NCBI RefSeq assembly: GCF_029961145.1
Contig: NZ_JASBRG010000007.1
Span: 724,155 to 788,154, forward strand
DNA length: 64,000 bases
Direction of reading: 5' to 3'
Origin: Pinibacter soli
Lineage (GTDB): Bacteria > Bacteroidota > Bacteroidia > Chitinophagales > Chitinophagaceae
Each line of letters opens with the position of its first letter. The stretch's first letter is position 1. Below, piece by piece: positions 1 through 64,000 of the stretch. The position numbers were made by a program, and so were the translations under genes. The notes below the pieces were generated by a model, which was not told the origin of the DNA, ran no database searches, and saw only the letters and a program-made list of their open reading frames with translations.

Positions 1-743
1 ACGCGAAATGATTTTGCTATTAAACCATTGTACAACTGGCGGGAATATTGGCCCATCACCCGGTTGTAAACTTCTGGTCTTTGCGTAGCTACCTTGAATC
101 GATCAGGTATTTGCGCACTTGTCGTGACGTCATTGTACTCTACGGGCAGGCAAAGTTCTGCGCTGTCCAGGTCCTTATAGATGAGTTTCACGCAGTCTTC
201 AAAAGTTGCACGTGGCACGTTAAAGTTTGATCCCGTAGTTTGAAACTGTGGTAGGATCAGCACACCCATCAATTGTCCATCAGCAGTAAAGCCCGCGTGG
301 GCACGCAACAGGTAATACATGTAAAGGGCACGCAATCCATATGCTTCTCCTTTCATTCGAATGTTGAACAACTTTGCTGCTTCCGGATCCTGCGCCCATT
401 TTACTTTATCTACATTCTCCAAAAATAGGTTGATGTATTGAATAGATCCGTATGCTGCGTTCCAAACCGATACCGGGCTATTGGCAGAGGTCCAAGAACC
501 GGTAGCCATTTGCAGGTAGGTATTTGTTTTTTGATTGGTCACCGCATCATCTGTAGCATAATCACTGTTATCGTAATAAGCAGGAATTGATCTGTACACA
601 TTCACAAGAAAACCTTGTGCATATGCCGCATCCGTGTACATCTGATCAATTGTTTTCAGGTTCTCTTCTTCAGGCGTTAAAAATTTCTTGCAACCCATTG
701 CCGAGAGAACGAAGACACAAAGTATTAGCAGTTTTATTTTCAT
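1..743 (-). CDS. SusD-like starch-binding-type outer membrane lipoprotein, 3' end outside window
   Basis: The reading frame opens at the ATG at 743 and stays open to the window edge, so about 247 residues of the N-terminal part are visible. It starts with a lipoprotein signal ending in a SAMGC lipobox (Cys about residue 18), then KKFLTPEEEN and helical stretches containing WNAAYGSIQYINLFLENV and the AYGLRALYMYYLLRAHAG segment, the usual SusD TPR-like region. SusD proteins sit on the cell surface as lids of SusC transporters and bind glycans. It begins 22 bases after the second SusC gene, so the two form a second SusCD pair within the same transcript. The C-terminal half cannot be judged. Confidence 0.85.
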   Translation of the reverse strand, partial: MKIKLLILCVFVLSAMGCKKFLTPEEENLKTIDQMYTDAAYAQGFLVNVYRSIPAYYDNSDYATDDAVTNQKTNTYLQMATGSWTSANSPVSVWNAAYGSIQYINLFLENVDKVKWAQDPEAAKLFNIRMKGEAYGLRALYMYYLLRAHAGFTADGQLMGVLILPQFQTTGSNFNVPRATFEDCVKLIYKDLDSAELCLPVEYNDVTTSAQIPDRFKVATQRPEVYNRVMGQYSRQLYNGLIAKSFR

Positions 744-765
744 ATTTAAAGCGCTTTATAGGTCA

Positions 766-3591
766 TTAAAAAGAAGTCTTAACACCAAGGTTGTAAAAAC
801 GGAACTGTGGTGCTGTTCCAATATTTGTTTCCATCAGCTTGCGCTCTTTTGATACTACCAGCAGGTTATCTCCTTTGAAATAGATGCTAAGGCCATGAAC
901 AAAAGATTTTTTGAAAACATTTTCACCGAAATCATAAGTTAGTTGAACCCTGGAGAGGTTGAACCGATCTGTTTTGTACATCCAGAAAGTTGAATTTTGG
1001 AAATTGTTGTTATTGCTGGTTGTTGTTAATCGTGGATACGTTGCAGTGTTTTTGTTATTTTCTGTCCAGCGTCCCCAAACTACATCGGAATATTTGCTCG
1101 CACCACGAACCCAGTAGTAAGCACTGTTCTTGAACCAGATAGCTCCTGTATTTCCTGAACCCAAAACAAAGAGGGTGAAATGCTTCCACTTTGCAGTTAA
1201 GTTCAAACCAAATGAAAACGGCGCTGCAGCAAATCCATTGTGACCTAAGTTTACCTGGTCCTTACCATCTACCACGCCATCTCCATTGACATCTTTGTAT
1301 TTAATATCTCCCGGTTTAACATCGCCAAAAGTTTGCTTCGCGTGATTGGTGATGTCATTTTGATCCTGGAAGAACCCTTCGCTAACATAACCCCAGGCAG
1401 CATCGAGTGGTTTACCAGCTCTGTATTGATACGCATCCTGGTACACTTCATCTCTTTTTGCAGCTTTTGACGTGTAGTACATTCCTACCGCACCTAGTGA
1501 AAGGTCTACCTGGCCTACTTTTTTGTGAACGCCTACATTAAAATCGATTCCTGAGCGTTTATCATTATTAAAGTTTAAGTAAGGAAGAAAAGAGAAATCC
1601 CAGTTAGAGAAATAAGATGGAAAAACAGTGGAGGCGCCTTGTGTAAGGAGGCCTTCCGTTTTCTGCTGGAAGTAATTCGCATCCAATGTGATCAACCCTT
1701 TGAAAAGAGAAGTATTCAACCCTGCGCGAAATTCCTGCCTTTTAATGTAACCGAGGTTAGGATTGTCCCCCCGCTTTGAGCCAGTGGTCCAGCCGCCAGC
1801 CACACCATCGCGCCATTGGTACCATCCACCTTTGTTGTCGTAATAGCCCTGGTATAAATACCAATCTGTTGTACCGTTGGTGATATCAATATCCTGGTTG
1901 AGGGAAGAATAAGAAGCGCTGATTTTTAAATCATCAACAAAGCTTACTCCTTTAAAAAAACCTTCATCACTTAGTCTCCAACTCAGTGTCACGCTCGGTG
2001 ACAGCGCATCTCTTTTTGCTGATGGCAACTTTGTGGAATGTGCCAATGCAGTGGAGAAGTCAACATAATATTTCTTGCGAAAATCATATCCTGCGCGCAA
2101 ACCAAGATTGGTGTTTCTAATAGGATGATAACCGCTTCCTCCATTGTTATCAGGATCGCTGGAATTTTGCGTGATATAACCCCAACCCAGCAATGCTGCA
2201 CTTACAGAATGTTTTTCTTTAAAAACACGATCATAATTAAACTGCGACCTGATCGTCATCGTTTGTGAGTAAGATGTTCTGCCGATAAACTCATTAGTAG
2301 AATTACCGTCGTTGTTATATTTTTTTAGTGCGGTGATCACATCGGCACCATTTATTGTTGCCCATGTTGGTTCATATACAGCGTAAGGCACCTGGTAGGC
2401 TTCTGAATAGATCGATGTATAATCCATTCCATACACTGTCTTAAACGACAAGCCTTTCAGGATCGCACTGAGATCTGCTCCCACATTAACATTGAACATA
2501 AAAGTGCGATTCTTGGTCTTGATATAACCTGCAGCGAGCATATCAGCAAAGGCATTGGTTTGATCTGTAGATGTACCACCTAAAAGATATTTGCCGTCAA
2601 TTACGTGATTGCTTGTATTTACTATTGTTTGCAGCGATTTATTGGCCGTATCAAGCATGCTTACCGGCACCCATGGAGAGAACAAGTTAGGTCGTATGGT
2701 GGAAGATGCACCCCAGAAATCTCCCCGACCCTGGTAACTGTTGTTGACTATCGCAACCGCGTCCATAGAGGCCGTGAGCCATTTGTTCAGGTTCATATCA
2801 ACATTGGCACGTACGTTAAACCCGACATCATTGTTGTTTTTCTGCTCACCATACTTTACAATACTATTGTTGTAAAACATGCCGATGTTGGTATAATATC
2901 TTGCACGTTCATTGCCGCCTGAAATTTCAGTGGTAATATCTGATTTTGAATACGCTTTTCTTAAATATTCATCCGTAAAAAAACCGACATCCGGATACCT
3001 GTAAGGATTTGTACCCGCAGCTGTTTTTGAAATCAGATCCTGCGAATATCTTTCAGCGATGCCATCATTGCGGCTGGCTTCATTATACAAAGTCATATAG
3101 TCCGCAGCCTTCAGGTAACTGGGATAGCTTTTAGGTACATAGAGCCCTGTGTTGGCACGCACATCAATGGTGAGTGGCTTTACAGCTCCCCTTTTAGTCG
3201 TAATAAGTATTACTCCTTTTGCGGCACTGCTGCCATACAAAACAACGGCATCTGCCCCTTTTAAAACGGTAATAGATTCAATCTCCACCGGGCGGACATC
3301 TGTCGCTCTGCGAGGTATACCATCCACCAAAATAAGCCCCGCCTGTCCCCAGATATTTCCTGTATAACCACCTACAAAACTTTCCAGGTTATCAAGGCTA
3401 TAAGTAGAATAATTCTTTTTAAATAATTCGGATATATTCACGGTAGTAACAGCGCCTGTCAAATCTTTTTTCGCCACTGTTCCAAAAGCTACATTCACCA
3501 CGCTGTCCTTTTTTTCCTGTGCCATGATTGTTGAAGTATTCAGTAAGAAGAGCGCAATCAAAGCATGGCAAACCTTTATATTTTTTTTCAT
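766..3591 (-). CDS. SusC/RagA-family TonB-dependent transporter lacking N-terminal extension domains
   Basis: A 941-residue outer membrane transporter. After a signal peptide ending near AQEKKDS the protein goes almost directly into the plug domain: GTVAKKDLTGAVTTV at about 37-51, then GLILVDGIPRR, IESITVLKGADAVVLYGS and GVILITTKRG. The remainder is a beta-barrel ending in a terminal Phe (LGVKTSF), as outer membrane barrels do. Typical SusC proteins are about 1,000-1,150 residues with a carboxypeptidase-D-like domain before the plug; that domain and any STN domain are absent here, while the preceding SusC (5505-8927) has both. It lies 18 bases after the first SusD and before the second SusD. 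It probably cannot signal to FecR itself and would act only in import. The absence looks real, because the frame starts with a good signal peptide. Confidence 0.9.
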   Translation of the reverse strand: MKKNIKVCHALIALFLLNTSTIMAQEKKDSVVNVAFGTVAKKDLTGAVTTVNISELFKKNYSTYSLDNLESFVGGYTGNIWGQAGLILVDGIPRRATDVRPVEIESITVLKGADAVVLYGSSAAKGVILITTKRGAVKPLTIDVRANTGLYVPKSYPSYLKAADYMTLYNEASRNDGIAERYSQDLISKTAAGTNPYRYPDVGFFTDEYLRKAYSKSDITTEISGGNERARYYTNIGMFYNNSIVKYGEQKNNNDVGFNVRANVDMNLNKWLTASMDAVAIVNNSYQGRGDFWGASSTIRPNLFSPWVPVSMLDTANKSLQTIVNTSNHVIDGKYLLGGTSTDQTNAFADMLAAGYIKTKNRTFMFNVNVGADLSAILKGLSFKTVYGMDYTSIYSEAYQVPYAVYEPTWATINGADVITALKKYNNDGNSTNEFIGRTSYSQTMTIRSQFNYDRVFKEKHSVSAALLGWGYITQNSSDPDNNGGSGYHPIRNTNLGLRAGYDFRKKYYVDFSTALAHSTKLPSAKRDALSPSVTLSWRLSDEGFFKGVSFVDDLKISASYSSLNQDIDITNGTTDWYLYQGYYDNKGGWYQWRDGVAGGWTTGSKRGDNPNLGYIKRQEFRAGLNTSLFKGLITLDANYFQQKTEGLLTQGASTVFPSYFSNWDFSFLPYLNFNNDKRSGIDFNVGVHKKVGQVDLSLGAVGMYYTSKAAKRDEVYQDAYQYRAGKPLDAAWGYVSEGFFQDQNDITNHAKQTFGDVKPGDIKYKDVNGDGVVDGKDQVNLGHNGFAAAPFSFGLNLTAKWKHFTLFVLGSGNTGAIWFKNSAYYWVRGASKYSDVVWGRWTENNKNTATYPRLTTTSNNNNFQNSTFWMYKTDRFNLSRVQLTYDFGENVFKKSFVHGLSIYFKGDNLLVVSKERKLMETNIGTAPQFRFYNLGVKTSF

Positions 3592-3609
3592 TGTATAGTT
3601 TTTTGCTTT

Positions 3610-5493
3610 TTACCAACCCGGGTTTTGTTTGAATTCTTCATACAGGTTCACATCGCTTCGAAGAAATGGAAACCAATAGTGGCGCTGTCCGAGTTGTCTT
3701 TCAAACAACACCGTTTCCCTGAAATTTTTAACGTGTCCGTTTCGTGGGTTCAGATACAGCACATTGTTTGGAACATCCATGGCACGATCAAACTGGATGG
3801 CTTTCTTTAGCGTATAAGGGCGTTCAGTCAACAGCAACCAACGACGCAGGTCTATAAACCGATGCCCTTCAAAAGCGAGCTCTACTGCACGTTCTCTCCG
3901 CACTTCACCCATAAAATCATTTACGGTATTTAAGAATTTAGCTGACACATTTGCCACGCCCGCTCTCGTCCTCACTTTATTTACGGCGCCTACTGCGCTC
4001 AGGCTATAACCACTACCAGTGCTTTGCGGAGAACCATAACCTACGGTAGTAGCTTCCGCATACAAGAGGTATACATCTGCCAGTCGCATGAAGCTTAGAG
4101 CGAATACGTTGTTCTCTCTGTAGCCATCAAAATCATTCATCAGTTTTGAAGTAAACTTAGAGTTGAGGTATCCAGTCCATGCTGCTTTGTTACCATTTGC
4201 CGTTCTATATGTTCCATTGGTGTAAAGGCTGGCGTACTGGCGATCTTCGGAAAGGTTACCGGCTGTATTCAAAGCACATTTTTCACCATCAATAAGGATA
4301 TCGTTATAAAAGCGCGGATCCCTGTTCTTCCATGGATACTCCGGGTCATAGCCTGATTCTGCATCTTTTTTTTCAGGATCAACGATGGGAAGTCCATTGG
4401 CCATGCCATAATAATCTACATAGTTTGCGGTGGGATAAACTTTAATACCGGACCCGTTAATGGTCATCGGGCGATAATCATTTACCTGGTTAAAGCGCCA
4501 GCGGTTTCCGGACTCTGCCATGTTCTCAATGAAGATGGCTTCCTCGAGTCCCGGCATTTTACCGCTCTGGTTAAATGTGTAAAACAGTTGGGCGTAATTT
4601 GCGAAGTCAACAAGTTTGTAGCGGTTAGTAGACTCGGTAAGTGACAAAGCCTGCGCGAGTGCGTCTGATGCTTTTTTGCAATAGTCTGTATTATAAGCAG
4701 CGGTACCGGTGGACTCCCGATTCATCAACGGACTTCCGGCCCATAAAAGATTCTTTCCGAGATAGGCTAAAGACATGATCTTATTGATGCGAAAATTATT
4801 GTTGCCCTTGGTTTGTAAACCTACATCTGTCTGATCCCAATCAACAGGTAATAGCTCTGCCGCCTTTTTAAAATCCGCAGCGGCTTTATCGGCTGTCGCC
4901 TGGTAACTAAGGCGAGGCAATTTGATCACCTGGTCTGATGGCAACACCTGGTCAACATAAGGAAGGCCGCCCCAGTATTGCATAAGCATGAAGTGGAACC
5001 ATCCTCTGAAAAAATACAACTGACCTGCGATAAGACTTTTTTCCTGGTCCGTTGCATCAGTGAGTTTGTCAAGATTTGCAAGACCTATATTTGCTTTGCG
5101 TATCGCATACCATGACAATCCCCACAGCCGGCCCTTGTCACCACGCACTTGCGTAGAAGGGTTTCCGCCAGTTTTAAACCAGCTATAGCCGGCAGTGTTC
5201 CATGCCCAGTAGTCACCCTGGTCAATAGAGTAAGCAAACAAACGCGTCTCCCCAATTTCCCAAAATTCATCTTCACCAAAGTTCCAGTTGTTATGAAAAT
5301 CCTGTGAACTTACCAGTGGTATACAGTTATAAAGTTCTTCAGTAAAGCCCTGGAAGTTTCTGAAATTTTTATAGGCATCATTGGGAGCGATATCACTCAA
5401 TGGCGCTTTGTCGAGGTATTTTGTACATGACGGGAGGCTCAAAGTGCCTGCCACCATCAATGGCATTAGTATTTTTGATAAATAGCTGTTCAT
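3610..5493 (-). CDS. SusD/RagB-family nutrient-binding outer membrane lipoprotein
   Basis: A 627-residue surface lipoprotein. The signal peptide ends in a LPSC lipobox (Cys about 23), followed by TKYLDKAPLSDIAPNDAYKN, a typical SusD start. Recognisable segments include GQLYFFRGWFHFMLMQYWGG, RLADVYLLYAEATT and the C-terminal RERAVELAFEGHRFIDLRRW motif common to RagB/SusD proteins. It starts 11 bases after the STN-containing SusC stop, so the pair is co-transcribed. It should bind the oligosaccharide taken up by that SusC. At 627 residues it is longer than many SusD proteins, consistent with extra surface loops. The ligand cannot be read from sequence. Confidence 0.93.
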   Translation of the reverse strand: MNSYLSKILMPLMVAGTLSLPSCTKYLDKAPLSDIAPNDAYKNFRNFQGFTEELYNCIPLVSSQDFHNNWNFGEDEFWEIGETRLFAYSIDQGDYWAWNTAGYSWFKTGGNPSTQVRGDKGRLWGLSWYAIRKANIGLANLDKLTDATDQEKSLIAGQLYFFRGWFHFMLMQYWGGLPYVDQVLPSDQVIKLPRLSYQATADKAAADFKKAAELLPVDWDQTDVGLQTKGNNNFRINKIMSLAYLGKNLLWAGSPLMNRESTGTAAYNTDYCKKASDALAQALSLTESTNRYKLVDFANYAQLFYTFNQSGKMPGLEEAIFIENMAESGNRWRFNQVNDYRPMTINGSGIKVYPTANYVDYYGMANGLPIVDPEKKDAESGYDPEYPWKNRDPRFYNDILIDGEKCALNTAGNLSEDRQYASLYTNGTYRTANGNKAAWTGYLNSKFTSKLMNDFDGYRENNVFALSFMRLADVYLLYAEATTVGYGSPQSTGSGYSLSAVGAVNKVRTRAGVANVSAKFLNTVNDFMGEVRRERAVELAFEGHRFIDLRRWLLLTERPYTLKKAIQFDRAMDVPNNVLYLNPRNGHVKNFRETVLFERQLGQRHYWFPFLRSDVNLYEEFKQNPGW

Positions 5494-5504
5494 TCTCGTT
5501 GATT

Positions 5505-8500
5505 TTATAAGGTTATGTCAAGACCCAGGTTAAAGCGTTTAACAGTAGGATAAGCACCAAAGCTGGAGTTTCCGCTGAAATTGGATTCACGGTCATCCGG
5601 CATCTTTGTCCATAACAACAGGTTGTTGCCATTCGCATAAAACTTACAGGCTTTTATGCCGAGTCTTCTGATGCTGTTTCCGCTAAGGGTGTAACCTATT
5701 TCTGCATTTTTCAACCTTGTATAGGACCCGTCGAATAAATACCTTGTGCCGGCTGCATCAGGACCCATGAGTGTTGCCCAGCGTGGAAGCGGAATAGTAC
5801 CACCTGCTCCTTTAGTGTAATAAGTGCCTTCAACGAAAGCCACGTTGGAAGAAGAATGGAACGTAGGAAAAGTTACTTCACGGGTAACATTGTTTACGCC
5901 ATAGAACTGGACGAAAACATTAAACCCTTTCCAATCCAACCCCACTGTAGCACTATAGGTATTCTGTGGAGTTCCGGTATATTGATAAGGTGCCTGGTCG
6001 TACGTATCAATCACGCCGTCGCCATTGAAGTCGATGATGTTGTAGTCACCTACGAGTTTGTTATTGTTGTTGGTGGATCTCTGTGTACTGCCATATACAT
6101 CGTCCCAGCTCTGTACAAAACCGGCGTTTAAGTAAGCCCTGGTTTGACCGATGGCATAACCAGCATTTTTTTGATAATCCGGAAGCAACTCGGGATCATC
6201 ACGGAATATTACCTTGTTGGTGGCATGCGTCATATTAAGGTTGGCCCACAAATGCACGGTACCTATTGTATGATTCAGTTTCAGCTCTACTTCGTAGCCT
6301 TTACTCTTCACCTCGCCAAGGTTTGCTTTTGGTGCAGTGGCACCGAAGTAAGTGGGAATGGCACGTTGGCTACCATCGATCAAAATATTGGTACGGTGAT
6401 CGCTAAAAACATCTACGCTACCTTCAATCTTGCCTTTGAGGAAACCGTAGTCGATACCGAGGTTTTTCTTCTCCACAGTTTCCCAGGAAACGTTTGGATT
6501 GCCCAGGGAACTGATGCGGTAATAAGTGTATGGTGTATTGGCAGGAATGCTTCCCATCAAAGTGTTGCCGCCATATGACCACTGGTCTCTATACAACCAG
6601 CGATCACTCACATTATCATCACCAATCTTTCCCCACGATGCACGAACTTTCAGTGTGTTGGTGAAGCCAAGATTTTTCATAAACTGCTCGTTGCTGACCA
6701 TCCAGCCTGCTGAAAAAGATGGGAAGAATGCAAAGCGATAATCAGGTCCAAATTTTTCCGATCCGTTGTAAGCGCCATTCGTTTCGAAAAAATATTTTGC
6801 GGCATAGTTGTAAGTAGCCCTAAATACCCAGTCTTCACGGAAGTGAAAGAACTCACTACCTGTTGCATATTTTTCTCTCAGCAACAATCCCATTGCAGTA
6901 ATATCATGCTTGCCAAACCTGCGGTTATAATTTAACTGGAAAGAATAGTTGACCCTGCGATAAGTGGCGCCCCTGTCCACTGATCCACCCACGCTTGACC
7001 AGCGAACACCATCGGTGTAATCAAGCTGTGTGCCTGTATTGATTTGCTGCTCCAGGTATATGGTGCCTGTTTCGGGATCTACCCATTTGCGTTGTGCTGA
7101 ATTATACAGGTCATTGATGCCTCGTCCGGTTTCTTTAAATGAATTGTCAAAGGAAAAATTGGTACGAAAACTAAGGCCACGTAAAATCATATCCAGTTGC
7201 TGTTGCAAAATAAAGTCAGTAGTGATCTGCGTAGTGGTCCTTTTTTCAACACCAGACATCGCGAGATTATATACAGAGTTGGGAACGTCTGCATTGCGTG
7301 GCTGGAAAAAGCCCCAGGTGCCATCGGAATAAATGGGCTGCATCGCATCGGGAGAAGTACGGTAAGCAGATGCCCAAAAGCTTGCGTCACCGTCTGCAAC
7401 GTTGAAGGGCAATTTGCGCACGGCATTGGAGCCAAATATTTTGGTAGATAATTTAGTCGTCTTTGTCAGATTAAAATCAAGGTTGCTGCGTACGTTAGTG
7501 CGTGTATAACCATAGCCAGCCTGGTATCCCCTGTTATTCTGATAGGTTTTGAACAGGTCACCTTCACTCACAAAATCTACACCGGCAAAATAATTGACAA
7601 ACTTAGAGCCGCCGGAAACATTGGCACTCGTATTGTAAGACATTGCATGGTCCTTGAACAATTCTTTCTCCCAGTCTACATTTGGATACCTGTCAGCTTC
7701 CGCTGTGTTTGCAGGATTGCGGTACTTATTAATGATATCTTGTGGCTTATATGAGGTCCAACCATTTGCAGAAATCATCAGCTCACGTTCAATCGCACGA
7801 TCCTTGAGTTCCAGCGCATCATAGGAGTCATATTTCTGTGGCAGCTTGGAAGGAACTTTTGCGGTAACATTGGACCTGATCTGTATGCTTGTTTTTCCTT
7901 CCGTTCCTTTTTTTGTAGTGATCAAAACTACGCCGTTCGCACCTTTCACACCGTACACGGCGGTAGCAGACGCATCTTTCAATACAGAAACACTTTCAAC
8001 AGAAGAAATGTCAATCGAACTCATGGAGCGTTCAATACCATCTACGAGGATAAGTGGAGAACTATTGTTCCATGAGCTTTGTGCACGCACCACCATTTGC
8101 GGATCTTCAGCGCCAGGCATGCCGGAAGAAGCGGTAGTGATCAGGCCGGGCAGATTACCAGTCAGCGCCATGCCCAGGTTGGTGACACCGCCGGTGCGCT
8201 CAAGTACTTTGCCGGATGTTTGTACAATGGCGCCCACCACACTTTCCTTCTTCTGTCTTCCATATCCTACAATGATAATGGTATCTGTCGCCGCCTGGCT
8301 GGCAAGTGCCAGAGACACCGCGATTGCATTTTCTTTTCCAGCTATGGCTACATCTTTGGAGAAGTAACCAACATATCCGATTGCAAGCACAGATTTACTG
8401 CTTCTTACTTTCAATGAAAAACTGCCATCCTCTTTTGTTTGTGTACCGTTGTTGGTTCCTTTTTCAGTAACAGTGGCACCAACAAGCGGATCACCTTTAT

Positions 8501-8927
8501 CTGTTTTAACAGTACCTGTTGCCATCACAGCGACAGTACTCGTTGCCAATGCAGGAACAGGCTCCACAATGGCAACTTTCTTGTCAACAACAACTATTGT
8601 TTTTTTAACGATGGAATATTCCAGCGGCTGACCCTGGAAAGTAATTTTCAAAACATTCTCCAGTGTGGCGTTGGTAACCGAAATCGTTACAGGATGCGAT
8701 TTCTGAAAATGTTCTTTCGTTGCGATGAACGTAAAATCGGTTTGTTTTTTGATCTCCGTAAAAATCTTCTCTAAGCTGGCGTTTGTTTCATGCAAAGTTA
8801 TCCCCTGCGCCGATGCCTTTGAAGACAGGCCGGTGGCACATAAGAGGAGTACCAGACATTTCACCAATAAGCGCATTCTTAAAGGCTCCTTTGATACAAA
8901 GGACTTTAGGCAAACAATCAAATGCAT
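5505..8927 (-). CDS. SusC-family TonB-dependent receptor with STN signalling domain
   Basis: A 1,140-residue transporter. Order of parts: signal peptide (LLVKCLVLLLCATGLSSKAS), STN secretin/TonB N-terminal domain at about 45-115 (LEKIFTEIKKQTDFTFIAT), carboxypeptidase-D-like domain at about 138-210 (GDPLVGATVTEKGTNNG), plug with VVGYGRQKKESVVGAI, ILVDGIERSM and GVKGANGVVLITTKKG, then the barrel. An STN domain is the part that contacts a FecR-type anti-sigma protein, and such a gene pair lies just upstream at 9035-10955. This receptor therefore probably both imports the glycan and reports it to the ECF sigma factor. Translation could instead start at an internal Met at 8876, which gives a more compact signal peptide. 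Confidence 0.94.
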   Translation of the reverse strand: MHLIVCLKSFVSKEPLRMRLLVKCLVLLLCATGLSSKASAQGITLHETNASLEKIFTEIKKQTDFTFIATKEHFQKSHPVTISVTNATLENVLKITFQGQPLEYSIVKKTIVVVDKKVAIVEPVPALATSTVAVMATGTVKTDKGDPLVGATVTEKGTNNGTQTKEDGSFSLKVRSSKSVLAIGYVGYFSKDVAIAGKENAIAVSLALASQAATDTIIIVGYGRQKKESVVGAIVQTSGKVLERTGGVTNLGMALTGNLPGLITTASSGMPGAEDPQMVVRAQSSWNNSSPLILVDGIERSMSSIDISSVESVSVLKDASATAVYGVKGANGVVLITTKKGTEGKTSIQIRSNVTAKVPSKLPQKYDSYDALELKDRAIERELMISANGWTSYKPQDIINKYRNPANTAEADRYPNVDWEKELFKDHAMSYNTSANVSGGSKFVNYFAGVDFVSEGDLFKTYQNNRGYQAGYGYTRTNVRSNLDFNLTKTTKLSTKIFGSNAVRKLPFNVADGDASFWASAYRTSPDAMQPIYSDGTWGFFQPRNADVPNSVYNLAMSGVEKRTTTQITTDFILQQQLDMILRGLSFRTNFSFDNSFKETGRGINDLYNSAQRKWVDPETGTIYLEQQINTGTQLDYTDGVRWSSVGGSVDRGATYRRVNYSFQLNYNRRFGKHDITAMGLLLREKYATGSEFFHFREDWVFRATYNYAAKYFFETNGAYNGSEKFGPDYRFAFFPSFSAGWMVSNEQFMKNLGFTNTLKVRASWGKIGDDNVSDRWLYRDQWSYGGNTLMGSIPANTPYTYYRISSLGNPNVSWETVEKKNLGIDYGFLKGKIEGSVDVFSDHRTNILIDGSQRAIPTYFGATAPKANLGEVKSKGYEVELKLNHTIGTVHLWANLNMTHATNKVIFRDDPELLPDYQKNAGYAIGQTRAYLNAGFVQSWDDVYGSTQRSTNNNNKLVGDYNIIDFNGDGVIDTYDQAPYQYTGTPQNTYSATVGLDWKGFNVFVQFYGVNNVTREVTFPTFHSSSNVAFVEGTYYTKGAGGTIPLPRWATLMGPDAAGTRYLFDGSYTRLKNAEIGYTLSGNSIRRLGIKACKFYANGNNLLLWTKMPDDRESNFSGNSSFGAYPTVKRFNLGLDITL

Positions 8928-9034
8928 AGTTTTGGTTTACTTTTAGTTTAACAATAAAGAGGTTGCGTTATTCAATTGAATCCATCGTTTTATATTCAGG
9001 ATAGCTGAATGAAAAGTGGATCATGTTTGACATT

Positions 9035-10234
9035 TTATTTTGACTCAGGCAATACCACGATTTTTTTGCCTTCAATACCAAAATGAAGATTGCCTGTAAG
9101 TTCGAGTGCTTTTAAAACTTCGATCAGGCTCAGGCTTCTTGGCAACTCGCCAACGAAATGCAGATTGAAGGAGGTGTTTTGATAATCGATATCGACATCA
9201 TACCAGCGGGACAACTGTCGCATAACTGTCTTCAGATCTGCGTTGCAGAAATTGATGGCGCCGTTCTTCCACGCCATCACAGCATCTACATCTGCGGATT
9301 TATTGATTTTGATTTTTCCGTCGTTGCATAACTGGGACTGCTGTCCAGGCCTAAGCATGCTGCTATCTGTAGCCGTTCTGAATTTTACAGAACCTTGCAG
9401 CAATGTTGTATTGATAGCCGCTTCTTCGCGGTAGGCCATAATATTGAAGTTCGTTCCGAGAACTTGCACTTCTCCGTTATGAACGCCCACAGTAAATGGT
9501 TTGCTGATATTTTGCGCTACTTCAAAATAAGCTTCTCCTTCAATTTCTACATGGCGCTCTTTTCCTACAAATGCAGCCGGGAATTTTAATTTGGTAGCGG
9601 CATTCAACCACACCTTCGTGCCGTCCGGAAGTTGTAGTTGATACTGCCCGCCTCTTGGTGTTACAATGGTGTTGTATACTATTTCATCCGTAATTGAATT
9701 ACTTGTTTTATAGGACAACTTATCTCCTGACTTTACAACTTCCACACCGCCCTGTTTCGTTAAGGTCCCGTTGTTTGCATTATCAAGATCGATCGCGGAG
9801 CCATCTCCCAATATCAGTGTCGCTTTATTGCTGCCGGGTGCAACGTCATTTTTAAATCTGTTACAATAACCTGTTTGGGCTACAATTTTTGTTTGCTCTT
9901 TCTGGCGAAATCCAATTGTGTACAATATGCTGACTACAATGGCTATCATTGCGGCCGCAACTTTGTAATATTTTGTGCGTTTATAAAATGGAACAACAGG
10001 GGCCACCTCAACTGTTACCATTAGTTCATTAAGTATTCTTCCAGAAGCTTTTTCAGCAATACTTTCAGAGGATAAAGGACCTTCAGCAATGTTATCTCTC
10101 AACACTGACTGTAATAAAGTATCAGATTCTTCTTTCGATAAATAGTTCATTATCTCCGAAAGTTCCTCCGGTGTGCATTCATTGTCGAGATAACGGGTCA
10201 ACAACGCCTTATAATATTGGTCGTCTTTAATCAT
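9035..10234 (-). CDS. FecR-family anti-sigma factor
   Basis: A protein of about 400 residues anchored in the inner membrane. Start chosen at MIKDDQYYKALLTRYL (10234), because the nine codons upstream look random. The cytoplasmic N-terminal part (YLDNECTPEELSEIMNYL) resembles the FecR sigma-binding segment; a single membrane helix follows at about 80-100 (VAAAMIAIVVSILYTIGF). The periplasmic part has the FecR domain (VVTPRGGQYQLQLPDGTKVWLN, shortened here to TPRGGQYQLQLPDGTKVW; then GEAYFEVA and PFTVGVHNGEVQVLGTNFNI) and a C-terminal DUF4974-like domain (DLKTVMRQLSRWYDVDIDYQ). It holds or activates the sigma factor encoded upstream and receives the signal from the STN domain of the adjacent SusC. 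Confidence 0.93.
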   Translation of the reverse strand: MIKDDQYYKALLTRYLDNECTPEELSEIMNYLSKEESDTLLQSVLRDNIAEGPLSSESIAEKASGRILNELMVTVEVAPVVPFYKRTKYYKVAAAMIAIVVSILYTIGFRQKEQTKIVAQTGYCNRFKNDVAPGSNKATLILGDGSAIDLDNANNGTLTKQGGVEVVKSGDKLSYKTSNSITDEIVYNTIVTPRGGQYQLQLPDGTKVWLNAATKLKFPAAFVGKERHVEIEGEAYFEVAQNISKPFTVGVHNGEVQVLGTNFNIMAYREEAAINTTLLQGSVKFRTATDSSMLRPGQQSQLCNDGKIKINKSADVDAVMAWKNGAINFCNADLKTVMRQLSRWYDVDIDYQNTSFNLHFVGELPRSLSLIEVLKALELTGNLHFGIEGKKIVVLPESK

Positions 10235-10328
10235 ATAAATAGTCGCAAGCATCGCGATCACTTATAATATCCTTAAACCAAAAACAAGGGTGGGTGTGTT
10301 GAAAGTTTTTTTAACATTTATATAATGA

Positions 10329-10955
10329 TCAATTAATCATTACCGCCACGGAAACTGCGAGCATCAATTGCATATCTGCATGGTGCCCTACATACTCCCT
10401 GATAGATCGCACAGCAAGTACCATGTGCTCCTTTACGGTATTGCGTGTCAGATTTAATTCTGTGGCCACCTCTTCGTATTTTTTTCCTTCAAGTCGGCAA
10501 AGTTTGAAAACTCTTTTTCGTTGGGGTGGTAACCGCTCAATGGCAACCGTTAAAATGTGATTGTATTGCTGCCACTGTAATTGCAATGCAGGATCAGCAA
10601 CTTTGTTTCCGATATGAAGAGCCACTTCTGTTCGCATCTGATCGTCGGCGGCAATTTTCTTAAGCTGTTTAAAAACAGCATTTCGGGTTATGGTAAACAG
10701 GTATGACTTAAAAGAAAGCGATGGATCAATATTTGAACGCCGGTCCCAAACCTTAATAAAAACCTCCTGAACGATGTCCTCTGCTACCTGGGGAATTTTT
10801 ACAAAACGCAAGGCATAACCATAAAGGGAATTATGGTAGGTATTATAAATATGCACAAAAGCGCTTTTATTCCCCACCTTTAAATGGGTTAACAAAGTCT
10901 TCACCGGCGGATCGGCATCCAGGGAAGCATTACCTGAAAAGTAAGTTAGTTTCAT
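10329..10955 (-). CDS. ECF RNA polymerase sigma factor (FecI-like)
   Basis: About 208 residues when started at the Met of MKLTYFSGNASLD (10955); the longer frame from 11036 has a poor leader. Region 2 is visible at about 35-100 (FVHIYNTYHNSLYGYALRF, VAEDIVQEVFIKVWDRRS) and region 4 at about 140-195 (IERLPPQRKRVFKLCRLEGK, then YEEVATELNLTRNTVKEH). Sigma-70 regions 1 and 3 are missing, which defines the ECF group. It precedes FecR by 94 bases and directs transcription of the downstream SusCD genes by analogy with other Bacteroidota sigma/anti-sigma/SusC clusters. A C-terminal extra stretch (MQLMLAVSVAVMIN) is hydrophobic and odd but short. Confidence 0.93.
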   Translation of the reverse strand: MKLTYFSGNASLDADPPVKTLLTHLKVGNKSAFVHIYNTYHNSLYGYALRFVKIPQVAEDIVQEVFIKVWDRRSNIDPSLSFKSYLFTITRNAVFKQLKKIAADDQMRTEVALHIGNKVADPALQLQWQQYNHILTVAIERLPPQRKRVFKLCRLEGKKYEEVATELNLTRNTVKEHMVLAVRSIREYVGHHADMQLMLAVSVAVMIN

Positions 10956-11282
10956 ATAGCAATCTTTCAAAGCAGTTTTGGTTAGTGCACAAAGGATGTG
11001 GCTTTGTAAAAGGCTTTCACCATTTTTACAAAGCATCTTCGCTAATTCTCTGATCTGGAAATGTTGGGCTGCGGAGGTTTATACCCGATATTTCGGAGGA
11101 TTGTCAAAACTGATTGGTATTGATTTACTGGCATTGCAAAAGTTTTTTGGGTTATAGACTGGCATCTATCAAACATTCCAAAAGTATCTGCCGGCTGTCT
11201 TTTTCGACTTTACATTTCGCCAAAATCGTCGCACAAATGTTCAAAACGTGCAGGAAGAATGGAACAAATGTCCAAAACTGCA
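10956..11282 (-). other. Intergenic gap upstream of the sigma factor gene
   Basis: This 327-base gap separates the end of the LacI-type gene from the chosen start of the ECF sigma gene. It is long enough to hold a separate promoter for the sigma-FecR-SusCD transcript. I searched for the Bacteroidota -7 element (TAnnTTTG) and saw no convincing copy, and no strong terminator hairpin. Confidence 0.3.
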
Positions 11283-12356
11283 CTACGACAAGGATTCTGG
11301 GCCATCGACCATTAGCAACGCAGTTTCATTTTTCATTTTTAAAGACGATTGCCTTACAATAATTTCCGACCGAAGGATGATCGTATTCGCATTGTCTACT
11401 GTGCGTGCCCCTGAAAGATGATCAATAAGACACCGTGCTGCCATCTCTCCCATTTCATAACATGGATAATTTACCGTAGTTAGATTCGGTTCTACTATCT
11501 TGGTAATAGGTTCATTATTAAATCCGGCGAAAGCAATTTCCTGCGGAATCTTCATGCCGGCAGCCCTAAGCGTCTGCATACAATAAATGGCACAAAGGTC
11601 ATTTGCGACAAAAACGCCATCCGGCTTTTCCGTCATTTGCAGGATCTGGTTTCCGGCCTCTATCCCGCTTTTTTCGGTCAGGTCATTTACGACAAGGAGG
11701 TTATCATCAAAATAAAGCCCCGCATGGAGGAGTGCATCTTTATAACCGCGGCATCTTTCCGCATAAATATTGGTTGAAGATTGCCCGGCTATATGCATAA
11801 TGCGCCTGCAACCCTGTTCAATTAAATGCCGGGTAATATTGTAAGCGCTTTTGTAATTGTCTATAACGATATTCAGGCTGCGTGCATCTTCACAAACGCG
11901 ATCGAAGAATACTACCGGTATGTGCTTATTAAAGAACGCGTTGAAATGATCCATGCTTTTGGCATCGTGGGCGAGAGAAACGAGTAAACCATCTACGCGG
12001 CTGTCAAACATCATATCGATATTGGAGATCTCCTTTTTGGCAGAACCGAGGGATTGACTGATAATGATATTGTATCCAAATTCATTGGCGATTTTTTCCA
12101 TGCCTGCTATAATGGAAGAAACAACGTAGCTGTTAAGTCGCGGAACAATGAGCCCCAAAGTATTTGCCTGTTGCCGGCGAAGATTCCTTGCAAAGCTATT
12201 GGAACGATATCCCATTTCTCTCGCCACCGCATGCACTTTCTTTTTGGTGGCATTGCTGATTGCATGATGATCCTTTAAACTCCTGCTAACTGTGGCAGCA
12301 GAAACATTCAGGCGTCTGGCTATGTCATATATGGTAATCTCTCTGTCTTCTTTCAT
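11283..12356 (-). CDS. LacI/GalR-family transcriptional regulator
   Basis: A 357-residue repressor-type protein. The N-terminal helix-turn-helix and hinge read ITIYDIARRLNVSAATVSRS and AREMGYRSNSFARNLRR. The periplasmic-binding-protein-like sensor domain covers about 60-340 (TLGLIVPRL, SRVDGLLVSLA, PDGVFVANDLCAIYCM, IAFAGFNNEPI). Such proteins bind a palindromic operator and release it when a sugar or sugar acid binds. It follows the SDR gene by 50 bases and is likely co-transcribed with it. Probable targets are this SDR and the nearby GH27-GH3 genes. The effector is unknown. Confidence 0.95.
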   Translation of the reverse strand: MKEDREITIYDIARRLNVSAATVSRSLKDHHAISNATKKKVHAVAREMGYRSNSFARNLRRQQANTLGLIVPRLNSYVVSSIIAGMEKIANEFGYNIIISQSLGSAKKEISNIDMMFDSRVDGLLVSLAHDAKSMDHFNAFFNKHIPVVFFDRVCEDARSLNIVIDNYKSAYNITRHLIEQGCRRIMHIAGQSSTNIYAERCRGYKDALLHAGLYFDDNLLVVNDLTEKSGIEAGNQILQMTEKPDGVFVANDLCAIYCMQTLRAAGMKIPQEIAFAGFNNEPITKIVEPNLTTVNYPCYEMGEMAARCLIDHLSGARTVDNANTIILRSEIIVRQSSLKMKNETALLMVDGPESLS

Positions 12357-12406
12357 ACAAGCAACGTGTGGTATGCGTTTATGAGGTGTTGTTCAGTCAG
12401 CTTTAT

Positions 12407-13159
12407 TTAAAACCCAATTGAGTTTCCGCCATCTACCGGCAGTATTACGCCAGTAATGTAACAGGCCGCATCGGAGGCCAGGAATAAAGCAGCATCCCCA
12501 ATATCTGAGGGATTACCAAGAACACCCATTGGTGTTCGCGACATTACTTTTTGCTTGCGCTCGGGATCATTGTTCAAAGCCTTCGCACTCATGTTGGTGG
12601 CAATAAAACCAGGCGCAATGCAATTCACTCTTATTCCCCTGGGTGAAAGCTCCACGGCCATTGCCCTTGTCATCCCTTCAATGGCTGCCTTTGAAGCGGT
12701 GTAAGCAATCACTTTCGGCAGGCCGTATTGGGATGCCATGGAACTGATGTTAATAATGCTTCCGTTTATTTGTTGTGCAAGCATTGCTTTGATCACTTCG
12801 CGTGTTAACGAAAAAGCAGCGGTTACATTCGTCAACAAAATATTTTGAAACTCTGCATCGGTCACTTCCACCAATTCCTTTTTCATGTTGATTCCCGCGT
12901 TGTTTACCAGAATATCTATGCGGCCATGTTTATCCAATATGCATTGCACCAGTTTCGGTATTTCGCAGAGTGTGTTCAGGTCACAGGCAATGGTTTCACA
13001 AAGAGGGCCCAGTTTTTCTGCCGCTTCTGAAAGCTTTTGTTGATCCCGGCCTATGATGATGGTGTGTATAGAGGCCCTCACAAATTTCTCTGCGGTTGCC
13101 AGCCCGATTCCTGATCCTCCGCCGGTAATGATCGCTATTTTTTTCATGATTGAATTCAC
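12407..13159 (-). CDS. SDR-family NAD(P)-dependent oxidoreductase, possibly sugar-acid dehydrogenase
   Basis: A 250-residue classical short-chain dehydrogenase. The cofactor motif TGGGSGIG lies near residue 13, NNAG near 87, and the catalytic Ser/Tyr/Lys are in INISSMASQYG and AYTASKAA. The C-terminal half has the SPRGIRVNCIAPGFIATNM and ITGVILPVDGG signatures. Length matches the family. Relatives with this pattern include gluconate 5-dehydrogenases and 2-keto-3-deoxygluconate dehydrogenases, which would fit its pairing with a LacI regulator inside a glycan locus; the substrate itself cannot be read. A second Met at 13147 is an equally possible start. Confidence 0.93.
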   Translation of the reverse strand: MNSIMKKIAIITGGGSGIGLATAEKFVRASIHTIIIGRDQQKLSEAAEKLGPLCETIACDLNTLCEIPKLVQCILDKHGRIDILVNNAGINMKKELVEVTDAEFQNILLTNVTAAFSLTREVIKAMLAQQINGSIINISSMASQYGLPKVIAYTASKAAIEGMTRAMAVELSPRGIRVNCIAPGFIATNMSAKALNNDPERKQKVMSRTPMGVLGNPSDIGDAALFLASDAACYITGVILPVDGGNSIGF

Positions 13160-13261
13160 TTATAATATACAGGGTAGTTAAAAAATATCTCAGGCTTGAG
13201 GTCCCAACCCGTCGTTTCATTGCTGTAAAAAAATTGAATAAATTTCTTGCCGCAACACAAT

Positions 13262-13269
13262 CAAATGTA
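13262..13269 (-). promoter_or_regulatory. Possible Bacteroidota -7 element for the SDR-LacI transcript
   Basis: On the minus strand the sequence is TACATTTG, an exact match to the Bacteroidota -7 consensus TAnnTTTG, about 103 bases before the SDR start. No clear TTG element was found at the usual distance upstream, so the call is weak. Confidence 0.25.
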
Positions 13270-13397
13270 TAAAGGAGGCTAAGGAAAGGATTGCTTATTT
13301 GTTGAAAAGAATAACACAAATGTTCAGCAGCAATGCAAATAGTTATTTTAGCAGGTAAGTATTCAGGTTAATACAGTTCTATGGGAGACAACAACAA

Positions 13398-13422
13398 AAA
13401 AGCCGGTGACTAGCCGGCTTTT
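13398..13422 (-). terminator. Intrinsic terminator after the GH27-GH3 operon
   Basis: AAAAGCCGG (13398-13406) pairs perfectly with CCGGCTTTT (13414-13422) across a 7-base loop. Read on the minus strand, the hairpin ends in a T run. It lies about 150 bases downstream of the GH3 stop and before the SDR gene, separating the two transcripts. It is symmetric and could act in either direction. Confidence 0.75.
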
Positions 13423-13572
13423 AATCGCTTAAGGTCAAAAAAACGAGATCAGGCTAAACCCAACCGCACCGGATCTTTGAGATGCCTCTGCTTATGAATC
13501 TTCATTATCTTAAAAGGGGTTTTATTTCCCTAGACATTACTTTTTTTAATTAGAATATAACCCAATTAAACG

Positions 13573-16206
13573 CTAGTTGATCTTTATGTCTTTTTGTAAT
13601 ACATTACCGGTCGGGATATTTTTTACACCCGGCTGCCCACCTCCAACACTAATAACCAGTTTGCCGGCAGGACAAATCATTTTCCCATTGGCATTGGCAA
13701 CTGCCAACTCTTTTGCTGTTAAAGTAAAATGGACGATACTCGTTTCTCCCGGCTTTAAATGTATACGCTTGAAACCTTTGAGTGCTTTTCGCGCCACTTT
13801 AAAAGATTGCCCCTGGTAGGAAATATATAACTGAACCACTTCTTCACCTGCACGTTTGCCGGTGTTGGTAACAGTCACGTCAACAGGAATATTTGCATTT
13901 GCTTTAACGGCAGCAGGAATCACCAGATTTTTGTATTGAAAGGAGGTGTAACTCAAGCCATACCCAAAAGGATACAAAGGTTCTCCCTTGAAATAACGAT
14001 AAGTGCGGTTATTCATCGAATAGTCCTCAAAAGAACCAAGATCTGCATCGCTTTTGTAGAACGTAACAGGTAAACGACCCGATGGATTGTAATCACCAAA
14101 CAACACATCCGCAATCGCAGTTCCTGCTGACTGTCCGCCATACCATGCGTTTACAATGGCAGGTATATGCACACTCTCCCATGGCATTGCAATGGCACTG
14201 CCGGTCATCATGACGAACACCACGGGCTTGCCTGTTTTCTGCAATGTTTTTAATAGTTCGGTTTGCACAGATGGCAACAAGATCGATGTTCTGTCTCCGC
14301 CGTTAAAACCGGGATAATCAACTTTCATTTCTTCGCCTTCAAGTTGTGGGGAAATGCCTCCAACAAAAATGATGGCATCTGCATCAGCTAATCTGTTGGC
14401 AAGTGCATTAAAATCAGTTTTCACAAATTTGCCTGCTTTTAATGCGACGCTTGCTTTTCCATCTCCCTGCCAATATTCTAACACGAGTTTATACACTTCT
14501 CCTTTCTTTGTGTCGAGCCTGTAAGTTCTTGCGCCCCAACGGTTCCTTTCCCATGCGTTTATGACTTCCTTATCATTGATCATAAATTTATAGCCATCAT
14601 CGCCTTGCACCTGGAATGTTATGTAGCCATCTTCCCCGGCAGTAAAGTTGGTGGTGTACCGTGCTGAAAAATCATTCGCTTTAATGCTGCCGGTTACCTG
14701 CTGTCCTTCCTGCCAGAAATGATCGATTTCGTTTTCATTCACTACAATCGGACTTGCGCCAAGTTGACGGTTAGCAAAATATTCAGCTTTAAAACCATGT
14801 TTGCCTTCATAAGCGCACTGTGCACTTATGTCGGTAAAAGCCAGCAATGTATCGTTGGTAAAATTCACTGCCTGTTCATACACCACTTTTGTATCACTGG
14901 AAACCTTTTGCCCGATGCCATTCAATGCTGTTACAATTTCAGACGGCGTTCCGTTATAATTTCCGAGTACAGCAATACTGTTTTCAGCATTGGGTCCAAC
15001 TACTGCAATCTTCTTTAATGATTTACTAAGAGGTAAAGTGTTGTTTTCATTTTTGAGTAATACAATAGATTCCTGTGCCATTTTAAGGGCTTGTGCTTTG
15101 TGTTCTCCACTCTCCAAAACACTGGTTGGCGTTTGCGCATAAACAACTTCTGACGCAGGATCAAACATACCCAGCTGCATGCGGATCATAAACAATCTTT
15201 TCACTGAAACAGTAATTTGCGATTCTTTGATGATGCCATCTTTTACAGCTTTAACCAAGGACAAATAAGCGTCGGTACCACACTCTACATCTGTTCCATG
15301 AAACACTGCATCTGCTGATGCTGTTTCAGCATTGGTGTGCGTTTTATGGTGTTTAAAGAAATCATCAATGGCCCAGCAATCAGAAGTAACATACCCGTTA
15401 AACTTCCATTGATTGCGCAGGATATCGATCATCAGCAGATCACTTCCACAACAAGGTTGTTTCCTGAAGGCATTGTATGCACACATTACACCGGCCACGT
15501 GGGCGTCTGTAACAAGCTCTTTGAATGCCGGCAGATAAGTCTCCCAGAGATCCTGTGCGCTGACATCCACATTAAATTCATGCCGTGACGGCTCCGGACC
15601 ACTGTGTATAGCATAATGCTTTGCGCAGGCTGCCGCTTTCAGGTATTTCGGATCGTCTCCCTGGAGGCCATGCACAAAAGCCTTTCCCAGCATGGCAGTC
15701 AAAAAAGGATCTTCACCATATGTTTCCTGCCCGCGACCCCAACGGGGATCGCGAAAAATATTGATATTTGGCGTCCAGTAGGTAAGCCCCCAATAACGTT
15801 CGCCGGTTTTGCCGGATGCAATTGCTTTGTTATGGATCGCTCTTCCTTCCATGGCGCTCTGATCGGCCATTGTGTATAACGCAGTAGTATCCCAGGTGGC
15901 GGCCATCGCAATGGCTTGCGGGTATACCGTTGTTTTAAAAGGCGTTCTGGCGACGCCATGCAGCACTTCATTCCACCAGTCGTACGCTGGAATACCGAGC
16001 CTTGGAATGGCCGGCGCATGATTGAGCATTTGAGCCACTTTTTCCTCCAGCGTTAACCGACCCACCAGGTCATCTACTCTTTCTTTAAATCCCAGCTTGT
16101 AATTCCAGAACGGTAACTGCGATGGCTGCGTTTGTGCATGCCCGTTTATCCGGCACAATATCGCCACAGCAAAAAAAATCGTCTTTGTCAACTTCATCCT
16201 TGTCAA
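13573..16206 (-). CDS. Glycoside hydrolase family 3 enzyme with PA14 insert
   Basis: An 877-residue secreted enzyme (signal peptide to about residue 25, MKLTKTIFFAVAILCRINGH region). The first GH3 domain begins RVDDLVGRLTLEEKVAQML and has the DWWNEVLHGVAR motif; the nucleophile Asp is in GYVTSDCWAIDD at about 273. The second domain (IAVVGPNAENSIAVLGNYNG) is interrupted at about 469-600 by a PA14 domain (GFKAEYFANRQ, DDGYKFMINDKEVI). A fibronectin-III-like domain ends the protein (GEEVVQLYISY). The DWWNE pattern is usual in beta-xylosidases and beta-glucosidases of this family; PA14 inserts cover the active-site entrance and bias towards short oligosaccharides. It follows GH27 by 51 bases. A Met at 16197 is an alternative start. 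Confidence 0.94.
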   Translation of the reverse strand: MTRMKLTKTIFFAVAILCRINGHAQTQPSQLPFWNYKLGFKERVDDLVGRLTLEEKVAQMLNHAPAIPRLGIPAYDWWNEVLHGVARTPFKTTVYPQAIAMAATWDTTALYTMADQSAMEGRAIHNKAIASGKTGERYWGLTYWTPNINIFRDPRWGRGQETYGEDPFLTAMLGKAFVHGLQGDDPKYLKAAACAKHYAIHSGPEPSRHEFNVDVSAQDLWETYLPAFKELVTDAHVAGVMCAYNAFRKQPCCGSDLLMIDILRNQWKFNGYVTSDCWAIDDFFKHHKTHTNAETASADAVFHGTDVECGTDAYLSLVKAVKDGIIKESQITVSVKRLFMIRMQLGMFDPASEVVYAQTPTSVLESGEHKAQALKMAQESIVLLKNENNTLPLSKSLKKIAVVGPNAENSIAVLGNYNGTPSEIVTALNGIGQKVSSDTKVVYEQAVNFTNDTLLAFTDISAQCAYEGKHGFKAEYFANRQLGASPIVVNENEIDHFWQEGQQVTGSIKANDFSARYTTNFTAGEDGYITFQVQGDDGYKFMINDKEVINAWERNRWGARTYRLDTKKGEVYKLVLEYWQGDGKASVALKAGKFVKTDFNALANRLADADAIIFVGGISPQLEGEEMKVDYPGFNGGDRTSILLPSVQTELLKTLQKTGKPVVFVMMTGSAIAMPWESVHIPAIVNAWYGGQSAGTAIADVLFGDYNPSGRLPVTFYKSDADLGSFEDYSMNNRTYRYFKGEPLYPFGYGLSYTSFQYKNLVIPAAVKANANIPVDVTVTNTGKRAGEEVVQLYISYQGQSFKVARKALKGFKRIHLKPGETSIVHFTLTAKELAVANANGKMICPAGKLVISVGGGQPGVKNIPTGNVLQKDIKIN

Positions 16207-16257
16207 TCTTTTTTAAAAACTACTCAAATAATTCCACCCGGTCAATTAATAACGAAA

Positions 16258-18282
16258 TCATTTGATGCAATCAAATTTCAACAGCAACACACCATGTGCA
16301 GGAACTTTTACAGAAAGTTTATCCTTCCGGGTGTCCAATTTTGTAATGTCTTTCTGCCTCCACAGATCGCGTACTTTTAATTTGCCTGTTAAACCCAATT
16401 GTTGAAAATCTGAAAATGGCATATCAATAGGCTCTAATCCAAAATTGCAGAAACCCACTGCATGGCTCCGGTCTTCCAGCTCCTTTACATAAATTCGCAA
16501 ATCGCCTTTCTTCAGTTGGCAGATCGCTTGCTTACCAAGGGCATCCTGGTTCACGGCAATCACTTCGTCGTTTGTTAGGAGATTAAGTGTAAAATCGTCC
16601 AGCTTCTCCATATCACAGCCAATCAACAGCGGTGCAGAAAATAAACTCCATAAACTAAAGTGAAGATATTGTTCATCTGGCTTGAGCTTGCTCGCATGAG
16701 GATTGCCCCAGCCAACTGTTCCCAGGACAAGCATATCAGGATCGTTCCAGTTCCCGGGTTTTGCATAAGGCGCCGCTTTGTCTTGAGCAAGAGCGATGCT
16801 GGATACACTTGACCATGTATCTGTAATGTCGTTGGTCGTGCGCCAGCAACTGCCACCCACCGAGTCGCCCCATTTCCAAACATCAGACATTCCATATTGA
16901 CAAAGACTAAATATTATATCGCGTGGCTGCTCTTGTAAAAATTTTCCCATGAGCGAGAAGGGAGCTTTCGCAGTTGGAAGCTCATTGCCGCCTTTGTACG
17001 ATAGAGACGAAACTTTATAAGGGTCGTTGTTAGGCATTCCATTAATCACATTGCCGTAACTGCACCAGTCGTACTTCAGATAGTCAAATCCCCATTTAGC
17101 ATAGGTTTCCGCATCTTGTTTTTCATAACCATAGCTACCGGCACAACCTCCGCAAGTCCATGGACCGGGGCTTGAATAAAGACCAATTTTCAACCCAAGT
17201 CCATGCACATAGTCAGCAAGTTCCTTTATGTCTTTAAAACGGGCATTGGGAATAATGTTACCAGCATCGTCACGAAACCTCCCTCTTAAAGATTCATCTT
17301 TTGAATCGCGATGGTTTTGCCAGAAATCATCAATATTCACGTAGGCCCAGCCGTGATTGACCAGGTCCGATTTTACCATCGCATCGGCCGCCCGCTTTAC
17401 CTTGTCAGCAGATACTTCTCCGGCAAAACAGTTCCAACTGTTCCATCCCATAGGCGGTGTTAACGCGATCTTATCACCGCACACAATGCGTAAGTTTTTT
17501 TCTGCAATGCCTTTCGTGTTGCGGGCTTTAAGTTTAACATTAAATGTGCCCCATCTTTCGAGCTTTCCGGTAATTAAACCAGTATGGCTGTCTAACGAAA
17601 GACCCGCAGGTAGTCCGGTTGCGGAAAAAATCATCGGCCGCTCACCAGTTGCAGCAATGCGAAATTGAAAAGGGGAACCGGGTCTCACGCCAAAAACGGT
17701 AGCACCGTTAATTCGTGGACTCGCCGGAGCTTTAGAGGTTAAAATGTAGGGAGTTGCCGGTATAGGATTAACAGTTGACAAAGCAGTTGGTTCCGTCGTT
17801 TCAAACTTTGCATCCACCCAATCAGCATGATCGTAGTAATTGCCATTGCCTCCATCATTCACCACCAATTCCATTTTTTGAATCCCTTTAACTGAAGCCT
17901 GGCATGTTCTGGCACTATCGCCCAAATGCATAATCCCACTCGACCACATCTTTTTACCATCTCCGAATACAACAAATTCTACCGCAGGTTCATGTCCCGC
18001 GACTTCGTCATCGATGCCAACCATGGCACTAAACGATTGCGCTTTTCCTTTCAACAAGATGATCAACGAACTTTCTGCGTGTGTCCCAAAACCACGCTGA
18101 AATTTTTGACCAGCAATTGTAAGTGTCCTGTTATCCACCGATCTGTTATTGTTGGGCACGCCATAGCCTTGCGTTGCGGCACTTATATCTAACTGGTCAA
18201 GCCACACCATTTGAGCTGCTGATCGATAAGAGGAAACTACGCCGATAACAACTATAATGCTTGTAATTATTCTATTTGTCAT
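16258..18282 (-). CDS. GH27 alpha-galactosidase-like enzyme with NPCBM domain
   Basis: A 674-residue secreted enzyme. After the signal peptide comes an NPCBM carbohydrate-binding domain at about 30-150 (FGTHAESSLIILLKG, GHEPAVEFVVFGDG), an Ig-like putative domain at about 180-265 (GLPAGLSLDSHTGLITGKL), then the GH27 barrel from TPPMGWNSWNCFAGE to about 600. The nucleophile Asp lies in YLKYDWCSYG (about 404) and the acid/base Asp in CWRTTNDITDTW (about 481). GH27 members release terminal alpha-galactose or, in some cases, beta-L-arabinopyranose. It is the first gene of the GH27-GH3 transcript and implies a galactosylated substrate such as galactomannan, xyloglucan or arabinogalactan. Confidence 0.95.
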   Translation of the reverse strand: MTNRIITSIIVVIGVVSSYRSAAQMVWLDQLDISAATQGYGVPNNNRSVDNRTLTIAGQKFQRGFGTHAESSLIILLKGKAQSFSAMVGIDDEVAGHEPAVEFVVFGDGKKMWSSGIMHLGDSARTCQASVKGIQKMELVVNDGGNGNYYDHADWVDAKFETTEPTALSTVNPIPATPYILTSKAPASPRINGATVFGVRPGSPFQFRIAATGERPMIFSATGLPAGLSLDSHTGLITGKLERWGTFNVKLKARNTKGIAEKNLRIVCGDKIALTPPMGWNSWNCFAGEVSADKVKRAADAMVKSDLVNHGWAYVNIDDFWQNHRDSKDESLRGRFRDDAGNIIPNARFKDIKELADYVHGLGLKIGLYSSPGPWTCGGCAGSYGYEKQDAETYAKWGFDYLKYDWCSYGNVINGMPNNDPYKVSSLSYKGGNELPTAKAPFSLMGKFLQEQPRDIIFSLCQYGMSDVWKWGDSVGGSCWRTTNDITDTWSSVSSIALAQDKAAPYAKPGNWNDPDMLVLGTVGWGNPHASKLKPDEQYLHFSLWSLFSAPLLIGCDMEKLDDFTLNLLTNDEVIAVNQDALGKQAICQLKKGDLRIYVKELEDRSHAVGFCNFGLEPIDMPFSDFQQLGLTGKLKVRDLWRQKDITKLDTRKDKLSVKVPAHGVLLLKFDCIK

Positions 18283-18284
18283 AT

Positions 18285-18300
18285 TTAACTTTCAAGTTAA
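18285..18300. promoter_or_regulatory. Perfect palindrome just upstream of the GH27 gene
   Basis: TTAACTT and AAGTTAA form a perfect 7-bp inverted repeat with a 2-base centre, starting three bases upstream of the GH27 start codon. It could be an operator for the LacI-type protein or a leader hairpin. No second copy was found before other genes of the locus, so the role is open. Confidence 0.3.
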
Positions 18301-18480
18301 AAAGTAGCGAAAAAGAACTGTTTGTTGAAAATGGCATATATTTTATAAAACCACTTCACACAGTCTGCGAGCATATAATATCCAAAATATCTAAAAGAGG
18401 GTGGTTCGGCGTCAACCCTTTTTTTGAGTTCATACAACCTATTTTCGATTTTACATACTATCCTTTTTACTGAACATTTC

Positions 18481-18509
18481 CAATTGCGAATACAGTGTAT
18501 TCGCAATTG
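18481..18509. repeat. 29-base hairpin of the CAATTG family
   Basis: CAATTGCGAATA (18481-18492) pairs perfectly with TATTCGCAATTG (18498-18509); one more pair closes to leave a 3-base loop. It has the same total length, the same outer CAATTG half-sites and a similar centre (ACAGTGT) as the hairpins inside the two long repeats at 18859-18890 and 38121-38153, but different inner stem bases. Confidence 0.7.
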
Positions 18510-18588
18510 TGGATCGGTATACCTTTTTGCTGGTTACTGTGAATTTTAGTGGGGGAATCTCTAAATGAAAAATAGAAAAAATCTTTGT

Positions 18589-18931
18589 GAAAATACTATC
18601 TTCCTTAAGCAGTATAACACACGGTGACCAAAATACCGCATTGTCGAATACTTTCGCTTTCGTTCGGTTTTGACCTCAAGTCTAGGAATTCCTCCATCAA
18701 CGACACACGTGCGTCAAAATGATGATACACGACAGTCAATTTTTTTTGCAACAATTTTTATATTTGTATTGTCAGGTGACACATTTTTAATGTACGAAAT
18801 ATACTATATCATTTTTTGATTTTTTTTGGCAGACGTTGTATCACGGCTTGCTATGTTTCCCAATTGTGCCCACACAGTAGGCACAATTGGAATTGTTTAT
18901 TCAACAACCAAACGTAGTTAAGGAAACAATT
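18589..18931 (+). repeat. Dispersed non-coding repeat, copy A
   Basis: This stretch aligns by eye with 37902-38193 over its whole length, apart from an A+T-rich insertion of about 50 bases around 18740-18830. The best-conserved part is the 3' 100 bases: ACGTTGTATCAC, CTTGCTATGT, an 11-bp stem CCAATTGTGCC/GGCACAATTGG (18860-18890) with a 9-base loop, then TTCAACAACCAA and a second inverted repeat AATTGTTT/AAACAATT. It lies in the 1,044-base gap between the divergent GH27 gene and the DUF4142 gene. No plausible protein is encoded. Homology may extend some 25 bases further 5'. Confidence 0.8.
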
Positions 18932-19236
18932 CTATGGGTGACTGGATTTGAAATTTTTCTATATCAATAATGATATCAACTACTTCCAAAGTCAATGACA
19001 ATGCTACTCACCACATTGCTTACAGCGAAATAAATAATGAAGAGACCTATTAATCAAATGTAAGAAATTACTGCATCCACCATTCTTGTTTGCTTAACCC
19101 ACTATTGCTGCATGGAGACCCGCTAACAAAATGAAGTGTTGATAGTCTTTCAAATGTATAACTCGACGATATTTCGTTCATCTTATCGTCTAACGCCGAA
19201 AAAAGCATTGAATTAAAACTGAGTCATATTTGAAAG

Positions 19237-19251
19237 CATTGATAATCAATG
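19237..19251. promoter_or_regulatory. Palindrome upstream of the candidate sigma-54 promoter
   Basis: CATTGAT and ATCAATG form a perfect inverted repeat around one central base, 10 bases upstream of the -24 element. A second inverted pair, CTTTCAAATG (19147-19156) and CATATTTGAAAG (19225-19236), brackets the region. These could be sites for the adjacent sigma-54 activator, by position only. Confidence 0.3.
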
Positions 19252-19261
19252 GTTGTAAAAA

Positions 19262-19277
19262 AGGCCGGTGTTTTGCT
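19262..19277 (+). promoter_or_regulatory. Candidate sigma-54 (-24/-12) promoter
   Basis: The sequence AGGCCGGTGTTTTGCT has GG at 19263-19264 and GC at 19275-19276 with the required 10-base gap, and an exact TTGCT -12 box; the -24 box matches TGGCACG at four of seven positions. It lies 50 bases before the first gene of the peroxide operon, whose 3' neighbour is a sigma-54 activator gene. Confidence 0.45.
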
Positions 19278-19326
19278 TTTGCTGAATTGCTTCAATATCG
19301 AAGCTATAACAGCAAAAAAATAAGCA

Positions 19327-19803
19327 ATGAACCAGGATCAAAACTTCAATCGGGCAACCATTAATTTTGTCAGCGAAAAAGAGTTTCGTAACGGTGTAAT
19401 GCCCCGTGCAAAACTTTCAAAACTGGCCTGTGAAATTGCTCTTGAAAAAACTTCGAACACCGAAATCAAAGAATTCGCAGGCTGGGAATTAATGGAAGCA
19501 ACAACTGTGATTGAAGTATTGGAAGATTTAGGGACATCCCAAACTACGCTAAGCAGCGATGCTTCTGCCATTCTCTCAAAACTCAAAAACCTGGATGAAT
19601 CAGCTTTTGAAAAAGAATACATGGCTGCAGAACTTTCCAATCACGAATTTCTCCGCAACCTTGCCCACGATTATTTAAACACGCAACAAGTAAAACCATT
19701 AGGTAAGGACAAGGAAACCTGGCATGTGGCAGGGCTGGCTCTGTTTGCTTTTACTGAACATGTAGGGCTATGTAAAAAAATAATCACCAGCCTAAACGCA
19801 TAA
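19327..19803 (+). CDS. DUF4142-like ferritin-fold protein
   Basis: A 158-residue all-helical protein resembling DUF4142 proteins: an N-terminal NFVSEKEFRNGVMPRAKLSK helix, LACEIALEKTSNTEIKEFA, and a late EYMAAELSNHEFLRNLAHDY segment with His and Glu residues spaced along helices. No signal peptide is seen, unlike many family members. It is the first gene of a plus-strand run and starts 9 bases before the end-to-start junction with the hydrolase. The family has no settled biochemical role; neighbours suggest stress protection. Confidence 0.7.
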   Translation: MNQDQNFNRATINFVSEKEFRNGVMPRAKLSKLACEIALEKTSNTEIKEFAGWELMEATTVIEVLEDLGTSQTTLSSDASAILSKLKNLDESAFEKEYMAAELSNHEFLRNLAHDYLNTQQVKPLGKDKETWHVAGLALFAFTEHVGLCKKIITSLNA

Positions 19804-19812
19804 CAATATATC

Positions 19813-20646
19813 ATGACTACACTCCCACAAACAGCAGCTTTTACAACTGCTGACGGATACTCAATTTCGTATCGCCATTGGCAACCAGGTAATCAAATAA
19901 AAGCTATTGTTGTTATTGTTCATGGATTTAATGCACACAGCGGTTATTACCAGTGGCCCGCAGAGCAATTAATTGCAAACGGATTCGAAGTTTTTGCTAT
20001 TGATTTACGAGGCCGCGGCAACTCCGATGGTGAACGTTTTTATATAAATGACTACCATGAACTAATATCAGATATTGATCAACTGGTTGGCATTGCATTA
20101 TCGGCAAGCCCTGGTTTGAAAGTATTTCTTTTAGGCCATAGTGCAGGTGGTGTGCTTTCAGCCATCTATACATTACCACCCAGTGAAAAACTCAGCGGGT
20201 TTATTTGCGAGAGTTTTGCATTTCGCTTTCCCGCTCCTGATTTTGCAATCGCTGCCTTAAAAGGTTTAAGCCACCTGGCGCCACATGCCCATGTGGTAAA
20301 ACTAAAAAATGAAGATTTTACTCGTGACCCTGCCGCTGTAGAAGTGATGAACAACGACCCGCTTATTGCACATGAAGTGCAGTCTACAAAAACAATACAA
20401 CAACTGGCACTCGCTGATGAAGAATTAAAGAGTCGATTCAATACAATTCAATTGCCGTTATTGATCCTGCACGGCACTGCCGATAAAGCAACTAAACCGT
20501 CGGGCAGTGAATATTTCTATGAGCACGCAGGTTCTCCGGATAAAACTTTAAAACTGTATGAAGGTTATTATCACGACTTGCTTAACGATACAGGAAAAGA
20601 AATAGTGATGAAGGAAATTATAGAATGGTTAAAACAAAGAATCTAA
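19813..20646 (+). CDS. Alpha/beta hydrolase of the monoacylglycerol-lipase type
   Basis: A 277-residue serine hydrolase without signal peptide. The oxyanion segment VIVHGFNAHSGYY, the DLRGRGNSDG motif, the nucleophile elbow GHSAGG (Ser about 110), Asp in HGTADKAT (about 221) and His in GYYHDLLND (about 253) form a full catalytic triad in the Hydrolase_4 order. Such enzymes cleave monoacylglycerols, lysophospholipids or other small esters. It sits between the DUF4142 gene (9-base gap) and a catalase-like gene (28-base gap), in what looks like one operon. The substrate is not inferable. Confidence 0.9.
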   Translation: MTTLPQTAAFTTADGYSISYRHWQPGNQIKAIVVIVHGFNAHSGYYQWPAEQLIANGFEVFAIDLRGRGNSDGERFYINDYHELISDIDQLVGIALSASPGLKVFLLGHSAGGVLSAIYTLPPSEKLSGFICESFAFRFPAPDFAIAALKGLSHLAPHAHVVKLKNEDFTRDPAAVEVMNNDPLIAHEVQSTKTIQQLALADEELKSRFNTIQLPLLILHGTADKATKPSGSEYFYEHAGSPDKTLKLYEGYYHDLLNDTGKEIVMKEIIEWLKQRI

Positions 20647-20674
20647 AAGGGTTTTCAACTTAATAAACAATAAT

Positions 20675-21655
20675 ATGAAACAGGTACAATTGACTTTGCT
20701 GTTAGTTATTTCGGGCGCGCTTTCATCAGGTATCGCATACGCCCAACATGACACGCTAAAATACGATCCAAAAGATCTGGTAACTGCATTACACACTACT
20801 TTCGGAGAACATCACGCCCGGGCCGTACATACAAAAGGTCTGTTTTTTGACGGAACATTCTCACCTTCAAAAGATGCAGCAGCTATTACCAAAGCGAAAC
20901 ATCTACAAAATAAAAGCAGTAATGTAATCGTTCGCTTTTCTGATTTTACAGGCATTCCCGACATTCCCGATAATGCAGGGCCAGCAAACCCAAGAGGAAT
21001 GGCCATTAAGTTCATTATGGATGATAGTTCAGCAACAGACATTGTTGGTCACAGCTTCAATGGTTTTCCTACTGAAAATTCAGATCAATTTCATGATTTA
21101 CTTCTTTCCATAGCTCGCAGCGGAGAAGGAGCGCTTAAACCAACTGCGCTTGACAGTTTTTTAGCAACACATCCAATAGCAAAAACATTTCTTACAACAC
21201 AAAAACTACCTGCGAGCTATGCTACAATTGCATACTTTGGCGTAAACGCATTTAAGTTTACAAACCGGAAGGGAAAATCTTGTTATATACGATACCAATT
21301 TATTCCTGAAGAGGAGAAATTACTTACTGCACAAGAATACAATAATAAGGATGCTGATTATCTTATTAACGAAATCAAAAACCGGATAGCTAAAAAACCG
21401 GTGGTCTTTAAAATGTATGCTCAAATCGCGGAGAATATTGATGTTATTGATAATCCTTCAGTAGCATGGCCCAATACAAGACGGAAAGTTTTTCTGGGAA
21501 CGGTTACCTTAACAAGACTGGCAGACAATTCAGAGGCTGCTGATAAAGCGCTATTTTTCATTCCAAATAATATTCCGGCAGGAATTGAACCTGCAGATCC
21601 TATGATTGATTTCAGGTCCAAAGCTTACCCCATTTCTGTAAAAGAAAGACAATAG
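20675..21655 (+). CDS. Periplasmic catalase-like haem protein (SrpA type)
   Basis: A 326-residue protein with a signal peptide (LTLLLVISGALSSGIAYA) and a minimal catalase fold. The distal His lies in ARAVHTKGLFFDGTF (about 55), followed by VIVRFSDFTGIPDIPDN and NPRGMAIKF, the family's core region. The protein is far shorter than KatA or KatE, as expected for catalase-related peroxidases. It probably disposes of peroxides in the periplasm with haem as cofactor. It lies in the DUF4142-hydrolase-catalase-CMD-SDR operon. A second, full-length catalase lies at 34698-36881. Confidence 0.88.
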   Translation: MKQVQLTLLLVISGALSSGIAYAQHDTLKYDPKDLVTALHTTFGEHHARAVHTKGLFFDGTFSPSKDAAAITKAKHLQNKSSNVIVRFSDFTGIPDIPDNAGPANPRGMAIKFIMDDSSATDIVGHSFNGFPTENSDQFHDLLLSIARSGEGALKPTALDSFLATHPIAKTFLTTQKLPASYATIAYFGVNAFKFTNRKGKSCYIRYQFIPEEEKLLTAQEYNNKDADYLINEIKNRIAKKPVVFKMYAQIAENIDVIDNPSVAWPNTRRKVFLGTVTLTRLADNSEAADKALFFIPNNIPAGIEPADPMIDFRSKAYPISVKERQ

Positions 21656-21717
21656 AATTTTAGAAAAACTATAGGCTTAATAAACCCTTTATCGAATTCT
21701 ACAATAAAATAAAACAC

Positions 21718-22155
21718 ATGCAAAAAAGAATAAACATTCAACAAACAGATCCGGAAGCATACAAAGCAATGTACCCGTTGGAACGTTACCTGTCGGCATC
21801 ATCACTGCAAACAACACATAAAAATTTAATCAAGATCAGGGCTTCGCAAATAAATGGTTGTGCCTTCTGCATTAATCTTCATACCAAAGAAGCAAGGGAA
21901 GCGGGCGAAACAGAGCAACGCATTTATTTATTAAATGCATGGAAGGAAGTGGAGATATTTAGTGATGCAGAAAAAGCTTTGCTTGCATTAACTGAAGCTG
22001 TAAGCCTTATTAAAGATCATGTAACAGACGAAGTATATACAACTGCTGCGAGCTTCTTTGATGAAAAATATCTGGCGCAAATCATCATGGCTATTGTAAC
22101 AATCAATGCATGGAACCGTATTGCCATCACCACACATTTACAACCGCAAATATGA
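21718..22155 (+). CDS. Carboxymuconolactone decarboxylase / AhpD-like protein
   Basis: A 145-residue helical protein with the redox motif CAFCINLHTKEA (Cys-x-x-Cys then His), typical of AhpD-like peroxidase-associated CMD proteins. The upstream MYPLERYLSASSLQ and downstream EKALLALTEAVSLIKD segments also fit. Such proteins reduce peroxides or alkylhydroperoxidase partners. Its stop codon overlaps the start of the following SDR gene (ATGA at 22152-22155), so the two are translationally coupled. Confidence 0.92.
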   Translation: MQKRINIQQTDPEAYKAMYPLERYLSASSLQTTHKNLIKIRASQINGCAFCINLHTKEAREAGETEQRIYLLNAWKEVEIFSDAEKALLALTEAVSLIKDHVTDEVYTTAASFFDEKYLAQIIMAIVTINAWNRIAITTHLQPQI

Positions 22156-22904
22156 ATACACTGCAAAACAAAACCGCTGTTATTACCGGCGGCACTACCG
22201 GCATTGGTTATGCCACCGCAAAACTGTTTAGAGAAGCAGGTGCAACAGTTATCATTACAGCCAGAGATGCACCGACACTGGATAAAGTTTCAAAAGAATT
22301 GAATGTACATGGTATTCGCGCAGACCAGTCTTCCATAACAGAAACAAATGCTTTAGTAAGTGAAGTACAGCAATCATATGGCAAGATCGACATACTCTTT
22401 TTAAACGCCGGCATTACACAATTCAGTGCTATAGATACAATGTCTGAGGAACATTTTGATGCTATGATGGATCTGAACTTTAAAGGCACCATCTTCACTA
22501 TTCAGAAATTTCTGCCGGTACTTGCAAACGGTGCATCTGTTATATTGATGGCCTCAGTAAACGCCAGCCTGGGTGCTCCCGGAAGCATTGTTTATTCAGC
22601 CTCAAAAGCCGCACTTATTGCAGCAAACCGAATTCTGGCAGCTGAACTTGCGTCTCAAAAAATAAGGGTAAACGCTGTATCGCCAGGGCCGGTAGAAACA
22701 CCATTGTATGATAAATTAGGTTTATCAGAAACACAATTAACAGGCATGTATGATCACTTGAAAAATAAAATATTATTGGGAAGATTTGCCAGACCGGAAG
22801 AGATTGCAAAACTGGTAAATTTTCTTGCATCTGACGATGCATCATTCATTACCGGAACTGAAATTATTATTGATGGCGGGCTTACTGTAAATACGGTTTC
22901 CTAG
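22152..22904 (+). CDS. SDR-family oxidoreductase
   Basis: A 250-residue short-chain dehydrogenase when started at MNTLQNKTAVITGG (22152), where it overlaps the CMD stop by 4 bases. Cofactor motif TGGTTGIG, NAG in LFLNAGITQF, catalytic Ser/Tyr/Lys in MASVNASLGAPG and VYSASKAA, and the end motif ITGTEIIIDGG. This CMD-SDR pairing is common beside peroxide-defence genes. It is the last gene of the operon and faces the sigma-54 activator gene, 23 bases away. Substrate unknown. Confidence 0.92.
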   Translation: MNTLQNKTAVITGGTTGIGYATAKLFREAGATVIITARDAPTLDKVSKELNVHGIRADQSSITETNALVSEVQQSYGKIDILFLNAGITQFSAIDTMSEEHFDAMMDLNFKGTIFTIQKFLPVLANGASVILMASVNASLGAPGSIVYSASKAALIAANRILAAELASQKIRVNAVSPGPVETPLYDKLGLSETQLTGMYDHLKNKILLGRFARPEEIAKLVNFLASDDASFITGTEIIIDGGLTVNTVS

Positions 22905-22927
22905 TAGCAGGAAGAATTTTGTACTTA

Positions 22928-24562
22928 TCAATATTCTTTATTAATTCCAAGCTTTTTCATTTTTGATTGCAGTGTAGTTGGAGGAAGATTGAGCATAGCC
23001 GCAGCGCCTTTTTCGCCACGTATTCTTCCATTGCATTTCTTAAGCGTAGCTACTATATGTTGTCTTTCTACTTGTTCCAGTGATTTGATGTCTTGTTCTT
23101 CCGGTAACACAGATGGTTCTTTTACCGTACTAACAAGATGAATATCTTCGATGCAGGGACCCGTTGCCATCAGTATGCTTCTTTCAATCACGTTTTCCAG
23201 TTCACGAATATTTCCTGGCCAGTCATATTGGTGGAATTCTTTTAAAACGGCAGGTGCAACGCCTGTAATTTTTTTACCAATTTTTGGCGTTAGCTTGTGA
23301 ATGAAATAAGCAATTAGCTCATCAATATCTTCTTTTCGATGACGCAGCGGTGGTAACACAATAGGAAACACGTTCAGTCGATAATATAAATCAGCTCTGA
23401 ATCTTCCTGCCGCGACTTCTTTTTCCAGGTCGCGGTTTGTTGCCGCTATAATGCGTACATCTGTTTTAATAACAGTTTGCCCACCAATTCTTTCCACCTC
23501 TTTTTCCTGGATAGCTCTCAAAAACTTCACCTGCAAATCCAAAGACATTTCACCAATCTCATCTAAAAATAAAGTACTATTGTCTGCCAACTCAAACTTC
23601 CCCATCCTTCGTTCAGTAGCACCGGTAAAGCTTCCTTTTTCATGCCCAAACAATTCACTTTCTATCAGTTGGGCCGGCAATGCAGCACAGTTTACTTTGA
23701 TCATCAGCTTATCCTTTCGGCCGGATGTATTATGAATAGCCCTGGCAATTAACTCCTTGCCGGTGCCCGTTTCGCCCATAATCAAAACGGTACTGTTAGT
23801 ACGTGCAACATTGGCAATTAACTGAAAAACTTTTTTAAGCGAAGTAGCAGCACCAATAATATCACCGGCACTAACGGCATCGCTCATTTGTTCCTGTAAA
23901 TACAAGTTCTCCTGTTCCAGCCTTGATTTATACTGCTTGATTTCAGCCAGTTGGTTTTGAATTTGTTCATAGGCGAGTATATTGGAAATGGCAATGGAAA
24001 TATGTGCGCATACGGCTTCGGCTAGCTTAATTTCAGAAGGTGAAAAAAATATTTTTTCTTTTACATACACAAACACAGCACCGAAGCTTTTATTGTTTAC
24101 CCGAACAGGAAATCCGATTAACTGGTTAACATTAAGCTCATAAAAAAAGTCAACATAGTAAGGCCGGTTTGAACGCCTCATTAATTCATACATATCAAAT
24201 ATTACCGGCTCTTCCGCTGTTTGAATAACATTGTAAATGCCGTCATTAATATAATATTTCATCGCTACGCCTTTGGCAAAACTCGGGTGTTGTATTGTTT
24301 GTTCCGTAATAGTATGAATGTAGTTGGTATGGGTTAGATTGTCGGTATTATCCAGACATATCATAATTTCATTGAAACGGAAATATTTGGCCAGCCTCTC
24401 AGACACAATTTGCTGAATATCCTGTTTAGTGCGGCAGGAAGTAATATCCTTACTTAATAGCAGTAGCAAAGACTTTTCTTCTTCAATTTCCTTTATCAGG
24501 AGAATTGAATGATTATTGTCAACGGCAGGGTTTGTTTGTGTTGTTTGTTTCGGGGTTTCCAT
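22928..24562 (-). CDS. Sigma-54-dependent transcriptional activator with GAF sensor
   Basis: A 544-residue enhancer-binding protein. A GAF domain spans about 30-190; the AAA+ domain has Walker A GETGTGKE (about 263), the sigma-54 contact loop as GSFTGA (about 312; a Ser variant of GAFTGA), Walker B LFLDEIGEM and R-fingers RLNVFPIVLPPLRHR. A Fis-type helix-turn-helix ends the protein (GAAAMLNLPPTTLQSKMKK). GAF domains sense small ligands or redox state. It is convergent with, and 23 bases from, the peroxide operon that has a candidate sigma-54 promoter, so it is the likely regulator of that operon. No phosphorylatable receiver domain is present. Confidence 0.95.
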   Translation of the reverse strand: METPKQTTQTNPAVDNNHSILLIKEIEEEKSLLLLLSKDITSCRTKQDIQQIVSERLAKYFRFNEIMICLDNTDNLTHTNYIHTITEQTIQHPSFAKGVAMKYYINDGIYNVIQTAEEPVIFDMYELMRRSNRPYYVDFFYELNVNQLIGFPVRVNNKSFGAVFVYVKEKIFFSPSEIKLAEAVCAHISIAISNILAYEQIQNQLAEIKQYKSRLEQENLYLQEQMSDAVSAGDIIGAATSLKKVFQLIANVARTNSTVLIMGETGTGKELIARAIHNTSGRKDKLMIKVNCAALPAQLIESELFGHEKGSFTGATERRMGKFELADNSTLFLDEIGEMSLDLQVKFLRAIQEKEVERIGGQTVIKTDVRIIAATNRDLEKEVAAGRFRADLYYRLNVFPIVLPPLRHRKEDIDELIAYFIHKLTPKIGKKITGVAPAVLKEFHQYDWPGNIRELENVIERSILMATGPCIEDIHLVSTVKEPSVLPEEQDIKSLEQVERQHIVATLKKCNGRIRGEKGAAAMLNLPPTTLQSKMKKLGINKEY

Positions 24563-25269
24563 ACAAAATCATTATTAAGATTTCTATCCGCTTATAGATA
24601 GCTTTTGGGTTAAGTTACACTTACGTCCTAGCACTCTGAAGGTTAGTGTCAGCTCCATATCAATAAATAACTAAGCTGAATTGAAATACAAAACTGAAGA
24701 TAAAAATAATATTTCAAAGCATTAACATAGTTCAAGTACATGCTTGTAGTTAATAGTACCGATGGCAATTCTTTTAAAAAACCACGAAATATAACACACC
24801 TCCTCTTGTGCTTACACAGCAAATTGAACATTTCATAGCACTTTCAGCGTCCGCCCGCTGCAGAAAAGTTTCCGGTGGGAATGTTGCCGATTATTATAGT
24901 ACTTCATTATTGATTCATCAAAATTTGATATCGTGAAGAGAGGTCTCCATTCTGACCAAATTCATTAGATTGGATATCGAGACATATCGATTTCCAGGTC
25001 AGGAAAATCGACAACAAACAGAGATAAATTTTTACGGTAGACATTGCGTTTAAAGTAATTCCGCTTATGTCGAATTTATTGCGTACCTTACTTTAGATTT
25101 TTCTCAGGATACGATTTAAGAATCAAACAACAGGCTAATAGCTCTGTCTCTTTCTCTATTCTCCGCAAAGTTTTAAGCAATCAATTCTTCAGGCCTGCAG
25201 GCATAGTTGAAATCTTAACGAACAGACCGCAACTTTAATTTAATTAACAACATTCTTTCAATTTTTATT
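24563..25269. other. 707-base intergenic gap, divergent
   Basis: A+T-rich stretch between the divergent activator gene and the secreted-protein gene. It probably holds both promoters. I saw no GG-N10-GC promoter with a TTGC box, no strong hairpin and no frame with protein-like composition. Confidence 0.4.
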
Positions 25270-25761
25270 ATGACAAAGAAATTATTATTAACCTTCACTG
25301 GTTTATTATTTGTCTGTGCATCTATATCTGCTCAAAAGGTAAACACAGATTCACTCTTTTTTCAAAAGGCAAATACAGACTCTCTTTCCCTGGTCGCTAA
25401 AATCAGCGAAGATCAACTGAAACTGGGCAAACTTCAAAATCAGGTTGAGCAAAAAACACAAAACAAACATGATGCGTCACAACAAGCTCAAAAGTCTGCG
25501 GATGCTAATACTACAGCAGCAGGTAAGCTAAGTGATCACCCGGAAGACAAAAAGTTGGCCAGAACAGCAAACAACAATGCAAGTAGCGCCAAGTCAGATT
25601 CAAAAAATGCAAGGAAAGAAACAAGCTCATTGGACAAACTAAATGTCGACATCCAGGATCTGAAAAACAAGATTGCCGCTAACCAGGTGAAATTAGATAA
25701 GTATGTAAAACCGGAATTGCTAGATAAGCCCATAGGTACTGAGATAATTGCGCCTCAATAA
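25270..25761 (+). CDS. Secreted low-complexity helical protein of unknown function
   Basis: A 163-residue protein with a clear signal peptide (LLLTFTGLLFVCASISAQ). The mature part is rich in Lys, Ala, Ser, Asn and Asp with heptad-like runs (ISEDQLKLGKLQNQVEQK, LNVDIQDLKNKIAANQVKLD), so a coiled coil is likely, with a looser Ala/Ser/Asp-rich middle. No Cys remains after cleavage. No family is recognised. It stands alone between a 707-base and a 314-base gap, and its neighbours give no hint beyond the stress theme of the region. Confidence 0.75.
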   Translation: MTKKLLLTFTGLLFVCASISAQKVNTDSLFFQKANTDSLSLVAKISEDQLKLGKLQNQVEQKTQNKHDASQQAQKSADANTTAAGKLSDHPEDKKLARTANNNASSAKSDSKNARKETSSLDKLNVDIQDLKNKIAANQVKLDKYVKPELLDKPIGTEIIAPQ

Positions 25762-26075
25762 ACAGGCACAAATGGCAGAGATTAACATTCACGAGTAAAG
25801 TAACATTCAGTTTAACATAAACTTGTTATCAATAACTTTCCAGAAAACGGTGCTATTTTTATAGAAGCATTCAGTTTTTGGAAGGTTATTTTTTGGTACG
25901 TAATGCTTCATTGGCGGACAATCCAACACATTTATCCAATTGAAAAATTTATGAGCAAGATGCTGTTACGGAGCACTTGCTTAATTAACCGCGGTACGTT
26001 TTTTATGAACGTAATATGCAGGTATTCCTGTTAACTAATAAACCTACCTTACATTATTTTCCCGAAAGATGTTAT
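25762..26075. other. 314-base gap before the antiporter gene
   Basis: No gene or clear regulatory site seen. A short GTTAT/ATAAC inverted repeat near 25829-25840 is too weak to call a terminator. Confidence 0.3.
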
Positions 26076-27728
26076 ATGATGGAGAATTTCAAAGTGATTA
26101 TATTAATCATGGCAGTACTGATCGGGTTGTCTGCTTTTATTGAAAAAATCAAGCTCCCCTATCCTGTATTGCTTGTACTTGCAGGATTAATAATTGCTTT
26201 CATTCCGGGAGTACCACGGATCATTCTCAATCCTGATGTTATTTTTGTGGTTATCCTTCCTCCTTTGCTATATGATGCCGCATCACGCACATCCTGGAAA
26301 GATTTTAAAGCCAACATACGTCCGATCTCTGCGCTGGGCGTTAACCTCGTTTTCTTTACAATTCTGGCCGTTGCTATAACTGCTTATTATTTTATTCCGG
26401 CTTTTAATTGGCCCGCGGCGTTTTTACTGGGCGCCATCATTGCTCCGCCAGATGCGGTCGCCGCAACCGGCATACTCAAGGGACTTTCTTTGAACAAGCA
26501 GGTATCTGCCATTTTAGAAGGCGAAAGCCTGGTAAATGACGCAGCGGCGCTTATTGCTTACCGTTATGCATTGATCGCGGTTCTCACAGGAAGTTTTGTG
26601 CTGTGGCAGGCTGCTCTTCAATTTATATTTGTAGCTGCGGGTGGCATTTTAATCGGTGGACTTATCGGTTACATCATTACCTGGATACATAATAAAATTC
26701 ACGAACAGCCTATTATTGAGACTTGCTTTACACTGCTAACGCCGTTTCTGTCCTACTTTGCTGCTGAACGGATAGGTGCGTCTGGCATACTTGCGGTTGT
26801 AAGTGCCGGACTTGTTGTTTCAGTGCGTTCATCGGAAGTTTTCTCCTACGATATGCGTCTGCAAACTACTTATGTTTGGGATACGATCATGTTTTTACTA
26901 AATGGATTTGTCTTTATCTCTATCGGGCTTCAGTTACCGGTTATATTGAATGAACTGAATTACTACTCATGGTACACGCTTCTCTTATACAGTGCATTGA
27001 TAAGTGTTGTAACTATCGGTGTACGCATAGGCTGGGTTTTTTCAGGTGCCTATTTTGCACGACTTTTTAAATGGAAAAAGCCAGGAGATGGGTTAGGCTC
27101 TACTGAAATTGATCATGACGACACATGGAAAAATGTAATGATCGTAGCATGGACCGGCACCAGGGGCGTTCTTTCCATGGCCGCGGCACTTGCTTTGCCA
27201 TTGACATTGTACAGCGGAAAACCATTTCCCGAGCGTGCCCTGATCGTGTTCCTTTGCTTTGTTGTTATTTTTGTGACGCTGGTGATACAAGGTTTTTCGC
27301 TGCCGTTGCTTATCCGTTTGCTTAATGTAAAAAATAGTGAAGAAGATAAAGAGGAACGACAAATTCAATTACATTTAATCAAGAGCACACTGCATTACAT
27401 AGATCACGAATATCCTCTCCCGTTGGAAGAATCGGTTAAGGCATTATTGAAAAAAGAGTTTGAACTAACAGCGGAAAGACTAGTGCGTGAAATACGTGCG
27501 CATAAGTGGAATGAAACTGGAGGAAAACGAGTAGCTGTCAGAATACTGACGCCTTTGCAACAAGCGCGAATAGCGATCGGGCTTTTTCAGAGGGACCTGC
27601 TATTAAAGTTACACAAGGACGGAAAAGTAAGCACCACTGCTCTTAAAGAGGTTGAACGTGATTTGGATATAGAGGAACTAAATTTGAATCAGCAACTTCC
27701 GTCAAAGGAAGACCAACCTGAAAGTTAA
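26076..27728 (+). CDS. CPA1-family Na+/H+ antiporter
   Basis: About 550 residues with roughly 12 membrane helices in the first 430 and a charged cytoplasmic tail. The core motifs of CPA1 exchangers are present: GAIIAPPDAVAATGILKGL and EGESLVNDAAALIAYRYAL, plus GTRGVLSMAAALALPL. It exchanges Na+ (or K+) for protons at the inner membrane and serves pH and salt homeostasis. The start is placed at the first Met of MMENFKVIIL, since the 20 residues upstream do not fit the family; 26079 is equally possible. Confidence 0.93.
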   Translation: MMENFKVIILIMAVLIGLSAFIEKIKLPYPVLLVLAGLIIAFIPGVPRIILNPDVIFVVILPPLLYDAASRTSWKDFKANIRPISALGVNLVFFTILAVAITAYYFIPAFNWPAAFLLGAIIAPPDAVAATGILKGLSLNKQVSAILEGESLVNDAAALIAYRYALIAVLTGSFVLWQAALQFIFVAAGGILIGGLIGYIITWIHNKIHEQPIIETCFTLLTPFLSYFAAERIGASGILAVVSAGLVVSVRSSEVFSYDMRLQTTYVWDTIMFLLNGFVFISIGLQLPVILNELNYYSWYTLLLYSALISVVTIGVRIGWVFSGAYFARLFKWKKPGDGLGSTEIDHDDTWKNVMIVAWTGTRGVLSMAAALALPLTLYSGKPFPERALIVFLCFVVIFVTLVIQGFSLPLLIRLLNVKNSEEDKEERQIQLHLIKSTLHYIDHEYPLPLEESVKALLKKEFELTAERLVREIRAHKWNETGGKRVAVRILTPLQQARIAIGLFQRDLLLKLHKDGKVSTTALKEVERDLDIEELNLNQQLPSKEDQPES

Positions 27729-28204
27729 GGGCGCTAAATATTTTCTTTCATGTATCAACAAATTCAAATGGCACCATTAACAATTCTGTAATCCAATCTA
27801 TTCAGTAGTAATAGTAAGCCGTTTAAAAAATACTTTAACCAAAGTTTTTTTTAAACGATGTCACATACTGGCAAAAAGGACCTACCTTCATAGAGCGGAC
27901 TAAGTTCTTCATCATTTAGTTTTGATCAGTTTTAATTCTTACACAATTTTTCCTCCTCTTTGCTTTTTGTTGCAGTCAACTTACACAAGCCTCTCTTCTA
28001 TTTCCCATCACTAACTAGGTTATAAGAACAAATAGCAAATAAGGAGGGTAAAATATATACATCTTCTCGGGCTATTACTCAATACTACATTGCATTTACC
28101 ATCTGTGAGGCAGCATGGCAACAGCGTGCGGTTTGACCAGGAATAAAAGAAAGATAATTCCTGTAACAAATCTCAAATGGCTCATTAATATTTTAAAAGA
28201 ACTT
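27729..28204. other. 476-base gap before the desaturase gene
   Basis: Non-coding, A+T-rich. An extended frame from 28115 runs into the desaturase but its residues do not resemble that family, so it is treated as leader. No recognisable promoter or terminator. Confidence 0.3.
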
Positions 28205-29227
28205 ATGGCATTTATCGATAAAATTCTGCGCAAGCCGTCTTATGGATGGCAAAATGAAAATCACGAATTGATTGTTCCCATCAAAGCACAACTATTCCAT
28301 GAAACACTTTCCCGATTGAATATTTTTAATTCGCGTAAAAACTGGATATCGTTACAGACAATCGTTATGATTGTCTGTATGGTGCCCTTTCTATTTCTTT
28401 TTGTTACACAATATTTTTCATGGCGGCTTATGATTGTTGTAGTGCTTTACAGTGTGATCGTCATGGGAACGCACGGCACCATTTGGTTTCACCGTTACTG
28501 CACACATAAGGCTTACAAGTTCAGTCACCCTGTTTGGCGTTTTTTAACGCAACATATGGTTGTTAAAACACTTGCGGAAGAAATTTATGTTGTGTCACAC
28601 CATGTGCATCATTCCAAATCTGATCAACCGGGCGATCCATACAATTCCAGGGGAGGTTTGTGGTATTGCATGTTGGCAGAGTTTAATCACCAGCGGATCT
28701 CTCCTGACCTTACGGAAGAGAATTATTTAAAGGTCTGTCGATTTATGCAACATACAGGAGTAAAAATTAATTCATTCAAACAGTATCGTAAATGGGGTTC
28801 TGTTGCCCAACCACTTTACACTATTGCATCATGGCTGCTCAACTGGATTTTTTGGTATACCCTTCTCTACTTTGTAGGCGGCAATGCTTTGGCCTGTGCT
28901 ATTTTTAGCAGCACTTTGTTGTGGTTTATTTTTGTTCGCGCATTTAACTATACCGGTCATGCAAAAGGAAAAGAAAAGCATATTGATGGTTTGGATTATG
29001 ACAGAAGCAATTTGTCCGTTAATCAAATGAGGCCGGGGCTTTTTACCGGTGAATGGCACAACAATCATCACTTGTATCCCGGCAGCGCCCGTGCCGGTTT
29101 TTTATCGTATCAGATAGATCCTGCCTGGATCTTTATTTTCTGTATGTATAAAATTGGCATCGTTTCTTCCTTTCATGATTCAAAAAAAGAATTCCTGAAA
29201 AAATATGTACTTGCAAATAGTAAATAA
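28205..29227 (+). CDS. Membrane fatty acid (acyl-CoA) desaturase
   Basis: About 340 residues from MAFIDKILRKPSYGWQ. Three histidine boxes of the membrane di-iron desaturases are visible: HGTIWFHRYCTHKAY, HHVHHSKSDQ and HNNHHLYPG, separated by two hydrophobic segments that cross the membrane. It introduces a double bond in acyl chains (delta-9 type by resemblance) and so tunes membrane fluidity. It stands alone with its own promoter region. Cold or oxidative stress use is inferred from neighbours only. Confidence 0.92.
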   Translation: MAFIDKILRKPSYGWQNENHELIVPIKAQLFHETLSRLNIFNSRKNWISLQTIVMIVCMVPFLFLFVTQYFSWRLMIVVVLYSVIVMGTHGTIWFHRYCTHKAYKFSHPVWRFLTQHMVVKTLAEEIYVVSHHVHHSKSDQPGDPYNSRGGLWYCMLAEFNHQRISPDLTEENYLKVCRFMQHTGVKINSFKQYRKWGSVAQPLYTIASWLLNWIFWYTLLYFVGGNALACAIFSSTLLWFIFVRAFNYTGHAKGKEKHIDGLDYDRSNLSVNQMRPGLFTGEWHNNHHLYPGSARAGFLSYQIDPAWIFIFCMYKIGIVSSFHDSKKEFLKKYVLANSK

Positions 29228-29746
29228 CGTGTTACTATCATCGCTGCAAATGACTATTTGTGCTGGTCGTTTTTACGTGAAGCAATTTCTCACAATTACA
29301 TTTATTTGATACGCATACCAATCGGGCAAAACACAGGCTTATTTTATTCATAACAAAGTACATGAACCTGTGATAACACGCTATTTCTGATTGATTTGGA
29401 AAGCGCAATATCTCAAAGTCAAAAGACCCGGGAATACTTGAAATGGGCCAGAAAAGAACTACATTTGAATAGCAGATAATTAAGGTCAATCAATTTGCAA
29501 TAGAGCGCTATCCTAAACAGATTGCAAAATTTAAAAGCAGTGCTGTTGATGTAAAAAGTTTTAGTGATGCATGTCCGATAACTCACCCTCATGCGCTTGC
29601 TGATAATAGTTTTAAACATGGCTATTTCTCCATGATATTATTATTGTTATTTAACCTTCGATAAAACCGCCGACTTTGAATTTGCAGTTACTGTGTGGTA
29701 CAATTATTAACGAACACAGGCAGTTAACCTGCCGAAAAACTTTATA
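29228..29746. other. 519-base gap
   Basis: Short frames on both strands have no protein-like composition that I recognise, and frame changes within 29400-29620 hint at possible gene decay without enough to name a family. No hairpin terminator was identified. Confidence 0.3.
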
Positions 29747-32700
29747 ATGTCCGAAAAGGGGTTAGATAAAAATAAAACAAAACAATTTCCCACAAATGGG
29801 TTCCCGGTTGTGGGCGTTGGTGCATCTGCCGGAGGATTAGAGGCATTTAAAAAGCTAATAAAAGCTATTCCCGAAACTTCCGGAATGGCCTATATTTTAG
29901 TGCAACACCTGGAACCTACACACGAAAGTAAATTAGCAGAGCTGCTGCAAAAGATATCTCCTGTACCCATTTACGAGATTACAAATAACATACGTGTAGA
30001 GCCGGACCGGATTTACATTATACCTTCCAATAAGTTACTCACTGCAACTGATGGTGTTCTGCAATTAAGCCCACGGCCGGCCAAAAATGAAAAGAATATG
30101 CCTATCGATGTGTTCTTTACATCGCTTGCAGAAATTCACGGCAGCCAGGCTATAGGTATTGTATTGTCCGGCACTGCAACAGATGGCACGATAGGACTTA
30201 AAGCTATTAAAGAGCAAGGCGGTATTACCATTGCCCAGGACCCCAAATCGGCGGCCTATGATGGCATGCCGCAAAATGCGATTGATTCAGACGTGGTAGA
30301 TTTCGTGTTTGCCCCCGAAGAAATTCCTTTGCAATTGACAAGGCTTGTCAGATCATTTCAACCTGACTTTACCGGGCCACATGAAAAAGCCAATCCCAAC
30401 GGCGGAGATGCCTTTCGCCAATTGCTGGCTATTCTTCATGCACGGAGAGGTGCCGATTTTACCTATTATAAACAAACCACTATCCGCAGACGCATCATCC
30501 GTAGAATGGGATTGAATAACGTGGAAAATATTACTGATTACCTCTCTTTTGTCAAAGAAAATATACAAGAGCAGGATTTGTTGTACCAGGACCTGTTGAT
30601 ACCGGTTACCAGTTTTTTTCGCGACACAAAAACTTTTGATTTTCTCTGCGACACTATATTTCCGCTTCTCTTAAGAAACAAAGCCGAAGCGGCTCCTTTA
30701 CGCATCTGGGTTGCCGGATGCTCCACCGGAGAAGAGGTTTATTCAATGGCTATCTGCCTGTATGAGTATTTTAAAGACAAAGCCATTGATGATAAAATTC
30801 AAATTTTCGCCACTGATATTTCTGAAAAAGCTATTACAAAAGCAAGGACAGGAACGTATTCGCAAAATGAAATCACAAGCCTGACTCCTGCCCGCTTGCA
30901 AAAGTATTTCACAAAATGGAAGGGTAATTTTCAAATAGATAAATCTATCAGGGATATCTGCGTATTTGCCTGTCACAACTTTCTGAAGGACCCGCCATTT
31001 GCAAAAATAGATCTGATCAGTTGCAGGAACGTGCTTATCTATATGGAACCTTCTTTACAAAAAAGAGTACTTACAACGTTCCATTATGCAATAAAAGATA
31101 ACGGGTACCTGCTACTTGGAAAATCTGAATCTGTAAGCCCCGCGTCCGATCTGTTTGCCATTTTCGGTAAAAATGAAAAAGTATACATCAGAAAACCGGC
31201 CGAGGGAAAATACTTAAATATCCTTACGGACAATTCAGAATTTAAGAAAAACAATATTGCTGCTAAAAATGAATTTGTTCAGGAAGATTTTCAAAAAAGT
31301 GCCGATGATATTTTGCTTTCCAGATATACTCCCGCAGGGGTGGTGATTAATGACCAGATGGAAATAGTGCAATTCAGAGGAGCAACAGGCAACTGGCTCG
31401 AACCATCTTCCGGCAAGCCAACTCTGAATGTTTTAAAAATGGCACGGGAAGGATTGGCTTTTGAATTAAGGAACGCATTGCACAAAGTAAAAGTAAGCGA
31501 ACTGCCCATTGTCAAAGAAAATATTCCCATGCAGTTTATGGGTAAAATGCAATGGGTCACTATTGAAGTGGTACCCTTATTAAACACTGCTGAACCTTAT
31601 TTTTTGATCCTCTTCAAAGAAAGCATGTTTCCCCGCGAGCTATCCAATGCCGTTTTAAAATTGGTTCCATCTGCAGATCCTGACCAGCAAAACGCTGAAG
31701 CCTTGCATATTCAAAGACTGCAAATGGAACTTGCCCAGACGCGGGAAGATATGAGAAGCATTACAGAAGATCAGGAAGCGGTAAATGAAGAACTCCAAAG
31801 TGCGAATGAAGAACTTCTTTCAGGCAGTGAAGAACTCCAAAGTTTAAATGAAGAGCTACAATCAACAAAAGAAGAAATACAAAGTACTAACGAAGAACTT
31901 ACGATTTTAAACCAGGAGCTTTTTGATCGTAACGAACAGCTAAATATAGCCAGGTTATATGCGGAATCAATTATAGCCACTATTAGAGAACCGCTCATTG
32001 TGCTAGACAAGAATATGAATGTGAAGACAGCTAACAGGTCATACTATCAGAAATTTAGAACAACGGAAAATGAGACGGAAGGCAAGTCATTTTATGAACT
32101 GGAGGAAGGACAATGGAATATCCCCTATTTAAGATCTATGCTGAAGACCGTTTTATTAGAAGGAAAAGAAATGGAGGATTTTGAAATCAGGCAGGTCTTC
32201 AAGTATTCAGGTGAAAGGATTATGCTATTGAATGCTACGCAAATTTTTAGAAAAAAAGATGCGGAACAGTTGATTCTATTGGTTGTTGAAGATGTAACCG
32301 ACATGAAGAAACAGGAAGCGCAGCTGAAAAAATTCACACTGGAACTGGAAGAGAAAGTAGAAGAAAGAACGCTTGATCTGAAAAACTCCAATGAGTCATT
32401 AAAACATTCAAACGAGAACTTAGAGCAATATGCATCCATAGCCTCACATGATCTGCAGGAGCCGTTGCGAAAGATCAGGGCGTTTGCCAGTCTTCTCAAT
32501 CAACGTTATAGTGGCGATATAAAAGACGAGGCTAAACAATTACTCAAAAAAATCAGCTTGTCAGCGGATCGTATGTCCACTCTAATTACGGATGTACTCA
32601 GCTATTCAAAAATAGTTGAGTCTAAACTTGTTTTTGAGCAAACAGATCTGAATAAAGTTATAGAGGATGTTATAGCTGATTTTGATTTACTGATCTTTGA

Positions 32701-33133
32701 GAAAAATGCATCCATCACATACAAGAAGCTACCTATGATAGATGCAGTGCCATTACAGATCAACCAGCTATTTTATAATTTATTAAGCAATGCTTTAAAA
32801 TTTTCTAATACCAACATTGTTCCTGTTATAAGTATTACTTCAAATGCCTTGGCAGAGGCGGACATGGAAAAATATCCTGATTTGAATAGCAAGGTGCCGT
32901 ATGTAGAAATTATTTTTAGAGACAATGGCATTGGCTTTGATCAAAAATTTTCAGAACAGATATTTTTAATTTTTCAGAGATTAAATTCCCGCGAACAATT
33001 TGAAGGTACAGGAATCGGTTTGGCGTTGTGTAAAAAGATTGTGGTGCTTCACCATGGCGAGATATACGCAGAAGCCAAAGAAGGCCAGGGAACAATTTTT
33101 CATATTATCCTTCCTTTAAAACAATTAAACTGA
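29747..33133 (+). CDS. CheB-CheR-PAS-histidine kinase fusion protein
   Basis: A 1,128-residue signalling protein. CheB methylesterase domain at about 17-205 with the Ser in GVGASAGG, His in VQHLEPTH and Asp in SGTATDGT; CheR methyltransferase at about 220-480 (RIWVAGCSTGEEVYSMA, IFATDISEKA, ISCRNVLIYM); a long Glu/Leu/Ser/Asn coiled coil at about 640-710; PAS domain about 715-830; HisKA with His in IASHDLQEPLRK (about 899); HATPase with LFYNLLSNALKFS, DNGIGFD and GTGIGLALCKK. No receiver is attached to CheB. It is presumably cytoplasmic. Such fusions occur without chemotaxis operons, so a role in non-motility signalling is likely. The small response regulator at 33190-33612, encoded convergently, is the likely partner. 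Confidence 0.95.
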   Translation: MSEKGLDKNKTKQFPTNGFPVVGVGASAGGLEAFKKLIKAIPETSGMAYILVQHLEPTHESKLAELLQKISPVPIYEITNNIRVEPDRIYIIPSNKLLTATDGVLQLSPRPAKNEKNMPIDVFFTSLAEIHGSQAIGIVLSGTATDGTIGLKAIKEQGGITIAQDPKSAAYDGMPQNAIDSDVVDFVFAPEEIPLQLTRLVRSFQPDFTGPHEKANPNGGDAFRQLLAILHARRGADFTYYKQTTIRRRIIRRMGLNNVENITDYLSFVKENIQEQDLLYQDLLIPVTSFFRDTKTFDFLCDTIFPLLLRNKAEAAPLRIWVAGCSTGEEVYSMAICLYEYFKDKAIDDKIQIFATDISEKAITKARTGTYSQNEITSLTPARLQKYFTKWKGNFQIDKSIRDICVFACHNFLKDPPFAKIDLISCRNVLIYMEPSLQKRVLTTFHYAIKDNGYLLLGKSESVSPASDLFAIFGKNEKVYIRKPAEGKYLNILTDNSEFKKNNIAAKNEFVQEDFQKSADDILLSRYTPAGVVINDQMEIVQFRGATGNWLEPSSGKPTLNVLKMAREGLAFELRNALHKVKVSELPIVKENIPMQFMGKMQWVTIEVVPLLNTAEPYFLILFKESMFPRELSNAVLKLVPSADPDQQNAEALHIQRLQMELAQTREDMRSITEDQEAVNEELQSANEELLSGSEELQSLNEELQSTKEEIQSTNEELTILNQELFDRNEQLNIARLYAESIIATIREPLIVLDKNMNVKTANRSYYQKFRTTENETEGKSFYELEEGQWNIPYLRSMLKTVLLEGKEMEDFEIRQVFKYSGERIMLLNATQIFRKKDAEQLILLVVEDVTDMKKQEAQLKKFTLELEEKVEERTLDLKNSNESLKHSNENLEQYASIASHDLQEPLRKIRAFASLLNQRYSGDIKDEAKQLLKKISLSADRMSTLITDVLSYSKIVESKLVFEQTDLNKVIEDVIADFDLLIFEKNASITYKKLPMIDAVPLQINQLFYNLLSNALKFSNTNIVPVISITSNALAEADMEKYPDLNSKVPYVEIIFRDNGIGFDQKFSEQIFLIFQRLNSREQFEGTGIGLALCKKIVVLHHGEIYAEAKEGQGTIFHIILPLKQLN

Positions 33134-33189
33134 CTGCCTGCACCAATTGATAACAATGATGATCCGAAATGTCTTCATTGCTAACATAT

Positions 33190-33612
33190 TCATTTAATAG
33201 AATTAGGATGCAGGCACCTGTCCCAATAATCCAGTACACTTTTTACCAGATCCTCGAAAGCTTCTAAATTTGAAGGCTTTTGAAAGTAACCCTGAACGGT
33301 AAGCTCGTAAGCTTTTCTTATCTCCCCCGGGTTGCGGCTGGTTGTCAAAAAAATAAAAGGAATAGATTTTTGCCGAAGGTATTCGTTTTCAGAAATGCGT
33401 TTATATAATTCAAGCCCGCTCATTACCGGCATATTGATGTCACAAAAAATAACAAAAGGCTTTTCCGGCGTTTGCAGAAAATAATCCAATGCCAATTGGC
33501 CATTTGCAAAAAATCTGTAAATACTTTTCGGAGCAATATTATCAATAATATGCTGAAGCAAGTCACAATCATCCTGATCATCATCTATAATTATGATGGG
33601 TCCTTTTTTCAA
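33190..33612 (-). CDS. Single-domain response regulator
   Basis: A 140-residue receiver domain alone: acidic pocket IIDDDQDDCDLL, phosphoacceptor Asp in FCDINMPVMSG (about 57), Thr in FLTTSRNPGE and Lys in YFQKPSN. It has no output domain, like Rcp1-type proteins that pair with PAS-type kinases. Convergent with the kinase fusion, with only 56 bases between stops. It probably relays phosphate from that kinase to another protein. Confidence 0.93.
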   Translation of the reverse strand: MKKGPIIIIDDDQDDCDLLQHIIDNIAPKSIYRFFANGQLALDYFLQTPEKPFVIFCDINMPVMSGLELYKRISENEYLRQKSIPFIFLTTSRNPGEIRKAYELTVQGYFQKPSNLEAFEDLVKSVLDYWDRCLHPNSIK

Positions 33613-33730
33613 TGTGTGCGTTTCCTCAGTTTAATTAGAAGCAGAAATTAGAAATAATTTTACACTTATCAAAGTTCTTTAACACAGAAGTACGCATATT
33701 ATACCGTAAGTCGTCTTTTTTTCATCACGT

Positions 33731-33920
33731 GTAAATTCTTATTTTGTAGATGAGATAAAAGACATTTACTGGGCAGAGAAGAACCTTGTGAAAGAATACC
33801 TAAAATGCAAAAAGCAGCGAGTTCTGAAGGATTGAAAAGCGCCTTTGCAACCCACCTGGAACAAACAAAAACAGAAAGTAGAACATTACGAAATTGCTAC
33901 CTATGCATACAGAAACAAAT
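33731..33920 (+). pseudogene. Remnant of a YciE/YciF-like (DUF892) ferritin-fold gene
   Basis: Read across at least two frame changes, the plus strand gives FVDEIKDIYWAEKNLVK, then PKMQKAASSEGLKSAF and THLEQTKT, then VEHYEIATYAYRN. These are the ordered signature pieces of the DUF892/YciF family, which has about 160-180 residues. No start codon remains and the 3' half is missing. The remnant runs directly into a glycosidase remnant at 33894, so a deletion has joined two decayed genes. Confidence 0.65.
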
Positions 33921-34205
33921 ATTAAGATGCCTTACTGTACCGAATGGGTTTTAAAACAATGGGCAAATGTGCATAGATTAAAACACGATGGCGTGCCTAT
34001 TGTCGGGTTTACGTGGTACAGCCTTGTACATCACGTAGATTGGGACACTGCACTAAGAGAAGATAATGGAAACATTAATGAACTGGGACTATATAATCTG
34101 AATAGGGAAATAACGCCCGTTGGCTAAGCGTACAAAAATTTAATAAAGAATTGGAACGATATCATTACCGAAGAAAGCTATGGACTTGTGTTTTACAACA
34201 GCTGA
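33894..34205 (+). pseudogene. C-terminal remnant of a GH1-like glycosidase gene
   Basis: The frame reads MHTETNIKMP (resembling the nucleophile TENG region of GH1), then GVPIVGFTWYSLVHHVDWD, LGLYNLNREITPVG, an in-frame TAA at 34125-34127, and continues in the same frame as AYKNLIKNWNDIITEESYG to a TGA at 34203. That tail matches what GH1-like proteins have after the Arg/Gly-rich turn, so the TAA is a nonsense mutation. The whole catalytic N-terminal part is absent. Family assignment is by motif only. Confidence 0.6.
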
Positions 34206-34697
34206 TTATGCTACCTTGTAAAAACTATTTTCTCTTTTAAAATATTCGCGGTAAATGACCCAAAAAGCTCATGAGCCTTTACTTTGTGTGAAGATATATG
34301 CAAATGCGCCTGTTCCATGAACACTGTCAAACAAGCGTCTTTTTGCCTGCGATTAGTTTTGTTTTTTGGGGGAGTAGAATGAGGAGCCCTTAACTGCGCA
34401 TTTTTTTTCATAACGATCATGTTGTAAACTGATATTCACAAATGGCGTTCCACGTACGCCGACCGGCTAAATAGAAATGCTTGTAAAAGCGACTGGCGGA
34501 CCTGTGGTTAATCTTACCCAAATACAGCAGTGCTACAATCCCAATAACTGCAAATCATTTCCCACATAAAATAAAATAGCGCCTGACCTAATTGATCAAA
34601 CGCTATTAACACAACACATATAATACCAATGGATCAAACCAATATAACAGTGAGACGACCTTGAAATGGAACTATATTGTGTGACCATCAGTATAAA
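34206..34697. other. 492-base gap downstream of katE
   Basis: A weak inverted repeat AATAGCG (34575-34581) / CGCTATT (34601-34607) lies about 90 bases past the katE stop and might terminate it. A 69-codon minus-strand frame at 34211-34420 is present, but I could not support it as a gene. Confidence 0.3.
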
Positions 34698-36881
34698 TTA
34701 CGCAGGCACTTTTCTGGCCTTTTCTCTGTGCCAGAACCTGTGTGCAGCAACGGCTTTTATAAAACTTTTTGTAAGTACTGCAATATCATTTTCTATAATC
34801 AAACCTTCTTCCTCCTTTTTTCTATTCTTTAAATCTTTAGGAAGTTTTTTCGAAAAATAAGTTGCTTTCAAAACCTGCATCGCATCCGCATCTGCTGCGA
34901 TGGCTTTGCAATGCTTGTATGCCTCGTTGATGAAATGGATAGCATCAGGTTCTGCTTCAAGGCTGACTACACTGTTGGTACCGCCCGGCACATACACCGC
35001 ATCAAACAACACAGAAGCAGCCGTAAGAAAACTTTGATCTATAGCAATCTCCTTGTCATTGGTACTCATTACTGTGCCTTGATGCGGCGCTACTAATTGG
35101 TATGTTGCACCCTGCTCAGTTAACGCATTTGTCATTGCATCTACAGACATTTCATTAACGCCATCAGCCACCAAGATTGCTATGCACCTCGTTTGAATAG
35201 AGTCTTTTTTAGTGCCCATCATACTTAGTGCATCTGATTTTTCCAAACTACTTTTTGCAATGATGGATTCATATTCCGTAGGATCACCATCAGCCGGAAT
35301 GCTTTTATTAATAGGCATTTCAGGCTTTGGCACATTTAGTCCAAGCTTACGTGCCACATGGCTTGCAAGACTTTTATCAACCAGCGATAATATACCCAAC
35401 ATACGCACCCTTATCTCTTGTGTATTCACTTTGCCCAGCTCAAACGAAAAGGCATCAACGATATGATCTTTTTCCGGCTGTGACTGACTATTGAAGAACA
35501 AAGTCGCCTGACTGAAATGATCAAAGAAACTGCGGCTTCGTTCCCTTATCTTTTTAGCGTCAATGCGTTCAGCGTAAGAAGTAAAGCCTCCATCTTTCAT
35601 GCCGGCTTGAAACGGACAACCACCGCCAAGTGTATTTGGATGATAGCTCACTTTACCACTATTGATCTGCTGGCGCATGTGACCATCACGCTGGTTGTTA
35701 TGGATTGGAACTACCGGTCTGTTGATAGGTATTTCATGAAAATTAGGTCCACCAAGTCGCAGCAGCTGAGTATCTGTGTATGAAAATAATCTGCCTTGCA
35801 ATAACGGATCATTAGTGAAATCAATACCCGGCACCACATGTCCTACGTGAAAAGCCACCTGCTCTGTTTCAGCAAAAAAGTTTTCAGGGTTTCTGTTCAA
35901 CGTCATTTTGCCAATCCTTTGTACAGGCACCAGTTCTTCCGGCACCAGTTTGGTGGGATCGAGCAGGTCGAATTCAAACTTGTGTTCGTCGGCTTCTGGT
36001 ATGATCTGTACACCCAGTTCCCACTCAGGGAAAGCACCGTTTTCAATAGCTTCCCAAAGGTCGCGACGATGAAAATCAGGATCTTTACCGGAAATATTCT
36101 GCGCTTCATCCCATGCTACCGAATGCACACCCAGCAAAGGTTTCCAATGAAACTTAACAAAGTTCGAATCTCCTTTTTCATTTATAAAACGAAAAGTGTG
36201 TACACCAAATCCTTCCATCATACGATAACTACGCGGAATAGCACGATCACTCATTAACCACATAATCATGTGAGTAGATTCCGGCATCAACGATATGAAA
36301 TCCCAAAAGGTTTCATGTGCAGATGCTGCCTGCGGAATTTCATTATGTGGTTCAGGTTTTACTGCATGAATTAGGTCGGGAAATTTAATCGCATCCTGTA
36401 TGAAGAATACGGGCATATTATTGCCCACCAGGTCAAAATTGCCTTCCTGTGTATAAAACTTCACAGCAAAACCACGCACGTCGCGTGCAAGGTCCGTTGA
36501 GCCGCGAGAACCCGCCACTGTAGAGAATCTTACAAACACAGGCGTTTCAATAGAAGTGTCATTTAAAAAACCCGCTTTGGTAACATCTCCAAGTGATTTA
36601 TACAAACGGAATATGCCATGTGCCGCTGTACCTCTGGCATGTACAATTCTTTCCGGAATTCGCTCATGGTCAAAATGGGTGATTTTTTCCCGCAAAATAA
36701 AATCTTCCAGCAGCGTAGCACCGCGGCTTCCGGCCTTCAGTGAATTCTGATCGTCATTCACTTTTAAGCCCTGGTTGGTGGTAAGTAACTCGTCTTCATT
36801 AGACTGTATATCAGGCAGCAGATCATTGATCTTTGTACTTTCATTTTTTTTAGACGAATTGTCTTTTTTACTTTTTGGCAT
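34698..36881 (-). CDS. katE: Large-subunit monofunctional catalase (HPII type)
   Basis: A 727-residue catalase. The N-terminal extension is typical of clade-2 large catalases. Distal His is in RIVHARGTAAHG (about 83), the essential Asn in VGNNMPVFFIQD, and the proximal haem-ligand Tyr in GRLFSYTDTQLLRLG. After the core comes a C-terminal flavodoxin/DJ-1-like domain from about 585 (CIAILVADGVNEMSVDAM, YVPGGTNSVVSL). It converts hydrogen peroxide to water and oxygen in the cytoplasm. Monocistronic by its gaps. Confidence 0.97.
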   Translation of the reverse strand: MPKSKKDNSSKKNESTKINDLLPDIQSNEDELLTTNQGLKVNDDQNSLKAGSRGATLLEDFILREKITHFDHERIPERIVHARGTAAHGIFRLYKSLGDVTKAGFLNDTSIETPVFVRFSTVAGSRGSTDLARDVRGFAVKFYTQEGNFDLVGNNMPVFFIQDAIKFPDLIHAVKPEPHNEIPQAASAHETFWDFISLMPESTHMIMWLMSDRAIPRSYRMMEGFGVHTFRFINEKGDSNFVKFHWKPLLGVHSVAWDEAQNISGKDPDFHRRDLWEAIENGAFPEWELGVQIIPEADEHKFEFDLLDPTKLVPEELVPVQRIGKMTLNRNPENFFAETEQVAFHVGHVVPGIDFTNDPLLQGRLFSYTDTQLLRLGGPNFHEIPINRPVVPIHNNQRDGHMRQQINSGKVSYHPNTLGGGCPFQAGMKDGGFTSYAERIDAKKIRERSRSFFDHFSQATLFFNSQSQPEKDHIVDAFSFELGKVNTQEIRVRMLGILSLVDKSLASHVARKLGLNVPKPEMPINKSIPADGDPTEYESIIAKSSLEKSDALSMMGTKKDSIQTRCIAILVADGVNEMSVDAMTNALTEQGATYQLVAPHQGTVMSTNDKEIAIDQSFLTAASVLFDAVYVPGGTNSVVSLEAEPDAIHFINEAYKHCKAIAADADAMQVLKATYFSKKLPKDLKNRKKEEEGLIIENDIAVLTKSFIKAVAAHRFWHREKARKVPA

Positions 36882-36915
36882 TGAACATAATTATAAATGA
36901 GCGAATGAAATGTAT

Positions 36916-36930
36916 GCATAACAATTATGC
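36916..36930. promoter_or_regulatory. Palindrome upstream of katE
   Basis: GCATAA and TTATGC form a perfect 6-bp inverted repeat with a 3-base centre, 34 bases upstream of the katE start codon. Position suits an operator for a peroxide or stress regulator. No regulator is identified. Confidence 0.3.
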
Positions 36931-37158
36931 CATAGTGAGGTAAAGAAAAGCTGGCTTAACTCCGCAAATACCATGGTAACAAATTTGCTTATTTAGTCCG
37001 TACAGGCGTTACACCCGGATTGGACTTTCTATTACCTGCAGTGTATGGTATTTCTTCGACTTAAGTTGACAATAGCATGCCACCCTGTAGAGTGTTGCGA
37101 TTAGCTGAAAGTTTTATCCATATTGGATGTAAGAGATAACTGATAAAAATCACAAACA

Positions 37159-37653
37159 ATGAGACAGAATACAAATACACAAGACACCTCAAACTTTTTT
37201 GAAACATTTGCCAATAAGGTAAACAAAGCAGCAGGAAGCACAATAGCATTTCTTGTCGCATTTTTAATTGTTATAGTCTGGGCCGTTTCCGGACCATTTT
37301 TTCATTATTCGGAAAACTGGCAACTGGTAATCAATACAGGCACCACTATCATCACCTTTTTAATGGTTTTCCTTATTCAAAAGTCACAGAACAAAGATTC
37401 GCTTGCTATACAATTAAAATTAAACGAGCTCGTGGCCGCCCATGAGTTCGCTAGCAATCGTCTTGTCAACGTCGAAAACATGACCGAGGATGAGTTAAAA
37501 GTGATCCAGAAATACTATTCCAAACTAAGTGAGTTTAGCAAGAGCGAAGAAAATTTACAACGGTCGCATTCTATTGACGAAGCAGAGCAAATACATGAGC
37601 TGAAAAAAGACATCGAAGAAGATGTAAAAAAGAATCTAGGAAAAAGCAATTGA
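37159..37653 (+). CDS. Low-affinity iron permease family protein
   Basis: A 164-residue membrane protein with two membrane helices (STIAFLVAFLIVIVWAVSG and LVINTGTTIITFLMVFLIQ) and the QKSQNKDSLAIQLKLNELV segment characteristic of the family named after yeast Fet4-like permeases. Bacterial members are short and their transport role is not proven. A charged C-terminal helix follows (LKKDIEEDVKKNLGK). Its placement near KatE suggests a link of iron and peroxide handling. Confidence 0.85.
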   Translation: MRQNTNTQDTSNFFETFANKVNKAAGSTIAFLVAFLIVIVWAVSGPFFHYSENWQLVINTGTTIITFLMVFLIQKSQNKDSLAIQLKLNELVAAHEFASNRLVNVENMTEDELKVIQKYYSKLSEFSKSEENLQRSHSIDEAEQIHELKKDIEEDVKKNLGKSN

Positions 37654-37815
37654 AGCAAAAGTATATTGGGATCATTGCCTGCTATCTGTATCTGTTTCTC
37701 ATGGTGCTGTTACGGAAGAAGCATTGCAAAATCCTTTGCCGACTTAACTATAATTGCAGTAATTACTTTCATATCTATTAATCAATAACATTTATCTTCT
37801 ATTAATAAAGTACCT

Positions 37816-37843
37816 AGTGCGAATTAGTCACCATTCGAACACT
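37816..37843. repeat. Imperfect hairpin upstream of repeat copy B
   Basis: AGTGCGAAT pairs with ATTCG-AA-CACT (a 2-base bulge), about 300 bases before the conserved hairpin of copy B. It occupies a place comparable to the 18481-18509 hairpin before copy A, but its sequence is not clearly related. Confidence 0.35.
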
Positions 37844-37901
37844 TACTAAATCTAAGAACACACATTCATATAAATCCTTGATGAATTGAAATAATGTTCT
37901 A

Positions 37902-38193
37902 TGAAAATACTGTCTTCCTTAACTAGTACGACACACGAAGAACCAAATATTGTTTTTGTCGAATAGTTTCGCATTCTTTCGGTTTTGAACTTAAGTTCAA
38001 GGATTGTGTCATCAATGACACGCGTGTCTCAAATTTATGACACATGGATAGCCAATTTTTGACAACTATTTTAATTTATTTTGAAAACGGATGGACGTTG
38101 TATCACTACTTGCTATGTCTCCCAATTGTGCCCACACTGTAGGCACAATTGGGATTGTTTATTCAACAACCAAGCGTAGCTAAGAAAACAATT
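37902..38193 (+). repeat. Dispersed non-coding repeat, copy B
   Basis: Homologous along its length to 18589-18931 and in the same orientation. It carries the conserved 12-bp stem CCCAATTGTGCC (38121-38132) / GGCACAATTGGG (38142-38153), the following TTCAACAACCAA segment, and an inverted repeat ATTGTTT/AACAATT. Its middle holds extra palindromes GTGTCAT-CA-ATGACAC and GACACGCGTGTC (38007-38028), which are degenerate in copy A. Here it lies between two convergent genes, ending 8 bases from the stop of the 38202-38744 gene, so its context differs from copy A. Confidence 0.8.
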
Positions 38194-38201
38194 AACGTTA
38201 C

Positions 38202-38744
38202 TCAGCAGCCACCTTTGCGAGGGGCACGTTTATAAATTATCTTACTATCTCGTTCTATATAGTCGCCCGATACTATTGGATATAAATACTTGGGGGCATG
38301 CGACACACTACGGCTTCTTATAGTTATCTTGTCGTTAACTTTCAGGCTTTGCAATTGCTGAAATTCGATAGAACTTTCCAGTCCAAAACTAAGAATATAA
38401 TCGTCACCATTAATCCTGACCATCACTCCGAAACCTAATCGTGAGCCTGGCGGAAGAGAAAGAGAGGTTACAACGGCCTCCATACTGGAAGAATCACTAA
38501 TATATTTCCCTATTTTAGCAGCACTGGCAAGTACTTTTTTACCTTCGGGAGACGTTTTCCATTTTGTGTACGCTATACCACCTGGGCTGGCCTCCCATTT
38601 TTTCACTGCGGCTTCCCTGTTTGCAGCAGAGAGTGGCTTTGGGGTTGATTTTGCAGAAGTTTCATTTTTGATTTCGCGATTGGCAAATAATAGTCCGCTT
38701 GCCACAACCAGCGCTAAGATCAGCGCATAGAGAACTTTTTTCAT
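38202..38744 (-). CDS. Exported protein of unknown function
   Basis: 180 residues from MKKVLYALILALVVASGLLF, which looks like a signal peptide or anchor. The mature part has REAAVKKWEASPGGIAYTKW and SPEGKKVLASAAKIGKYI (two related helical stretches with SPxG turns), then a probable beta domain (LGFGVMVRINGDDYILSFG, VNDKITIRSRSVSH). It ends in a Cys. No family recognised. The longer frame from 38930 lacks a signal and overlaps the divergent regulator gene. The divergent arrangement suggests it may be controlled by the membrane-tethered regulator. Confidence 0.75.
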   Translation of the reverse strand: MKKVLYALILALVVASGLLFANREIKNETSAKSTPKPLSAANREAAVKKWEASPGGIAYTKWKTSPEGKKVLASAAKIGKYISDSSSMEAVVTSLSLPPGSRLGFGVMVRINGDDYILSFGLESSIEFQQLQSLKVNDKITIRSRSVSHAPKYLYPIVSGDYIERDSKIIYKRAPRKGGC

Positions 38745-38894
38745 ATTTTTTGTAGTTTTAGTTAACATAAATCTGTCTTTTGATAAATCAGATCCGGTTA
38801 AAGTTGATGCAACAAAAATACTCTGACAGGGTTCAGACAGCAGAACCTGGATTGTAAATAATAGTGTAAACTTTGTAAATAATATCTTTGCATT

Positions 38895-39791
38895 ATGCTT
38901 GTTAGAAGAAATTTCCCGCTCATAAAGCATAAGTACATAGGCGGATTAATAATACTATTATTTATCTCGATAATCTGTGTGGCTTTCAGCATGACAGGCA
39001 GTGATAACTTTGACTTTGCCAGAAGGGAAATTTTGCTTCGCCGAATCGGGCATGAAATACTCCTTCAGTCGGGCGACAGCACATCACGGGTACTTCCAGT
39101 AAAAAAAATTGCCGGAAATGAATACCAGATCAGTTTTGAGAGTGCGTTTACTTTTCAACCCGAATTCCTGGTGAATACTACTCAGCGTTTGTTAGCCCAA
39201 GACCCGCTCGCAAGTGATTACATTGTTAATGTACTGAATTGTGCGAATGCCAGTGTAGCCTACGGATTTGCTATATCAAAAAATAAGAAAGATGATATTG
39301 TAGCCTGTAAAGGAAGAAGGCAACCCATAGCATGTTACATGATTAATATTAAATTCAAACCGGCAGGAATAATTACAGCAAAGAATGGATATCTTTTGGG
39401 CGGCTTGTTAGTTTTAGCATTTGTTGGATTTATTTTTTTAAGACCTGTTAAGCCGCGGAAGGATTTACCTGAACCTGACAGCGAGCATACTGGTATATTC
39501 ACTTTAGGTTCGATGTCGTTCGATGCAGAGACTCGTAAACTCATGATAAATGGAAAGACCATTGACTTGACGAGAACTGAAACCCGTGTACTCAGCATTT
39601 TCGCGTTGTCTCCTAACGAAACCATAGAGCGAAGCCGTCTACAAAAAGAGATATGGGAAGATGAAGGTGTTATAGTAGGCCGCAGTCTGGATATGTTCAT
39701 TTCAAAGCTTAGAAAAAAACTGGAACTTGATCCGAACATCAATATTGTTGTTATACGCGGCAAAGGATATAAGCTTGAAATTAGCTCTTAA
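38895..39791 (+). CDS. Membrane-tethered winged-helix (OmpR/ToxR-type) regulator
   Basis: A 298-residue protein with an N-terminal membrane helix (about 15-33, GGLIILLFISIICVAFSMTG), an extracytoplasmic segment of about 130 residues holding two Cys in a NCANASV and ACKGRRQPIACYM context, a second helix at about 165-181 (GYLLGGLLVLAFVGFIFL), and a C-terminal cytoplasmic winged helix (LMINGKTIDLTRTETRVLS, SLDMFISKLRKKLELDP, IRGKGYKLEI). It has no receiver domain. The DNA-binding part is C-terminal, the reverse of ToxR/CadC order. It probably senses envelope conditions directly. It is divergent from the exported-protein gene with 150 bases between the starts. Confidence 0.88.
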   Translation: MLVRRNFPLIKHKYIGGLIILLFISIICVAFSMTGSDNFDFARREILLRRIGHEILLQSGDSTSRVLPVKKIAGNEYQISFESAFTFQPEFLVNTTQRLLAQDPLASDYIVNVLNCANASVAYGFAISKNKKDDIVACKGRRQPIACYMINIKFKPAGIITAKNGYLLGGLLVLAFVGFIFLRPVKPRKDLPEPDSEHTGIFTLGSMSFDAETRKLMINGKTIDLTRTETRVLSIFALSPNETIERSRLQKEIWEDEGVIVGRSLDMFISKLRKKLELDPNINIVVIRGKGYKLEISS

Positions 39792-39803
39792 GAAAATCTT
39801 CCC

Positions 39804-40005
39804 GCTTCAACGGCATTGCTAAAAGCGTGGCTGGACGGGAGCAACTCCGGCATCAGTAATTTTAATCAACAGCATATTCAGGGCGACGTAAAACTATTGA
39901 GCATTTATTTTTATCTTCAACTTCAGTTTTTCAATTAAGCGTTTGTTTCGGCTGACAGTTCACTATTGCCGTGCCATCGCAAATGCCTCACCGTTGGTGG
40001 CAATG
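39804..40005 (+). repeat. Cassette-type spacer, first copy
   Basis: The 5' arm (39804-39834) holds CTTCAACGGCATTGC and GTGGCTGG; the 3' arm (39966-40003) holds GCCATCGCAAATGCC and ACCGTTGGTGGC. CAACGG/CCGTTG and GGCATTGC/GCAAATGCC pair, giving two nested stem pairs like an attC fold. Confidence 0.4.
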
Positions 40006-40058
40006 CATGCTTAATTTCACGTGCTCAAAATTATTTGTCTGCAGAAATTGGTATAGAA

Positions 40059-40436
40059 ATGATATCAAATTTGCTTCATAGCGCAGTTCCTGTTATCTCC
40101 ACTAACGATGTACAAAAAGCACTTTCTTTTTATATTAATATTCCTAGTTTGACTCTTGATTCCGAGTATGGAGAACCTGTCGTGTACGCAGGTGTAAAAT
40201 CAGGAGATGTAGAAATATATTTTTCTTACGGCCTAGACATTGCAAGTCTAATCAAAGAACAAAAAATCTGCCCTGAAATTTTTATTTGGGTATCCGATAC
40301 CGATAAATTATTTCAAAAACATTTAGCGGACGGCGTAAACATTATCGAGCCGATATCTGACAGGGCTTGGGGCGCAAGACAATATGTTGTTAAAGACATT
40401 AATGGCTATCACTTAAAATTTGCACAACCCATATGA
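40059..40436 (+). CDS. VOC/glyoxalase-bleomycin-resistance family protein
   Basis: 125 residues from MISNLLHSAVPVIST. The beta-alpha-beta-beta-beta repeats of the VOC fold are visible: VPVISTNDVQKALSFYINI, VYAGVKSGDVEIYFSYG, then EIFIWVSDTDKLFQKHLAD, ISDRAWGARQYVVKDINGY and HLKFAQPI. Members bind antibiotics or catalyse metal-dependent reactions on small substrates. Gene length and isolation between spacers are like an integron cassette gene. A longer upstream frame from 39966 is spacer sequence. Confidence 0.88.
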   Translation: MISNLLHSAVPVISTNDVQKALSFYINIPSLTLDSEYGEPVVYAGVKSGDVEIYFSYGLDIASLIKEQKICPEIFIWVSDTDKLFQKHLADGVNIIEPISDRAWGARQYVVKDINGYHLKFAQPI

Positions 40437-40445
40437 TAAAAAGCA

Positions 40446-40655
40446 TTGCCACCAACATCGTATTGGCGTTATGTAGGCGGACAAACAACGGAACTTCAAC
40501 ATCGTTTGCTTTTGATCTTTAGCTTCCAGCAGAAGAATAGAAGTCGGCTTTAGAATTTTAATCATCAACTTTTTATAATTTTATTCAGCAACGGTTATGA
40601 GCGGACGGTTTTCAAATGCCAGTTCTTCGCCAAGCCTGGTTCATTAGCTGCCACC
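40446..40655 (+). repeat. Cassette-type spacer, second copy
   Basis: 5' arm GCCACCAACATCGTATTGGC with GTAGGCGG (40446-40480); 3' arm TTCGCCAAGCCTGGTT with GCTGCCACC (40617-40654). TTGGCG and CGCCAA pair exactly. Confidence 0.4.
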
Positions 40656-40678
40656 CTATGGGACACACCTAATAATTT

Positions 40679-41242
40679 ATGCAGACACTTTTCATACCTG
40701 ACGTTGTACATATTGATATTATTGACCAATATGGCAAACCTTTCCGACAAACGAATATTTTAATTGGCATACAGACTTTTGCAAAACATAAAAACGACAT
40801 CGATATTTCACCGTTTTTAAGTGACCCAAACGGACGTATTACGATAAGAAGAGATGATCTAAAAAATCGAGCCGACATTTTCACTTCTTATGGACTTATG
40901 GACTATGTTTCTATTGAAGATGCAAAACCTGAAGTAAATATCTACTATTGGGGGAACAAAAAAATTGACAGGTGTATTAACTATTGGTCAATGCTTTTAA
41001 AAAATAAAAAGACTCATAAACCAACAGAATTAGAAATAAAATTATTGGGACACTTAAGTGAGGAATTAAAAAAAATGGAAAAGCGAGAAACTGAAGACTT
41101 AGAAATTTTCTCTTCGTGCTTTAACAGGACAGCAGAACAAGACGATGATATTATTTTAACACGCGACTCGTGGGACAGCCCATCCTCTGAGAAAACCTAT
41201 GTTGTAGCCTTACATGTGGGACGAAAGAAGGGTGGCAGCTAA
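40679..41242 (+). CDS. Protein of unknown function in cassette-like array
   Basis: 187 residues, cytoplasmic, no signal. The first part looks like a beta-rich domain (VVHIDIIDQYGKPFRQTNIL, then GRITIRRDDL); the second is helical and charged (LEIKLLGHLSEELKKMEKRE), and the C-terminal YVVALHVGRKKGGS is basic. No family recognised. The stop codon lies within the conserved 5' arm of the next spacer, so the end may have been set by a recombination event. Confidence 0.7.
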   Translation: MQTLFIPDVVHIDIIDQYGKPFRQTNILIGIQTFAKHKNDIDISPFLSDPNGRITIRRDDLKNRADIFTSYGLMDYVSIEDAKPEVNIYYWGNKKIDRCINYWSMLLKNKKTHKPTELEIKLLGHLSEELKKMEKRETEDLEIFSSCFNRTAEQDDDIILTRDSWDSPSSEKTYVVALHVGRKKGGS

Positions 41243-41405
41243 CAATGGCTTTGCAAGAGTTGGGCAGAAGTAATTGGCCCATCATCAATAGGAATTCTGA
41301 CCCGACTGTAGTAATTTGGCTTAAACGAATCAACTCTTTAATGGCCAAGCGAACAGAAGGAATGCTAATGCCTAACCTTCGCCAAGCCCTTGGCTGCTAG
41401 CCGAA
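41235..41405 (+). repeat. Cassette-type spacer, third copy
   Basis: 5' arm GCAGCTAACAATGGCTTTGC (41235-41254) followed by GTTGGGC (41259-41265), which fits the attC core GTTRRRY. The 3' arm has GCCTAAC (41370-41376), which fits RYYYAAC, then CGCCAAGCCCTTGGCTGC. GGCTT-GC/GC-AAGCC and GCAGC/GCTGC pair. The order of core heptamers is not that of a standard attC. Confidence 0.45.
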
Positions 41406-41442
41406 AACCCAAATGATCTTTACAATTCTAAAATGAAATGGT

Positions 41443-41949
41443 ATGAACTCTTCAGAACTTAAAAATCTACAAGCACCACTTAAGGCAAAATACAAACAAC
41501 ATCCCGAGTCTGCCATTATCACACTAAAAGCAAATGGAACCATTGGCGAAGGTATATCATGCAAAGTCGAAACCGGGCGTGCTTTAATTCAGGCAGGTCT
41601 TCACCCTGCTACCGGAGGAAACGGTTTATTAGCTTGTTCCGGTGATTTGCTTCTTGAGGCATTAGTTGCTTGTGCAGGTGTAACACTTAAAGCTGTTGCA
41701 ACAGCTATTGGAATAGATTCAATAACTGGAACAATCAAAGCAGAGGGAGATTTAGATTTTAGAGGAACCTTGGGTGTTTCTAAAGAAGTTCCTGTCGGAT
41801 TCCAAGAGATACGATTATTTTTTATTCTTGATGGCAAAATTGATAGCGAACAGTTGGCAAGTTTATCTAAACTTACAGAAAGATATTGCGTAGTTTATCA
41901 AACTTTAATCAAAGGAGTTAAAGTAAATACTGATTTCAAGACATCTTAG
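41443..41949 (+). CDS. OsmC-family protein
   Basis: 168 residues. The two redox-active Cys of the OsmC/Ohr fold are present in LLEALVACAGVTLK (about 86) and TERYCVVYQTL (about 148). The central GFQEIRLFFILDGKID strand pair also fits. Members reduce organic hydroperoxides or, in some subgroups, have unknown thiol roles. Single gene between spacers. Confidence 0.9.
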   Translation: MNSSELKNLQAPLKAKYKQHPESAIITLKANGTIGEGISCKVETGRALIQAGLHPATGGNGLLACSGDLLLEALVACAGVTLKAVATAIGIDSITGTIKAEGDLDFRGTLGVSKEVPVGFQEIRLFFILDGKIDSEQLASLSKLTERYCVVYQTLIKGVKVNTDFKTS

Positions 41950-42017
41950 AATGATCCTTCGGCTAACGAAAGTATTACTAAAATGCAGTTATTGCACCTT
42001 CTACCCAACCGTAATAA

Positions 42018-42854
42018 ATGATGAAACAGTTCCTCCCCGCAATTCTAATCATTATTTCATTGAAAGGTTTTACTCAGCCTTATGTGGATCCAATTCATGT
42101 AAGGTACACGTATGGATTTAAAGCTCAATCAAAAGCAGGAACGCCATTCAGTCATCTTTTCATAGGCCCTGATCTTCCCATACAACTAAAGAAGAATATC
42201 ATTTTTGTTATTAGCCCGATATATGAAAATTGGAATATTGATTCTTCTTCAAATAAATCATTCCTTCCCCCGGTAAGTAGTGTTGCCCTGGCACTTAGCG
42301 CCGTTATCCCCCTTGATACAACGCACTGGTCGCTTACAATTGCTGCCATACCCCGTATCAACAGCGAAAATTTAAAACCGGATAACGCTTTTCAAATGGG
42401 AGGCATCTTTTTGGCTGTTTACAAAAAGAATAACAACCTGAAATATAAGTTTGGCGTTTATGCCAACAGCGAATTTTTCGGACCATTTATCATACCACTT
42501 GCAGGCATTGACTGGCACATAAATAGCCGCAATAATTTGTTTGGTATATTGCCCGGAAGATTAACTTTTGAACACAAGCTCAATAATCATTTTTATATCG
42601 GCTCCACTTTCCGATTTATTACCAACTCGTATAAATTAAACAATGGCAACTACCTACGCATTGATGATAACCAGCTTGGCGGATTTATTGATTGTTACGC
42701 AACAAAGCATATTGTATTTACTGGCGAAGCCGGCTACGGCATTATGCGAAAATTAAGAACAGGTAATGGCCATAATAAAAATTATCTGACAGATTACAAT
42801 TGGGGCGATGGTTTTTTTATTAAACTAGATGCCAGCTATCGAATAAGGCTTTGA
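42018..42854 (+). CDS. Outer membrane beta-barrel protein, DUF6268-like
   Basis: 278 residues with signal peptide (FLPAILIIISLKGFTQ) and alternating strand pattern through the mature part (IHVRYTYGFKAQSKAG, NIIFVISPIYENWNID, FYIGSTFRFITNSYKL, HIVFTGEAGYGIMRKL), ending LDASYRIRL. Ten to twelve strands would fit. No enzyme motif. The DUF6268 resemblance is tentative. It begins 68 bases after the OsmC gene. Confidence 0.75.
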   Translation: MMKQFLPAILIIISLKGFTQPYVDPIHVRYTYGFKAQSKAGTPFSHLFIGPDLPIQLKKNIIFVISPIYENWNIDSSSNKSFLPPVSSVALALSAVIPLDTTHWSLTIAAIPRINSENLKPDNAFQMGGIFLAVYKKNNNLKYKFGVYANSEFFGPFIIPLAGIDWHINSRNNLFGILPGRLTFEHKLNNHFYIGSTFRFITNSYKLNNGNYLRIDDNQLGGFIDCYATKHIVFTGEAGYGIMRKLRTGNGHNKNYLTDYNWGDGFFIKLDASYRIRL

Positions 42855-43201
42855 ATTGTATCGCTGAATGGTCCCGGGGAAATTGAATATCTTTTGTTAT
42901 CGGCAACCTCAACTTGTTGGTTTGAAAAAAAGGGCGCTATTTTCTTAAAAAGCTTTCGATTTATGGGGAAAAATATTAAGTTCACAATTAACCTTTAAGC
43001 CCTCGCCATGTGACCGAGGTGGCGAAGCATTGGCTGAACCGGCAAATTGACAATAACTTTTGAACGCAAACACATCGCATTATATGATTCTCCATTTGCG
43101 TAAATTGAAATGTATTGTTGGATATCAATGTTTAAAAAACATTTCGGCAAGTATTAAGGGTTGAGAAACATGCGTATATTTATGAGTTAGTGCAATACAA
43201 A
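42855..43201. other. 347-base gap before the lipoprotein pseudogene
   Basis: Non-coding. A hairpin TCGCCA/TGGCGA (about 43007-43031) is visible but has no T run on either strand close enough for a terminator call. Confidence 0.3.
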
Positions 43202-43700
43202 ATGAGACACTTCCAAAACTTATAATTTCAGCGTTGACAGTTTTGCTTGTGGCACTTCTTGTAAGTTGTAACACTCGACAACAACCAACCCAAAAGCATG
43301 ATAACACTTTAATTTCTCACGCGAAGACTGTGAACTTTAAATTGACACAACCTTTACAAGTCTGAGACTAAATAGAATTGTCAAGAGGCTATGACTATGA
43401 CCCATTATTTTTAAAAAATCCGCCAGCCTCAAAGCGTAGTGGAACAGTTATCCAATTCAAGGACAAAATGAATCAACTGCTGCTGTTGTACAACTTGACC
43501 AAAAATTTTCTGGTGAAAAAATTACTGGCGACATAGTTGTTCTTGAACTTCGACACATTGGACAAACATGGCAAGAGCCTACACCAGTTCACATTGAATT
43601 ATGCGACTTTATGCCTGAAAACAAGACATGGAAAGACAGAAAGCAAGGAGAATGGGTTGAGGCTGTGGCGACGGTTACACTTGTACAAACAAAAAAATGA
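43202..43700 (+). pseudogene. Frameshifted lipoprotein gene of unknown function
   Basis: An ATG at 43202 is followed within seven codons by a stop; the next frame gives a lipoprotein signal (KLIISALTVLLVALLVSC) and NTRQQPTQKHDNTLISHAK up to a stop at 43363. From about 43460 another frame reads NESTAAVVQLDQKFSGEK, GDIVVLELRHIGQTWQEP and WKDRKQGEWVEAVATVTL to a TGA at 43698. The pieces are in order and have protein-like composition, so this is one gene broken by at least two frame changes. No family recognised. Confidence 0.65.
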
Positions 43701-43703
43701 CAA

Positions 43704-43910
43704 AGCGCAAGCCACTAACGTTGGATTTTCTGCAAGTTGGGGTTGACCCAGTAAAATGAGCCAATTGAAAATCCCTGCTTCAGTTCGGCCAGAAAAACAA
43801 CTATCAGATTTTGTACATTACTTAAACAAAATATATTTAATCAGCATCAGTTGTGGGCGCACACTGCAACAATGCCACGCCTGCACAAAGCCCTGACCGT
43901 TGTGCGTAAA
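43704..43910 (+). repeat. Cassette-type spacer, fourth copy
   Basis: 5' arm GCCACTAACGTTGG with TTTTCTGCAAGTTGGGG (43704-43742); 3' arm TGCACAAAGCCCTGACCG and TTGTGCGTAA (43880-43908). The 3' arm closely matches the one at 44998-45030. Confidence 0.45.
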
Positions 43911-43933
43911 TAATTTTGAAAAACTAGTACAGT

Positions 43934-44878
43934 ATGAAATATATTCTGACGACTCTAAGTCTGTTTGTGATCAATGTATGTTTTTGTCAAAATGGAAAGA
44001 TAATTGATCAGGAAAAAATTAGCATTACTGATGACATAATAAGTGCAACAAAAAAATTTCTTCCACAAATCGTAGACTCAATATCACATGTTGACTATTA
44101 TAAAATCACTTACTTATCTGATGGATTGAAGGTAACAGGTTATATGGCCGTTCCACATGGTGCCGAAAAATTTCCTTGTCTTATTTTTAACAGGGGAGGT
44201 AATCAGGACTTTGGTAAAATTGATACTTACCAGATGTTAGGCTACATGGGTGTCATTTCCAGTTGGGGCTATGTTGTTGTCGGCAGTCAATATCGTGGAA
44301 ACGATGGCGGGGAGGGAAAGGAAGAATTTGGAGGAAAAGACATTGATGATGTAATGAATTTAATTCCCCTGCTGGCCTCTATTTCTAATGCGGACACTTC
44401 AAGAATGGGCATTTACGGTGTTAGCAGAGGAGGAATGATGACCTATAAGGCTCTTACAAAAACAAATCGTTTCAAAGCTGCGATTAGTATTTCCGGTTCG
44501 GCTGATGAAGTGCAAGGAATGAAGGACCGTCCGGAATTTGATTCGTTATACTTAGAACTTGTACCTGGCTATAGCAAAAACAAAATGGCAGCATTACAAG
44601 AGAGATCTGCCTTTTATTTTGCTGAACAAATGAATAAATCAACTCCTATCCTGATTTTGCAGGGTACTGCAGACTGGAGAGTCCCCACTAATGAAGTGCT
44701 ACCATTGGTTGATAAACTGTATACGATAAAACATCCGGTTCGATTTATTTTATTTGAAGGCGGCACGCATGGACTTATGGAATACATTGATGAAATATAT
44801 AGGCAGATGAAGTTGTTTTTTGATATCTATGTTAAAGAAGCAAAGAAGTGGCCTACTCTCGAACCTAATGGAACCTGA
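43934..44878 (+). CDS. Secreted alpha/beta hydrolase of the prolyl-oligopeptidase-like group
   Basis: 314 residues with signal peptide (YILTTLSLFVINVCFC). The serine nucleophile lies in GVSRGG (about 163), Asp in QGTADWR (about 246) and His in EGGTHG (about 278). The oxyanion region is preceded by CLIFNRGGNQDFG and VVVGSQYRGNDGG. This S9-like pattern occurs in peptidases and esterases. A C-terminal fragment of a close paralogue lies at 45425-45814. A single gene between two cassette spacers. Confidence 0.88.
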   Translation: MKYILTTLSLFVINVCFCQNGKIIDQEKISITDDIISATKKFLPQIVDSISHVDYYKITYLSDGLKVTGYMAVPHGAEKFPCLIFNRGGNQDFGKIDTYQMLGYMGVISSWGYVVVGSQYRGNDGGEGKEEFGGKDIDDVMNLIPLLASISNADTSRMGIYGVSRGGMMTYKALTKTNRFKAAISISGSADEVQGMKDRPEFDSLYLELVPGYSKNKMAALQERSAFYFAEQMNKSTPILILQGTADWRVPTNEVLPLVDKLYTIKHPVRFILFEGGTHGLMEYIDEIYRQMKLFFDIYVKEAKKWPTLEPNGT

Positions 44879-44880
44879 TA

Positions 44881-45030
44881 TGCCGCACAGCAAAAAGTTT
44901 GGCAATATGGAGGCTGGACAAGCAACGCAAAACTCTAGTTTTTAACTTCACCAAAATAATTTCAAACAGCTATCGCCAGACGAATTGCTAATTTCCAACC
45001 TGCATAAAGCCCTGTACAGTGTGGGCAATT
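44881..45030 (+). repeat. Cassette-type spacer, fifth copy
   Basis: 5' arm TGCCGCACAGC with AGTTTGGCAATATGG and GGCTGG (44881-44918); 3' arm ACCTGCATAAAGCCCTG with AGTGTGGGCA (44998-45027). TGCCGCACA pairs with TGTGGGCA. Confidence 0.45.
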
Positions 45031-45066
45031 ATTTGGCATTTCCTATATAAAAAAACAAAAGAAAAT

Positions 45067-45441
45067 ATGAAAGTTATAAAATTTGTTTTCGCAGTCTCAT
45101 TCATTTTTTTACTGAGTTGCAAACAAGACATTAAAACAAAAAACACCGAGAAATTACAGTTGGTAATGAATGACTTTTTTGATGCGGTTCAGACAAAGAA
45201 CTTTGACAAAATTAAAAATTTAACGGATACTGATTTTCTTCTTTATGGACATGGGAAAATATTAAACGCTGACGGTTTGATTAAATTAATCAAAGGCTTC
45301 CCTGATATAAAGACGGGTCATGAATTAGGAAATTTTAACATTGACATTGGGGACAATATCGCCAACATGACCTATATAAATCACTATATAATTTATGACT
45401 CAGTGCAGATAACAAAAGATTTTCTTGAGAGTGCTGACTAA
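45067..45441 (+). CDS. NTF2/SnoaL-like lipoprotein, probably 3'-truncated
   Basis: 124 residues from MKVIKFVFAVSFIFLLSCKQ, with lipobox LLSC. The body resembles the SnoaL/NTF2 fold: MNDFFDAVQTKNFDKIKNL, TDFLLYGHGKILNADGLI, and NIANMTYINHYIIYDSV. It stops at TKDFLESAD, just where the fold should have its last strand pair (ES-ALV... RWKI type), and the following frame, overlapping by 17 bases, is the C-terminal part of a different hydrolase. A deletion fusing two genes explains both truncations. Confidence 0.7.
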   Translation: MKVIKFVFAVSFIFLLSCKQDIKTKNTEKLQLVMNDFFDAVQTKNFDKIKNLTDTDFLLYGHGKILNADGLIKLIKGFPDIKTGHELGNFNIDIGDNIANMTYINHYIIYDSVQITKDFLESAD

Positions 45442-45814
45442 TGCATTGATTAATACTTCTAAAAGACCTGAAATGGATTCTGTATTTTCTGAATTGGTAC
45501 CAGGTTATTTTACAAATAGAGATTCTGCTTTAAAATCAAGGTCTGCGGTATATTGGGCCGACAAAATATGTAAAACCACTCCATTATTTTTGTTGGCAGG
45601 AAGCGCTGACTGGCGAGTTTCTCCCGAGGAAGCATTAGAAATGGTGAATGTGCTTTATAAAATTAAACATCCTTTGCGTTTTGAATTTTTCGAAGGTGGC
45701 CAACATAGTTTAATAGAGCACTTTGACGAGGTGAATCACTCAATAAAATTATTTCTTGATACTTACGTGCGTGATAAAAAAAGCTGGCCTAGTTTAAATC
45801 CTCACGGGAATTAA
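45425..45814 (+). pseudogene. C-terminal fragment of a second alpha/beta hydrolase
   Basis: From residue about 12 onward the frame is clearly paralogous to the hydrolase at 43934-44878: RPEMDSVFSELVPGY vs RPEFDSLYLELVPGY, GSADWRVSPEEALEMV, IKHPLRFEFFEGGQHSL and SWPSLNPHGN. The Asp and His of the triad remain, but the nucleophile half is gone, so it cannot be active alone. The first residues (MRVLTNALIN) belong to the junction. Confidence 0.8.
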
Positions 45815-45822
45815 TACAACTT

Positions 45823-45895
45823 CATACAACAATGTATTTGCAAAAGTTTGGCGGTCGGAAGGGTTAGCGGTCAGGCTATAGCGACACGCTAAATA
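45823..45895 (+). repeat. Cassette-type spacer, sixth copy, with hairpin
   Basis: 5' arm CATACAACAATGTATTTGC with AAAGTTTGGCGGTC. TTAGCGGTC (45864-45872) pairs with GAC-A-CGCTAA (45883-45892) as a 9-bp stem with one bulge, 13 bases before the next gene. Confidence 0.4.
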
Positions 45896-45905
45896 TGAAC
45901 AAATC

Positions 45906-46865
45906 ATGAGAACAACATCATTAGTAAAAATATCAGACAGCTTATCGGGCAATCAGCATAAGGAAATCGCAGAAAAAATATTAGCTCATAAAATAGACGG
46001 AATCGAGGTCTCACATTTTGGTGGACGCTGGGGTGATACTTGGGATGCAGACAAAAATTACAACTTAGACTTTTTAAAGTTTTATAAAGGAATAAAGGCT
46101 CTAAGGGTTTTTCTCACTAGTGTAACAGACTTGACTCCAATCCTGGCTCTTACCGACACTTTAGAACATTTGCAACTTGGAGAATTTAATTTGAAGAAGA
46201 TTTCATTGGAGCCATTAGCTCAGTTAAAAAACTTGACATATCTATCTGTAGTAAGAAATCAAAACAGCCTTGAAAGTATTACTCAACTACCGAAATTATC
46301 AGGTTTAGCATTGACAGGTCATTCAATTGAAAAACTACCTTTTTTAAATGAGCTAACGGAATTGAAACAGCTTTATATTGGCTTTGGAACTTCAAAAAAC
46401 TTTGACAACATACAAAGCTTGACAAAACTGGAAGAGCTTGACGTACTATGGGTCAAACAACTATCCGACATACGAGCAGTTTCAAAGTTGGCCAATCTTG
46501 TAAAACTTAGAATGGAAGATGAAAAACAAATAGCAGTACTGCCCGACTTATCCAAATTGACTAACCTGAAGAACATACGATTGATGAATTTCGGTTCATT
46601 GGAAGATGTTTCAGCTTTGGTTAACTCAAACGTTGAGGAATTTATTCTAACTGGCCCAAATAAAAACGTGGATTTTTTAAAGTCGTTATCCACTGCAAAT
46701 CAATTACAAAAAGTCTATACATTTTTTTATACCAAGAGAGAACAAGACAAAGCTGAAAAGATATTAGGCAACAAATTTTGTGGGACTGACAAAATGAATT
46801 TTGATATGCCGGATAGAACACGAATTTTATACCATGACGTTGAAACCGGACAAAGAATAGTATGA
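45906..46865 (+). CDS. Leucine-rich-repeat protein of unknown partner
   Basis: 319 residues, no signal peptide. Irregular leucine-rich repeats run from about 70 to 270 with units of about 21-24 residues (LEHLQLGEFNLKKISLEPLA, LKNLTYLSVVRNQNSLESI, LTELKQLYIGFGTSKNFDNI, LTNLKNIRLMNFGSLEDV). LRR proteins bind other proteins; no catalytic domain is attached. It sits alone between cassette-type boundaries. A defence, toxin-immunity or regulatory binding role is possible but not shown. Confidence 0.82.
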   Translation: MRTTSLVKISDSLSGNQHKEIAEKILAHKIDGIEVSHFGGRWGDTWDADKNYNLDFLKFYKGIKALRVFLTSVTDLTPILALTDTLEHLQLGEFNLKKISLEPLAQLKNLTYLSVVRNQNSLESITQLPKLSGLALTGHSIEKLPFLNELTELKQLYIGFGTSKNFDNIQSLTKLEELDVLWVKQLSDIRAVSKLANLVKLRMEDEKQIAVLPDLSKLTNLKNIRLMNFGSLEDVSALVNSNVEEFILTGPNKNVDFLKSLSTANQLQKVYTFFYTKREQDKAEKILGNKFCGTDKMNFDMPDRTRILYHDVETGQRIV

Positions 46866-46912
46866 ACAAAAGAACTTCAGACAAAAGCCCGAACGCCCAA
46901 CAAAATATTGCT

Positions 46913-47260
46913 ATGAATAGACAATTGACTAAACTAAATTTTAAACTGTGGTTAGAATTTGAAGAAGTTGACCCGAATAATTGGGACATTGAAAACCAGT
47001 TTTGCAATATTCATGTTGACTTAGAAGACGGACGACATTATGGACTAAATATATGGACATATAAATACTTAGAAACAGCAATTAATGAAGACAGGCAAAC
47101 GGGACAAAATTTAAACGGACTTTATCAAAAACCACCAGACTTGTTTGTAAAGGAATTGACAAGAGAATGTATTCAACAGGCAATAGAAGACTTACTCAAA
47201 ATTGACGATTTAGAAAAGGTTTTGAACCCAGGTATTTATGTCGAACGACAAGAGAAATAG
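46913..47260 (+). CDS. Small cytoplasmic protein of unknown function
   Basis: 115 residues from MNRQLTKLNFKLWLEFEE: an alpha/beta protein with NQFCNIHVDLEDGRHYGLNI and a helical C-terminal half (LTRECIQQAIEDLLKIDDLE). No family recognised; the size and acidity are like immunity proteins. An earlier ATG at 46862 overlaps the LRR stop as ATGA, but the 17 extra codons contain a cassette-type motif (AAAGCCCGAACG and CCAACAAAATATTGC), so the later start is preferred. Confidence 0.65.
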   Translation: MNRQLTKLNFKLWLEFEEVDPNNWDIENQFCNIHVDLEDGRHYGLNIWTYKYLETAINEDRQTGQNLNGLYQKPPDLFVKELTRECIQQAIEDLLKIDDLEKVLNPGIYVERQEK

Positions 47261-47266
47261 AAAAAC

Positions 47267-47310
47267 TGGCTATAACATTGGTTTGGCAATAAAGCGGCTG
47301 AAGTGCTTCT
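47267..47310 (+). repeat. Cassette-type spacer, last visible 5' arm
   Basis: GCTATAACATTGGTTTGGC followed by AAAGCGGCTG matches the other 5' arms. No matching 3' arm is seen before the amidohydrolase gene, so this may be the array end. Confidence 0.35.
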
Positions 47311-47362
47311 AAAAAACAAATACTTTTTAATGGTTTTCATAAATTAACATAACAATTACCGT

Positions 47363-48811
47363 ATGATAAAAGTATTAATTGCTCAATCATTACTTTGTAT
47401 GTTTTCACTCGTTGCATTTTCACAATCCAAATTTAGCGACGAGACGAAAAAATATATTGCATATAGCGATTCTCTTATCGTTTTGAAGAATGCCTTATTA
47501 ATTGATGGCAATGGGAATCAACCTAAGTCCGGACAAACTATCGTCATCAGAAAAGGTAAAATTTCCTGGGTTGGGGATGATAATAATGCCGTAATACCTT
47601 CTACGGCAACAATCATCAATTTAAATGGTAAAGCAGTTTTACCAGGCTTCAATATGCTACATGAGCATATGTTCACTTCGGCGTTTTCGTTTGACCCCAT
47701 GCATTTTCTTCTGAAACAATTACCCATCAGTTTTCCTCGTCTGTACCTGGCTGCAGGCGTTACTTCGATAAGAACATGTGGTAGCATAGAGCCTTATTCC
47801 GATTTAAGAATAAAAAAAGACATCGATGCCGGAACATATCCTGGTCCTTATATTGATTTGACGGCGCCATACGCAGAGCAAAAAGAACCAGGCATGGACT
47901 TTCCGCAAATGAAGGAAATAAAAACCCCTGCCGAAGCAGTAAGATTCGTAAACTTCTGGGCTGATGAGGGATTTACTTCTTTTAAAATTTATAGCGGCGC
48001 TGACAAGTCAATCTGCAAAGCTGTAATTGAAACTGCTCATAAAAGGCATCTGAAAGTTACAGGACATTTATGCCAAACAACTTATGCCGATGCTGCTGAA
48101 TTGGAAATTGACAACCTGGAACATGGGTTTTATGCTGGCTCTGATTTCGTGGGAACAAACACCAACTATGGCCCATGTCCGGTAAATGTACTTTATTCCT
48201 TGCTCAATCTGAATATCAACAGCGACATTGTAAATAGAACAATCCGCCAGCTTATCAATAAAAAAACAGGAATCACTTCTACCCTTGCAGTTTTCGAGGG
48301 ATTAAATAATATTCAACTCCCTCCTTCTAACGAGCTGCTTGATATGTTTTCACCGGATAGCAAAAACTACTATCTGGAGCAATTGAAAGATATAAAACCA
48401 GAACAAGGCCCCTCTGGAATGGACTCAGTATTTAATACCAATGCGAAACTTGAAAAAAAGTTCTACGACATGGGAGGCTTGCTCACTGTAGGAACTGACC
48501 CAACAGGGAACGGTGGCACAATTGCAGGTATAGGAAGCTGGCGCGCAATAGAGTTGTTAGTGCTGGCAGATGGTTTCACTCCCTTACAGGCAATAAAAAT
48601 CGCAACACTAAATGGAGCGATTGCGTTAGGTCGTGCTAAAACTACCGGATCAATTGAAGCAGGTAAATCTGCAGATATTTTAATTATTGATGGAGACCCT
48701 TCAAAGAATATATCCGACATACGTAAAGTTCAGTTTGTCTTCAGGAATGGAATAGGTTATGATTCAAAAAAAATATTTGATTCGATGAAAGGAAAAGTTG
48801 GGTTTTACTGA
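47363..48811 (+). CDS. Secreted amidohydrolase-family enzyme
   Basis: 482 residues with signal peptide (LIAQSLLCMFSLVAFSQ). The metal site of the amidohydrolase superfamily is visible: HxH in FNMLHEHMF (about 100-102), a Lys in TSFKIYSG (about 209), His in VTGHLCQ (about 233) and NLEHGF (about 254), and Asp in VGTDPTGNGG (about 378). The C-terminal GSIEAGKSADILIIDGDPS is the typical composite-domain end. It resembles imidazolonepropionase/prolidase-like members acting on cyclic amides or dipeptides. Specificity is unknown. Confidence 0.9.
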   Translation: MIKVLIAQSLLCMFSLVAFSQSKFSDETKKYIAYSDSLIVLKNALLIDGNGNQPKSGQTIVIRKGKISWVGDDNNAVIPSTATIINLNGKAVLPGFNMLHEHMFTSAFSFDPMHFLLKQLPISFPRLYLAAGVTSIRTCGSIEPYSDLRIKKDIDAGTYPGPYIDLTAPYAEQKEPGMDFPQMKEIKTPAEAVRFVNFWADEGFTSFKIYSGADKSICKAVIETAHKRHLKVTGHLCQTTYADAAELEIDNLEHGFYAGSDFVGTNTNYGPCPVNVLYSLLNLNINSDIVNRTIRQLINKKTGITSTLAVFEGLNNIQLPPSNELLDMFSPDSKNYYLEQLKDIKPEQGPSGMDSVFNTNAKLEKKFYDMGGLLTVGTDPTGNGGTIAGIGSWRAIELLVLADGFTPLQAIKIATLNGAIALGRAKTTGSIEAGKSADILIIDGDPSKNISDIRKVQFVFRNGIGYDSKKIFDSMKGKVGFY

Positions 48812-48949
48812 TTAAGACGAAATTCCATTAAACGGAGATTATAGATGAAGCAAAGCATTTTGAGCTTAACTTTATTTCAAAGAATTTCATTGTTTGAGAG
48901 TTGAATGCACAAAATCTTAAAGTGTAGTCTATGAGTAAATTTTAAGGTC

Positions 48950-49732
48950 ATGAGAAATCTGCTAACCCTCCTTTTGTTGATTGTACTGACAATTAGCTGC
49001 GAAGCCCAGGTCGTAAAGCGAATCAAAAAAGGGAGACGGTTTAAGTCTGAGAGCCAATTCGCATTAGATAAAAATGATTTCCAGGCTGAATGGGAGATTG
49101 GGAGAGAGACCATTGACTCACAACTGACAACTATCATTTATCCTAACTTAATTCTGCACTATGCGCTCAGCGATCGCCTGGAAGTAAATACAGAGATGAG
49201 TTTGATCACGGCAAAGAACAAGTCATATTCAAGCAAACAAAACACTACAGGAATAGAACCTGTTCTGGTCGGTGCCAATTACCAGGTATTACGGGACAAC
49301 GATAATAGCCCTTCTGTTATCGTTTCTGCGCAACTGGCAATTCCTTTCCTTTCAACAAAAGAATTTACAATAAATTATTTTTCCCCCGTTCTGCAGATTA
49401 GCTTACAGGAGGCCTTATATGAGAAATGGATATTCGGGTTAAGCGGCGGTTTGCTATGGGATGGATATTCTACTTCACCTAATTTCACTTATAATGCCAG
49501 CACTTCCTACTACTATAAGAAGAGGTGGATGGTTACTGCTGAGTGTTTCGGCTTCATTAATGACGATATGGTACAAAATAATCTTGATGCCAGCTTAGCT
49601 TATACGATTAATGACCTGGTACAATTCGGCATTACTGCAGGCACGGGTATCTCGCACTTTGCACCCAAAAATTATTTCGCAGTTAACGGAACGTGGGGAT
49701 TTAACACGTCAAAAAAATCGCATGGGCATTGA
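48950..49732 (+). CDS. Outer membrane transporter-like protein (MetA-pathway phenol-degradation type)
   Basis: 260 residues with signal peptide (LLTLLLLIVLTISCEA; an alternative lipoprotein Cys exists at about 17). Beta-barrel strand pattern throughout: YPNLILHYALSDRLEVNTE, GIEPVLVGANYQVLRDN, SVIVSAQLAIPFL, WIFGLSGGLLWDGY, VQFGITAGTGISHFAP. The LSDRLEV and GISHFAPKNYF features resemble the MetA-pathway/transporter barrel family. Role unknown. Confidence 0.75.
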   Translation: MRNLLTLLLLIVLTISCEAQVVKRIKKGRRFKSESQFALDKNDFQAEWEIGRETIDSQLTTIIYPNLILHYALSDRLEVNTEMSLITAKNKSYSSKQNTTGIEPVLVGANYQVLRDNDNSPSVIVSAQLAIPFLSTKEFTINYFSPVLQISLQEALYEKWIFGLSGGLLWDGYSTSPNFTYNASTSYYYKKRWMVTAECFGFINDDMVQNNLDASLAYTINDLVQFGITAGTGISHFAPKNYFAVNGTWGFNTSKKSHGH

Positions 49733-49967
49733 TTTTTTAGAATAGCCCCTCATCTCAGTTGAGGATGGATAAGCAGTTTTATTTATTATATGCGCGGTAT
49801 AGAGTCCACTTTTTTCATAACAAGTAAATCTTCAATTGATGTAACTGACACCGCTCTAACCAATTGGATATCGAGGGATAAAATTATCAATACAAAATAA
49901 CAACTACTTTATATAAAGGCACTCATACACTATATTCTAGTCGATATTTTTAGTCCACCCTATAGAC

Positions 49968-52571
49968 TTATAAACGCACCGTTACCATCACTTTCTGCAA
50001 TACATTATCCGCGGAGCTGCTTCCATATAACAACTCATATTTTCCTGCTTTTACTTTCATCATTTGTGTTTGTGGATCGAAGAATTCAAACGAACTATTG
50101 TTCAACGTGATAGTCGCAGTCGCTGTTTGTTGCTGTTTTATATTGAGCCTTTTAAAACCGCGCAGTGATTTAATTGGCCCTTGTGGATCCTGTAAATTTC
50201 TTACATACAATTGCACCACTTCATCACCATCCATGTGGCCGGTATTCTTCACAGGTATTGTTATAAGAAGAGAATCATTTGCTGCAATGACAGGTTTGCT
50301 TAAGCTTGCTTTCCCGTATTGAAAAGTTGTGAAGCTTAAGCCATAACCAAACGGATACACTGGTTTGCCTTTGAAATACCTGTACGTTCTTCCTTTGGTC
50401 ATTGAATAATCGTCGAAGGCTGGCAAGTCTTGTGTGGATTTATAGAAAGTCAGTGGGAGTCTGCCCGCAGGGTTGTAATCACCAAATAAAACATCAGCCA
50501 CTGCCGTTCCACCTTGTTGCCCGGGATACCATGCTTCCAGGATCGCGTCGACATGATCATTCTCCCAGGGCAATGCAATTGTATTACCTGAACATAGAAC
50601 AAAGATCACCGGTTTGCCGGTTGCTTTTAATGCGTTCAATAAATCCTCCTGCACTTTTGGCAAATCAATAGTTGTTCTGTCGCCTTTTTTAAAGCCGGGC
50701 AATTCAACACCCATCTCCTCACCTTCCAGCGCCGAAGAAATACCGCCAACAAAAACAATTGCATCGGCATCTTTTACGCGATCTGCAACTGCAGCGGGAT
50801 CTACGTCTTGATAATATCCAAGGTCAAAATTCAAAAATGCATTTCCTTCCGCCTGAAAATATTCCAACACGATGCGATAGCTCTTTCCTTTTTCTGCGGC
50901 AAGTTTGTACGTCTTGCGTGGTTGCTTACCAATGCCCCATGATGACAGCGCTTCTTTGTCATCTATATTCAAGCGATAGCCATCATCGGCACTTATTGTA
51001 AAAACAACTTCACCTGATTGAGGTGCAGTGAACACTGTTTCAAAACGAGCAGAAAAATCGGAAAGATTCACTCCTGGCGCAAACACTGTGTTTCCACCGC
51101 CATCGTAATTTAATGGCTTGTTCACCTGGTCGATTGCAGCAACCGGTCCGGTGAAATCTTTACTATTCCGGAATGTGGCCTTAAAGCCCGGCTTTCCATC
51201 GAACTGACATGCATTTATGTAGCTGTAAAACACATTCTTGTCGACTAGGCTACAGCCTTTTTCATAGATCACATTTTCGGTGGGCAACTTCGAGCGTATT
51301 CCATCCAGGATGGTTACTGAATGTGATGGAATGCCATTGTAATTTGCCCACAACATCACAGAGTCATTTGCATTTGGCCCAACAACCGCAAGCCTTCTAA
51401 TCGACTTGCTGAGGGGAAGAATATTGTTTTTATTGCTCAGCAACACCATACTTTTTCTTGCCATCTCCAATGCTTTCGCAACATGCTCCTTGCTTTCAAC
51501 AACTGAATAAGGAATGGTCGACCATGAAACAAGGCTGTCATCATCGAACATGCCAAGTTGTATGCGGGCACGCAACAAACGAAAAACAGATTTGTTAATA
51601 TCTGCTTCGGTGATCAAACCTTTATTGACTGCACTTTCGAGATAGGCATAGGAACCATCGCACGCCAGATCTGTTCCTGATATCACCGCATCAGCAGATG
51701 CCGCTTCTGCAGAGGGATGGGTCTCGTGTTTCCCAGGCGCGTAAAAGTCTTTAATGGCGCCGCAATCTGATACTATGATATCATCAAATTTCCATTTGGT
51801 TCTCAAAATATTTACCAGCAATTCTTTGCTTGAGCAGCAAGGCTCACCTTCAAATCTGTTATATGCACACATCACTTCTTTTACTTTCGCTTGGGTTACC
51901 AATGCTTTGAAGGCGGGTAAATAAGTTTCCCAAAGATCACGCTGCGAAACATTTTTTGCATCAAAACTATGTCGGCTCCACTCTGGTCCGCTATGAACAG
52001 CATAGTGTTTTGCACATGCATGTGTCTTGTCATAAGGCTGCGTGCCATCTCCCTGCAATCCTTTAACCACGGCCACTCCCATAGATGCGGTAAGAAATGG
52101 GTCTTCACCGTATGTCTCCATTCCCCTACCCCATCGCGGGTCTCTGAGTATGTTGATATTGGGCGTCCAGAAAGTTAATCCCTGGTATCGTTTCAATTGA
52201 TTGTTGCGCTTAAATTCATGATGTTTCGCTCTTGCTTCATCGGATATCATGTTGTAGGTTTCGTACACAGCGGCCGTATCGAATGTAGCAGCGAGGCCAA
52301 TTGTTTGAGGGAATACGGTGGCTTTACCTGCTCTTGCAACGCCGTGCAGTGCTTCGTTCCACCAATCAACGGCTGGTATGCCGAGGCGGTCGATTGCCGG
52401 AGATCCATTCATCGTCTGGCTGATCTTTTCACGAAGTGTCATTCGACCGAGCAGATCTTTCGCACGTTCGTCTGCAGAAAGGCGTGGGTTTTGATAGGGA
52501 TATGTTTGGGCAAACAAACTAAATGAAAATGCCGTTGTGGCAAGGCAAACAACAATAATTTTTTTGAGCAT
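49968..52571 (-). CDS. Glycoside hydrolase family 3 enzyme with PA14 insert (second copy)
   Basis: 867 residues from MLKKIIVVCLATTAFSFSLF; the 37 codons upstream are not family-like. GH3 N-domain with DLLGRMTLREKISQTMNG and DWWNEALHGVAR; nucleophile Asp in IIVSDCGAIKDFY (about 268). Second domain with RLAVVGPNANDSVMLWANYN, PA14 insert at about 460-590 (GFKATFRNSKDFTG, DDGYRLNIDDKEAL), and a fibronectin-III-like end (GDEVVQLYVRN). It has the same architecture as the enzyme at 13573-16206. It is the last gene of the right-hand PUL, following the hybrid sensor by 178 bases, and probably trims oligosaccharides in the periplasm. Confidence 0.94.
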   Translation of the reverse strand: MLKKIIVVCLATTAFSFSLFAQTYPYQNPRLSADERAKDLLGRMTLREKISQTMNGSPAIDRLGIPAVDWWNEALHGVARAGKATVFPQTIGLAATFDTAAVYETYNMISDEARAKHHEFKRNNQLKRYQGLTFWTPNINILRDPRWGRGMETYGEDPFLTASMGVAVVKGLQGDGTQPYDKTHACAKHYAVHSGPEWSRHSFDAKNVSQRDLWETYLPAFKALVTQAKVKEVMCAYNRFEGEPCCSSKELLVNILRTKWKFDDIIVSDCGAIKDFYAPGKHETHPSAEAASADAVISGTDLACDGSYAYLESAVNKGLITEADINKSVFRLLRARIQLGMFDDDSLVSWSTIPYSVVESKEHVAKALEMARKSMVLLSNKNNILPLSKSIRRLAVVGPNANDSVMLWANYNGIPSHSVTILDGIRSKLPTENVIYEKGCSLVDKNVFYSYINACQFDGKPGFKATFRNSKDFTGPVAAIDQVNKPLNYDGGGNTVFAPGVNLSDFSARFETVFTAPQSGEVVFTISADDGYRLNIDDKEALSSWGIGKQPRKTYKLAAEKGKSYRIVLEYFQAEGNAFLNFDLGYYQDVDPAAVADRVKDADAIVFVGGISSALEGEEMGVELPGFKKGDRTTIDLPKVQEDLLNALKATGKPVIFVLCSGNTIALPWENDHVDAILEAWYPGQQGGTAVADVLFGDYNPAGRLPLTFYKSTQDLPAFDDYSMTKGRTYRYFKGKPVYPFGYGLSFTTFQYGKASLSKPVIAANDSLLITIPVKNTGHMDGDEVVQLYVRNLQDPQGPIKSLRGFKRLNIKQQQTATATITLNNSSFEFFDPQTQMMKVKAGKYELLYGSSSADNVLQKVMVTVRL

Positions 52572-52749
52572 GATGGTCGTCGATTTTCTTTTTCCGGTTA
52601 TGGCAAATAATTTTTCATGGCAGCCTGTGGCGAAACGAGTTTGACTGCATTCCTGTACGTTGCCGCAAACTATAGCTTCCATCCATTACCGACGTTTAAT
52701 TTCTGTGGTAATAAGTTGAAAAATTGATAACCGCAAGAACTGTCCGCTA

Positions 52750-55700
52750 TTAATCTTTCTGCATTGTTTGCTGGCATTCCTGTATAAATTTTTTAGGTGT
52801 CATCTGATACTTTGCCTTGAAGCAGGTGCTGAAATATTTCGGGTCATTAAAGCCCACCAAGTAAGCCACTTCGGAAATGTTATTGTAGCCGGATCTCAAA
52901 TATTGCTCCGCTTTTTTCAATCTCATTTCTCTTACAAATTCAACCGGCGCTATTCCTGTGAGCCCCTTGAATTTTTTATAAAAAGAACTGCGGCTAACGG
53001 CAAGGGTTTCTGCCACTGTATCAATATCAAAATCAGGATTGGTCATTTTTTCTTCAATTGTGTCCACTACTTTCTGCAGGAAGATCTCGTCCTGTGGCAG
53101 CACTTGTATTTCTTCAGAGACTAGGTGTATGATCTTTTTATTGTCGAGTAAAGTATTGAGAATTCGCTTTTGTTTTTTTATGATGTTTTGTATCGCTGCA
53201 AATAACAGGTCCAGGCTAAACGGTTTTGCTATATAATAATCGGCGCCAAATTCAAGCCCTTCGATTTGACTTTCAACAGCACTTTTCGCCGTGAGTAAGA
53301 TCACCGGTATATGACTGGTTTGATTATCATTTTTAAGGCGACTCAACATTTCCAAGCCATCCATTTCGGGCATCATGATATCGCTCAAAACGAGGTCCGG
53401 CATAAGTTCTGAGGCTTTCTGCAAACCTTCTACTCCGTTCCGCGCCGTTTCTATACGATAGTGTGCTGCCAGTTGATCTTTTAAAAAGAAACGGAGATCG
53501 GCGTTGTCTTCTACCAATAATATTAGTGTAGATTTATCCTGTTCATCTGCTTGTTCAGATGAAACCAACGGCTGCGGGTTTGATTCCATATTTGTTTCCA
53601 CCGGTTGTTGCATTTCATTATCGATGAACTGCACAATTTCTTTGTCAAAGTGCTGTGCACCAGCCGGTAAAGTGACCTTCACTGTAAGACCACCTTTGGT
53701 ATTGTTTTCCGCAGCGATGGACCCTCCATGCAACTCAACCAGTTGCTTACACAATGCAAGTCCGATGCCTATACCTTTTGTATTTTGAACATCAGCGCCC
53801 TCATATTCGTAGAAGAGTTTGAATATATGTGCGAGCTTGTTTGCGGGCACGCCGGTTCCCTGATCGGCGACTTCAAGAACAATGTTGTTGTCCGTCGCGC
53901 CTTTCTTTATGGTGACATGGATGCTTTTATTGTTGGCGGTAAACTTAAATGCATTGCCGAGCAAATTATAAACGACCGTTTCAATTTTGCCTGCATCCAT
54001 CCACACTTCAGCGTTTGGCAATTCATTGATAATCCGAAAGTCGATGTGTTTCTCTTTCACCATTTCATCGAAATAGGCACACACTCCTTTCACAAAGAGG
54101 CCCACATCAATATTAGAAATGAATAGCTTCATCTTGCCGCCTTCCAGTTTTCGCAACGTGAGCAGTTGATCAACAAAGCGGCTCATTCGTCCGGCATTTT
54201 TTCGCACCACTTCCATGTATTGTCTTCCGCGTGGAGAAAGTTGTTCCTGTTTCACCACTTCTTCTACCGGATTAATAATAAGCGTTAGAGGCGTTCTTAG
54301 TTCGTGTGATACGTTGGTAAAAAAGTTGAGCTTAATATCCGACAATTTTTTCTCCAGCGCAATATTTTGCCGGAGGCGAAGCATTGTCAGCACCGTTCTG
54401 CGTATCAACAGAAATGCGAGCGAAGCAAGCGCACCATAAATTGCATAGGCCCACCATGTTTTCCATGGTGGTGGAAGAATGGTAATGCTCATGCTTTTCG
54501 CGGGCACATTGCTGTACAACTCGTTGTTCACGCTTTTTACCTCAAACACATATTTGCCCGGCGGAAGGTTGGTGTAAGTTGCCCTGTTTTCAAACCGGTT
54601 GTAATGCCATTCATCATCGAATCCTTTCAGGCGATAAGCGTAGGATGCCTTGCTGTTCCAACGAAAATCAGGAACTGTGTAATCTATGCTGATAATGTTT
54701 TGATCATGCTTCAAAGTCAACGCCTGCGTGTAGTTTGCGGCCAATGTCATTGGACTTCCTTTTGCCGTAGGGGACACATCTTTATTATTGATCTGCACAT
54801 TTGTAAAGGCGATAGCAGCTTGTATTGGATGATCGACTATCGCTTGCGGATCGAAGTCCAAATAACCTCTTAAAGTGCCGAATGCCAATTTGCCATCAGA
54901 CATTCGAATAGCGGATGCCTCGGAAAATGCATACTTGGGCAGACCATCGAATGAATTGTAGTTGCGAAATGTTTTTCCATCAGGATTAAGTTTTGCAAGC
55001 CCGGCTTGTGTGGCGATCCACAGGTTACCTTGTTTGTCTTCGACGCAACTTAAGAGATAGTCATTTGGCAAACCGTTTTCTTCTGAGTAAACAGCAAAGC
55101 GCAACTCCTTTTCGGGATGGTCACCTATTGCCATATTGAGTCCGTTTGCTGTAGCAATCCACATTCTATCTTTTGAATCTTTGGTAATAAACTGCACATT
55201 GTTGTTACTCAAACCTGTGATGTCGCCCGGTTTTTTCTGATACGCGGTGTAGGTTAACTTATCTGCGTCTTTTGTGTTAGCAATCAGCAAGCCGTCAGTT
55301 GTGCCTATCCACACGTTGCCTGTTTTATCCAGCGCCATGTGGCGGATTTTCCGGAATCGTGTTTTCGAATAGCCATCCGAAATATTATCACGTACAAGCT
55401 GTGAAGGATCATTGCTGCAACGTACAACAGTAAGTCCGTTATCGAATGTGCCGATCCAGATGCGGCCTTTTTTATCTTGTAGCAAAGTGTATATCTCTTT
55501 GCCGTTGATGCCATTTGCACCGGAAGGATCAAATGTAAAATGATATAGTTTATAGGAAGTCTCTTCGCGGTTTACCGGAACAGCTTTATATAAACCATTG
55601 GATTTTGTGCCCAGCCAAATGGCACCGGCATTGTCCTGCATCATTGTGTATATCAGACCCATGCCGTTTTGGGGCATATTTTGAAATTTGAGATGTTGCT

Positions 55701-57144
55701 CCTTTCCATTTTCAAAAACGTACAAATGATTGCTTTTTGAATCCACCCAAAGCCGTCCTTTTCTATCCTGCAACAAACCGCGCACTTCATTGTCTGAAAG
55801 GAAAACGCCTGGATCCATCAGCAGTTGCTGGTTGAAGTCGTTTTGCTGAAAAGTGATCTTCTCAATACCGCGCTCATCTGTGCGCATCCACAAAATGCCT
55901 GAAGGATCATAATAAACTGCTGCAACCATATTGGAGAATTTACGGTTGGGCGAATTGGGCTCATTGAAAAAATAATCCACCACGTCTTTTGCTGCGTTGT
56001 AGTAACCAAAGCCGCCGCCTAAAAGATTTATCCAAACTGTTCCTTTGCTGTCCTCGAATATCGCGTAGTGATCCCCGGGATAAATTTTCTTCGCATTCGT
56101 CTTCTGTGTGTATGTTTTAAAACGATGATCATTGGGAGAAAATTTCACCACTCCTTCTCTTGCCGGTTTTATCCAAAGGTTATTGTTTTTATCCTGAAAA
56201 ATGGTCGAGAGTTCAGTATGATCAGGATACACAAACTTTTCTGATTGATGCGTGGAAATGTTGATTGACAAAAGCTCTCCCGCGGCAGTTGTTGCATACA
56301 GGTGATCACTCGTGTGATCGACAAGCAGTGAGTTTATTTTAGCAGTTCCCGTATTGAAAGAAGATAGGTTATCAGTAATACTGTTGTAAATAATTACATC
56401 GCCGCTTGCAGTGCCAAAATACAGTTGGTCATTGCGTTCCTCAACACACTTTACATCGACTACATTTTTAAGCAGTGCATAATCTCTGCGTTTATAAACG
56501 CCATCTTTATCTTTTACAAGACAGGCCAATCCTTGCGGCGTACCAACCCATACGGTTCCATTCTTCAGTTTTTTAAAAAGAGAGATTTTGTTGGAAGGCA
56601 ATTTGAATGAAGTAACCTCATTAGCATTGTAGTTGATGTAACTGGATGAATCGGCGTTTATATTCATTACCAACAGCAATCCGTCATTTTCTGTTCCTAC
56701 CCACATGTTTTCATGATCAATGGAAAATATGGATGTGTAATAAACATTCTGATACTGCGGAGATCTCAGTATGGTGGAAAGCGGCATGAATTGTTCTGTC
56801 TGCTTATCAAAACGATAGATCTGCCCATCGTACGATTTTAACCACAAATGGCGATAATCATCCTCGATGATCTGGTCTATTCTGTTGTTCTTTAAAAACG
56901 ATTGGTCGCCGGGTGAAGATTTAAATGAAACGAAGTGACGGCCGTCGAAACGGTTGATGCCGTTCCAGGTGGCAAACCACATAAAACCTTCTTTGTCTTT
57001 GAATATAAATGAAATGATATCGTGCGAAAGTCCATCCTCGGTGGAGTAATGTTCGAGTTTGCATTTGGACTGCGCCGATGCAACGTAGCTACAACAAAGG
57101 CACAGGAAGTAAAGACAGTAAAAAAAACGGGTTATTCTATTCAT
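52750..57144 (-). CDS. Hybrid two-component system sensor/regulator of the PUL type
   Basis: About 1,464 residues from MNRITRFFYCLYFLC (signal peptide). Periplasmic part: two sets of Reg_prop propeller repeats (DGLSHDIISFIFKDKEGFMW, DRMWIATANGLN) to about 800, then a Y_Y_Y domain (about 810-885), a membrane helix near 895-915, HisKA with His in FFTNVSHELRTPL (about 951), HATPase (GNAFKFTANNKS, GIGIGLALCKQLVE), receiver with Asp in LSDIMMPEMDG (about 1256), and AraC-type helix-turn-helix (VAETLAVSRSSFYKKFKG). It senses oligosaccharides in the periplasm and activates the flanking SusCD and GH genes. Confidence 0.96.
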   Translation of the reverse strand: MNRITRFFYCLYFLCLCCSYVASAQSKCKLEHYSTEDGLSHDIISFIFKDKEGFMWFATWNGINRFDGRHFVSFKSSPGDQSFLKNNRIDQIIEDDYRHLWLKSYDGQIYRFDKQTEQFMPLSTILRSPQYQNVYYTSIFSIDHENMWVGTENDGLLLVMNINADSSSYINYNANEVTSFKLPSNKISLFKKLKNGTVWVGTPQGLACLVKDKDGVYKRRDYALLKNVVDVKCVEERNDQLYFGTASGDVIIYNSITDNLSSFNTGTAKINSLLVDHTSDHLYATTAAGELLSINISTHQSEKFVYPDHTELSTIFQDKNNNLWIKPAREGVVKFSPNDHRFKTYTQKTNAKKIYPGDHYAIFEDSKGTVWINLLGGGFGYYNAAKDVVDYFFNEPNSPNRKFSNMVAAVYYDPSGILWMRTDERGIEKITFQQNDFNQQLLMDPGVFLSDNEVRGLLQDRKGRLWVDSKSNHLYVFENGKEQHLKFQNMPQNGMGLIYTMMQDNAGAIWLGTKSNGLYKAVPVNREETSYKLYHFTFDPSGANGINGKEIYTLLQDKKGRIWIGTFDNGLTVVRCSNDPSQLVRDNISDGYSKTRFRKIRHMALDKTGNVWIGTTDGLLIANTKDADKLTYTAYQKKPGDITGLSNNNVQFITKDSKDRMWIATANGLNMAIGDHPEKELRFAVYSEENGLPNDYLLSCVEDKQGNLWIATQAGLAKLNPDGKTFRNYNSFDGLPKYAFSEASAIRMSDGKLAFGTLRGYLDFDPQAIVDHPIQAAIAFTNVQINNKDVSPTAKGSPMTLAANYTQALTLKHDQNIISIDYTVPDFRWNSKASYAYRLKGFDDEWHYNRFENRATYTNLPPGKYVFEVKSVNNELYSNVPAKSMSITILPPPWKTWWAYAIYGALASLAFLLIRRTVLTMLRLRQNIALEKKLSDIKLNFFTNVSHELRTPLTLIINPVEEVVKQEQLSPRGRQYMEVVRKNAGRMSRFVDQLLTLRKLEGGKMKLFISNIDVGLFVKGVCAYFDEMVKEKHIDFRIINELPNAEVWMDAGKIETVVYNLLGNAFKFTANNKSIHVTIKKGATDNNIVLEVADQGTGVPANKLAHIFKLFYEYEGADVQNTKGIGIGLALCKQLVELHGGSIAAENNTKGGLTVKVTLPAGAQHFDKEIVQFIDNEMQQPVETNMESNPQPLVSSEQADEQDKSTLILLVEDNADLRFFLKDQLAAHYRIETARNGVEGLQKASELMPDLVLSDIMMPEMDGLEMLSRLKNDNQTSHIPVILLTAKSAVESQIEGLEFGADYYIAKPFSLDLLFAAIQNIIKKQKRILNTLLDNKKIIHLVSEEIQVLPQDEIFLQKVVDTIEEKMTNPDFDIDTVAETLAVSRSSFYKKFKGLTGIAPVEFVREMRLKKAEQYLRSGYNNISEVAYLVGFNDPKYFSTCFKAKYQMTPKKFIQECQQTMQKD

Positions 57145-57246
57145 ATCACAGCGCAACAATCGTCAATAAATACAATTGAATAAAGATATCAAAATATGAT
57201 GAATGGACCGTGTGGTACTGTACTGGTTGTAGACATTAAGTATAAT

Positions 57247-57374
57247 GGCGAATCGCATTCTCAGTGTTACGCCCGCAGAATGGTTGATCATTCGTCAGGA
57301 TGTGGCAAAGTGAATACGATTCGGTATTGGAGGGCGAATGCGATTCGGTATTGGAGGGCGAATGCGATTCGCCC
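57247..57374. repeat. REP-like palindromic and tandem repeats
   Basis: Two tandem 24-base units (57312-57335, 57336-57359) differing by one base, and a third partial unit forming the hairpin GGGCGAAT-GCG-ATTCGCCC (57356-57374) that abuts the SusD stop codon. An inverted copy GGCGAATCGCATTC lies at 57247-57260. The core resembles REP sequences common in Bacteroidota. It may act as transcript end or mRNA-protecting hairpin. Confidence 0.65.
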
Positions 57375-59015
57375 CTACTGGTATCCATCATTTTGTTTGA
57401 ATTCATCACGGTTCGTAACGGCATCTATCTGCGTTTGAGGTATTGGCCTCACCGTATGAAAAGTTTGAATATTGGTTGCTGCATCTGGATTGTCTGTCTT
57501 CACCCGGTCGATCAGTTTGCCTGTGCGTTTAAGATCGAACCAGCGAAGTTGTTCGCCGGCAAATTCTCTTGCGCGTTCGTCAAGAATAAAATCAAGATTG
57601 ACTTGCGAAGAAGTTATTTTCATGGCGTCTACTTTGCCTGATTTTGCCGCTCTTGTACGAACAATGTTGATATAGTAAGCTGCGGAATCAAGATTGCCTA
57701 GTTTGAATGAGGCTTCTGCGGCATTCAAATACATTTCTGCCAACCTGATCACAAATACATCCCTTGCACTTTGTTGTTCGTTTGAGCTCGGCCTTGTAGG
57801 ATCCTGGAATTTCAACAACGTAACGTAGTGGCCATTGTCCAGCAAAGTGCCATCTGCCTTATAGGTTTTACTACGATCATACACGCGATAAATTTTTCCT
57901 GCAGAAGATACATTGTTCTTTGAAGTAAGTACTGCAGTGTCGCCGATGTTCATACCTGCCGGTCTTGAAGTGCTGTTTGCAAACCAAACGGTTTGGAAAG
58001 ATCCCTGGTAACGGGCATCGAGATCTTCGTTAAACAGATCTAGCAAATAGCGTGTTGGCGCATATCGCACAAACGGTCTTCCATTAGCGATGTCGCGTGT
58101 CAAGCCAGGTTGATCGTCATACTTCATTAAGAAAAGCATGTGTCCGTTGTTGCCACCTCTTCCGTGTCCGTTGGGAAACAATATGGCATCTTTCAAATCA
58201 TTCAAACTTAGATTGGCAGAATAGTTCACTGCATACACTACTTCTTTATTTTGCAGATTGCTCATTTTCCACAGATCTGCATAATTGGCTTGCAAAGAAA
58301 ATCCATAGTTTTTGATCACATCGTTTGCGGCATCAATTGCTTCCCTGTTCATGTTGCGCGAAAGATACATTCTGCTTAAAAACGCTTTGGCAGCAGGTTT
58401 GGTTACACGTCCGTAGTTGGTAGTTGTAGCCGGCAAATTGGCAACTGCGATCTGCAGGTCCCTGAATATCTGGTTGTAAAAAGTATCTACCGGAGTTTTA
58501 TTGGCAGTTGTTACAATGCCTGTTGTTTCCTGCAAAGTGAAATGCACGCCGCCCCAAGTTTCTACAATGTGCCAATAATAAAATGCTCGTAAGAAACGTA
58601 ATTCGCCTTCACGTATCAATCGTTGAGATTCGCTGTAACCGGCTTTACCAATACGATTGATGCCGGTGTTGCAAAGATTGATGGCTGCATACAGTTGTTG
58701 CCATTCTGTTGTAACAGCACTGCTGCCTGCTTGCAAGTTGATGTATTTGTTCAGCTCAGGATATACATCGCCGGAACCGCTTGTCCAAATGTCGGTGCCC
58801 ATTTCGGAAAGGCTGTAGCCTTCTTCTTTCCCATACCACCAGCGCTGGTATTCATATGCAGCGTTTACTAGTGTTTCAAAGCCCTCCGGCGTTGTGTACA
58901 CCGCTTCGGATGTAAAGCCTCCGGGATTATATTCAGTCAGTGTTTTTTTACAAGAGATGCTTAGCAAGGTTGTAACAACTGCCAATGTTATATAAAGATT
59001 TATTTTTTTCATCAC
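57375..59015 (-). CDS. SusD/RagB-family outer membrane lipoprotein
   Basis: 546 residues with lipobox LLSISC (Cys about 22). Typical SusD features: SEAVYTTPEGFETLVNAAYE, RLIREGELRFLRAFYYWHIV, VIRLAEMYLNAAEASFKLG and the C-terminal LDFILDERAREFAGEQLRW. It follows its SusC partner by 7 bases. It would cap that transporter and bind its glycan, likely pectin-derived given the GH28 neighbour. The stop is formed inside the REP-like hairpin. Confidence 0.94.
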   Translation of the reverse strand: MMKKINLYITLAVVTTLLSISCKKTLTEYNPGGFTSEAVYTTPEGFETLVNAAYEYQRWWYGKEEGYSLSEMGTDIWTSGSGDVYPELNKYINLQAGSSAVTTEWQQLYAAINLCNTGINRIGKAGYSESQRLIREGELRFLRAFYYWHIVETWGGVHFTLQETTGIVTTANKTPVDTFYNQIFRDLQIAVANLPATTTNYGRVTKPAAKAFLSRMYLSRNMNREAIDAANDVIKNYGFSLQANYADLWKMSNLQNKEVVYAVNYSANLSLNDLKDAILFPNGHGRGGNNGHMLFLMKYDDQPGLTRDIANGRPFVRYAPTRYLLDLFNEDLDARYQGSFQTVWFANSTSRPAGMNIGDTAVLTSKNNVSSAGKIYRVYDRSKTYKADGTLLDNGHYVTLLKFQDPTRPSSNEQQSARDVFVIRLAEMYLNAAEASFKLGNLDSAAYYINIVRTRAAKSGKVDAMKITSSQVNLDFILDERAREFAGEQLRWFDLKRTGKLIDRVKTDNPDAATNIQTFHTVRPIPQTQIDAVTNRDEFKQNDGYQ

Positions 59016-59022
59016 TCAAAAA

Positions 59023-62000
59023 TTAAAAGGTTGCGTTAATACCGGCTGTCAAAAGTTTAGTCATCGGGAAGTTTTCAGAACCGCCTCTTTCAGGATCATA
59101 GTCGTTGATTCTGCTATGCGTGAATGTGAAGTAGTTTTTCGCATTTGCGTAGATGCGCAGGTTCTTGAAAGCCTTGATTGATTTAGGGAAAGTATATCCC
59201 AAAGTGATGTCCCGGATTCTCACAAAAGATCCGTTTGTATAGTTGAGCGTGGATGTATACAGGAACCCGCCGTTTGCATTAGGTCTCGGATACATGCCGT
59301 TTTCATTTTCCGGTGTCCAGTAATTCAAACCCGCTTGTGCAGTATTCTCACCGTAGTTTGTTTTTACACCCAAATAATCCGGTGCTATCATTTGACCCAC
59401 ACGTGCAAAGACGTAGATATTGAAATCGAAGTTTTTGTAACGGACTGTGTTGTCAAGACCGCCGCTCCATTTTGGACGTGGCGTTCCTAATACCACGCGA
59501 TCGTTCTGGCTATCAATTTTTCCATCATTGTTTTGATCTTTCACTTTAATGGAACCCGGCTTTTGTCCATACTTTGCGGCTTCTGTTGCCTCGGCTGTTT
59601 TCCAGATGCCAAGGCGCTCATAATCGTAGTACACCGAAGTTGGGTGGCCAACGAAATAACCTGATGCTATATCATTTACCCCGTCAGTTACAAGCCTTGT
59701 AATCTTTTCAATATTCTTTGTAAATGTTACCGATGTTGTCCATGACCAATCGCGTGATACAAGGTTGTTGGAAGTTAGCATCAACTCAAAGCCTTTGTTG
59801 TTTGTTGCGCCAATGTTTTGCACCGTTGATGTTACACCGGAAGTTGGCGGCAGTTTTCTTGGCAGCAACAAATCATTAGTACGTGTATCATAGTAATCGA
59901 TCGTACCACTGATACGGTTGCCCAGAAAACCGAAATCAAGACCGATGTCAACTGTTGAAGAACGCTCCCATTGCAGATCAGAGTTGCCTATCTGTGGATT
60001 GTAAGTGTAGCCCGGAGCAAGCGTTTCGCCGTAAGAATAAGGCTGAGGGGTTAACAAACTTTGGGTAACATAAGGACTGTAAGGATCATTGCCCGCAATC
60101 CCATAGCTCACACGTAATTTCAGATCATTAAGAACTTTGTTGTATTGCAAAAATGATTCTTCGCTAATGCGCCACGCGGCAGCAGCAGATGGGAAGAATG
60201 TCCACTTATGTCCTTCTGCAAGTTTTGATGAGCCATCAGCTCTGCCTGTTAAGGTTAGCAGGTATTTGCTTTTGTAAGAATAGTTCAACCGTGCCGCACC
60301 TGAAACAATGTCCTGGCGGGAATAACTTGTAGAAGCGATCAAACCAGATGTTGCAGAACCAAGGCCATAAAATATTTGCGAAGCCAATAATTGACCATCG
60401 CCTTGTGCGGCGCCGCCATCTGTAGTGCGGTTTTGATAGCTGGTAATGCCGGTTAAAGTAAATGCATGATCGTGTATTTTTTTATCGTACCTGATGACAT
60501 TTTCCCAAAGTATATCAGCAGAACCGGATGTATTGTATTGTGATCTTGGCGCTGAGCCTCCTCTTGCCAGGGAGTTGGTGCCATAGTAGTAACCGGTTCT
60601 TGAGTTGGACAAGTTTGCGGTGAAACTTGAACGGATGCTCAATCCTGCAAGCGGAACCAACTCTGCATACACTGTTGCAAATGTCCTGTTGTTGCGCCCC
60701 TGACCTGTATAAGTACCGGGCTGCTCATCTGTCAAAGGACTGTACGCTCCTCCCGGAAGTGGCTGCAGAACAAAGTTTCCGGCGCTGTCATAAGCTGCAC
60801 CCAATGGATTGATCTTGTTGGCAGCATTTAAAGGATCGCCGCGAAGACTTTGATTGTAGTAAACGATCTGCGCCTGCATACCGGCTTTGAATATTTTACT
60901 GATGGTTTGATCGATATTCAAACGACCTGAATAACGCTTGAGTGCGTCCAATTTCAGAATGCCGTTTTCCTGGTAATAATCTGCGGAGAAATAGATCTTC
61001 GTTTTCTCGGTTCCTGATGTTACGTTGAATTGATAATCCTGTTGCAAACCATTGTGCAACAAGAGCGGATGGTAATCCGTCCATTTGCCTGCCTGGATAG
61101 CAGCGAGTTCAGAAGGGCTGAAAACAAGCGCATCATCAGCCGGGCTATTCCACCTGCCGGTAGCTCTGTTCGCTTCTCGTTTCCAGTCAACATATTGCGG
61201 ACCGGTGGCAACATCATAATAGCGTGCAACCTGGGAAGAACCTGCATAAGCATTTACGCCGATTTGTGTTTTTCCATTCACGCCTCTTTTCGTTGTGATC
61301 ACGATTACGCCGTTGGCACCGCGTGAACCATAGATGGCAGTGGAAGACGCATCTTTCAAAACGTCGATCGATTGTACATCGTTTGGATCGATGTCGGCAA
61401 TATTACCATAATACACTGCGCCATCTACAACAAACAACGGGCTATTGCTTCCCTGTATGGATCTGTTTCCCCGAAGGGTCACGTTTACCCCGGAGCCTGT
61501 TTGTCCGCTGCTACGCGTAATGTCCGCGCCGGGAATTTTTCCCTGTATAGATTCCATCACATTCAGTGCAGGCACGTTGGCAAGATCCTCGCCTTTTACG
61601 GAAGCAACAGAACCTGTCAGGTCTTTCTTCTTTACCGTTCCGTATCCGATCACCACCACTTCGTTCAGCGCTTTAGCTTCTTCTTTAAGCGTAATGTCGA
61701 TTTGCGATTTTCCGCTAATGCTTACTTTCTGATCTTTAAAACCGACCTGCGAAAAAATGAGTGTCGCGTTTTTGGATTCATCAGGCACTTGTAATTTGAA
61801 CTGGCCCTTAGCATCGGTGGTGGTACCCAGTTTTGATCCTTTGATCATTACGCTTACGCCCGGCAACGGAGTCCCGGTAGCATTCCTTACCGTTCCTTCG
61901 ATGATATGCGCAGCAACATTTTTTTTACTAACGATTACTTTGTCGGGTGAACCGGCGGCAAACGAACCGGTTGCGGAGAGGGTAAGAAAAGAAAGCGGAA

Positions 62001-62061
62001 GCGCAAATACTTTCGGATTTCTTCTGAGCACATCCTCATACAGCAGGTGTAGAAGTTTCAT
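59023..62061 (-). CDS. SusC-family TonB-dependent transporter
   Basis: 1,012 residues. N-terminal signal-type region (VFALPLSFLTLSATGSFA) after about 15 residues, carboxypeptidase-D-like domain at about 53-135 (IIEGTVRNATGTPLPGVSVM), plug with VVIGYGTVKKKDLTGSVAS, LFVVDGAVYYGN and GSRGANGVIVITTKRG, and the barrel ending LLTAGINATF. No STN domain, which matches regulation by the hybrid two-component system rather than by FecR. It is the partner of the adjacent SusD and imports oligosaccharides across the outer membrane using TonB energy. Confidence 0.95.
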   Translation of the reverse strand: MKLLHLLYEDVLRRNPKVFALPLSFLTLSATGSFAAGSPDKVIVSKKNVAAHIIEGTVRNATGTPLPGVSVMIKGSKLGTTTDAKGQFKLQVPDESKNATLIFSQVGFKDQKVSISGKSQIDITLKEEAKALNEVVVIGYGTVKKKDLTGSVASVKGEDLANVPALNVMESIQGKIPGADITRSSGQTGSGVNVTLRGNRSIQGSNSPLFVVDGAVYYGNIADIDPNDVQSIDVLKDASSTAIYGSRGANGVIVITTKRGVNGKTQIGVNAYAGSSQVARYYDVATGPQYVDWKREANRATGRWNSPADDALVFSPSELAAIQAGKWTDYHPLLLHNGLQQDYQFNVTSGTEKTKIYFSADYYQENGILKLDALKRYSGRLNIDQTISKIFKAGMQAQIVYYNQSLRGDPLNAANKINPLGAAYDSAGNFVLQPLPGGAYSPLTDEQPGTYTGQGRNNRTFATVYAELVPLAGLSIRSSFTANLSNSRTGYYYGTNSLARGGSAPRSQYNTSGSADILWENVIRYDKKIHDHAFTLTGITSYQNRTTDGGAAQGDGQLLASQIFYGLGSATSGLIASTSYSRQDIVSGAARLNYSYKSKYLLTLTGRADGSSKLAEGHKWTFFPSAAAAWRISEESFLQYNKVLNDLKLRVSYGIAGNDPYSPYVTQSLLTPQPYSYGETLAPGYTYNPQIGNSDLQWERSSTVDIGLDFGFLGNRISGTIDYYDTRTNDLLLPRKLPPTSGVTSTVQNIGATNNKGFELMLTSNNLVSRDWSWTTSVTFTKNIEKITRLVTDGVNDIASGYFVGHPTSVYYDYERLGIWKTAEATEAAKYGQKPGSIKVKDQNNDGKIDSQNDRVVLGTPRPKWSGGLDNTVRYKNFDFNIYVFARVGQMIAPDYLGVKTNYGENTAQAGLNYWTPENENGMYPRPNANGGFLYTSTLNYTNGSFVRIRDITLGYTFPKSIKAFKNLRIYANAKNYFTFTHSRINDYDPERGGSENFPMTKLLTAGINATF

Positions 62062-62190
62062 AAAAATGGCAATCTTAAAAGTTTAAAAATCGTTTTGAGC
62101 AGCAGTCGAACTACACCCAAACTTAGATAAGACGCCAGCGACGGAGGTTGAGGAATTGAGATAAATAGAGGAAAAATTGGTAAATAGTGA

Positions 62191-62219
62191 GTAGAGGCAA
62201 GGCAGTGCCTTGTCTCTAC
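62191..62219. repeat. REP-like 29-base palindrome
   Basis: GTAGAGGCAAGGCA (62191-62204) pairs with TGCCTTGTCTCTAC (62206-62219) with one mismatch and a 1-base centre. It lies in the 195-base gap between the GH28 and SusC genes. It is of the GTAGAGACAAGGCA-type repeat I know as common in several phyla. Confidence 0.65.
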
Positions 62220-62256
62220 GGACCAAAATATCTGTTCCTAAACAAATAGCTGGCTT

Positions 62257-63906
62257 TTATTTGATTTTTGAAAACATGGATGCATTTGCACCATTGTTGA
62301 ACTGAATGCTCTCTGCGGTTTCCGGTAATTTTGTATTTGACAGTTTAATTGATCCGCTGCGTTTTCCATTTACATTTATAAAACGTGTTGTCTTTGAATT
62401 GTATTTTATGCTATCCAAAACAATATCATTTGCATTTTCCAGGTAAACCGCCGGATCATTTTTATCTGATAACAAGTTTACATTGTTTAGTTGAATATTA
62501 GAGGCTTCGATCAAATCGACGCCTTTTACAGCCTGCAGCGTAATATCATTAAGGAAAATATTTTTCACGCTCATTTCAGGAAGCCCCCTTATGAATATGC
62601 CTTGCTCAGCGCCATTGCATACAATATTATTAATGTAAAAATTCCGGAAACTCGGCGTCTCCTCTGTCACAGCAGGTATCAGCACTTCTTGTCCCGCAGC
62701 GGGCGGCTTCGTAAAATAATACATGTCAAAATAAATAGCAGCGCCACTTATGTCTTTCATGTGGACGTCTTTGATGTAAATATTTTCAACAACACCTCCT
62801 CTTCCCCTTGCAGTTTTAAAACGCAAACCAACATCTGATCCAAGAAAAGAACAGTTGTATACAAAAATATTTTTTGCACCTCCACTCATTTCGGAACCTA
62901 TCGTAAAACCGCCGTGCGCCTTGTAAACAAGGTTATTGCGAATCACAACATTTTCGGTTGGTTTGTTTCTTTTTCTTCCTTCTTCATCTTTTCCTGATTT
63001 AATGCAAATACCATCGTCACCTACATCAAGCGTGCAACCTTCTACCAAAACATTTTTGCAGCTCTCTATATCCATGCCGTCTCCATTTTGTGCATAGTCG
63101 GGATTTTTAACCAGCAAATTTCTCAACGTCAATTCTTCGCACAGCATAGGATGCAGGCACCATCCCGGTGAGTTTTGAAAAGTGACACCTTCCAATAGCA
63201 CCTTCCTGCAACCGTTTAAAAAAAGCAGATTCGGACGCAGGTAATTTTTTATATCCTCGAAATCTTTTAATGATTGTCCTTCCGACATAGCACTGCCGCG
63301 TTTCGTTTCTTCAGCCACTTTCGACATCTGCGAAGGATACCATGTTCGCCCATCCTGGCTGAGTTCGCCGCCGTATTCTACTCTTTTTTTCCACTCGTTT
63401 TCAGTAAGCTTGTCTTTTTTTACCGGCCTCCATACATCTCCATTTCCATCGATAACGCCTCGGCCGGTAATAGCAACGTTTTCAGTATTTGTAGCAAACA
63501 ACGGCGATTGACATCTTGCAGAGCGACGACCTTCGAAGTTTGCTTCTACGAGAGGATATTGGTTGATGTCCGGAGAGAACAATAACACCGCATCGCGAAC
63601 CAGGTGCAGGTTCACATTACTTTTCAGTTCAATTGGCCCGGTGAGCCACAAGCCGCCCGGGATAAGCACTACGCCCCCACCTTTTTTGCTGCATGCAGTT
63701 ATTGCCTCATTGATGCTCCGCGTATTAAGTGTGATGCCGTCCGCTACCGCTCCGAAATTTGTAATGCGAAGCGTATCGCTTTTAAACGACGGCAATTGTG
63801 CCGTTGGCAGATTTGACCAGGAATATTTGCCAGGGGAGTTCTGCGCAAAAACTGTGGCGCCACAGGCAATTCCTAAAAACAGGAAACTGAAGAATTTGCT
63901 ATTCAT
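62257..63906 (-). CDS. GH28 polygalacturonase-like enzyme
   Basis: 549 residues with signal peptide (FFSFLFLGIACGATVFA). The fold is a right-handed beta-helix: FGAVADGITLNTRSINEAI, GGGVVLIPGGLWLTGPI, GRGVIDGNGDVWRP. Catalytic region: NGDGMDIESC (about 275), GDDGICIKSG (about 295) and AHGGFTIGSEMSGG (about 330), the exo-acting bacterial version of the fungal NTDG/GDDC/GHG motifs. It cleaves galacturonan or rhamnogalacturonan ends. It is encoded upstream of the SusCD pair. Confidence 0.92.
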   Translation of the reverse strand: MNSKFFSFLFLGIACGATVFAQNSPGKYSWSNLPTAQLPSFKSDTLRITNFGAVADGITLNTRSINEAITACSKKGGGVVLIPGGLWLTGPIELKSNVNLHLVRDAVLLFSPDINQYPLVEANFEGRRSARCQSPLFATNTENVAITGRGVIDGNGDVWRPVKKDKLTENEWKKRVEYGGELSQDGRTWYPSQMSKVAEETKRGSAMSEGQSLKDFEDIKNYLRPNLLFLNGCRKVLLEGVTFQNSPGWCLHPMLCEELTLRNLLVKNPDYAQNGDGMDIESCKNVLVEGCTLDVGDDGICIKSGKDEEGRKRNKPTENVVIRNNLVYKAHGGFTIGSEMSGGAKNIFVYNCSFLGSDVGLRFKTARGRGGVVENIYIKDVHMKDISGAAIYFDMYYFTKPPAAGQEVLIPAVTEETPSFRNFYINNIVCNGAEQGIFIRGLPEMSVKNIFLNDITLQAVKGVDLIEASNIQLNNVNLLSDKNDPAVYLENANDIVLDSIKYNSKTTRFINVNGKRSGSIKLSNTKLPETAESIQFNNGANASMFSKIK

Positions 63907-63938
63907 GTTGTTGGTTTGAAATTTTATTAATGCGCTTT

Positions 63939-64000
63939 TTATACCCGCTTTTGAATACGATCTACCATTGCCTTGATTGTCGCAGGTTTTGACACTTCGT
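63939..64000 (-). CDS. 3' end of an upstream gene of the right-hand PUL
   Basis: Reading back from the window edge on the minus strand, one frame ends EVSKPATIKAMVDRIQKRV and a TAA at 63939-63941. Composition is protein-like and the end lies 32 bases before the GH28 start, as in an operon. Only about 20 codons are visible, so the family is unknown. Confidence 0.4.
   Translation of the reverse strand, partial: EVSKPATIKAMVDRIQKRV

Follow-up and report, generated by a model that had tools for sequence, protein, structure and literature searches.

Non-coding repeats of a Pinibacter soli genome as probable decayed ends of tRNA-Leu elements, with a palindrome of the class found in DUF1016/YhcG genes

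Two related repeats in unlike gene contexts

The window, by which we mean the whole stretch of 64,000 nucleotides analysed here, contains two copies of a repeat (copy 1, 18571-18931; copy 2, 37884-38193) that align at 69% identity over 364 columns (E 6e-40), a match also recovered in a separate search (E 9.7e-39). No listed open reading frame of at least 80 aa overlaps either copy, in agreement with the initial annotation, which had described the pair as related and non-coding. The strands of the flanking genes likewise confirm that the contexts differ: divergent genes flank copy 1 (16258-18282, minus; 19327-19803, plus), and convergent genes flank copy 2 (37159-37653, plus; 38202-38930, minus). 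Genes for a catalase, an OsmC protein and a desaturase are found in the neighbourhood of the window copies.

The left two thirds of each repeat are formed by a segment that we call module A, and a hairpin and a conserved tail lie to its right (Table 1). The stem and the 9-base loop with its one-base difference, as first reported, were both found, but are better read as an odd-centred palindrome of 29 bp. The fixed tail after it was also borne out, as the window contains exactly two occurrences of ATTGTTTATTCAACAACCAAnCGTAG, against 0.00 expected by chance; the tail-bearing last part of the query was matched at length by copies 1 and 2 only. A bare palindrome sits 80 bp ahead of copy 1.

Table 1. 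Features of the repeats and their surroundings in the window
Feature	Position	Strand	Remark
Bare palindrome CAATTGCGAATACAGTGTATTCGCAATTG	18481..18509	.	14/14 positions paired
Copy 1, module A (putative attachment-site arm region)	18589..18769	+	
Copy 1, TGACACACG-like sites	18615, 18701, 18708 (inverted), 18723		1 mismatch each
TGTCAGGTGACACA module	18770..18783	+	sequence matches elsewhere in G000 and G001
Copy 1, palindrome (the reported hairpin)	18861..18889	.	12/14 positions paired
Conserved tail with TTCAACAACCAA	18892..18931	+	common to copies 1 and 2
Copy 2, module A	37902..38100	+	
Copy 2, TGACACACG-like sites	37929, 38016, 38023 (inverted), 38038		1 mismatch each
Copy 2, palindrome (the reported hairpin)	38123..38151	.	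13/14 positions paired
Copy 2, tail	38154..38193	+	sister-genome homology begins at tail end, window 38193-38200

The same genome contains a third copy (G000, C11:666.3-666.7k), which is partial but has a perfect palindrome, and partial copies were present in all three genomes of the genus examined (G000, G001 and G002), which supports the earlier view of a dispersed element tied to mobility. The contrary case, two copies only that arose by recent duplication and show no covariation, does not describe these data: the third copy exists, and co-varying stems were found in the hairpin class. Plain duplication accounts for neither window copy.

Module A and the 3' end of tRNA-Leu(CAG)

Seven occurrences of module A were found in the three genomes. 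They carry arrays of the nonamer TGACACACG (at most 1 mismatch), spaced 75/22/75 in two copies of G001, 75/22/72 in G002, and 86/22 and 87/22 in the window; shuffled regions gave means of 0.02-0.09 matches per region. In fuller copies, module A continues into the tRNA-Leu(CAG) 3' end. A core identical to this 3' end is present in the third G000 copy and in copies of G001 and G002, and is missing from both window copies. In the stretches compared among the three species, synteny upstream of tRNA-Leu(CAG) stops at the tRNA 3' end, and species-variable DNA starts there.

In G001, tRNA-Leu(CAG) is followed by four TGACACACG nonamers, an intact integrase ORF (PF00589, E 1.8e-13), and a DUF1016 pseudogene that contains a perfect palindrome. 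The conserved spacing of the arrays, together with the four copies beside the integrase at locus L058, agrees with putative arm-type sites that would lie beside the core and on the integrase side. An integrase remnant with 2 stops was found in G000 (C11:663905-664291). Integrase and DUF1016 genes are adjacent at just 3 of the 10 DUF1016 loci of the genus, a similar integrase lies close by at few other loci, and neither kind of gene adjoins copy 1 or copy 2.

The TGTCAGGTGACACA module recurs at C11:680660 in G000 and at C5:228k (1 mismatch), C5:240k and C1:448k in G001; at G000 680k and G001 240k, no more than the left half of a palindrome comes after the TGTCAGG module. In G002, module A is present, but a search for the palindrome pattern that allowed 3 mismatches found nothing. 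The right end of copy 2 coincides with the start of conserved chromosome in both sister genomes. A clean empty site for this copy was not found: its right flank is conserved in both sister genomes, and its left neighbour differs among all three species. By eye, G001 seemingly holds another attachment-region fragment at this border.

Because of the TGACACACG arrays, the tRNA 3' end, the stop in synteny and an integrase that lies beside the same nonamer, the window copies probably derive by decay from the attachment-site ends of tRNA-Leu integrative elements. Module A would correspond to the arms of the attachment site, with its arrays bound by the tyrosine integrase of the element. Next to it one would normally expect the crossover core, formed by the tRNA 3' end; both window copies have lost this core. 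The earlier idea of a non-autonomous mobile element with hairpin ends came close, but the ends look like attachment-site arms joined to a palindrome shared with DUF1016 genes.

It is highly improbable that module A and the palindrome instead form the regulatory region, a shared promoter, of a stress gene that was lost or has escaped detection. Several copies do contain TAnnTTTG, which we take to resemble the Bacteroidota -7 box, and the genes around the window copies would suit such a role. However, a shared promoter fits poorly with one copy between divergent and the other between convergent genes, with the position of copy 2 at a border of conserved and variable DNA, and with the continuation of other copies into a tRNA 3' end.

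A position-fixed palindrome in DUF1016/YhcG genes

The palindrome has the consensus CAATTG-n5-ACAnTGT-n5-CAATTG (29 bp, odd-centred). The bare sites of G000 and G001 (n=8) have 11-14 of 14 positions paired and, at centre position 3, an A.T pair in 8 of 8. They share the traits of a wider class: a length of about 25-29 bp, an odd centre that is mostly ACAnTGT or GCAnTGC, and arms that often end in CAATTG. The gene family that bears this class encodes the DUF1016/YhcG nucleases (PF17761+PF06250; PADLOC defence candidate PDC-S02), and the bare site at 18481 is letter-for-letter the palindrome that two Chitinophaga species (L131, L132) have within their DUF1016 genes. Elsewhere in the order, too, the sites detected fall within genes of this family: by reading frames, all 12 matches that two pattern searches gave outside the genus, two of which are the same sites over again, fell in DUF1016 genes (11) or a DUF1016 relic (1). 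The window palindromes are non-coding and do not lie in a DUF1016 frame ahead of L-S-W-[ST]-H.

To 139 loci, 5 of which (L035-L038, L041) had been recruited by the palindrome pattern itself, we applied a filter (anchor motif, at least 150 aa, YG/FG upstream) that yielded 113 ORFs, 110 of them distinct, each shuffled synonymously 20 times. A score of at least 9 was reached by 74/110 ORFs compared to 8/2200 shuffles, and 24/110 scored below 8 at the palindrome site; among ParB genes, used as a control, 0/28 scored above 6. Strong palindromes were centred at the same codon position in 83 of 86 cases, across phyla, and their arms co-vary. At arm position 6, each of the four Watson-Crick pairs was observed. 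Among 80 distinct palindromes at the fixed place with a score of at least 6, neither standard centre was present in 21, and G.T mismatches (35) had a frequency similar to that of A.C mismatches (31), which suggests a symmetry of the DNA. It seems that the palindrome and the nuclease, which it helps encode, co-evolve. In the openly licensed literature, we found no report of palindromes in DUF1016/YhcG genes, and no described target or binding site of these proteins.

The same mismatch counts bear on RNA. The structured RNA suggested in the initial annotation is not supported, given this lack of wobble bias and the lack of any Rfam match in the window at gathering score. An mRNA hairpin that controls expression of DUF1016, with terminators or small RNAs of similar shape in the window, is a very unlikely reading of the palindrome for the same reasons, even though the stems are strong and some copies are followed by T-rich stretches. 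In addition, the dyad symmetry of the odd centre is maintained, and this centre is coupled to a protein residue aligned with a DNA-specificity residue (see below).

Selfish palindromes of the Rickettsia kind, inserting in frame in DUF1016 genes and in intergenic DNA without being read by the nuclease, might explain why bare copies exist and why four DUF1016 genes (L038, L041, L108 and L261) hold two palindromes. We consider this quite unlikely, since inserted elements are expected to share sequence and not symmetry alone, whereas here a single codon offset goes with arms that are unrelated between many genes, and the matches outside the genus are confined to DUF1016 genes and a relic.

Alternatively, the bare palindromes could be the last remains of decayed DUF1016 genes, without a role of their own; they would have outlasted the rest of the gene because of arm-to-arm copying during replication. 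The decayed DUF1016 gene beside the G001 integrase indeed retains a perfect palindrome. Among 14 flanks of 7 bare sites, one exceeded 60/60 shuffles in likeness to DUF1016 flanks, and four more were equalled by just 2-4 of 60, including marginally the right flank of 18481 (3/60). The remaining 9, however, were at shuffle level, including both flanks of the palindromes at 18861 and 38123, and several bare sites share one position relative to module A or TGTCAGGTGACACA. Flank likeness did not show descent from DUF1016 genes, and this origin seems unlikely.

A ParB-like domain and a possibly self-addressed nuclease

In DUF1016 proteins, an N-terminal ParB/Noc-like domain for DNA binding precedes a PD-(D/E)XK nuclease domain. 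PF17762 was matched in 4 of 4 proteins tested, in one of them above the cut-off, and hhalign aligned the N-terminal domain with ParB at a probability of 81. As a whole-chain Foldseek search was led by the nuclease half (NucS/EndoMS), with no ParB among the 50 matches listed, the N-terminal domain was modelled alone; its best 15 matches were all ParB, Noc or Spo0J, each individually weak (E-values of at least 0.14). Among PDB sequences, the profiles retrieved no significant relative: the best match was Spo0J/ParB 6sdk (E 0.2) for profile A3, and an unrelated protein (E 0.12) for A5 (rows with stops were excluded from A4 and A5). Judged from these sequence and model comparisons, with modest single scores, the domain resembles the DNA-binding domain of ParB/Noc.

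The Ser/Thr of LSW[ST]H aligns to ParB 201, a residue that sets ParB specificity, and changes along with the palindrome centre. This was so in each of the 10 independent comparisons drawn from 92 ORFs, of which 78 carried both labels, although 6 of 39 GCA.TGC centres are paired with Ser. From this coupling we infer that the domain binds a palindromic DNA site; the coupling might instead reflect a contact at the protein level.

Most likely, then, the nuclease binds the very palindrome that helps encode it, and the window hairpins are bare copies of this predicted site at island ends. We hold with moderate confidence that the repeats are decayed ends of tRNA-Leu(CAG) elements whose hairpin is a DUF1016-class palindrome, the putative site of a DUF1016 dimer. 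Such a dimer would recognize the palindrome in the gene that encodes it, much as ParB recognizes parS. In this genus it would bind the bare copies as well, where it could mark, pair or protect element ends. The chances seem even that DUF1016/YhcG nucleases are self-addressed, the codons of the ParB-like domain being the recognized site and co-evolving with it, with the mobile elements of this genus carrying bare copies at their ends. Protein specificity and site would then evolve jointly in one stretch of DNA, an unusual case in which the DNA that encodes a reader is, apparently, also the text that is read. For a widespread and little-studied nuclease family, a fixed, co-varying palindrome that is coupled to the residue aligned to ParB 201 offers a concrete target to test, and the window repeats link a site of this type to the ends of tRNA-targeting mobile elements.

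Bacteroidota tRNA-targeting integrative elements of the NBU1/CTn type carry tyrosine integrases. The fuller copies of the genus resemble them in the tRNA-Leu 3' end as core, the adjoining integrase, the direct-repeat arm sites, and adjoining DNA that varies between species. Unlike them, the window copies have lost both core and integrase, DUF1016-type palindromes lie near the ends, and several copies of the genus lie away from the tRNA.

For ParB/Noc, PMC7383237 describes a helix-turn-helix domain, a palindromic parS/NBS site, and a residue 201 that varies with the site. DUF1016 shares the helix-turn-helix and the palindrome and likewise has, aligned to ParB 201, a small polar residue that varies with the site. 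It differs in that its site is at most 29 bp, odd-centred and inside the protein's own gene, with widely varying arms, and in that a PD-(D/E)XK nuclease domain is C-terminal and no ParB N-terminal domain was among the Pfam matches. Palindromes within ORFs are known from the palindromic elements of Rickettsia (PMC4316617) and from other coding sequences (PMC6649704); the palindromes described there take the form of repeated insertions or of long inverted repeats, whereas DUF1016 palindromes keep their place and symmetry, not their sequence, in one gene family across phyla.

Window repeats and a probable tRNA-Leu attachment site

The two repeats of the initial annotation are real, being 69% identical, non-coding, and set in unlike gene contexts. 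The strong hairpin ascribed to them is also present; a more accurate description is a palindrome of 29 bp centred on one base. The window holds an additional bare palindrome, that is, one outside a gene of the DUF1016/YhcG nuclease family, and a search of the whole source genome (G000) revealed a third, partial copy of the repeat. A first, exact palindrome pattern matched only 3 sites in 5.9 Mb. A second, allowing up to 3 mismatches, matched 5 sites in G000, 0 in the sister genome G002, and 5 in the sister genome G001, including one in a decayed DUF1016 locus and one in another DUF1016 locus.

Alignment of copies from the three genus genomes showed that module A, the left two thirds of the repeat, runs on into GAATCCAGTCCTGGGCAC-like sequence and a hairpin in the third copy as well as in those of G001 and G002. 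This continuation is the tRNA-Leu(CAG) 3' end; the G000 and G001 copies also hold sequence from downstream of the tRNA. Three-species homology upstream of the intact tRNA gene (82-88%) ends at the tRNA 3' end; in the stretches compared, which left out G001 C5:18-218k, it restarts about 17 kb on in G000 and about 255 kb on in G001, and no restart was seen in the G002 stretch. In G000, about 280 bp past the tRNA, there is a tyrosine integrase remnant carrying 2 stops. Past the G001 tRNA lie four TGACACACG-like sites together with an integrase ORF and the decayed DUF1016 gene. The same TGACACACG nonamer occurs in phased arrays within module A; the third copy keeps two of these nonamers, and one is missing from the G001 C1 copy. 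Read from the sequence, core, arm sites, and integrase together are the anatomy of an attachment site. Both window copies have lost the tRNA core and retain three direct arm-like sites and an inverted one, each with 1 mismatch. The right end of copy 2 is the start of chromosome conserved in both sister genomes, and its left neighbour is unlike in all three species.

Two catalase-family ORFs, a CMD-family ORF, and a desaturase lie between the copies. The remaining window features in the table were noted separately, the small dispersed repeat being distinct from the main finding.

Coordinates of features in the window (bare numbers) and elsewhere in the genus
Feature	Position	Remark
Copies 1 and 2	18589-18931; 37902-38193	
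Palindromes of copies 1 and 2	18861-18889; 38123-38151	
Additional bare palindrome	18481-18509	
Third partial copy	G000 C11:666.3-666.7k	
Intact tRNA-Leu(CAG)	G000 C11:663545-663627	equivalents in G001 and G002
Homology restart	G000 C11:680814; G001 C5:261314	
Bare sites before module A	18481; G001 C5:225160	two
Bare sites after module A	18861; 38123; G000 C11:666659; G001 C5:228567; G001 C1:448703	five
Eighth bare site (L218)	G000 C11:484535-484563	imperfect, longer outer arms
Small dispersed repeat	7890-7985; 61267-61362; L025:8476-8556; L027:6481-6569	74-79% identical
Diverged repeat	13933-14385 (within GH3 glycosidase ORF); 50316-50771	67%; probably paralogous genes
163-aa ORF	25270	no Pfam match; 84% identical to a stretch immediately preceding module A of G001 C1
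134-bp match	27369-27502 (Na+/H+ exchanger ORF region); L023:7828-7961	82%; L023 part about 200 bp after tRNA-Leu, overlapping integrase remnant
A/T-rich hairpin	27820-27857	long, terminator-like, downstream of exchanger gene

Palindromes inside DUF1016 genes

At family level, the pattern matched 8 of 294 genomes; when frames were read at the six matches outside the genus, five lay in DUF1016 ORFs and one in a decayed DUF1016 ORF. At order level, 7 of 396 genomes matched, and all six sites outside the own genome (two repeating sites of the family-level search) lay in DUF1016-like frames. DUF1016 genes were afterwards gathered by protein family, and most carry a palindrome at one shared place, immediately before the anchor motif L-S-W-[ST]-H. 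A palindrome score of at least 9 was reached by 74 of 110 distinct ORFs, versus 8 of 2200 synonymous-codon shuffles; 24 ORFs scored below 8. In 85 of the 110, no other part of the ORF holds a better palindrome than this place; of the 86 palindromes scoring at least 8, 83 are centred exactly at -11.5 nt. ParB genes, measured identically as a control, gave none above 6 (0/28).

Between DUF1016 genes, symmetry of the arms is common and their sequence often is not. Arm positions 2-9 show Watson-Crick pairing in 85-100% of 80 palindromes, with all four pairs about equal at position 6 (AT 20, TA 20, CG 16, GC 14). Since G.T mismatches hardly exceed A.C mismatches (35 versus 31), it appears to be the DNA that is constrained. 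Strong palindromes were found in Bacteroidota, Pasteurellaceae, Planctomycetes, Acidobacteria, Nitrospirae, Desulfobacterales, Treponema, and viral contigs (taxa as labelled in the records). Four DUF1016 genes (L038, L041, L108, and L261) have two palindromes before LSW[ST]H.

Bare palindromes

The bare site at 18481 shares all 29 bases with the DUF1016-gene palindrome of Chitinophaga oryziterrae and Chitinophaga sp. CF118. Three of the five sites after module A sit 91-97 bp past TGTCAGGTGACACA; near the eighth site, no arm sites were found. Pairing in bare sites is kept via two-sided changes (TGTCC/GGACA in G000, CGTCC/GGACG in G001), and the palindrome of the decayed G001 DUF1016 gene is still perfect. 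Speaking against a link with DUF1016 genes, the palindrome's right half is missing from two other TGTCAGG copies. When bare-site flanks were compared with DUF1016 flanks, 1 of 14 beat all 60 shuffles and 4 of 14 were reached by 2-4 of the 60; judged by flank similarity, the bare sites may or may not be relics of DUF1016 genes. Beside the eighth site, sequence resembles, by eye, a relic of the TGTCAGG/downstream region, and DNA 8 kb beyond it is syntenic with G001 C1:457k.

A ParB-like domain and Ser/Thr coupling

Passages of PMC7383237 describe ParB residue 201 as a specificity residue, at which G, C, S, or T is possible in parS binders; their naming of G201 and R204 suggests that residue 201 corresponds to the G of LSxGHAR. 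In DUF1016, the residue aligned with it is Ser at 20 of 20 ACA.TGT centres and Thr at 33 of 39 GCA.TGC centres, the other 21 of the 80 palindromes having different centres. All 10 path-independent pairs differing at this base pair switch Ser/Thr, in one direction, on a tree built without palindrome-coded residues. Position 3 is A.T, the Ser-associated class, in every one of the 8 bare sites from G000 and G001. A protein-level contact of Thr/Ala with Ser/Thr could contribute to the coupling, but does not explain the palindromes themselves.

We consider it more likely than not that the ParB-like domain of DUF1016 recognises the palindrome, within the gene as well as at the ends of elements. Binding might then lead to autoregulation, to pairing or protection of ends during excision, or to cutting of unprotected sites. 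Because integrase and DUF1016 adjoin each other at 3 of 10 genus loci, a role in element mobility is plausible.

All 4 DUF1016 proteins tested matched PF17762, the ParB helix-turn-helix family, with E from 1.2e-4 to 4e-3 and 1 of them over the cut-off. Profile-profile comparison with ParB (probability 81, E 1.2e-5) aligned LSW[ST]H to ISMGH. The N-terminal domain was modelled confidently (mean pLDDT 89.7). Its 15 best Foldseek matches were ParB, Noc, and Spo0J chains, with E-values of 0.14-1.3; for site-bound Noc, TM on the target length was 0.67.
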